In this document: piece by piece, positions 1-27,573 of the stretch | How positions within the stretch are numbered: position 1 is the stretch's first letter | Layout: each line of letters begins with the position of its first letter | DNA from: a virus | Virus record (IMG/VR): IMGVR_UViG_3300030382_000156 | Location: 1-27,573 of that record | DNA length: 27,573 bases | Direction: 5' to 3' (one strand) | The notes under the pieces: model-generated | Database searches by the model: none | Told to the model about the DNA's origin: nothing | What the model saw: the letters and a program-made list of their open reading frames with translations, nothing else | Made by a program: the position numbers and the translations under genes

Positions 1-411
1 TGTACCTGCCGTATATTCTGCACCTGCACCACCTACATTAGTTACATCTACCACAGTTGCGTCAACAACTAAGCGACCAACTGCTCCCTGTACAAATCCT
101 GTAAATTCTCCTCCTGTTGCACCATTACCACCCCAAATTGAAGCCTCTGTTGCGTCTGCTATAATCTCACCTAAGTAAGAAATTACATAATCATCAAAAG
201 ATGCAGGTGGTGGCGCTCCTGCTCCTGCTCTCATCTGTAAAGCCTCCCAGCTCTCAAGTAAAGTTTTTGAGCATAAATCTGTCTGTATCATTAAATTAGT
301 AGGTTCTAAAACCGCTTCGGTCATTGCAAGAGTTCCATCTAAGCTTACATTACACGACGCATCCTGAACCATTGAAGTTGCATCCATTTTTTGGATATTA
401 CTTTTAAATTT
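1..411 (-). repeat. MCP segment repeated at the other window end, copy 1
   Basis: Positions 1..411 align base for base, without gaps, with 27163..27573. I counted about 47 mismatches by eye, roughly 89% identity. Most are synonymous. The overlap is 137 codons in the same frame. It is too diverged to be an exact terminal repeat of one molecule. It fits either strain variation at the closing point of a circular assembly or a diverged gene duplication. Confidence 0.9.
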
Positions 412-522
412 GATATTTTCTATTACTGTCAAGTATTCCATTGAAGTTGCTTGACGAAGAGCTTGTGATATGTAAAATCCTGCTGCTTTTCCTGCATAGT
501 TGCTAGTCATTGCTATTGCCAT
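1..522 (-). CDS. Major capsid protein, N-terminal 174 residues (runs off window)
   Basis: This is the 5' part of an HK97-fold-type major capsid protein gene; its 3' end lies beyond position 1. The ATG at 522 follows an A-rich leader (AAAAAATAAAAAACT) with no Shine-Dalgarno, as is normal in Bacteroidota phages. The translation begins MAIAMTSNYAGKAAGFYISQ. From residue 38 it aligns without gaps to the protein at 26770..27573, with 8 differences in 137 residues. It lies directly downstream of the protease and scaffold-like genes, the usual place for an MCP. The capsid assignment rests on that position and on resemblance to Bacteroidota phage capsid proteins (the SIWGGNGATGGEFTG segment), and is inferred. 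If the window ends are joined by overlap, the full protein is about 304 residues. The alternative is a true second MCP paralogue. Confidence 0.8.
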   Translation of the reverse strand, partial: MAIAMTSNYAGKAAGFYISQALRQATSMEYLTVIENIKFKSNIQKMDATSMVQDASCNVSLDGTLAMTEAVLEPTNLMIQTDLCSKTLLESWEALQMRAGAGAPPPASFDDYVISYLGEIIADATEASIWGGNGATGGEFTGFVQGAVGRLVVDATVVDVTNVGGAGAEYTAGT

Positions 523-547
523 AGTTTTTTATTTTTTTAAATTATTA

Positions 548-1237
548 TTATTTATATAAGTTGTGCAAGAATTTTTCTCGCTTAGATAACTTATTGTATT
601 CTTTTTTACTTAATTCAGTTCTTTCTGCACTAAATTTATTTGTGTCTATTGGTGCAGCAGCAGGTGATTCTGCAAGTTCTGCTTTAAGTTTTTCATTCTC
701 AGCTTTTAATTCTTCAACTGAAAATTCAACCACTTCTGTTGTCTTAGTAGTTTTTGATCTTGGATTTTTAGAAGGTTCTGTTACTTCTTCTGTCATTTCT
801 TCTACGTCACCTTTTTCACCAATTTGTTTTTTAAGATCACTAACTGCGTCCTCTAGATTTTTAATTCTTTTCTCCATACCTTCCCAATCATCTACTGCTG
901 CTTCGTCATCATCTTCACCTCTATCTTCACCTAATTCTTCTGCTGCTTCAACTTCTTCTTTTGGAGTTTCTTCTTCTTCAGTTTCAGATTCAATAACTTC
1001 AGCTACTATACCTTCTTCTTCAACTCTAAAGCTAACGCCTGTGTCTAATTTATAAGTTCCAACAGGTAATAAGATTGTAGTGCCATCTTCTGTAAGGACA
1101 GATACATCTACACCTGCTTCTAATTCTTCAGCAGTTGATACTATAATAGTACCATCTTCTGTTTTAGCCTGAAATGCTAATTGCACTTCTTCTTCATTAA
1201 GACCAAGTGCTGATAATATTTGCTTTTTTAAATCCAT
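548..1237 (-). CDS. Putative capsid scaffold/core protein
   Basis: A 229-residue, very acidic protein encoded between the prohead protease and the MCP, the standard location of a scaffold. Residues about 1-85 look like a compact beta-rich domain (DGTxI / LPVGTYKL strands). Residues about 85-120 are a Glu/Asp-rich linker. Residues about 120-150 and 170-190 have heptad-like coiled-coil character. The C-terminus is basic (KKEYNKLSKREKFLHNLYK), as in scaffolds whose tail contacts the capsid protein. The ATG at 1237 is preceded by a purine-rich AAAAAAGGGAAAACT leader. The scaffold role is inferred from composition and order; I see no catalytic motif. It could instead be a prohead core protein cleaved by the protease encoded upstream. 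Confidence 0.65.
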   Translation of the reverse strand: MDLKKQILSALGLNEEEVQLAFQAKTEDGTIIVSTAEELEAGVDVSVLTEDGTTILLPVGTYKLDTGVSFRVEEEGIVAEVIESETEEEETPKEEVEAAEELGEDRGEDDDEAAVDDWEGMEKRIKNLEDAVSDLKKQIGEKGDVEEMTEEVTEPSKNPRSKTTKTTEVVEFSVEELKAENEKLKAELAESPAAAPIDTNKFSAERTELSKKEYNKLSKREKFLHNLYK

Positions 1238-1252
1238 AGTTTTCCCTTTTTT

Positions 1253-1263
1253 AATATAATAGA
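1253..1263 (-). promoter_or_regulatory. Degenerate copy of the recurring late-gene leader element
   Basis: The minus strand reads TCTATTATATT here, 15 bases before the ATG at 1237. It matches the first ten bases of the element that abuts four other start codons, then diverges. The preceding intergenic stretch (TAAAAATCAAATA after the stop of the upstream gene) also matches the one before the 3315 start. It may be a weakened or displaced copy. Confidence 0.4.
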
Positions 1264-1286
1264 ATATTTATTTATTTATTTGATTT

Positions 1287-1646
1287 TTAGATATTGAAGC
1301 TATCTATCTTACTTAATATTGCTTTCATTTCTTTAATATTTACTTCTGCGTCACCACCTCTTGATTTAAATAATTTTTCTGCTTCTTTTACACCTAATTC
1401 TTTTGCTGCTTTTAATCCTTTCATTGATAACACTTCTACTTTATCCCAAGCGTCAGAAGTTTTTAATACTTCACTTCTTAATTTAGAAGCAGCTTTACCA
1501 ATATTCTTTTCTAATGATTCTGCTTTATCGTATGCTTTTTCTATATCATCTGCTAACCCCAACTCAACCTTTTTAGGTTTATTACTTTCTTGTATTATCT
1601 CATTTAACGCAGTTAGTATTTCGTGGTCTGTTGATTTCTTTTTCAT
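1287..1646 (-). CDS. Coiled-coil structural protein of unknown role
   Basis: A 119-residue Lys/Glu-rich, almost entirely helical protein between the protease and scaffold genes. I do not recognise a family. From residue 25 (KKVELGLADDIEKAYDKAES) to about 105 its layout resembles the C-terminal helices of the XkdF-like protein upstream: a KVEL start, long helices, a KELG turn and a final basic helix. The end of the 2602..3315 product shows it more weakly. Its place in the head-maturation block suggests an internal head, scaffold-associated or chaperone-like role. It starts 6 bases after the upstream stop, so translation is probably coupled. Confidence 0.6.
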   Translation of the reverse strand: MKKKSTDHEILTALNEIIQESNKPKKVELGLADDIEKAYDKAESLEKNIGKAASKLRSEVLKTSDAWDKVEVLSMKGLKAAKELGVKEAEKLFKSRGGDAEVNIKEMKAILSKIDSFNI

Positions 1647-1652
1647 ATTAAT

Positions 1653-2597
1653 TTATTTTATATCCCAATTAACTGCTTCGGAAGTTTTTATATAATATCT
1701 TATATCTTTAATTTTTCTTTCAATTTGTTCTATGATTTTTACATCACTTGTTGGTATTCCTAATTCTTTTACTTGACTTATAAATTTCTGTAATTTTGAT
1801 TCTTGGTCTTTTACATCTGTTTTTGATTCATCTAATAGTTGCCACCAATCTATAAGAACAGAACGAAGTGCATCATAAGGTTTATCTATTTTACTTTCTT
1901 GGTTTCCTAAATCATTAAAAATTAAATTTAATTCTTGTAGTATTTTATCAGCAACAGTTGCTAATTCTACTTTTTGTATTTTTTTTTTAGGACTTATTAT
2001 TTCTCTTAATGCTTCTCTTATTTGTTCGTTAGTAAATTGTCCTTTACTCATATTTTGCATTTTATCCACAAAGTACCCCTCGATTGATAGTCCTTTAATT
2101 TCTCCTGCTTTTATTTTAGTCCATAAATCCTCATTTGAGATGGATAGCTTCACCATCCAAGTTCCCACAGGAAGTGAAAATCCATAAAGAGTAGATTTGT
2201 CTAATTTAGTATCTTCTATTATCCAAGATTCAACTGTTAGAACTCCTGACACTCTATCTGAATGTTCGTAAGTTGCTTTATGGTGATTGTTATGTTTTAA
2301 ATATAATTCACTAGCTTTTCTTACTGTGTCTTTGCTGAAGTAAACGTAATACTCACTATCCGTATTTGGATCATATCGGAATATTTGCTTGTTAGGTATT
2401 AAAGCAGGACTAACTAGCATTCTCTTTTCTTCGTCTACTTTCGCAAAGGTTAAGTTATGTTTTTCCTTTCCAAAGAATACAAAGTCCTGTTCTATCGCAG
2501 GTGCGGACACAAGCGATATTGCGTCAATAGCTAATTCTTGATTGTTTTCTTCAATAATTAATTCTACTATTCTGGTGACTGAGTTAGTTTCTTTCAT
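1653..2597 (-). CDS. XkdF-like prohead protease with C-terminal helical extension
   Basis: The open frame extends to 2651, but the ATG at 2597 is the better start because the upstream gene stops at 2602. This gives 314 residues. The first ~185 residues resemble the XkdF-type putative phage serine protease family: an early ISLVSAPAIEQDF segment, a His in TYEHSDR, VGTWMVKLSI, then KAGEIKGLSIEGYF with the candidate catalytic Ser. In established HK97-like systems such a protease trims scaffold and capsid N-termini during maturation. Residues about 205-314 form a separate helical module (starting KVELATVADKI) resembling the next gene product. A run of ten A (1979..1988) lies exactly at the junction between the two parts. 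Confidence 0.75.
   Translation of the reverse strand: MKETNSVTRIVELIIEENNQELAIDAISLVSAPAIEQDFVFFGKEKHNLTFAKVDEEKRMLVSPALIPNKQIFRYDPNTDSEYYVYFSKDTVRKASELYLKHNNHHKATYEHSDRVSGVLTVESWIIEDTKLDKSTLYGFSLPVGTWMVKLSISNEDLWTKIKAGEIKGLSIEGYFVDKMQNMSKGQFTNEQIREALREIISPKKKIQKVELATVADKILQELNLIFNDLGNQESKIDKPYDALRSVLIDWWQLLDESKTDVKDQESKLQKFISQVKELGIPTSDVKIIEQIERKIKDIRYYIKTSEAVNWDIK
1979..1988 (-). other. A10 homopolymer at a domain junction, possible slippage site
   Basis: On the coding strand ten A residues encode Lys-Lys-Lys (SPKKKIQK) between the protease domain and the helical extension of the XkdF-like protein. Slippage to -1 reaches a stop after about a dozen codons, and to +1 after about six. Either event would release a protease domain of about 210 residues without its extension. 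No experiment supports this; it may simply be a lysine run. Confidence 0.3.
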
Positions 2598-2601
2598 ATT
2601 A

Positions 2602-3315
2602 TTAATCGTTAAATCCTGAGGGTAATGTGCCACCTGCAAATTCATCAGCACTATCTAATACTGTATCATACATATCAACAGGAATTTTAGCAACTCCTAA
2701 AGCTTTACCTGCTTTTTGTAAATCAGCATAAGCTTTTTTTAGTTTAGAAATAGAGCCATCTAATTTTTTAGAAGAAGATATATAAGATTTTTGCAACCCT
2801 TTTACTTTTTTATCAGCTTCTTTTTCTTTTGCTAATAATTTTTTATACTTATCATTTTCTTCTTTATATCCGTCTTGGTCGTCTTTTAGTTCCCCTTGAG
2901 CTTTTTCTAATCTACCTTTAGCCAATTCTACTTCTTTTTTAGAACCTTCTATATTTGACTTATAATCTTCAGCATTTTGTAATTGTTCTTCTGCTTCTTC
3001 CCTTCTGTTTCTTCTTTGAAACATCTCATTATCTAAATCATTAAAAATATCTTCTATTTTTCCTGTTTCATTACTTAAATCGTCCACAAGTTTATCAACA
3101 TCTTTTATAGAGGTTAAATCAACCTTATAAACTCTACTAAAATTAAATTCTTTTAATTCTTTTGCGTATTCTTCATACGTCTTTTTTCCTAGTGGTGTTG
3201 GTTGCATTTTGTTATATTTATGGTTAGCTGATTCACAATCTTCTTTAGTGGCGTATTTACACTCTCCTGTGTTACCCCATTTGTATTTTCCGTTTTCGCA
3301 TTCTTTACAAGGCAT
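2602..3315 (-). CDS. Structural protein: Cys-rich knuckle plus long coiled coil
   Basis: A 237-residue protein of unknown function. The N-terminus (MPCKECENGKYKWGNTGECK, then KEDCES) has four cysteines in a CxxC...C...C pattern that could bind zinc. Residues about 50-80 contain an acidic FNFSRVYKVDLTSIKDVD stretch. Residues about 85-200 are a long Lys/Glu coiled coil. The last ~40 residues (ADLQKAGKALGVAK..) vaguely resemble the helical modules of the next two products. It lies between the tape measure and the protease genes, so it may be a head-core or tail-assembly protein. Its start codon is preceded directly by the TCTATTATATACT element, so it may begin a transcription or translation unit. 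Confidence 0.6.
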   Translation of the reverse strand: MPCKECENGKYKWGNTGECKYATKEDCESANHKYNKMQPTPLGKKTYEEYAKELKEFNFSRVYKVDLTSIKDVDKLVDDLSNETGKIEDIFNDLDNEMFQRRNRREEAEEQLQNAEDYKSNIEGSKKEVELAKGRLEKAQGELKDDQDGYKEENDKYKKLLAKEKEADKKVKGLQKSYISSSKKLDGSISKLKKAYADLQKAGKALGVAKIPVDMYDTVLDSADEFAGGTLPSGFND

Positions 3316-3328
3316 AGTATATAATAGA
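3316..3328 (-). promoter_or_regulatory. Late-gene leader element TCTATTATATACT, copy A
   Basis: The minus strand reads TCTATTATATACT immediately before the ATG at 3315. The same 13 bases sit in the same place before the starts at 12429 and 14107, and with one change before 25997. Function unknown; candidate phage-specific promoter core or translation enhancer. Confidence 0.6.
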
Positions 3329-3351
3329 TTTAGTTAATTAATATTTGATTT

Positions 3352-4794
3352 TTAAATTGTTGCTCTACGTCTAATCATTGCTAATTTATCTTGATTATTA
3401 GTAATGTCGTCACTCACAACGTAAGCCCTAGCAACGTCTTGTTGTTGTCCACCATTTAAAGTGAACGCCCCTGACATCATTTCAGGTGCAGGTGTTTCAA
3501 CAGCTACCGATCCCCCACCACCCCCACTACCAACATCTGTTTGCATAATCTTTCTAACATTAGCAAGACCTGATGCTACTACTGCTGCTGCTGTAATAAA
3601 GCCAATAGTACCACCCTGTGCAAATGCTTTGTTTGCACCTACATAAGTATCTATAATTGCTTGTGCTACTGCTAATGCTTTATTCTCACCTGCTAATCCA
3701 CTTAATGCACCTGCTAATTGACTATATGCTTCTAATTGTGCGTGTGCATTGTCTATTGTTAATTGTGTTTTGTCTTTATCAAGTTGAATTTGCTCTTGTG
3801 TTAAGCTAATATCAGCCATCTTTTGTTCTGTTCTAAATCCTTCTATTTGTGCTAACACTCCTGCCTTTTCTGCTCTTGCCTGAATTACTGCGATATAATC
3901 TTCATCTTTTTCTGTTAGTTCAAATTGTGATTCTGCTGCTGCCAATATTGCGTCAGCATTTTTTAACATAGCTTTTTCTTGTTCTTCTAGAATTGTTAGA
4001 AGTTTTTTACTAGCTTCCATTCTAGCTTCCATTGTCTTTGTTACATCATCACGAATTTGTCTTTCTTGTTCTGCTTCTCTATCTTTTTGTTCTATTATTT
4101 CTTGATTTAATGCTGCTGCTATTTCTGCCGTTTTCTTTAATTCTACATTTGCCTTTGCAGCGTCATAAGTTGATTTAGTGTAATCTACAATAGCTTCTGT
4201 TGCAGTTTTTACTATCTTAGCAGTTTTATCAACAGTATTATCAACCCCTGTCCAAATATCTACACTTTCTTTACCTGCTTTTTTAACGTCCTCAATAGCA
4301 CCTTTAAAATCTTTTTCAAATAATTTTTTAACTGCACTCGCTAAAAAACCTATTGTATCTAAAAAACTTCTAAATCTTTCTATCAAATTATCTTTAATAG
4401 CAGTACCAAAATCTTTTACGCTTTGAACAGGATCGTCAAATAATTTTGTGAAATATGTTGCAATAACAGAAATATTATTACTTAAAAAACTAAATAAATC
4501 AAGAAACATTCGTGTAAGCATTTCCATTCCTATATTGAAGGTGTCTAAAACTTTTTGGTTTTGACTAAACACTTCCATTAATTTTGCAAGTAAAGCTACA
4601 ACTATTCCAATACCTGCTGCTTTTAATGCCATACCTACGCCTTTTACTGCGTTACCTATTCCTTTAAATCCTTTAGCACCCTTTTTGGTTGCGTCATCTA
4701 GTTTTTCTGTTTCTTTTGCTGCTCTTTCTAGGTCATCAGCTACTTCGCCTACGTTCCCTTTTACATCTACTACTATTTCTGCTTTATCTGCCAT
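3352..4794 (-). CDS. Tail tape measure protein
   Basis: The open frame reaches 4848, but the ATG at 4794 (MADKAEIVVDVKGNVGEVAD) lies 2 bases after the stop of the upstream gene and begins with the usual tape-measure N-terminus, so I use it: 480 residues. Residues about 25-75 are helical with a Gly/Ala-rich hydrophobic stretch (GVGMALKAAGIGIVVALLAK). The middle is long and helical, rich in Lys, Glu and Ala. Near residues 375-430 there is a second hydrophobic segment (AVAQAIIDTYVGANKAF..GFITAAAVVASG), typical of tape measures. In siphoviruses this protein sets tail length; at about 1.5 A per residue, 480 residues predicts a tail near 70 nm. It is unusually far from the chaperone gene. Confidence 0.85.
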   Translation of the reverse strand: MADKAEIVVDVKGNVGEVADDLERAAKETEKLDDATKKGAKGFKGIGNAVKGVGMALKAAGIGIVVALLAKLMEVFSQNQKVLDTFNIGMEMLTRMFLDLFSFLSNNISVIATYFTKLFDDPVQSVKDFGTAIKDNLIERFRSFLDTIGFLASAVKKLFEKDFKGAIEDVKKAGKESVDIWTGVDNTVDKTAKIVKTATEAIVDYTKSTYDAAKANVELKKTAEIAAALNQEIIEQKDREAEQERQIRDDVTKTMEARMEASKKLLTILEEQEKAMLKNADAILAAAESQFELTEKDEDYIAVIQARAEKAGVLAQIEGFRTEQKMADISLTQEQIQLDKDKTQLTIDNAHAQLEAYSQLAGALSGLAGENKALAVAQAIIDTYVGANKAFAQGGTIGFITAAAVVASGLANVRKIMQTDVGSGGGGGSVAVETPAPEMMSGAFTLNGGQQQDVARAYVVSDDITNNQDKLAMIRRRATI

Positions 4795-4796
4795 AA

Positions 4797-5690
4797 TTAA
4801 AATGTTGTTGTTGAAATTACTTCGTGTAATGTTACCGAAGCACTCCATAAGTTATGTACATTATTTCTGTCTTGGACATTAACAGATATTGATTTTAGAT
4901 CACTTGTTGAAGTGTCTGCCATTATACAAGTTCCGTTCTGTCCTATTTTTGCTATATTTCTTGAAAACCCTACCACAAAAGACATTGTATAGCTATTGTC
5001 TATTTTTACTGCACCTCTAATATTCCTATAAGAGTAATTTCCAGCCGTTCCTGAAGAACCACCTAATTCAAGTCGTGTGATGTAAATATCATAACCAATA
5101 ATACTATTATTTTTTACATTAATATAGCTTGATCCATCACCCTGAACAGTTAAATTAGTAGCCGTATTATCTATTGTAACTCCTGAAAGTTCTATTGTTG
5201 ATGTTTGCCTTCTACTACTAAATGTTGCTGCTGCCGTACTGTCTGATAAAGATGTTTTCCCACCTGCAATAGCCACTTCAGATTGTCTAGTTATTTTACC
5301 TAATGAACCACCTAAGATAGATGAATTGTTAAATGTCCTTTCTATTTCGTGTCCGTTCCCTATTATTAAAGTGTTGTTATTAAATCCTTTTGTAATATTA
5401 TTGTCACCTATTATTACTGAATTTTCTGTTGCTATTTCTGTTGTATTTCTTCTCCCTCTTTTTACATTAGTCAAATTATTAAATTCTTCATTTAATGTTG
5501 GACTTACAGTATATGCTCTACACGTACCTGTTGTATTATCAAAGGTATAACCATAAGCATTACAAGTCAATTCATTTACTCTTAAATCTATGTTAGTTCC
5601 GTCTGTGAATATCACCTCACCTGATCCTGACACACTATAAGGTTTTACTGTAAAGTTTTTTATATATCCTGAAGGTCGTTTAGTCGCCAT
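4797..5690 (-). CDS. Putative tail fibre or tail-tip protein with beta-repeat region
   Basis: A 297-residue Ser/Thr/Asn-rich protein with no recognised catalytic motif. Residues about 85-135 contain short repeats (ENSVIIGDNN, NNTLIIGNGHE, NNSSILGGS, EVAIAGGK) like the head repeats of trimeric autotransporter or fibre proteins. Residues about 165-215 (TIELSGVTIDN, NLTVQGDGS, YINVKNNS) suggest beta-helix coils. The C-terminal ~80 residues look like a compact beta domain. Its start overlaps the upstream stop by one base (TAATG), so it is translationally coupled to the 956-residue tail protein, and it is followed by the tape measure. A role in receptor contact or the tail tip is inferred. Confidence 0.6.
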   Translation of the reverse strand: MATKRPSGYIKNFTVKPYSVSGSGEVIFTDGTNIDLRVNELTCNAYGYTFDNTTGTCRAYTVSPTLNEEFNNLTNVKRGRRNTTEIATENSVIIGDNNITKGFNNNTLIIGNGHEIERTFNNSSILGGSLGKITRQSEVAIAGGKTSLSDSTAAATFSSRRQTSTIELSGVTIDNTATNLTVQGDGSSYINVKNNSIIGYDIYITRLELGGSSGTAGNYSYRNIRGAVKIDNSYTMSFVVGFSRNIAKIGQNGTCIMADTSTSDLKSISVNVQDRNNVHNLWSASVTLHEVISTTTF

Positions 5691-8560
5691 TATGGAATAA
5701 GTATAAATTCAACAGTTGATAATTCGTTTGGATTGTAATCAATTCTATTTACCCTAAACACTCTATTTTTAATCATTACCTTATCACTAAATTTAAAGGT
5801 GTTAATATCACTTGCATTTAGATTAACTTTTATAGTCATTATTCTTGTGTTTTTATCATACAATTCGCTAAAATACATTGAATAGAATTTATTATATAGA
5901 TTGTCAGAAGGTGATAATCCTAATGGAGATACTAATTGTTTGCTTTCAAAATTATAATCTATTGTACTATTAGGTACTGTTGGTATTTCTGATAGGTGAC
6001 TAAATTGTAAGAACTTTTCTGCATTCTGACTAGCTTCCCCATTTTGTTCAGGTACATAATAAGTAACGCCTGAACTATTCATATCTACAACTCCATTATT
6101 ATATAAGATTCTAGCTTTATTATTAAATCCTGAATGTTCAGTACCATCTTTATTAGAACTATAAACTTGAGGAACTACAAAATCAGTAAATTGTGAGAAC
6201 AAAGGTCTAGATAATGTAGCTGAAAATGGTGACGCTATTATTTCTTCTTTCCCCACTAAGTTACCTGTCTGACTAGCACTTACTAATAAGTTTTCTGCAT
6301 CTATTTCTTTTGCACCATATTCATAATTCAATTTGTTTTTATAGACACTAAGACAATAATCTTCTTCATCTTCTTCATATTTTAAAATAATATCCTTAGA
6401 TAGTTCTAAAGGTTTTAAATCAATATCATCAATGTCAATCTTGTGTGTCCAATCGTGTTGAATGTTTCTATCTAATAAAGTCGTTCCATTTGGATTATCA
6501 ATAAAGACATCTTCATATGGTTCAATTAATATATTGTTAGGGTTCTCAGGTTGTGGAATAGTAATTAAATTGAACATAGTCAATATTCCTTTTAAAAAGT
6601 CCCATTGATTGGTTTGTCCTCTTTCATTTTGTGATATTGCCCCTGTAGTCATCACTCCCCCTGAAACGATACCTGATATTTGAGCGTGTGTTGAAACAGA
6701 TTCTTTACCTTCATAAATAGTATTAGTATGTCCTGATGTACAAGTAAATCTACAATACAAAGTATCTCCAGCATTTAAAGTCGCACTTATTGAACCTGCG
6801 TAAGTAGTGGTATCTCCTGGAGCTAATCCTGTAAATGTTTGTGTTTGTATTGGTCCTAACGGTACTGCCGTTCCTGTTGTGTACCATTCTATTTTATAAC
6901 CTGCTGATGAAACTCCTGATCCTGTCCAATTAAAGCAATCAATATCATAAGAAATACTGTAAACTGCACCATCAACTATACTTGTGAACACCCCTGTTGT
7001 ATTATCATATCCTGAGAAATCACCAAAATCAGAAACGTCAAATTGTAGTGTTGTCCAAGTTGGTGAGGGTAATGCCACTACACTTGTTCCTGAATATGTG
7101 TACCAATTATAAGTTGCTCCACCACTATTGTAAGGATTTACCTGATCTTGCCCCCAATTAAAATCCACAAATAATTTCTTGAATCTATCTGTTTCAAAAA
7201 ATGTAGAAGTGTATTCATATCCTGCATCAAAGAACATTCTGTCTATTAAATATTTAGCTTGTATAAAAGGTCTAAAAGCGTCTTGTAATGTTGTTAGTTC
7301 AGGATAATCTAAATTAGAATTATTACCTGTTGAACCATTAGACAAAGGGATATTACCTGTCCAATTTACAAATGGATATTTTAAGACGTTAGTATGATCT
7401 GTAGGACTTGATATGGTTCCTGTTGTATCGTAAGCAAAGCTAGTATTGTCAATAGTATTAGTTAATGGTAGTCCTGTTGAATCATACCAACTATCTCTAA
7501 TGACGTCTATATTGTAGTCGTGTTCTAATTCTGTAAAATCCATTTCTGCTATTACCCTCCCTTTTAACACATCTGCTAAGGCGACTGCTTCAGAATACAA
7601 ATTTACATTATAACTTATTTCACCTTCTTTATCTATAATATTTATAAGACGTAATGAACCTTCAAAAATTAAAATCCCATCTTGTTTTAATACTGCTCTT
7701 GTTTTAGCGTATGGATTAAAGTCGTAAGAAGTTTTAATGGTTTTAGTAATATCAAATATATGTGTGAATATTTTATTATTCCTTTTAGTTGCAGGAAGAT
7801 TAAAGTCTTTAGAGTAGCTTTGCACCTTCTCAGCTACATTTTTAAAATCATCAATACTTAAAGTAAGTGGTATGTTTTCTTCTTCATATTGGTCACATAT
7901 TACTTGTCCATCATTAAAGTCAGTATAATTAACTGTTGCACCTGAAGCAGCTTCTCTAACTCTAATGCTATGTACTTGATGGCTTGTTGTTCCTGCTGCT
8001 TCTTTACCTGAGAAACTTATGATTAAAGGCATTGTTGAGAATCCTGCTTGAAAATTATAAGTAGAAATATTAGCAGGTCCTCCCATAATTTGAAACGGAA
8101 CAATTCCTCCATTATTTCCTATTGCATCTGTTTCACCCCAAGCTCCCAATATATACATTCCATCAGACAATGTAACTCCCGTGTGTTCTATTATCAAATC
8201 ATACCAATTACCTACTATAAGATTTGGTATTGGTTGTGCTACACCACAAATAGAATAGAAAGGTGGTCCTGCACCACCCCCTGCACCTGTAAGTGTTAAA
8301 TTTCCACCACTTATTGTAGGTGCTGCCGTTGCATTCCAAGTTGCACCTGCCGTACCTGAATAATATCCGAACCACGCACCCACATAAAAATTCGCAGGAT
8401 TGTTTATTCCTGTTCCGTATGGGGATTGATCAATATTCAAAACATTTGAAAATGATGAAGATGAAAAATAACTATTAGCAGCATAGTCATTATAAGTTAA
8501 AAAGGTATTATAAGAATAGCCTGAATATGATTGAGGATATAATATTAATTGGACACTCAT
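5690..8560 (-). CDS. Large tail protein (hub/tip-like) with N-terminal lectin-like region
   Basis: At 956 residues this is the largest product in the window. The N-terminal ~215 residues are Gly/Ser/Tyr/aromatic-rich and look like a jelly-roll carbohydrate-binding domain. A domain starting near residue 225 (IPLTLSIDDFKNVAEKVQSY, then SKDFNLPATKRNNKIFTHIF) is a pattern I associate with Bacteroidota phage tail proteins. A second beta-rich insert lies near residues 500-640. The C-terminus (IMTIKVNLNASDINTFKFSD, then KVMIKNRVFRVNRIDYNPNE) looks like a beta-rich hub domain. Its start overlaps the upstream stop by one base (TAATG). Size, order and coupling suggest a distal tail/hub protein that contacts the cell surface. 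The exact role is inferred. Confidence 0.65.
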   Translation of the reverse strand: MSVQLILYPQSYSGYSYNTFLTYNDYAANSYFSSSSFSNVLNIDQSPYGTGINNPANFYVGAWFGYYSGTAGATWNATAAPTISGGNLTLTGAGGGAGPPFYSICGVAQPIPNLIVGNWYDLIIEHTGVTLSDGMYILGAWGETDAIGNNGGIVPFQIMGGPANISTYNFQAGFSTMPLIISFSGKEAAGTTSHQVHSIRVREAASGATVNYTDFNDGQVICDQYEEENIPLTLSIDDFKNVAEKVQSYSKDFNLPATKRNNKIFTHIFDITKTIKTSYDFNPYAKTRAVLKQDGILIFEGSLRLINIIDKEGEISYNVNLYSEAVALADVLKGRVIAEMDFTELEHDYNIDVIRDSWYDSTGLPLTNTIDNTSFAYDTTGTISSPTDHTNVLKYPFVNWTGNIPLSNGSTGNNSNLDYPELTTLQDAFRPFIQAKYLIDRMFFDAGYEYTSTFFETDRFKKLFVDFNWGQDQVNPYNSGGATYNWYTYSGTSVVALPSPTWTTLQFDVSDFGDFSGYDNTTGVFTSIVDGAVYSISYDIDCFNWTGSGVSSAGYKIEWYTTGTAVPLGPIQTQTFTGLAPGDTTTYAGSISATLNAGDTLYCRFTCTSGHTNTIYEGKESVSTHAQISGIVSGGVMTTGAISQNERGQTNQWDFLKGILTMFNLITIPQPENPNNILIEPYEDVFIDNPNGTTLLDRNIQHDWTHKIDIDDIDLKPLELSKDIILKYEEDEEDYCLSVYKNKLNYEYGAKEIDAENLLVSASQTGNLVGKEEIIASPFSATLSRPLFSQFTDFVVPQVYSSNKDGTEHSGFNNKARILYNNGVVDMNSSGVTYYVPEQNGEASQNAEKFLQFSHLSEIPTVPNSTIDYNFESKQLVSPLGLSPSDNLYNKFYSMYFSELYDKNTRIMTIKVNLNASDINTFKFSDKVMIKNRVFRVNRIDYNPNELSTVEFILIP

Positions 8561-10071
8561 TAGATAGCTTGTGTTCGTTGATTTTTATTTCTTTCTACTT
8601 CTATTGTATATTGAATAAGTTTATCATTTGCTTTTGTTTTCTTTGTCCAATTAGACGTAGTTAATAATACAGGTTCTACATATTTATTTATAATCCCTGA
8701 CTTAGTAGCACTTGCTTCATTAAAATCTGTTGAGAACCCATTTATGATATACACTTCAGGACTATTTATAAGTTCCTCAAACCACGTACTGTCTTGGTCA
8801 CTTAAATAATCGGTGTTTAGTTTTATTCGTTCTTTTGAATTTACTCTAAAGTTTTTCTTTCCACCTCTAAATCCATTTGGTGAATATTTAACATCGTTCC
8901 AAGTACCACCTAGTTGTGTGTATGTTGTTTTGTTAGTATTTATTGAACGTACTGATTTTTGATTGAACGTGTAATAATCCCAAGCACCCCATTGATTTAA
9001 CCAAGCAAGACGTACACCCTCATAACCAAAAGAACTATCACATATAATATTGACAGTATAGAGTTTTGTTATGGGATTTGGTGAAGCATTATCATCAAAT
9101 GCTTGTAGTGTATAATAACTTACATTCGCTTTATGTGTGTCCCAAGATGTAATCCAATTATCAAAGTTAGCAGGATAAGCACCCATAAATACAAGATGTG
9201 AGTAACTAAAGGTGCTACTATATGCACCTGCACCACCCCCAAGAGTAGGACCAACATCAGCATAATTAGTTAATAATTCGGTTGCCAAGACACTATCTGA
9301 ACTATCATACATTATCATTTTAACATAAAACATCGTGTTTGTTATACCTAAAGGTCCTGTTGTAAATGAATATGTACCACTATTTAACATATTAAAAAAG
9401 GCCACCGTACCATAATCAGTAAGACGTGCATATTGTGTAACAGGTGCATTAGTTAAGAATTTCATTGTATCATCATATTGGATAACTTCAGGTTCTCGAT
9501 ATAAATTAATACCAAAGTCACCTGCATCAGCATATAGTGTATCTTCGTTTTTTACATAACCGTTGAACATTAAATAATCAGCCGACCAAGTGAAATCAGT
9601 AGCGACAGAAACTGCATTTGGATAAGTATTGTTAGCGCCTAGATATTCTATTTTGAATCTAATAGAAAGCCACTTTGTAGTATTAACTCCTAACGCACAT
9701 TTGTCTATTAAATGAACAGGGAATTGTTTGTCTGCTGAAAATTGCACAGTTTTATAAGTTGATGTGCTGGTTGTCATTCCAAGAACATCTTTCTGTGTAC
9801 CTAAATGGTCAGGACTTACATAGCTTTCTAATATTTGCCTTAGATCAAACATTCCTACACCTGCATTATTTGGTGTTGTTTTTAGAGTTGCTACTAAACT
9901 TGAAGCATTGCTTAATTGACTTTTATCTTCACTCACATATACTTTTGCAATAAATTTCACCATAGTTTCAGTTGCTACTACATTTCCTCCTTCTGATACT
10001 GTAAATATTATATCTTGTCCGACAGGTAATGTCTTGAATAATGGTTGTTGTTCTATGATTATATTTGCCAT
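8560..10071 (-). CDS. Putative distal tail structural protein
   Basis: A 503-residue beta-rich protein. I recognise the general type from Bacteroidota phages: an N-terminal MANIIIEQQPLFKTLPVGQD segment, then FDLRQILESYVSPDHLG near residue 75, and a C-terminal region with SKERIKLNTDYLSDQDSTWF, LINSPEVYIING and YTIEVERNKNQRTQ. There is no enzymatic motif. It is coupled to both neighbours by one-base TAATG overlaps (8560 and 10071), so the tail genes from 10652 to 4797 form one translational chain. It is probably a distal-tail or baseplate component made with the 956-residue protein. Confidence 0.6.
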   Translation of the reverse strand: MANIIIEQQPLFKTLPVGQDIIFTVSEGGNVVATETMVKFIAKVYVSEDKSQLSNASSLVATLKTTPNNAGVGMFDLRQILESYVSPDHLGTQKDVLGMTTSTSTYKTVQFSADKQFPVHLIDKCALGVNTTKWLSIRFKIEYLGANNTYPNAVSVATDFTWSADYLMFNGYVKNEDTLYADAGDFGINLYREPEVIQYDDTMKFLTNAPVTQYARLTDYGTVAFFNMLNSGTYSFTTGPLGITNTMFYVKMIMYDSSDSVLATELLTNYADVGPTLGGGAGAYSSTFSYSHLVFMGAYPANFDNWITSWDTHKANVSYYTLQAFDDNASPNPITKLYTVNIICDSSFGYEGVRLAWLNQWGAWDYYTFNQKSVRSINTNKTTYTQLGGTWNDVKYSPNGFRGGKKNFRVNSKERIKLNTDYLSDQDSTWFEELINSPEVYIINGFSTDFNEASATKSGIINKYVEPVLLTTSNWTKKTKANDKLIQYTIEVERNKNQRTQAI

Positions 10072-10652
10072 TAGTTTGCTTTTGTTAAGTTATCTATTAT
10101 GTCTTGTTTTATTGCTTTCAACATTCCTTTACTAAATCTACTCTTACTAAATCCACGTTCTAAAGCTCTTTGAAAGAAACTTATTCCGTGTATTCCTCTT
10201 ATGTATATTGCCCTAGCCATTAGAAATTTAATAGCTTTTCTGGACATAAATTTGCCTTCCTTATCTCTTGGTGCTATTCCTTTTTTTATTATCCATTTAT
10301 CCAATGCCTTTGTTAATCCACCTTTTTGACCTGTACCTGAACCGAATTTATAAGGACTTTGTTTCTTCTGTCCTTTATAGGTTCTGTAAAATCTTTTTCC
10401 ACCCCAACTGCCTTTATACTTACCATTAGGTATTTTACCACCTGCACCTCTAACTCCTTTATCTACAAAAGTACCATAATCAGCCATTGAAAATTCTACA
10501 ATAAAATAATCCCCTGCTTCTTTAAGATTGAAATTTATTGTATTTGCTAATTTGGTCTGACCTTTTGCTTTTTGGAGAAAACCTTTAGCGTCAGTAACGA
10601 CTTGTCTACCAAAACTGTCTAGAAAATTCTCAACGCTTTTTAGGTTCTTCAT
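10071..10652 (-). CDS. HK97 gp10-like neck/tail completion protein
   Basis: A 193-residue basic protein. The segment VEFSMADYGTFVDKGVRGAG near residues 52-72 matches the core of HK97 gp10-like/minor tail proteins, in which a Tyr-Gly-xxx-Asp/Glu-xG loop follows two beta strands. It continues with a Lys/Gly-rich insert (residues about 75-115) and a helical C-terminus (SRKAIKFLMARAIYIRGIHG, ISFFQRALERGFSKSRF). Such proteins sit at the head-tail joint. The start at 10652 overlaps the preceding stop by one base. The family call rests on motif and order. Confidence 0.65.
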   Translation of the reverse strand: MKNLKSVENFLDSFGRQVVTDAKGFLQKAKGQTKLANTINFNLKEAGDYFIVEFSMADYGTFVDKGVRGAGGKIPNGKYKGSWGGKRFYRTYKGQKKQSPYKFGSGTGQKGGLTKALDKWIIKKGIAPRDKEGKFMSRKAIKFLMARAIYIRGIHGISFFQRALERGFSKSRFSKGMLKAIKQDIIDNLTKAN

Positions 10653-11101
10653 TATACAAGTCCAACAAATATTTCTACTTGCACGTCGGTTGTTGCTGCT
10701 GGTCTGACTTGCACACTTGTTATATCTTCTAATGTACCAAAAGCAGGACTTGTGTCAGTTTCACCTATTGCACCTTCTTCAGCTTGAAACAAGATATGTG
10801 AACCCCCTGACCTTACTGTTACTTGGTAATTAGTGTTGGTGGTTATTAAAGCTAATTTTATATCTTGATCTGAACTTAAATTAGTTACCCTTATGTACTT
10901 GCAATTCTCAACATCTAAAGCACCTGCTGAAGCGTGAGGTGTAGAAGCAAAGGTTGCTATTGTTGTTGTGTTAGAATGTGAACAAGTAAGGATTCTTTCA
11001 AATACATCTACTATTCCTGTGGTGGTCAAAACATTTGTTGTTCCTCTTGTTGCCCCATTCAATGTTACACTTTCTGTTACTGTTGTTGTTAAATCTGCCA
11101 T
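10652..11101 (-). CDS. Small beta-rich virion protein
   Basis: A 149-residue Thr/Ser-rich protein, predicted almost all beta, with no catalytic motif. The C-terminal part (YQVTVRSGGSHILFQAEEGA ... VQVRPAATTDVQVEIFVGLV) looks like a small beta-sandwich structural protein of phage tails or heads. It lies between the probable terminator and the gp10-like gene. The ATG at 11101 has an A-rich leader and lies 3 bases after the stop of a tiny candidate gene (11105..11173). A neck or tail decoration role is plausible but unproved. Confidence 0.55.
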   Translation of the reverse strand: MADLTTTVTESVTLNGATRGTTNVLTTTGIVDVFERILTCSHSNTTTIATFASTPHASAGALDVENCKYIRVTNLSSDQDIKLALITTNTNYQVTVRSGGSHILFQAEEGAIGETDTSPAFGTLEDITSVQVRPAATTDVQVEIFVGLV

Positions 11102-11104
11102 TTG

Positions 11105-11173
11105 TTATATTTTAATTGTTATTTTTGGTGGTATTAATTGTATGTGTAATTTCCATATTCTAAATTTTATCAT
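11105..11173 (-). CDS. Candidate 22-residue peptide gene filling a gap
   Basis: This tiny frame begins at an ATG overlapping the stop of the upstream gene (ATGA, 11173..11170) and stops (TAA) 3 bases before the next ATG at 11101. It therefore fills the 68-base gap exactly. The peptide starts MIKFRIWKLHIQLIPPKI and ends in KITIKI: basic, beta-prone, with one Trp and a Pro-Pro pair. The tight coupling at both ends is the only evidence that it is real. In AT-rich DNA a 22-codon frame can occur by chance. Confidence 0.35.
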   Translation of the reverse strand: MIKFRIWKLHIQLIPPKITIKI

Positions 11174-11664
11174 TCGCCTATTGCCGTAGCATCCATTGGT
11201 ATAACGCAAGATTGGAAGTCATTTTGTACTGTTACTCCTACTTGAAATACCCAGCCTGTTACTGCCTGATCAAATCTTTCCGTGAAAGGTTCTAAAGTAA
11301 AATTCCCTTCTGCAAAATATACAGGTGCGTCTAAGTCTAAAGTTAATTGTGATTGCCATTTACTGTTACTCATAATTGCAATAATATCAATACAAGTTTG
11401 TAATACGCTGCTATATACGTCTTGTTCATTAGCATTGTCAGGTTCTACTAAATCCATAACAAAGATCTGGAAGTTGTATATCAATTCAGTTCGTGTTGTT
11501 GTTACATTAACAGGATTGATGTGCATTAAAGGATATTTAGTATTCTTTTCTAAATCAATATCAAATATGTCACCTGTTGTTGTGGTGCTAATCTGTTGAT
11601 GTTCTGTTCCTAAATTCTTTAAGGTTTCAATTACATTAAAATACGTCTTATTATTTATTGCCAT
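11170..11664 (-). CDS. Putative tail terminator/completion protein
   Basis: A 164-residue protein. The pattern resembles tail terminator-like proteins: an N-terminal helix (NVIETLKNLGTEHQQISTTT), then a beta-hairpin with LMHINPVNVTTTRTELIYNF near residues 45-65, an acidic NEQDVYSSVLQTCIDIIAIM helix, and a final beta segment (GWVFQVGVTVQNDFQSCVIP). It follows the chaperone gene and precedes the gp10-like gene, as connector and terminator genes commonly do. The start at 11664 overlaps the end of the chaperone -1 frame by 14 bases. I see no enzyme motif. The family assignment is inference from layout and order. Confidence 0.5.
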   Translation of the reverse strand: MAINNKTYFNVIETLKNLGTEHQQISTTTTGDIFDIDLEKNTKYPLMHINPVNVTTTRTELIYNFQIFVMDLVEPDNANEQDVYSSVLQTCIDIIAIMSNSKWQSQLTLDLDAPVYFAEGNFTLEPFTERFDQAVTGWVFQVGVTVQNDFQSCVIPMDATAIGE

Positions 11665-12429
11665 TTATGTTTACTTTTGTTGTACTTTCTAAATCTGTTT
11701 CATAACTTAACCAAGTAAATGCTTCCATCAAATTGAGTTTTGTTATTGTTTCTAATTTACTTATATCCCCATTTGTCAATCTATACATTATGCCGAAGTA
11801 GCCCCACTTTGTTGCGAAATCTTCTCCTGCAACGTTTTCCTTATCTGCTCTGTCCGTTCCGTCAAATATAATGGCAAAATCTTCAACAATTCGCTTCCGA
11901 AACTCCAAAAAAAAACCAATGCACTTTGCACTTCTTCAGCTTTCATCTTCTTAAACTCTTCAGCCCTTATTGCTATATTCCCATCATACGCTTCAATAAC
12001 ATACTTCTTATTCTTCTTTTCAACTATTGGTCTATAAAGAACAGAAAGTACTTCTGGCATATTATTCTCTATTCCTAACTTAATAAAGGTTTCAATGTCT
12101 GCCCATTCACCAAGCGTTATATCTTCCAAACTAGGATGAAAACCATACTCTTTACCTTCTACTGTTATGATGTTTCTTAATCTTCCGTCTGCCTTACTTT
12201 GCAGTTCTGAAATCTTATCCATTATTATTGCTACATCTTTTATTCCTAACTCCTTTACTAATTGTTTAGGTATATTAGATAAAGCCGTAATAGTTTCTAA
12301 CGCTTCTTCACTCCTGCTTCCCTTATGTAAATCTACTAACTTAACCCACTTTTCAAGTGTGACATCTGACCAGCTTTTGATTAAGTTAAATTCTTTAGTG
12401 TTTCCTTCTTTCTTGATTTTAACTTTCAT
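11651..12429 (-). CDS. Tail assembly chaperone, -1 frameshift fusion (GT-like)
   Basis: A 259-residue fusion made by a -1 shift at 11908..11914. The first 174 residues come from the frame starting at 12429. After ...SALVFF the ribosome slips and continues LEFRKRIVEDFAIIFDG to the stop at 11651. The 85-residue extension has no ATG of its own upstream of its conserved-looking part: its frame simply opens at TTG inside the slippery region. It ends with KWGYFGIMYRLTNGDISKLE and TKLNLMEAFTWLSYETD, a pattern like the T part of tail-chaperone GT fusions. In lambda and many siphoviruses a small fraction of the chaperone is made this way and recruits tail tube protein onto the tape measure. The 14-base overlap with the next gene supports expression as a fusion. 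Its distance from the tape measure is unusual. Confidence 0.8.
11788..12429 (-). CDS. Tail assembly chaperone, unshifted product (G-like)
   Basis: The zero-frame product has 213 residues: MKVKIKKEGNTKEFNLIKSW, VTLEKWVKLVDLHKG, then YGFHPSLEDITLGEWADIET and a second half with IVEKKNKKYVIEAYDG. The LxxITLGEWADIE signature near residue 100 is typical of chaperones of Bacteroidota phages. After the slip codons it continues WSFGSELLKILPLYLTERTE to TSA. It shares 120 bases with the -1 extension, so that stretch is coded in two frames. It lies right after TerL and its ATG is preceded by TCTATTATATACT. Confidence 0.8.
   Translation of the reverse strand: MKVKIKKEGNTKEFNLIKSWSDVTLEKWVKLVDLHKGSRSEEALETITALSNIPKQLVKELGIKDVAIIMDKISELQSKADGRLRNIITVEGKEYGFHPSLEDITLGEWADIETFIKLGIENNMPEVLSVLYRPIVEKKNKKYVIEAYDGNIAIRAEEFKKMKAEEVQSALVFFWSFGSELLKILPLYLTERTEQIRKTLQEKISQQSGATSA
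11908..11914 (-). other. Slippery heptamer T TTT TTT for -1 frameshifting
   Basis: On the coding strand the zero frame reads GTT TTT TTT TGG (11916..11905) within a run of nine T. The heptamer T TTT TTT is in the X XXY YYZ phase needed for tandem -1 slippage, after which reading continues TTG GAG TTT CGG. Downstream lies a possible small hairpin (TTCG GAAG CGAA). Because the run is nine T long, transcriptional slippage is an alternative mechanism. Confidence 0.8.
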
Positions 12430-12442
12430 AGTATATAATAGA
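12430..12442 (-). promoter_or_regulatory. Late-gene leader element TCTATTATATACT, copy B
   Basis: Identical to the copy at 3316..3328 and directly adjacent to the chaperone ATG at 12429, within the 30-base gap after TerL. Upstream of it the minus strand reads AAATATCAACTTTT, unlike the other copies apart from A/T richness, so only this core is conserved. Confidence 0.6.
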
Positions 12443-12459
12443 AAAAGTTGATATTTAGT

Positions 12460-13770
12460 TTACTGCACAAAATACTTTCCGTAGTTACTGTCAATCTCAT
12501 AATACATACGCATAGCTAAAGCGTCTGCATAATCAGGTGACCTGCCTATAATTGCTTTAATAGTGTCTTTTGAAAGTATCTGTAATTTATTGTCTTTGTC
12601 TGCGTCTTTAGTTCTTACCTGTTCTAGTTCTTCTATAATATCGTTCTTAGTATTTATGTTATTACACGATATTCCTAATTGACCTTCATTAATCTTTTTA
12701 GCTAAAGTATAAAAGCATTGTGTTTTAAGGTTCTGATAGTTTTCACTCTTTAATGCTCTTGCATTATTTACAAATCCCTGACATCTTAAATAGTCTTTCA
12801 CACCACCCCCAACACCATCTTCGTCCACAATTATATTCCTTAAAGGTACTTGGTTTTCTTGTTGTAGTTTTTTGATTTCATCTACTACTTCGTTTATTCC
12901 TGATTTCAATATTGTCTTTACATAATGTAAGTGTAATCCATTCCAAAGCATTATTACTGTTCTGTCACTACCAAAACGTGCAACATCACAAGTGATATAC
13001 TTAGCCCCTTCAATACCTTTGCTATCAAATAAACTGATGATTGAATTGTAATCTATTAAACTATCTTGTGTTGCGTCATATTCCCAATTTCCAAATAATA
13101 ACCTTTGTTTAGTTAATTCGTCTAATTCAGATAACTGCTTTTCATAGTGTTTAGATATATAAGTATTGTCACCTACTAAAGATTGGATAAACTTTCTGTA
13201 AGGTTTTAATTTGCCTTCTTGTGCAGGTCTGTAATATTGTGAGTACACCCAATTCTTACTTGGATTGCACGTTAATAATAGCTTAGGGATTAAATCATTT
13301 TCATCTAACTTATAACGCAATCTACTTGCTACTATATTCTTTGCCTTTTCTGTTATTTGATTTGCTTCATCAATAAATGCTGCCGTAATTTCAAGCGAAC
13401 CTAAGCTATCAAAGTTCCTATCACTTGGATATAAGAATAAATCCTTTAGTATTATTTCTGAACCATTATAGAAAGTGATTACGTTTGTTGAACCATTAAA
13501 GTTGTAATGTTGGTCTGCTTTCACACCCCAAGCACTACACACTTCAAAAAAAGTATTTAAGGTTGTTTTCTTTAAAGCGTCTAATTTTGACCTACCCATT
13601 AAATATCTTGTCTTAGGATATTGCATACACATTGAGATAAGAAAACTTACACCTACCCAAGATTTACCCCCACCTGCTGCACCCCCAAATAATACTTCTT
13701 TAGTTTGTTTATCAAACAAGTATTTTAAACATTCTTTTTGTGTCTTTGTAAATTCAGGACTAATCTCCAA
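12460..13770 (-). CDS. terL: Terminase large subunit
   Basis: A 436-residue DNA-packaging ATPase/nuclease. Walker A is GGAAGGGKS at residues 29-37. Walker B is AAFIDEAN near residues 128-136, with the catalytic Glu after the Asp. The SNP-like LLLTCNPSKNW motif near 165 is the coupling motif of phage terminases. The C-terminal nuclease has acidic residues in TCDVARFGSDRT (~240), IIVDEDGVGGG (~315) and SPDYADALAM (~420), the RNase H-like metal sites. Length is normal for the family. It starts within the last 11 bases of the small-subunit gene, so the pair is coupled. It packages the genome through the portal encoded at 22408..24267. This is the most secure call in the window. Confidence 0.97.
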   Translation of the reverse strand: MEISPEFTKTQKECLKYLFDKQTKEVLFGGAAGGGKSWVGVSFLISMCMQYPKTRYLMGRSKLDALKKTTLNTFFEVCSAWGVKADQHYNFNGSTNVITFYNGSEIILKDLFLYPSDRNFDSLGSLEITAAFIDEANQITEKAKNIVASRLRYKLDENDLIPKLLLTCNPSKNWVYSQYYRPAQEGKLKPYRKFIQSLVGDNTYISKHYEKQLSELDELTKQRLLFGNWEYDATQDSLIDYNSIISLFDSKGIEGAKYITCDVARFGSDRTVIMLWNGLHLHYVKTILKSGINEVVDEIKKLQQENQVPLRNIIVDEDGVGGGVKDYLRCQGFVNNARALKSENYQNLKTQCFYTLAKKINEGQLGISCNNINTKNDIIEELEQVRTKDADKDNKLQILSKDTIKAIIGRSPDYADALAMRMYYEIDSNYGKYFVQ

Positions 13771-14107
13771 GATTTATGTTTATTTTAATTGGTTCTTCAC
13801 CACTTGTAATATCTAAGCTATCACCATATCCACGTTTCTTCCCTCTTGTTTTTAAATAGAAGATTGTAGCAGGTGTACTTCCTTTTTCTATTTGTTCTTT
13901 TAAATGCGTTTCTGCAAAGTCAATAAACATACCATCTATTTCTTTTACTGCTTTACGATATTCTTCATCTTCTTTGTACCACTTGTAATGTTGTGTTCTA
14001 CTTAGCCCTGCTTTTTCACACGCTTCTGTTACTATTCCTAAAGATTTCTGTAATGCTTTTAAGAGTAGTGTTTTATTGTCTTGTGTTCGTTCTGTTCGTT
14101 TGTCCAT
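13760..14107 (-). CDS. terS: Terminase small subunit
   Basis: A 115-residue protein immediately upstream of TerL, overlapping it by 11 bases. Residues about 15-50 form a helix-turn-helix (ALQKSLGIVTEACEKAGLSR, TQHYKWYKEDEEY), followed by IEKGSTPATIFYLKTRGKKR, a segment typical of small terminase subunits of this class. The last residues (EEPIKININLGD) are a short beta tail. It should recognise phage DNA and load TerL. Its ATG is preceded by the TCTATTATATACT element, only 3 bases after the stop of the preceding gene, so it probably starts the late set. Confidence 0.85.
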   Translation of the reverse strand: MDKRTERTQDNKTLLLKALQKSLGIVTEACEKAGLSRTQHYKWYKEDEEYRKAVKEIDGMFIDFAETHLKEQIEKGSTPATIFYLKTRGKKRGYGDSLDITSGEEPIKININLGD

Positions 14108-14120
14108 AGTATATAATAGA
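14108..14120 (-). promoter_or_regulatory. Late-gene leader element TCTATTATATACT, copy C
   Basis: Identical 13-base copy, directly adjacent to the TerS ATG at 14107. The whole gap after the upstream stop is only 15 bases, so if the element is a promoter its upstream part lies inside the coding sequence of the gene at 14123..14365. Confidence 0.6.
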
Positions 14121-14122
14121 AA

Positions 14123-14365
14123 TTACTTGTATTCATTTGGTGCAGGTAAATGTAGTCCAAGTTCAACTGCTGCCCAAGCCCTTATTTCTTCGCAGTATTG
14201 ATTGAACTCTTGCTTATCTAATTCTTTAGTTGTTTTTATTATAAATCTTTCTTTCAATATTTCGTGCATTTCAAATTTATGGTAACCTGTAAATTCCCCT
14301 ATTGGTTGTACTATACATTTCCAATAGTATTTATTTTGTCTTTCGCTTCTAATCAAATGGTTCAT
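14123..14365 (-). CDS. Conserved small phage protein, possibly NinB-like
   Basis: The frame can be extended to a GTG at 14383, but the ATG at 14365 is preceded by GAGGAATCA, a rare Shine-Dalgarno-like sequence here, so I choose it: 80 residues. It starts MNHLIRSERQNKYYWKCIVQ and ends with TTKELDKQEFNQYCEEIRAW and ELGLHLPAPNEYK. That C-terminal pattern (TK-L--xEF--Y---IR-WA--ELG--LP-PNE) is one I associate with phage proteins next to replication/recombination genes and resembles the end of NinB-type proteins. It overlaps the upstream gene by 17 bases. It probably closes the early/middle operon. The function is not certain. Confidence 0.6.
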   Translation of the reverse strand: MNHLIRSERQNKYYWKCIVQPIGEFTGYHKFEMHEILKERFIIKTTKELDKQEFNQYCEEIRAWAAVELGLHLPAPNEYK

Positions 14366-14609
14366 TGATTCCTCTTTCACCACATAGTTTTTCTTTAGCC
14401 GAAGCCCAAAGTTTATCTCTTTTCTTTTCCAAACTAGGTTCTGTTCTTATTAAATTAGGAAAGCCATTAAAGTACTTTTCTATTTCTTGCATATATTCAC
14501 CACAATCACATAACGCTTCTTGTGTTCGTACTTTGCCATCTATTACTTTTATTGTAGCCCTCATTAGGTCTTTCTTTTCGCCACAACTATTACATTGGAA
14601 CTTTATCAT
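14349..14609 (-). CDS. Small zinc-ribbon protein
   Basis: An 86-residue protein with a probable zinc ribbon: CNSCG at residues 6-10 and CDCG at residues 34-37 give two Cys pairs. The middle (MRATIKVIDGKVRTQEALCD) carries the strands between them. The C-terminal half (GFPNLIRTEPSLEKKRDKLW) is helical and basic. Its start lies in an ATGA overlap with the stop of the membrane-protein gene upstream. I recognise the layout from Bacteroidota phages but know no function. A nucleic-acid or protein-binding adaptor is possible. Confidence 0.6.
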   Translation of the reverse strand: MIKFQCNSCGEKKDLMRATIKVIDGKVRTQEALCDCGEYMQEIEKYFNGFPNLIRTEPSLEKKRDKLWASAKEKLCGERGINEPFD

Positions 14610-14794
14610 CTTTTTGGTATTGTTGTTCTTTCGTGTATTCTGTCGTTCTGTAAAGCACCTGTTCTTGTTGTGTGCTTATCCATATTCTTTTTTAATTCTT
14701 CGTTTTGTTTTGAGTCTGCTTTATATTCTAAATAACTTATAATTAGTAAACCCGTAAATCCTATTGCTGCAACTATTACAAATGCTAAATACAT
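14606..14794 (-). CDS. Small membrane protein with basic cytoplasmic tail
   Basis: A 62-residue protein. Residues about 2-21 (YLAFVIVAAIGFTGLLIISY) form one membrane helix. The rest is polar and basic (LEYKADSKQNEELKKNMDKH...). One-span proteins of this type in phages can be inhibitors, spanin partners or membrane anchors. This one lies far from the lysis genes and inside the early/middle operon, so a role in host takeover is as likely. It overlaps both neighbours: 10 bases upstream, and ATGA downstream at 14609. Confidence 0.5.
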   Translation of the reverse strand: MYLAFVIVAAIGFTGLLIISYLEYKADSKQNEELKKNMDKHTTRTGALQNDRIHERTTIPKR

Positions 14795-14988
14795 AATTCT
14801 TTGTTTTTGGTTAGTATTTTGATTAATTGTTTTTGAGTGTGTAATTCTCTTGGTTTTTTCATTTGACGATATTCGTCAGGATTAAATATTAATTTAACTT
14901 CACGTACTCTTTCATTATTATCATATTTGACTATCCATCTATTAGATCGGTGCATTTTGTTTCTTTTTAAAAATTGTAAGTAGTCCAT
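14785..14988 (-). CDS. Small basic protein of unknown function
   Basis: The frame opens to 15012, but the ATG at 14988 lies 1 base after the upstream stop (14990) and is the natural start, giving 67 residues. The product starts MDYLQFLKRNKMHRSNRWIV and continues KLIFNPDEYRQMKKPRELHT: basic, mixed alpha/beta. I do not recognise a family. It is a member of a chain of overlapping small genes between the sigma-like factor and the terminase. Confidence 0.5.
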   Translation of the reverse strand: MDYLQFLKRNKMHRSNRWIVKYDNNERVREVKLIFNPDEYRQMKKPRELHTQKQLIKILTKNKELCI

Positions 14989-14989
14989 T

Positions 14990-15388
14990 TTATTTATATT
15001 TATTATACACATTTCTTATTCCATCTAAACAACTACTTAGGCAACTACTGCAACTTGTTCCTCTATCATAATTTGATCCACTAATTGTGTTCCATAATTC
15101 TATCATCTTTTTCTTTGCTTCGTGATTTTTTGCTCTGCCTGTTCGTATGTCAGGATATACTGCTAACACTTCTTCTACTATTTCTTTGGGCAGTTGTTCA
15201 GGTATTTCTATTTCTTTAGTTTTAGCCCATTTATTGATTGGACATTCCATTGGTGCGATTCTTGACTTGACTTTTACGAAGCAACCACATTTTAGGCAAT
15301 TTCCTGTTAGCTTAAAGTAATGGGTACACTCCTTACAGATAGCAATTCTATCTTCATAGACCTCTTGACTTGTAAAAAATCTATTCAT
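14990..15388 (-). CDS. Cys-rich zinc-binding protein
   Basis: A 132-residue protein. Residues about 18-49 carry CKEC...CLKCGC...MECPINKW, a treble-clef or ribbon arrangement with at least five cysteines. A second cluster lies near the end (TSCSSCLSSCLDG). Between them is a helical region with LPKEIVEEVLAVYPDIRTGR. This layout occurs next to sigma-like and replication genes in Bacteroidota phages, but I know no function. It overlaps the sigma-like gene by 8 bases, so both are probably made together. It could bind RNA polymerase or DNA. Confidence 0.55.
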   Translation of the reverse strand: MNRFFTSQEVYEDRIAICKECTHYFKLTGNCLKCGCFVKVKSRIAPMECPINKWAKTKEIEIPEQLPKEIVEEVLAVYPDIRTGRAKNHEAKKKMIELWNTISGSNYDRGTSCSSCLSSCLDGIRNVYNKYK

Positions 15389-15941
15389 CTATTAATTCTT
15401 TTTTAAGTATCTCTCGTACTTTATCTATCGTTGTGAATAAGCTATTGCGACTAATCTTGGTTTTTTTAGCAAGTGAATCTAAGGTGTTCCCGTCGTGGTA
15501 GTAATACAACTCGAATATCTTTTTGTCGTACCAATATAATTTAGCCAATTCTCTATCTATCTTTTCTAACTTGATAAGATTCCCTTTGTCTACTTTTGTT
15601 TCAGGTAAATTCTCTAGATTTTTCTTTATTTCTTTGTGGTCTTGTGTGGTATTAGAACCATATAAACTGCTTATTCTGGTGTAGTATTTTTTGTACTTAT
15701 AATAGAATGGACTTCGTGTGCTTGTTAATGCACGTCTTAATACTACTGCACCATAGCGTATGATTCCATCTTCACCATCTTTTTCATAAATAGTTTTTAA
15801 ACTATCGGGATTCATTTGTAAAAAATATAAGTAAAGTTCCTGAACTGCGTCATCTATTTCATTTTCATTAGTTGTAATTCCAAAACACATTTGTTTAAAT
15901 TTGCTTCTAAGATCTGCTATTTTAGAATAAATCTTATTCAT
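15381..15941 (-). CDS. Sigma-70-like transcription factor
   Basis: The ATG at 15941 overlaps the upstream stop by 8 bases and is preferred to the open frame reaching 15971; this gives 186 residues. Residues about 30-45 (NEIDDAVQELYLYFLQMNPD) resemble the region 2 helix of small sigma factors (DDAVQE-x-FL). Residues about 140-180 (FELYYYHDGNTLDSLAKKTK, ISRNSLFTTIDKVREILKK) form a region 4-type helix-turn-helix. The length fits ECF-type or phage-specific sigma factors. Placed last but a few in the early/middle operon, it is a good candidate to switch on late genes. The repeated TCTATTATATACT element before late genes would be a natural target, but that link is my inference. It could also be an HTH regulator without sigma activity. 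Confidence 0.6.
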   Translation of the reverse strand: MNKIYSKIADLRSKFKQMCFGITTNENEIDDAVQELYLYFLQMNPDSLKTIYEKDGEDGIIRYGAVVLRRALTSTRSPFYYKYKKYYTRISSLYGSNTTQDHKEIKKNLENLPETKVDKGNLIKLEKIDRELAKLYWYDKKIFELYYYHDGNTLDSLAKKTKISRNSLFTTIDKVREILKKELIDE

Positions 15942-16290
15942 CGATTGGTTCAAGTTTTTCAATCTTATCAATTACATCTTGTAATAATTCATTCAAAATA
16001 ATTTTATATGATTTTACTGCCGTTGCGTTTCGTTTAGTTTCTATTCCTGCTAAATATCCATTTACCATTACTGAAAGATTAATTGGCAAGATCATTATCC
16101 AATCCCAATAATTTTGTTCCCTAACTCCTTTACCATAATTATTATGGTATTCAATTATAATATCATAAACTTCTAGAAAATTATTCCATCTGTTTTCGTT
16201 GGATATTTCTTTAACAAATTGTTTCATCAGCGTAGTATAATTGTCAATTATTATTTCGTGTTCTTTGTTAGCGAATATTGGTTGTTGCAT
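15934..16290 (-). CDS. Unknown helical protein
   Basis: 118 residues from the ATG at 16290 (an in-frame TTG two codons earlier is less likely). It starts MQQPIFANKEHEIIIDNYTT and contains WNNFLEVYDIIIEYHNNYGK near residue 35 and a hydrophobic WIMILPINLSVMVNGYLAG near residue 70, which may be buried rather than membrane. Mostly helical, acidic C-terminus. I recognise no family. It overlaps the sigma-like gene by 8 bases, so the two are likely translated together and it may act with it. Confidence 0.5.
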   Translation of the reverse strand: MQQPIFANKEHEIIIDNYTTLMKQFVKEISNENRWNNFLEVYDIIIEYHNNYGKGVREQNYWDWIMILPINLSVMVNGYLAGIETKRNATAVKSYKIILNELLQDVIDKIEKLEPIDE

Positions 16291-16310
16291 AGACAAATTT
16301 AAAAAAATAT

Positions 16311-16721
16311 TTATTCTATTCCTTTTTGTTTTTTTAATTTATTAACAAGTGATTTGTAATAACTTATATCTTCTTCATATTCGTGTCTTGTTATTTTTAC
16401 TATTTGTCTTGCTTCATATTGTAATTCTTCAGATGTTCCTTCTCCCCACTTAGCGTCTAATTTTAATCCAAATTTATATTGTTCTCCCTGACCAAACATA
16501 TTGCACTTAACGCATTGTACTTGACAATTTAATTCATTCCAACGTGTTGAATGGTGTCGTCTACTCATAAAGTGACCACATTGCATACCACCTATTTTAT
16601 AATGAGCCACCTTACCACAAGTCCAGCATTGTACCATACCCTCATCGGTTGCGTCACGTAATCTAATAAATAAACTAAACCATTTGTCTAGTTCTTTTTT
16701 AAGTTTGCTTATTGTTTTCAT
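16311..16721 (-). CDS. ninG: NinG-like recombination protein
   Basis: A 136-residue protein of the lambda NinG (Rap) family, which in lambda helps process recombination intermediates. Seen here: CWTCG near residue 32, then GGMQCGHFMSRRHHSTRWNE near residues 44-63, NCQVQCVKCNMFGQGEQYKF near residues 65-85 (a Cys/His zinc centre like that of HNH proteins), and a basic helical C-terminus. The length is shorter than lambda Rap, as often in Bacteroidota phages. It overlaps the winged-helix gene by 4 bases (ATGA). It probably works with the annealing protein at 18964..19491. Confidence 0.8.
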   Translation of the reverse strand: MKTISKLKKELDKWFSLFIRLRDATDEGMVQCWTCGKVAHYKIGGMQCGHFMSRRHHSTRWNELNCQVQCVKCNMFGQGEQYKFGLKLDAKWGEGTSEELQYEARQIVKITRHEYEEDISYYKSLVNKLKKQKGIE

Positions 16722-17131
16722 ATACTCTTAATCAAATTGGCAACCATTTTCCAATCCTCAACTGTGCTAGTGTTTTTATTTTTATACAATAGACGTAAGG
16801 AATTTAAAGCACCATCTACTCTTTGCTTTTTTGTTTTATTGTGGTTTTTTATTTTTACAGGTAATCTATCTGTTAGCCACCATTCTATTGATGTCCTGCC
16901 TGTAATAGCACATTTTCTATTCTGAACCTCATAAATAACTCCAAGATTTCTTAATTCAGTAAATCTTGTTGCTTCTTGTTTTACAACATTCATAGTTTCA
17001 TACACTTCTCTAGTTGTAGACGGTTTTCCTATTGCAAGTAAAGCTGAATAAACTTTAAATTTCATTTTAGATAATAGTCCTTCTTGTTTAATTTGATTAT
17101 AGCAATCTATTGATGTTTGTCTTGTATTCAT
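16718..17131 (-). CDS. Winged-helix DNA-binding protein
   Basis: A 137-residue protein. Residues about 22-75 look like a winged helix: MKFKVYSALLAIGKPSTTRE, VYETMNVVKQEATRFTELRN, then LGVIYEVQNRKCAITGRTSI. This is the architecture of small phage regulators or replication proteins. The C-terminal half is basic and helical. It starts in an ATGA overlap with a 23-residue membrane peptide gene and ends in another ATGA overlap with ninG. The target DNA is unknown. A regulatory role in the operon is possible. Confidence 0.6.
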   Translation of the reverse strand: MNTRQTSIDCYNQIKQEGLLSKMKFKVYSALLAIGKPSTTREVYETMNVVKQEATRFTELRNLGVIYEVQNRKCAITGRTSIEWWLTDRLPVKIKNHNKTKKQRVDGALNSLRLLYKNKNTSTVEDWKMVANLIKSI

Positions 17132-17199
17132 TCGTCTTGTTGTTTTAAAAAAACTATTATTAGTCCGATTATTAGTGATACTGCAATTATTGTTCCCAT
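17128..17199 (-). CDS. Tiny 23-residue membrane peptide
   Basis: The ATG at 17199 overlaps the upstream stop by one base (TAATG). Its TGA at 17128 overlaps the next ATG (ATGA). The frame therefore fills the gap between two genes exactly. The peptide is MGTIIAVSLIIGLIIVFLK followed by QQDE: a single hydrophobic helix with a short polar end. Coupling on both sides plus a perfect membrane-helix composition make it more likely real than chance. Possible roles are a membrane anchor or a small inhibitor of a host membrane protein; nothing indicates which. Confidence 0.55.
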   Translation of the reverse strand: MGTIIAVSLIIGLIIVFLKQQDE

Positions 17200-17564
17200 T
17201 ACTTTAAAAGTTTTTGTGATTGATAAAATGGTACTTCTTTAGGATCTTTCCCTAATGTGCTTACTTGATATTCTGCGTCTGATATGGTTTTTTTATGTGT
17301 TATGATCCAACGATAAAAAGTTCTAATATTTAAAAAAGGTTCAAATTCACAAAACCTCACACCCTGATAAAATGAGTCTTGTATCTGATTGAATGTCAAG
17401 CGTTTAAATCTATTTTCTCGTATCAAATCTTCTGCAAGTATTTTGGATAAAGCTGCCATTGTCTTGCCGTCTGTACGATGTCCTAACTCTATTGAAGTTT
17501 TAGCTACTAGATCATATACCTTATTGGTTAAATCCTTTACGTTTTCTTGATTTAATTGTTTCAT
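17199..17564 (-). CDS. Unknown protein next to replication initiator
   Basis: A 121-residue protein. Residues about 27-60 (LGHRTDGKTMAALSKILAED) and 60-95 (LTFNQIQDSFYQGVRFCEFE, PFLNIRTFYRWI) are helical, with aromatic and basic residues. I recognise the pattern from replication blocks of Bacteroidota phages, directly after an HTH replication protein, but know no activity. It overlaps that gene by 4 bases (ATGA at 17564). A helicase-loader or primosome-like role is a guess. Confidence 0.5.
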   Translation of the reverse strand: MKQLNQENVKDLTNKVYDLVAKTSIELGHRTDGKTMAALSKILAEDLIRENRFKRLTFNQIQDSFYQGVRFCEFEPFLNIRTFYRWIITHKKTISDAEYQVSTLGKDPKEVPFYQSQKLLK

Positions 17565-18154
17565 AATAATTCTTTTCCTTTTTGGTATTCGTTAAGTTGT
17601 ATATCTATTTTGCTCATTGTAGGTTTTCCCCACTTCTTTTGATTTTTCGCCCAACGCAATAATCGTAATTTTATTTCAAATGTACTTTGTTTTTGATAAC
17701 GCATTTTCTTTTTACCTTCTGTCCAATAGTTAATAAAATCATCTAACATATCTTTTGGATATTCATAAGTCATAACCTCATTAATAAATTTTTTCCTTAT
17801 AGATATATTATTACTTGTAGTATTAATTCTTGTAGTATTACCTTTGCCTTTTTTGTCAATAGGGGTATCTACTTTTTTATCAATACCTATAATCCTTTTT
17901 GTTATTTCTTTATTAGAATTACGTTCTATTTGAACAGTAATAAAACCTAATTTATTAAGGTCGCTTATCCAACGTGATACGGTGTTCTTACTAACTCCAT
18001 ATAGATCAGCAAAATAACTATTCCTCGCGAAGCAGTACCCTAACTTATTACTTAATGCAGTTATTTCACCATAGAGAAGTTTCGCATTAGGTTTTAAATT
18101 AGAGTACCTTACGTTAGCAGGGATATTTGCATAGTATGTTGGATTTTCTTTCAT
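17561..18154 (-). CDS. Winged-helix replication protein (HTH_36-like)
   Basis: A 197-residue protein. Residues about 8-80 match the helix-turn-helix domain common in plasmid and phage replication proteins: PANVRYSNLKPNAKLLYGEI, then CFARNSYFADLYGVSKNTVS and RWISDLNKLGFITVQIERNS. After a basic linker, the C-terminal ~80 residues (MLDDFINYWTEGKKKMRYQK, FEIKLRLLRWAKN) resemble the end of phage replisome organisers. It is the only evident replication initiator, and no helicase or polymerase is encoded nearby, so it probably recruits host enzymes. It starts after a 29-base gap that carries a TTAACTTCGTG sequence also found in the intergenic hub. Confidence 0.7.
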   Translation of the reverse strand: MKENPTYYANIPANVRYSNLKPNAKLLYGEITALSNKLGYCFARNSYFADLYGVSKNTVSRWISDLNKLGFITVQIERNSNKEITKRIIGIDKKVDTPIDKKGKGNTTRINTTSNNISIRKKFINEVMTYEYPKDMLDDFINYWTEGKKKMRYQKQSTFEIKLRLLRWAKNQKKWGKPTMSKIDIQLNEYQKGKELL

Positions 18155-18183
18155 TTAGGACACGAAGTTAATAAAGTTTTTCA

Positions 18184-18702
18184 TTAATCTTCATATTCCT
18201 TATAATTTAAAGACGCTTTATAACCACCCAGTGCTACCTTCAAAATATCATAATATTTACTGAAATGGTGTGCATCTGAAAAAACTTCATAACTAACTCT
18301 TCCTGATTTTATTATGAAAACTATATCTTTCTTTTCACAATTCACTAGCCCTAATTCTTTAACAAAATGTCTTAAATGAAATTTGTCTGTAAATTGTTTT
18401 CTACAATCTTCAATTTCTTCATAAGCTGATAGGACTTTAGTATATGCTTTAGCGTATGGGGGGAATGTTTTAAAATTGCCCTTGTGCATTGCTTCATAAT
18501 GATATAATAAGGTCCGATGACGATTAAGTTCTTTTGCAATTACTTCACGTTTTATACCTTCTTTTCTACCTATAACACCTGCAATCATTCGTGCTATTTG
18601 CAATTCCTGTTTCCTGCTTTTGAAAGCTAATGATCCTTTACGTAATCCTAACAAGTTTGTTGTTAGATCACATATCTGTTTGAAATCTTCTTTTGGTGTC
18701 AT
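18184..18702 (-). CDS. DnaA domain IV-like DNA-binding protein
   Basis: A 172-residue protein without ATPase motifs. Residues about 28-72 (SRKQELQIARMIAGVIGRKE, GIKREVIAKELNRHRTLLYH) resemble the DNA-binding domain IV of DnaA: an R/K-x-x-x-x-x-AR-x-I-A helix, then a turn and an RHRTLLYHY segment in place of the DHTTVxHA signature. The C-terminal half is unassigned. In phages such domains may bind DnaA-box-like sites or control replication. Two DnaA-box-like nonamers occur in the intergenic region 20001..20205. Confidence 0.6.
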   Translation of the reverse strand: MTPKEDFKQICDLTTNLLGLRKGSLAFKSRKQELQIARMIAGVIGRKEGIKREVIAKELNRHRTLLYHYEAMHKGNFKTFPPYAKAYTKVLSAYEEIEDCRKQFTDKFHLRHFVKELGLVNCEKKDIVFIIKSGRVSYEVFSDAHHFSKYYDILKVALGGYKASLNYKEYED

Positions 18703-18704
18703 AA

Positions 18705-18959
18705 TTAGAATGGTAAGTCGTTATCATTATTCTTAGGTTCAGGTTTCCAAGTATCAACCTCAACATAGTGTGATTTGCCATATTGGTCAATTTCTCTTTT
18801 CTTCACCACTTTTAATTTTATATATTCCTTATTATTGTATTCAAATATAAAATCTTTAGCATTATTTGTGATGTCAGTTAAGCATACGCTAGTTTGCACT
18901 AGATGCCCATCAAACTTTTCTACACCATTACCTACATATATTTTTTTTGGTTTTTCCAT
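18705..18959 (-). CDS. Small protein with SSB-like acidic C-terminal tip
   Basis: An 84-residue protein starting MEKPKKIYVGNGVEKFDGHL. It is mainly beta, with a KVVKKREIDQYGKSHYVEVD segment near residue 52. It ends in NNDNDLPF, very like the DDDIPF tip by which bacterial single-strand binding proteins recruit partners. It lies directly upstream, in coordinates below, of the annealing protein gene and 2 bases from the DnaA-like gene. The size is too small for a classic SSB OB fold plus tail, so it may be a compact variant or an SSB mimic. The assignment rests on the tail and context. Confidence 0.55.
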   Translation of the reverse strand: MEKPKKIYVGNGVEKFDGHLVQTSVCLTDITNNAKDFIFEYNNKEYIKLKVVKKREIDQYGKSHYVEVDTWKPEPKNNDNDLPF

Positions 18960-18963
18960 AATT

Positions 18964-19491
18964 TTATTTGTTTTGTGAAGCTATTTTTGCTTCGTTAATT
19001 AATCTATATAATTCTTTTTCTTGTTTTTTATTCATTATATAATTATCCATTCTTTTCTCTACAACCTCAATCTTGCCTTCTCCTATTGCCACTATCATTG
19101 CTTGATATTGTGACACATTCAACTTTTCTTTAGTTTTAGGTTTCTCTGCTTGTTGCTTTTTAGCATTAAGGACCTCATCTGCACTTGCGATTGAAGTGTC
19201 TAATCCTATTCCTAAACCACCTAACGCCCTTCCCCAAGCTGAAGTTTCGCAGTTCTCAATAAAAGAAGTTTTATTAATAAAACTACTACCTTTAATTTCA
19301 TATGCTGATCCTTCAGCCATAACCCTTCCTTCTTCATTAGACACAATACCTTTCATTACACATCTATTTTCTGTTAATTCTACGAACTCGGATGTTAAAC
19401 TCCAGCCTTTGTAGTGTTCTCTAAAATACTTAATCCGTTCATTCACTTCAACATATTGTTTGCCGTGAATATTAATTGTTTTCAAATTCAT
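18964..19491 (-). CDS. Candidate single-strand annealing/ssDNA-binding protein
   Basis: A 175-residue protein. Residues about 15-110 carry a pattern widespread in phages: VNERIKYFREHYKGWSLTSE, a beta-rich VMKGIVSNEEGRVMAEGSAY, then NKTSFIENCETSAWGRALGG and LGIGLDTSIASADEV. The ETSAxGRALxxLG segment is typical of Erf/Rad52-like and related phage recombination proteins. The C-terminal ~65 residues are a charged helical tail. It is followed by the SSB-tailed protein and, further on, NinG, making a small recombination set. I cannot tell the exact SSAP family. It may also be a single-strand binding protein. Confidence 0.6.
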   Translation of the reverse strand: MNLKTINIHGKQYVEVNERIKYFREHYKGWSLTSEFVELTENRCVMKGIVSNEEGRVMAEGSAYEIKGSSFINKTSFIENCETSAWGRALGGLGIGLDTSIASADEVLNAKKQQAEKPKTKEKLNVSQYQAMIVAIGEGKIEVVEKRMDNYIMNKKQEKELYRLINEAKIASQNK

Positions 19492-19501
19492 ATTTTCTTT
19501 T

Positions 19502-19795
19502 TTAAATTAAACTTATTATAACTGCTTTTTTGTTATTTTCTTTATACAAACTTACATATTCTTCTTTCATATCAGCTTTCCAACTGTCTTTTATTTGCCA
19601 CCCTTCTTCATTTAACATTTTACAAAACAAATCATATATCTGTTTCTTTGTTCCTATAATTCTTACATCTTGACCTACTGTTTTGAAATCACTAATGTAG
19701 CCCCCTGAATGTCCTTTGTGGTGTGACCATACTGAACTTGATCTCATCATAGGTTTTAGCGACCAATCTTCTGCTATAATTTTAGGATTGCTCAT
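19502..19795 (-). CDS. Small unknown protein
   Basis: The frame opens to 19840, but the ATG at 19795 (MSNPKIIAEDWSLKPMMRSS) is the natural start: it overlaps the upstream gene by 14 bases. 97 residues, mixed alpha/beta, with a His/Gly/Ser segment (SVWSHHKGHSGGYISDFKTV) and a KKQIYDLFCKMLNEEGWQIK helix. No recognised family. As second gene after the early promoter it is a candidate host-takeover or anti-defence gene, but this rests on position alone. Confidence 0.5.
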   Translation of the reverse strand: MSNPKIIAEDWSLKPMMRSSSVWSHHKGHSGGYISDFKTVGQDVRIIGTKKQIYDLFCKMLNEEGWQIKDSWKADMKEEYVSLYKENNKKAVIISLI

Positions 19796-20000
19796 AGTAT
19801 TGTTTTTTAATTTCAACAAATAAATTACGAACATCATCAAAACTACATAGATTTAACCATTCTTCTCTTTTCTTTGTATTATGCAACTTGTAAACTACTG
19901 CAAACATATTGCTGGTACATTTATTTAAAAATAATGGGTTTTCGGTCATCACATCTAATATAGATATAATAGCTTCTTCTTTATTAGTTGCTTCTTTCAT
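19782..20000 (-). CDS. First early gene, small unknown protein
   Basis: 72 residues from the ATG at 20000 (MKEATNKEEAIISILDVMTE). The frame can be extended to a TTG at 20048, but that would overlap the -7 box of the promoter at 20046..20053, so I reject it. The protein is helical with a central KCTSNMFAVVYKLHNTKKRE segment. No recognised family. It is the promoter-proximal gene of the early operon, with a predicted leader of about 40 bases. Confidence 0.5.
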   Translation of the reverse strand: MKEATNKEEAIISILDVMTENPLFLNKCTSNMFAVVYKLHNTKKREEWLNLCSFDDVRNLFVEIKKQYYEQS

Positions 20001-20045
20001 TTTATAATTTGTTTCCAATTTCTTTTGGTATTGATTAATAATGCA

Positions 20046-20076
20046 CAAAGATATAAAATAAATTGATTATTCACAA
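20046..20076 (-). promoter_or_regulatory. Early promoter, TTG-N20-TAnnTTTG
   Basis: The minus strand has TTG (20076..20074), a 20-base spacer and TATCTTTG (20053..20046), matching the -33/-7 consensus of Bacteroidota primary sigma factor promoters. Transcription should start near 20040, giving a leader of about 40 bases to the ATG at 20000. It would serve the early operon. Confidence 0.7.
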
Positions 20077-20092
20077 CTTCATTCACGAAGTT
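20075..20092. promoter_or_regulatory. Palindrome AACTTC-N6-GAAGTT, candidate operator
   Basis: Perfect 6-base arms (AACTTC and GAAGTT) flank ATTCAC. The left arm overlaps the TTG of the early promoter, the position expected of a repressor operator. The half-site extended as AACTTCGTG recurs at 18161..18169 in the gap before the replication protein gene. Which protein binds is unknown; no phage repressor gene is visible. Confidence 0.45.
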
Positions 20093-20205
20093 ATTAACAA
20101 TTAGTATGTTAATTACTATTGATTCTATAAGCGTTTTAAAGTGCTATCTAGTATCTTACCCTTCAGGAGTTGTAGAAGTGCCTTAGAGGTCTAAAGGGGG
20201 GGGTG

Positions 20206-20943
20206 TTATAAAGGTGTTAAAAGGTTTATTGGTAGCGTTCCATTATTTAGTACTACGGAAGCTCCTATCGCTTGTTTTTTAAAGTTCTTCGCATAAGCTG
20301 CTGCGTAAGTAGTGCAATCAACACCACAACCTACTTGCATTCCAAAGATTCTATATCTTTTTCCAACGAACCACTTGCAATAAGCTTCTGTGTGTGTATG
20401 TCCACAAACGCTTGACATTAGATTGTTCTTTGCTTTTGTTTGTGCTTGTCCACCTTCTCCGTGTTCGTAAAGCACATCATCATATACTACTGATTCAACC
20501 CAATTCCAATTAGGAGTTCCTAAGACTTCATTGTAAGACCTTATCCACGCTTTAGGAATACCACCTGTAAAACTCTTTCTAGCTGCTAATCTATCGTGAT
20601 TTCCAATACAAACATCAGCAATAGGGAATGCTTCATACCACTTCTGCACTTTTTTAATAGACACTTCTAATTCAAGTCCTGCACTCATTCCATCAGGATC
20701 AGGTTCGTGGTAACTAAAAGCGTGGTTGTCTAAGATGTCCCCTATGAATATTACTTGGTTACAATTAAAGGTTTCATATTGTTCAACACACCATTCAAGA
20801 TAACCGTCTAAACAAAATGGTTCGTGTAAGTCGCCTATTACTAATACGTTGCGTACTTCTTTTTCACGCATTCTATTTAAAGCAGTTATCTCGTGGGGTT
20901 TTAATCTAAATCTACTTTGCACTATCTGCAATTCCCTGTCCAA
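20206..20943 (-). CDS. Calcineurin-like metallophosphoesterase
   Basis: A 245-residue phosphoesterase with the family motifs in order: GDLHEP near residues 37-42, GDILDNH near 68-74, GNHD near 113, and CGHTHT near 180. These hold the two metal ions in enzymes that hydrolyse phosphate esters or nucleic acids. The start is uncertain: the open frame begins at a TTG (20943) overlapping the holin-like gene by 32 bases. A GTG at 20922 is another choice, and the first ATG (20871) would remove the SRFRLKPHEITALNRM segment, which looks coding. It is the last gene before the control region and follows the lysis genes. The substrate is unknown: DNA ends, RNA or a nucleotide signal are possible. Confidence 0.8.
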   Translation of the reverse strand: MDRELQIVQSRFRLKPHEITALNRMREKEVRNVLVIGDLHEPFCLDGYLEWCVEQYETFNCNQVIFIGDILDNHAFSYHEPDPDGMSAGLELEVSIKKVQKWYEAFPIADVCIGNHDRLAARKSFTGGIPKAWIRSYNEVLGTPNWNWVESVVYDDVLYEHGEGGQAQTKAKNNLMSSVCGHTHTEAYCKWFVGKRYRIFGMQVGCGVDCTTYAAAYAKNFKKQAIGASVVLNNGTLPINLLTPL

Positions 20944-21094
20944 CTACAAGAGTTAAACAAGCGTAAAACAAGTTAGAAGCAGTTGCTTCATCAACTCCTA
21001 AATACGTTACCAGTAATGGTATCACAATAGAACTTACTGCATACCAGAACTTCTTAGATTTAATCATTTGTCCAATCAAAAAATTTTTAAACAT
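20912..21094 (-). CDS. Holin-like membrane protein
   Basis: A 60-residue protein starting MFKNFLIGQMIKSKKFWYAV. There are hydrophobic helices at residues about 16-33 (WYAVSSIVIPLLVTYLGV) and 40-56 (SNLFYACLTLVVGQGIA), a basic N-terminus and a short loop. Such two-span proteins next to an endolysin are usually holins. It lies 33 bases downstream of the M15 peptidase gene, in a leader AAAATAAAAAACT also seen before the MCP. A second small membrane protein (21598..21762) sits on the other side of the peptidase, so either could be the holin and the other an antiholin or spanin-like partner. Confidence 0.6.
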   Translation of the reverse strand: MFKNFLIGQMIKSKKFWYAVSSIVIPLLVTYLGVDEATASNLFYACLTLVVGQGIADSAK

Positions 21095-21127
21095 AGTTTT
21101 TTATTTTAAGTTAATATTCAAAGTTAG

Positions 21128-21490
21128 TTATTTGTAAAGCCAAATTACGTCTTGGTCTTTTGAGTTATCAAGATCACAATGTATAAAACTCTTACCGATT
21201 CCTAAACGATTAATACCTACACTCATTAAAGCGTTAAGTATTATATATCTTTCACGACTTCCGTTATAAGCGATGTCACAAGCTAGTCCAAAACAATGGC
21301 TGCTATGAGATTTTCCCTTAACACGCAAATTCCACGCTTTCGTTCTATATCCACTATTTATTTTAAAGGGAATCCCTGCATTGTGTCTGGCATAGTCAAG
21401 TTTCTCTAAGAACTTACTATCCATTTTATTTCCTGATCCCACCTCATCAGGTGAATCAAATTCAGAAAGATTGAAGTATTTTAAGTCCAA
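21128..21490 (-). CDS. M15-family peptidase endolysin (TTG start)
   Basis: I place the start at a TTG (21490), 1 base after the stop of the small gene 21492..21620; it gives MDLKYFNLSEFDSPDEVGSG, the usual N-terminus of phage M15_3 peptidases. The open frame extends to an ATG at 21565, but that would add 25 atypical residues and overlap the small gene by 74 bases. The 120-residue product has the SxHxxGxAxD zinc motif: SSHCFGLACD with His65 and Asp72, and the third ligand His104 in FIHCD. INSGYRTKAWN is the substrate-side loop. Family members cut peptide bonds in peptidoglycan stem peptides. It probably works with the adjacent holin-like proteins to lyse the host. It has no signal peptide. Confidence 0.85.
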   Translation of the reverse strand: MDLKYFNLSEFDSPDEVGSGNKMDSKFLEKLDYARHNAGIPFKINSGYRTKAWNLRVKGKSHSSHCFGLACDIAYNGSRERYIILNALMSVGINRLGIGKSFIHCDLDNSKDQDVIWLYK

Positions 21491-21491
21491 A

Positions 21492-21620
21492 TTATAAGTA
21501 GTAAACTTTATAAACTTTAACGCCCCTAACTTCACGCACAAACTCCCTGCGAAATTTACGAGCATTCTTATCTTCTTTCTGATACTTGGGATTGTTACTA
21601 TTGAGCTTTCTCTTTTTCAT
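21492..21620 (-). CDS. Small 42-residue basic protein in lysis cassette
   Basis: Begins MKKRKLNSNNPKYQKEDKNA and continues RKFRREFVREVRGVKVYKVY before a stop that lies 1 base before the peptidase TTG. Very basic, no hydrophobic segment. It overlaps the 54-residue membrane protein gene by 23 bases. The tight packing on both sides supports a real gene. Its function is unknown. Confidence 0.5.
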   Translation of the reverse strand: MKKRKLNSNNPKYQKEDKNARKFRREFVREVRGVKVYKVYYL

Positions 21621-21762
21621 ATTTTACAAATTTATAGATACTAAAACCTATCGCTAAACCTAAAGAGATAAATGTTAATAATTCATTCACTTGACTTAAC
21701 GATATGCCTATTGCAGTTCCGTTAGCTAGTCCTACCTGTAATGTGTCTTGTATTTCTTTCAT
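21598..21762 (-). CDS. Small 54-residue one-span membrane protein
   Basis: Starts MKEIQDTLQVGLANGTAIGI and ends with VKYEKEKAQ. A hydrophobic helix covers residues about 27-45 (ELLTFISLGLAIGFSIYKF), followed by a basic tail; the N-terminal part is amphipathic. This topology fits a class III-like holin or a holin accessory protein. It lies two genes before the endolysin and overlaps its downstream neighbour by 23 bases. It is one of two membrane proteins around the peptidase. Confidence 0.6.
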   Translation of the reverse strand: MKEIQDTLQVGLANGTAIGISLSQVNELLTFISLGLAIGFSIYKFVKYEKEKAQ

Positions 21763-21844
21763 TTGTATTATTATTTGACTTACCTTTTAAGTAAGATTTT
21801 AATTTAGTTTTATTTGTTTCTTTAATTTTATATCTTCTCTTCAT
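21722..21844 (-). CDS. Candidate 40-residue basic peptide gene
   Basis: The ATG at 21844 lies 1 base after the stop of the connector gene. The frame reads MKRRYKIKETNKTKLKSYLK and ends NERNTRHITGRTS at 21722. It overlaps the 54-residue membrane gene by 41 bases. Without it, the 83-base stretch 21763..21845 would be empty in an otherwise closely packed genome. Strongly basic, no recognised domain. The position of the start is the main support, and the large overlap weakens it. Confidence 0.4.
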   Translation of the reverse strand: MKRRYKIKETNKTKLKSYLKGKSNNNTNERNTRHITGRTS

Positions 21845-21845
21845 C

Positions 21846-22406
21846 TTATATGTCAGGAGTTAAGAAGTTTCTTAATGTTAATTCAGGACCTTGCCTGTTT
21901 GGTCTTTCAAGATTCATATTTGAATAATAAGCATTTCTATCAGGAGAAATATCTGCACCTGTGTTCGTGCTATATTCAGGAAAGCTAGATAGATTATTTG
22001 TGATATACTCTATCATTCTTTCCGTAAAATATTCTGCATTGTTCCTCACCTCTTCCCTTAAATGCTGAGCTTCTTCTGTGCTTAAAGCGACTCCTGTTTC
22101 TGACGTCTTGGAATAAATATTACCGTTCTCCACACGAAATCTAAGGTAAGGTATGCACATATGGAACGCCCACGAAGGAAGCATATCCCCAATATATTCA
22201 TCTACTAAAGTTTTATAAGCACCTGCTAAAGTTCCTGCCGTTATTTCTGCTTCTAATTTTTTATATAAATCTGTACCAAGTCTAGGTTCGCAATGAATCC
22301 GTTGTGCTTTTAAAATATAGGGGAGGATAATATCGACATCAACATTCATATTGATTGCCGTTGAATCCTTTAGTTTTTCTTCTGATATAAATAATACGTA
22401 TGCCAT
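21846..22406 (-). CDS. Head-tail connector (adaptor) protein
   Basis: A 186-residue protein. The N-terminal part follows the pattern of gp6-like connectors in Bacteroidota phages: MAYVLFISEEKLKDSTAINM, then VDVDIILPYILKAQRIHCEP and RLGTDLYKKLEAEI near residue 45. The next ~70 residues are helical with DMLPSWAFHMCIPYLRFRVE. The C-terminus (GPELTLRNFLTPDI) is a flexible arm. It starts 1 base after the portal stop, the usual order portal-then-connector. It should sit under the portal and bind the neck. Confidence 0.65.
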   Translation of the reverse strand: MAYVLFISEEKLKDSTAINMNVDVDIILPYILKAQRIHCEPRLGTDLYKKLEAEITAGTLAGAYKTLVDEYIGDMLPSWAFHMCIPYLRFRVENGNIYSKTSETGVALSTEEAQHLREEVRNNAEYFTERMIEYITNNLSSFPEYSTNTGADISPDRNAYYSNMNLERPNRQGPELTLRNFLTPDI

Positions 22407-22407
22407 T

Positions 22408-24267
22408 TTATCTAGGTTTTAAATATCCGTTATTCTTCATTGTTCTTGGTGCTTCTGCTACTTTCTTGTCATTTGGTTCAGGATAAAATCCCTGACTTCT
22501 TGCTTTAGCCGTAGATATTAACTTACCATACGCAGTTATATCCTTTTCTTTCCAAGCGTCCTCTAATTCCATTACATAGACCTTCCTGATGAACCGATGA
22601 AAACATTGTGGACCTCCTTTATAGAGCCAAATTGAATAAAAATTAGTGCCATTAGGTCCAAATCCTTTATTTACTGCTTTCTTGTCTAAAGCAATTAAAT
22701 CTTCTTTACGATATAACTTATTAGCACCCATCATCTTTCTACAAAATTCTCTTTTTGTTCCTGACTTATTTACTAAACGACTATCTCTATCATATTTATA
22801 TCTCACTTTAAAAAACTTACTCACCTTATTACTCCATCCATCTTGTTCAGATTTGCCATCTCTATCATCTTTAGGTACTGTTGCAAATTCTACTTTGTGT
22901 AATTCGTTTAATTCTTTTTCAAAATCAAAATCTTCATCTTCATCATCTACTATTTCTTCATCTAATAATTTATATCCTGTTGGTTCTTCTTCACCACATT
23001 CATCTATAAATAAATCTAATTCTTTTTTATCACTTGAGAAATCTTCACGCACTTCTATTTCTTCGTTTAATGGTGGCAATCCTAATTCTTCCCTTATTTC
23101 ATCTTGTTCCATAACGCCCTTCAAATCTTCACTTGTAAATTCTAAAGTAATTGGTTTAAGTTGAACAAAGCTAATTGGCATATCCATATTGTTTACTCTA
23201 AATAACCTTCTAAGAACTTTAATAATTTTTTGCTGATATGGTTTACAGACGGTGTTTAAAAAATAATTTGCTGAGCTATTTAATTCATCAACATTTGAAC
23301 CAAGACCTGTATCGTTCTTAATTCCCATAAGCATAGGAGAAGTAACTCTATGTGCCGTCAAAATGTTCTGCACAAGCAATTCCTGAAGTGCTAAATATTG
23401 TTTATCTAAATCTGAAGGACTTATTGGTGTTATTTCAGGTGTTCTTGTTTTATCATCTGAGAATGTGAGAATAAATTTACCTGCGTTTTCACTTCCGGTG
23501 AACTTTTGAGCAATACTTTGTTCTACTTGGAATCTCTCCTCTTGCGTAGGAACGCCATTTGCGAACGCAAATACGTATGAACCACTAAACCCATTAGTGA
23601 TATTATTTAAGTGGAACTCCGACACTTTTTGGTCTATTAAACTCCAATTATTTCCTGCTAAGTAATCAGGTGTGTAATAAGCGTTCATATTAGGACTATA
23701 CAGACCTGTATAAAGTATCTGACTAGGACTTGTTCTGTCGTTAGGATTAAATGCAGGTACTCTATAAGGTTTATTCATTCTAGTATTTGACCAATCACCT
23801 GAAACGTAATATCCTCTAACCTTACCCATTTCATCAGGTCGTTCTACTCTAATCTTCTCAACAGGGATATGATAGATTTCAGCTATTCCTTGCGACCTGT
23901 CCCTAGCCCAAACTATGTTAAGAGCGAAACTTCCTTGTAGCTTAAAGTCAAATGCTACTTTTTTCACTACTTCGTGCAAACTTTCATTACTATTAGCGTC
24001 AGCCATAAACTGCTTCAACTTAACTATTGCGTCTAAGTTTCTTTCATCTTCATCATCAATTACTAAATCTTCTCCTGCAATTAGTTCGCTTGTCGCATTT
24101 ATAATAGCTGCGTTGGTGCTAGAGTTATAATACAAATCAATAAGAAACTGTGGAAAGAGGTTCTTCCAATTTTGTGTACCATATTCAATGAAATCTTTGC
24201 CCCTAACTTCTTGTACTTGTGGTGCAGTTTCTGTTCCTAAATTAACACTTAATATTTGTTCTTTCAT
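22408..24267 (-). CDS. Portal protein with C-terminal extra domain
   Basis: A 619-residue protein. The first ~400 residues are portal-like: an N-terminal WKNLFPQFLIDLYYNSSTNA segment, LQGSFALNIVWARDRSQGIA and EIYHIPVEKIRVERPDEMGK near residues 110-150, LIDQKVSEFHLNNITNGFSG near 215, and a helical LLVQNILTAHRVTSPMLMGI near 300 followed by the wing/clip region. It is coupled to both neighbours. After an acidic linker (about 415-460) comes a distinct basic domain (about 470-619): SKFFKVRYKYDRDSRLVNKS, GFGPNGTNFYSIWLYKGGPQ, CFHRFIRKVYVMEL, ending TMKNNGYLKPR. I recognise this tail domain as recurring in Bacteroidota phage head proteins but do not know its job. Ordinary portals of this class end near residue 420-450. 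Confidence 0.8.
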   Translation of the reverse strand: MKEQILSVNLGTETAPQVQEVRGKDFIEYGTQNWKNLFPQFLIDLYYNSSTNAAIINATSELIAGEDLVIDDEDERNLDAIVKLKQFMADANSNESLHEVVKKVAFDFKLQGSFALNIVWARDRSQGIAEIYHIPVEKIRVERPDEMGKVRGYYVSGDWSNTRMNKPYRVPAFNPNDRTSPSQILYTGLYSPNMNAYYTPDYLAGNNWSLIDQKVSEFHLNNITNGFSGSYVFAFANGVPTQEERFQVEQSIAQKFTGSENAGKFILTFSDDKTRTPEITPISPSDLDKQYLALQELLVQNILTAHRVTSPMLMGIKNDTGLGSNVDELNSSANYFLNTVCKPYQQKIIKVLRRLFRVNNMDMPISFVQLKPITLEFTSEDLKGVMEQDEIREELGLPPLNEEIEVREDFSSDKKELDLFIDECGEEEPTGYKLLDEEIVDDEDEDFDFEKELNELHKVEFATVPKDDRDGKSEQDGWSNKVSKFFKVRYKYDRDSRLVNKSGTKREFCRKMMGANKLYRKEDLIALDKKAVNKGFGPNGTNFYSIWLYKGGPQCFHRFIRKVYVMELEDAWKEKDITAYGKLISTAKARSQGFYPEPNDKKVAEAPRTMKNNGYLKPR

Positions 24268-24269
24268 AA

Positions 24270-24488
24270 TTAATCTTGTTCAGCCCAACTAGGACTATTT
24301 AATATTTCCATAATTGCTTCATAATTATAGGTTGTTTTACCCTCTAAGAAGCTAGGTGTTTCACCTTTAAATTTAAGAAGTGCTTGGTTATTATCCAAAG
24401 AATATCTTAATGTATGTTCTGAAGTTTCTAACACTTGTGAAAAGTTTACACTCGACACTTCTTCTGCTAATATTAATACATATTTCAT
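24270..24488 (-). CDS. Small unknown protein before the portal
   Basis: A 72-residue protein (MKYVLILAEEVSSVNFSQVL ... LNSPSWAEQD), mixed alpha/beta. It lies between the LamG protein and the portal with 2-3 base gaps, so it belongs to the head operon. No recognised family. A small virion or assembly factor is possible. I cannot say more. Confidence 0.5.
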   Translation of the reverse strand: MKYVLILAEEVSSVNFSQVLETSEHTLRYSLDNNQALLKFKGETPSFLEGKTTYNYEAIMEILNSPSWAEQD

Positions 24489-24491
24489 ATC

Positions 24492-25205
24492 TTATCCTGT
24501 TTTATATGGTACGTCAGTAGACCACGTTGGTGAATTAACTAACTCTCCTGCATTTCCTTTTCCTGAACTATCACCTGCCGTAGCACCACTACCTTCTTCA
24601 AATTTCCAATAACCAACAAGTCCTGTTGATCCTGTTAAATTTATTGGTTCTCTTTTCGCTATCCATAACTCTCCAATAGGAACTACTCTTGTAAATACTG
24701 CCACTTCAGTTATATTACCATTAAAGAATCCTGCGTCTTGTGTGCTTTGTGCAACAGAAGCTAATCCAATAGAACCTGCCCAAGTTCCAAGACCTGTCAC
24801 AGTATCTTTTAAAGTGCCATCTAAATATAGTTTTAATTCATCTGCTGATGTGTCCCAAGTAGCTACAATATTATGCCATTTGCCGTCATTCTCAATAGCG
24901 TCAGTAAACGAAGCTACTTTTGCCGATCCCCCTGCTTTATATGTTGCCCTTCCTTCATTTGAAAATGCGTGATAAAATATGTTGATTAGGTTATTAGCAT
25001 CTACTCTCATATGAAACATATGTCCTGAAGCACTTGTTGTATTTATTTTTACCCACAAAGATACAGTACCTGCGTCTACATTTACATCACCACCAACATC
25101 ATCAACATTAACACTTTCATCACTACCATTAAAGGCAAGTGAATACGTGTTTACAGACGTTTTCCCGAGTCCTGAAATACTATTACCTAATTTTAGTGCT
25201 AACAT
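24492..25205 (-). CDS. LamG/ConA-like jelly-roll protein
   Basis: A 237-residue protein with a concanavalin A-like (LamG) fold: TYSLAFNGSDESVNVDDVGG near residues 20-40, VSLWVKINTT near 48, GKWHNIVATWDTSADELKLY and LDGTLKDTVTG near 110-138, FNGNITEVAVFTRVV near 160, and GLVGYWKFEEGSGATAGDSS near 195. Such domains bind glycans or act as adhesion modules. The gene sits in the head block between small virion proteins and the portal. It may be a capsid decoration that binds polysaccharide, or a misplaced tail adhesion protein. A surface location on the virion is inferred. Confidence 0.7.
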   Translation of the reverse strand: MLALKLGNSISGLGKTSVNTYSLAFNGSDESVNVDDVGGDVNVDAGTVSLWVKINTTSASGHMFHMRVDANNLINIFYHAFSNEGRATYKAGGSAKVASFTDAIENDGKWHNIVATWDTSADELKLYLDGTLKDTVTGLGTWAGSIGLASVAQSTQDAGFFNGNITEVAVFTRVVPIGELWIAKREPINLTGSTGLVGYWKFEEGSGATAGDSSGKGNAGELVNSPTWSTDVPYKTG

Positions 25206-25208
25206 ATC

Positions 25209-25484
25209 TTATGTGGTTACTCCTTCGTGATAACCTATTCCAATTCCTGAAGTCAAAGTAATTGCCGTCACATTCATAAATAATGTTGTTCCTGCTGGTA
25301 AGGTCGTTACTAAAGCTGATTCACCTGTTGCGTCTGCAACTGTGATCGCTGAAACTACTGATGTCACAGGAAAGTAAACTGCATACCAATCTTTACTTGT
25401 CTGTGCTACCGTTGTAAATATTTCTGTATCTCCATTTTTACCTAATTGTTCTACTAAGAGTTGTTGTACGTTTTCTATCGCCAT
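25209..25484 (-). CDS. Small head decoration-like protein
   Basis: A 91-residue protein. The C-terminal half (SAITVADATGESALVTTLPA, GTTLFMNVTAITLTSGIGIG, then YHEG) is a small beta-barrel with the LPAGT-x-x-x-x-VTAITLTSG pattern seen in small virion proteins of Bacteroidota phages. An N-terminal helix (MAIENVQQLLVEQLGKN) may insert into another subunit. It is in the head block between two structural genes. A decoration or neck component is the likely role. Confidence 0.55.
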   Translation of the reverse strand: MAIENVQQLLVEQLGKNGDTEIFTTVAQTSKDWYAVYFPVTSVVSAITVADATGESALVTTLPAGTTLFMNVTAITLTSGIGIGYHEGVTT

Positions 25485-25496
25485 AATTTTTTATTT

Positions 25497-25997
25497 TTAT
25501 TGTCCGTAATATATATAATTTGTTCCTGCTGGTTCAGGATGTTGATTGTATTGTACTTGTTCTTCGCCACTTGGTTCAGCCATATATAGCTTCCCTTGCC
25601 CTACTAATCCCTTAACAACTCCATTTGCATTTGCAACAGGTAATACAGTAGTTTCAGTAGCAGGTGCAGTAAGTGTTGTTAAAGTTAATGTACCAATCCA
25701 ACTAACTTCATAAATTTCGTAATACCAATATCCATTAGGTATAAAATTCACTTCAGAAGTTAAATAGTTTTCATTTGCCGTACTACTGTGAACAAAAGTC
25801 ATAGTAGTATATCTATCATAAATTCCTAATTTTGTAGGATAAGCATAAACAACCCTCTTGTCCATATCGTTAGTGAACTTAACTAGATACTGAATATGTG
25901 CAGTAGTAACTGAAGTATCAATACGCCTATCTTCTGTTGAAACTTTCCAAGTGTATTCACCTCCTGTTGCTAATGCTTTATATATTCCCTGAAACAT
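25497..25997 (-). CDS. Putative head/tail structural protein
   Basis: A 166-residue beta-rich protein. Residues about 84-106 (VNFIPNGYWYYEIYEVSWIG) and the end (GKLYMAEPSGEEQVQYNQHP, GTNYIYYGQ) follow a pattern I associate with structural proteins of Bacteroidota phages. It begins a unit after a terminator, with the TCTATTATATAAT element directly before its ATG, so it probably has its own promoter. No enzymatic motif. Its exact place in the virion is unknown. Confidence 0.6.
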   Translation of the reverse strand: MFQGIYKALATGGEYTWKVSTEDRRIDTSVTTAHIQYLVKFTNDMDKRVVYAYPTKLGIYDRYTTMTFVHSSTANENYLTSEVNFIPNGYWYYEIYEVSWIGTLTLTTLTAPATETTVLPVANANGVVKGLVGQGKLYMAEPSGEEQVQYNQHPEPAGTNYIYYGQ

Positions 25998-26010
25998 ATT
26001 ATATAATAGA
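25998..26010 (-). promoter_or_regulatory. Late-gene leader element TCTATTATATAAT, copy D
   Basis: One-base variant (C to A near the 3' end) of the 13-base element, directly adjacent to the ATG at 25997. It lies within the 47-base stretch after the terminator at 26045..26065, where a promoter is expected. No TAnnTTTG box is present in that stretch, so a phage-specific promoter is plausible. Confidence 0.6.
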
Positions 26011-26044
26011 AAAAGTTTGTTTTTATTTGTTTATACAAAAGAAA

Positions 26045-26065
26045 AGAGGGACTAAACGCCCCTCT
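26045..26065 (-). terminator. Intrinsic terminator
   Basis: On the minus strand AGAGGG, a 9-base loop and CCCTCT form a perfect 6-bp stem, followed by TTTTCTTTTG. It lies 37 bases after the stop of the tail-tube-like gene (26103). The gene 25497..25997 follows it. Confidence 0.75.
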
Positions 26066-26102
26066 AATCAAGAAAATATGAAAACACTAATTAGTTTAAA
26101 GT

Positions 26103-26705
26103 TTATGATATTTTTATTGAGTTAATATCAAATGCTACATTGTCAAATGGTATTAAAGAGTAGTCGGCTACTGTTGCCATAAAACCTTCCTCCATTCCAT
26201 CAAAAGTCCAACTGTATCCGTTGTGATCTGCAAAAGCAGCACCTGAAACATCAGTACCTGAATTTAATCTCATTCCGTTTCTTAACCCCATTCCAAGTAT
26301 TACATTTTTACCATTTGAATTAAGTTGATTTAATTCTGCAAATATAATTAATTTATTTAGAGCTAATATTTTTACTTGGTTTTGATCTGCCGTTGTTAAT
26401 TGATTCAATTTTATTGTCAGTTGTGGTGTTGTATAAATAGTTCCTGCTTCGGTTGATCCAACAATAGTTTCTGTTAAAGAACTTTCACCTCTAGGTAAAG
26501 CATAACGGTATAAATCACCAGAAGCGTCACCCATTTCAATATCAGTAATGCTTCCTGCTGATTCTACGATTCCTGTCCCGTAAACTTCACCTGTTGCTAC
26601 TGCACTATCAAAATCATCATAAACTCCAAAATAAACATTTTTAATTCCACCTGCAATTCTATCACAGGTTAAGCCCCTTCCTTTAGTTAAACTCGTACAA
26701 GCCAT
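26103..26705 (-). CDS. Putative major tail tube protein
   Basis: A 200-residue protein: MACTSLTKGRGLTCDRIAGG, IKNVYFGVYDDFDSA, then GDLYRYALPRGESSLTETIV and TIYTTPQLTIKLNQLTTADQ near residues 75-115. The LYRYxLPRGxxSxTETIxGSTExGT pattern resembles major tail proteins of Bacteroidota siphoviruses, and a 200-residue beta-rich protein with one copy next to the MCP is typical of a tail tube. It is followed by a terminator and preceded by one, as for a highly expressed virion gene. The head block being next to it is unusual, and a capsid accessory role is the main alternative. Confidence 0.55.
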   Translation of the reverse strand: MACTSLTKGRGLTCDRIAGGIKNVYFGVYDDFDSAVATGEVYGTGIVESAGSITDIEMGDASGDLYRYALPRGESSLTETIVGSTEAGTIYTTPQLTIKLNQLTTADQNQVKILALNKLIIFAELNQLNSNGKNVILGMGLRNGMRLNSGTDVSGAAFADHNGYSWTFDGMEEGFMATVADYSLIPFDNVAFDINSIKIS

Positions 26706-26731
26706 TTTATTTTGTTTTAAAAGTTAAAGAA

Positions 26732-26751
26732 GCAAGAGCCGAAGCCCTTGC
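26732..26751 (-). terminator. UUCG-tetraloop terminator after the MCP gene
   Basis: The minus strand reads GCAAGGGC TTCG GCTCTTGC: an 8-bp stem with one G-U pair and a UUCG tetraloop, followed by TTCTTTAACTTTT. It starts 18 bases after the MCP stop (26770). The T-tract is interrupted, so partial readthrough into 26103..26705 is likely. Confidence 0.75.
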
Positions 26752-26769
26752 GTCTATTAATTAAGTTTG

Positions 26770-27573
26770 TTATGATACAAGAACTACATCAGCACCAATT
26801 CCTACTTGCGTACCTCCTGAGTAACGACAAACTGCTCTCACATTTGAGCTTCCGTCGTATTGACTGAGGTCTATTAAATTGATACTTACAGCGTCTGAAA
26901 TTAGATCCGTGCCGAAGAATAAATTTGACTTCTCTGCTGCTACTAACACATCATTATTCATTCCTGTGCAAACGGCAATTTTTATTCCTTCAAATATTGG
27001 GTAATATTTATCATTCATATTCCCCCAAGGAGTTCCTGTTAAAGCAGATATTGCTTGAATATATACTCTGTAAGACTTAGGAGACATATAGATATGTAAA
27101 TCTTCTTTCGTGTAAACTGCTGCTGGTATTGCTGCCGTACAAGCTTGTAAGTTAGCTATAATGTTAGCTGCCGTATATGCTGCACCTGCACCACCAGCAT
27201 TCGTTACATCTACTACTGTTGCATCAACTACTAATCTACCAACTGCTCCCTGAACAAATCCTGTAAATTCTCCTCCTGTTGCACCATTACCACCCCAAAT
27301 TGACGCTTCAGTTGCGTCTGCTATAATCTCCCCTAAATAAGAGATTACATAGTCATCAAAAGATGCTGGAGGTGGAGCACCTGCTCCTGCTCTCATCTGT
27401 AAAGCTTCCCAACTCTCTAAAAGAGTTTTTGAGCATAAATCCGTCTGAACCATTAGATTAGTTGGTTCTAAAACTGCTTCGGTCATTGTAAGTGTTCCTG
27501 CTAAGTTTACATTACAAGACGCATCCTGAACCATAGAGGTTGCATCCATTTTCTGGATATTGCTTTTAAATTT
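26770..27573 (-). CDS. Major capsid protein, residues ~38 to end (start off window)
   Basis: The frame is open to the window end: 267 residues from the first codon (AAA TTT AAA ...) to the stop at 26770. The first in-window ATG (27549) matches residue 46 of the copy at 1..522 and is not the start. After SIWGGNGATGGEFTG the sequence goes on with LHIYMSPKSYRVYIQAISAL and KYYPIFEGIKIAVCTGMNND, to a beta-rich C-terminus (RAVCRYSGGTQVGIGADVVL), which fits the P-domain and A-domain of an HK97-fold capsid protein. Combined with the missing 37 N-terminal residues seen at 1..522, the MCP would be 304 residues. It is followed by a UUCG terminator. The capsid assignment is inferred from length, family pattern and position. 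Confidence 0.8.
   Translation of the reverse strand, partial: KFKSNIQKMDATSMVQDASCNVNLAGTLTMTEAVLEPTNLMVQTDLCSKTLLESWEALQMRAGAGAPPPASFDDYVISYLGEIIADATEASIWGGNGATGGEFTGFVQGAVGRLVVDATVVDVTNAGGAGAAYTAANIIANLQACTAAIPAAVYTKEDLHIYMSPKSYRVYIQAISALTGTPWGNMNDKYYPIFEGIKIAVCTGMNNDVLVAAEKSNLFFGTDLISDAVSINLIDLSQYDGSSNVRAVCRYSGGTQVGIGADVVLVS
27163..27573 (-). repeat. MCP segment repeated at the other window end, copy 2
   Basis: Gap-free counterpart of 1..411. Eight amino-acid differences in 137 codons: S/N, D/A, A/T, I/V, V/A, E/A, G/A and T/N. Three lie close together in the N-terminal part (residues about 60-66) and the last three near residues 170-174; the middle is identical in protein but not in DNA. 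Confidence 0.9.

Follow-up and report, generated by a model that had tools for sequence, protein, structure and literature searches.

Candidate bipartite late promoters and a predicted ECF-like sigma factor in a family of uncultured marine phages

Five bipartite late promoters, probably read by a sigma factor that the phage itself encodes and giving mostly leaderless mRNAs, are proposed for the tailed phage in the IMG/VR record IMGVR_UViG_3300030382_000156. The window is this whole stretch of DNA (27,573 bp). The proposal is based on the conservation, geometry and placement of the sites and on the predicted fold of the sigma factor, from which we infer the sigma-promoter pairing, the position of +1, the timing and the leaderless translation.

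The phage record and its two-block element

A single strand carries all recognised genes (all features below are on the minus strand), and their products include the portal, the protease, both terminase subunits and the capsid. Both ends of the record hold the major capsid gene, with an overlap of 409 bp that is 89% identical; the map is therefore probably circular and nearly complete. The nearest named large terminase subunits (TerL) are those of Flavobacterium phage 11b (53%) and Cellulophaga phi10:1 (51%), and the host group is presumed to be Bacteroidetes. The phage family consists of hundreds of uncultured marine contigs; a TerL scan of IMG/VR gave 332 relatives, 80 of which were retained as loci. 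The genes discussed here are terS (terminase small subunit, phrog_4044, 13760..14107), which is the first gene of the late operon, terL (phrog_2, 12460..13770), gene B after terL (11788-12429), gene C before the head protease (2602-3315), gene D after the capsid gene and one further gene (25497-25997), and gene E before the major capsid gene (548-1237).

The preliminary description had reported a near-invariant 13-base element directly before the ATG of four late genes. This was borne out by exact copies: TCTATTATATA(A/C)T adjoins the ATG of the four genes, and TCTATTATATAMTATG occurs exactly four times, always on the minus strand (3328-3313, 12442-12427, 14120-14105 and 26010-25995) and always ending at the ATG, with 0 matches in 100 dinucleotide shuffles of the record. 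A search allowing three mismatches found 79 matches compared with 68 in shuffles, which is no clear excess; the evidence for the motif thus comes from the exact copies and from the relatives. The flanks had been described as featureless apart from their A/T richness, which is wrong, since a second block with the consensus CAAATAAA begins 18-19 bases upstream of TCTAT at all five sites considered here. The block takes the forms CAAATAAA, CAAATGAA, TAAACTAA and CAAATATT, and is separated from the core by a spacer of 11-12 bases. When the two blocks were searched as one pattern with at most one mismatch, exactly five sites were found in the record; the shuffles averaged 0.58 sites, and none of them reached five.

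The putative promoter of gene D has a -35-like block CAAATAAA at 26022..26029, an 11-nt spacer and a -10-like block TCTATTATATA at 26000..26010, so placed that the likely +1 is the A of the ATG (25997). The same arrangement is predicted for terS, with CAAATGAA at 14132..14139, TCTATTATATA at 14110..14120 and +1 at the A of the ATG (14107); for gene B, with TAAACTAA at 12455..12462 overlapping the terL stop, a 12-nt spacer, TCTATTATATA at 12432..12442 and +1 at 12429, again the A of the ATG; and for gene C, with CAAATATT at 3340..3347, TCTATTATATA at 3318..3328 and +1 at the A of the ATG (3315). The -35-like block of terS lies inside the preceding gene and falls in its codons, which was counted against the promoter reading. 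The fifth site, before gene E, combines CAAATAAA at 1275..1282 with the variant core TCTATTATATT at 1253..1263; its +1 is placed at the A at 1250, which would give a leader of 13 nt. This site had been listed earlier as a degenerate copy before position 1237; it is a genuine site kept in the relatives, but it lies 15 bases from the ATG and does not adjoin it. All five sites precede late genes, and the early region has none.

The five late sites contrast with the head of the early region, where a host-type -7 box TATCTTTG is found at 20046..20053. Boxes of the TAnnTTTG type follow the phosphoesterase gene in this record and in most comparable relatives, with one exception (G009). The TTTG/TAnnTTTG -7 element is that of the Bacteroidetes primary sigma promoter (PMC6847099), and it is absent from the five late sites, for which a host primary-sigma promoter was accordingly rejected. 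Upstream of the gene D promoter, the terminator-like hairpin described earlier is present, with a stem at 26045..26065, and the stretch from this hairpin to the gene has no TAnnTTTG box. A sigma70-type scan gave as many matches as in shuffles and was uninformative.

Conservation in relatives and the predicted transcription start

A search of the relatives had been suggested, and it recovered the motif at the same gene positions in about 11 near-complete genomes, namely the phage record and ten relatives. The conserved positions are ahead of gene D, of terS (or of an inserted gene directly preceding it), and of genes B, C and E. The 80 TerL-selected loci hold 162 copies of the core TCTATTATATA; TTCTATTATATA is present in 17 of the 20 larger related records, for the most part on the strand of the genes, and its reversed form gave 0 matches. 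The sites share descent, so that site counts and nominal P values overstate their independence. The motif in that form is absent from the nearest named phages 11b, phi10:1 and P12002L. The core tolerates some change, as a dialect (TCTATATAT/TCTATAATATA) is found in the phages G001, G003 and G004.

The distance between the core and the ATG varies among orthologues: it is 2 bases for terS, 2 or 4 for gene B, 2 or 15 for gene C, 2, 5 or 15 for gene D, and 15-30 for gene E, with an overall range of 2-31 bases. The internal spacing of the two blocks is constant. The upstream block starts at -18 relative to TCTAT in five site classes and at -19 in gene B, nearly always as AAAY, and this phase to TCTAT is unchanged where the ATG moves. 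The block was discovered in the TerL-selected loci and tested on 120 loci that had been retrieved with the motif only; in these held-out loci, AAAY was found at -18/-19 in 111 of 112 family sites, compared with 0 of 16 chance matches in unrelated contigs (Fisher P 1.8e-19, a nominal value because the sites are related by descent). A geometry that stays fixed while the distance to the ATG varies points to a DNA promoter and not to a translation or RNA-processing signal, and on comparative sequence grounds the element is almost certainly a promoter. The 13-mer would be one half of this bipartite element. The earlier reading of the 13-mer as a -10-like box is thereby supported by comparative evidence, with the additions that it is joined by a -35-like block, that there are five sites, and that the fifth has an ordinary leader.

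Two other explanations of the motif had been raised. A translation initiation enhancer, either Kozak-like or an A/U-rich S1-binding site for strongly translated late genes, would agree with the position of the motif next to the ATG in four of the five genes, and the A at -3 matches the preference in Flavobacterium (PMC6847099). However, the base at -6 is an invariant T where A is preferred, the motif remains intact 12-31 nt from the ATG in orthologues of genes E, C and D, and it is with the motif, and not with the ATG, that the upstream block keeps its phase. The enhancer therefore fails on its spacing to the ATG, and is highly improbable. A Kozak-like Bacteroidetes signal was also rejected as a class, given the T at -6 and an ATG distance of 2-31 nt. 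An RNA processing or cleavage site in a long late transcript would likewise place 5' ends at the start codons, and the sites lie between late genes that, from their order, are probably cotranscribed; but folding at the five sites is no better than in shuffles (z -0.4 to 1.9), a terminator stands upstream of the gene D site, and the two blocks keep a promoter-like spacing of 11-12 nt. This explanation is as improbable as the enhancer.

For the promoter, a start point can be proposed from the bases downstream of the core. The base at +3 after the core is A or G in 20 of 20 leadered sites (A 19, G 1). Where the gap to the ATG is 3-5 nt, 40 of 44 sites have a purine there, and where it is 2 nt this base is the A of the ATG. 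The element thus has a purine at a fixed place, 14 bases in, which coincides with the A of the ATG at four sites of the phage record. A purine held at this distance and usually preceded by a pyrimidine resembles a transcription start, and would suggest +1 at this base. Since the base at +5 is also A in 20 of 20 leadered sites, +1 could be 2 nt further down. With +1 at the fixed purine, four genes of the phage record (terS, B, C and D) would be leaderless; it is rather likely that their late mRNAs are so, with transcription starting no more than about 2 bases from the AUG. The suggestion of nearly leaderless transcripts is in this way supported, because the purine keeps its downstream place whether or not an ATG is there. 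The leaders of gene E are A-rich, as is typical for Bacteroidetes translation starts.

The phage-encoded sigma factor

The proposed recogniser of the five promoters is a predicted protein of 186 aa (15381..15941), whose gene is located in the region before terS. It is conserved in the phage family, with 46 non-redundant sequences. The AlphaFold (AF2) model has a mean pLDDT of 77, with a low-scoring and poorly modelled linker (residues 91-118). The best 50 Foldseek and VIA-align matches to the model are all sigma factors or complexes of them, at modest Foldseek E-values (best 2.7e-3). The sigma2 domain of SigR matches residues 1-81 (rmsd 2.2 over 70), and sigma4 domains match residues 117-186 (sigmaE, rmsd 2.8 over 69; SigD, 1.9 over 62). 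The model thus has the layout of the ECF (group 4) sigma factors, with sigma2 and sigma4 and without sigma1.1 or sigma3. Sequence profiles gave partial agreement: PHROG sigma factor profiles match 30 of the 46 members, and Pfam Sigma70_r4 profiles match up to 19 of 46 at E<=0.01, the member of this record not being one of them; Sigma70_r2 is not among the Pfam matches listed for the 46 members, and the sigma profile, run against PDB sequences, gave nothing significant. The predicted fold supports the identification of the protein as a two-domain ECF-like sigma factor, and the earlier suggestion that the phage encodes a sigma-like factor agrees with this.

A tblastn search for the sigma factor in named phages gave no match. 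Among species genomes the sole matches were two contigs in MAGs from taxa as different as Pseudooceanicola and Euryarchaeota, and these are probably stray phage contigs. All near-complete relatives examined carry the sigma gene. When loci were fetched by a divergent sigma factor (L095) alone, the bipartite promoter was found in 66 of 79; the other 13 hold little sequence besides the sigma gene. Two sigma domains reading -10 and -35 elements would suit a two-block promoter, and this co-occurrence makes it likely that the phage sigma factor pairs with these promoters. The residues 16-21 of the sigma factor differ in the phages with the TCTATATAT/TCTATAATATA dialect; these phages are closely related among themselves, which makes the difference no more than a lead.

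It might instead be that the late promoters are read by a host or host-modified holoenzyme, the phage sigma factor serving other promoters. Several ECF sigma factors are carried by Bacteroidetes hosts (PMC9723704), and the pairing proposed above is drawn from co-occurrence. On the other hand, the motif is unlike the primary Bacteroidetes consensus TTTG/TAnnTTTG (PMC6847099), an IMG/VR-wide scan found only chance matches without the upstream block outside the phage family, and the sigma gene accompanies the promoters in every near-complete relative examined. Reading by a host enzyme is therefore unlikely.

In the programme proposed with the phage sigma factor, this protein would bind the host core RNA polymerase and direct it to the five promoters. 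Each promoter would comprise a CAAATAAA-like block at about -32 to -25, a spacer of 11-12 nt, TCTATTATATA at -13 to -3, and then N-Y-R, with R as +1. The operons driven would be terS-terL, gene B with the tail block, gene C-protease, gene E-capsid and gene D-portal. At four of the five, +1 would be the A of the ATG and the late mRNAs leaderless; the fifth (gene E) would have a short A-rich leader. The early genes would be transcribed by the host primary sigma factor from the TAnnTTTG promoter.

Comparison with known systems and significance

The system works most nearly like that of Salmonella phage 7-11, where the sigma factor gp47 reads bipartite late promoters (GTAAtg-(16)-aCTA), transcription starts 6-9 bp past the -10 element, and the early genes use the host sigma factor (PMC8948821). 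Both would have a divergent phage sigma factor, a few bipartite promoters heading late operons, early genes read by the host sigma factor, and CTA within the -10 part; whereas the present promoters have CAAATAAA and TCTATTATATA, A/T-rich flanks, a likely Bacteroidetes host, and a predicted +1 at the ATG that would make the transcripts leaderless. The likeness is one of design, and the present system is for this reason compared with that of 7-11 and not classed with it. The sigma factor gp36 of phiEco32 reads middle/late promoters with the single element tAATGTAtA (PMC8948821). It resembles the present case in combining a phage sigma factor with an A/T-rich -10-like box ahead of late genes; whereas two elements are found here, and the predicted sigma factor has a sigma4 domain. 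The late promoters of T4 (TATAAATA), which are read by the host core with the phage sigma factor gp55, also have an A/T-rich -10-like box ahead of late operons. To our knowledge they have no -35 element and require the sliding clamp; in contrast, a -35-like block is conserved here at a fixed spacing, so these promoters do not belong to the T4 type.

The start position has other parallels. The promoters of the phiKZ non-virion RNA polymerase (TATG, where the G is +1; as recounted in PMC5312081) are also short late elements able to include the start codon; but phiKZ uses its own multisubunit polymerase, and none was recognised in this phage. In bacterial leaderless genes, mainly of Actinobacteria and Deinococcus-Thermus, TANNNT lies roughly 10-12 nt upstream of the start codon (PMC3160421). 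There too the position of the -10 box makes the start codon the 5' end; however, those genes are read by the primary sigma factor, whereas the element here is phage-specific.

Phage sigma factors with defined late promoters are known from a few phages of Proteobacteria and Firmicutes, and in the literature searched no direct precedent was found for leaderless late transcription or a phage sigma factor in Bacteroidetes phages. Within the likely host group leaderless mRNAs are rare: they make up 5.5% in F. psychrophilum (PMC9723704), leaders of <=10 nt about 13% in F. johnsoniae (PMC6847099), and leaders under 10 nt 3.7% in B. thetaiotaomicron (PMC7366714). The present case offers a complete predicted late regulon, with five promoters, one sigma factor, and a start position given to the base. 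Translation start by Bacteroidetes ribosomes does not rely on Shine-Dalgarno signals, and four of five late transcripts being leaderless would, if true, be a direct test of how these ribosomes initiate. It is conceivable, though still doubtful, that widespread small marine Bacteroidetes phages run their whole late programme through a private sigma-promoter pair and mainly leaderless mRNAs. If so, late translation would bypass the leader-dependent initiation rules of the host, and the phage mRNA might be at an advantage once late infection alters the ribosomes or initiation factors.

Ends of the map and neighbouring genes

The two ends of the window share a stretch of the major capsid gene (positions 3-411 and 27165-27573; 409 bp, 89% identity). 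The IMG/VR record is therefore probably a circular map, with an imperfect closure derived from two strains; alternatively, a fragment of the capsid gene could have been duplicated. The gene at 26103-26705 lacks a late promoter of its own, and is flanked by terminator-like hairpins at 26045-26065 and 26732-26751. Beside the portal gene, the region 24492-25205 encodes a protein with a LamG/concanavalin-like lectin domain, which is possibly an adhesion or decoration protein.

Proposed promoters of the early region and of terS

Host-type TAnnTTTG boxes head the early region in the window (20046-20053) and in the related phage genomes G001, G005-G007, G010, G012 and G015; these boxes frequently occur as a pair, about 40 bp apart (TAACTTTG, TATCTTTG). 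Many relatives, including L221 (genome G009), L210 (genome G003) and locus L012 (8800-9447), carry an extra gene directly 5' of terS, and its protein begins with MKQQVKIxxVKGNPxNPRIIKNDKFKKLVKSI. The product looks ParB-like by eye; the Pfam search gave no match for the L012 copy. The proposed late promoter of terS is taken over by the inserted gene in those relatives.

Sigma relatives and the promoter dialect

Relatives of the phage sigma-like protein were also found in MAGs labelled Pseudooceanicola and Euryarchaeota (L235 and L236), which are most likely wrongly binned phage contigs. Sigma residues 16-21 are unusual in L126, L130 and L133, the phages with the alternative late promoter dialect TCTATAATATA/TCTATATATAA; in each of the 41 other sigma sequences in the comparison, residue 18 is M and residue 20 is aromatic. 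These residues and the promoter dialect might change together, a relationship that is confounded by descent.
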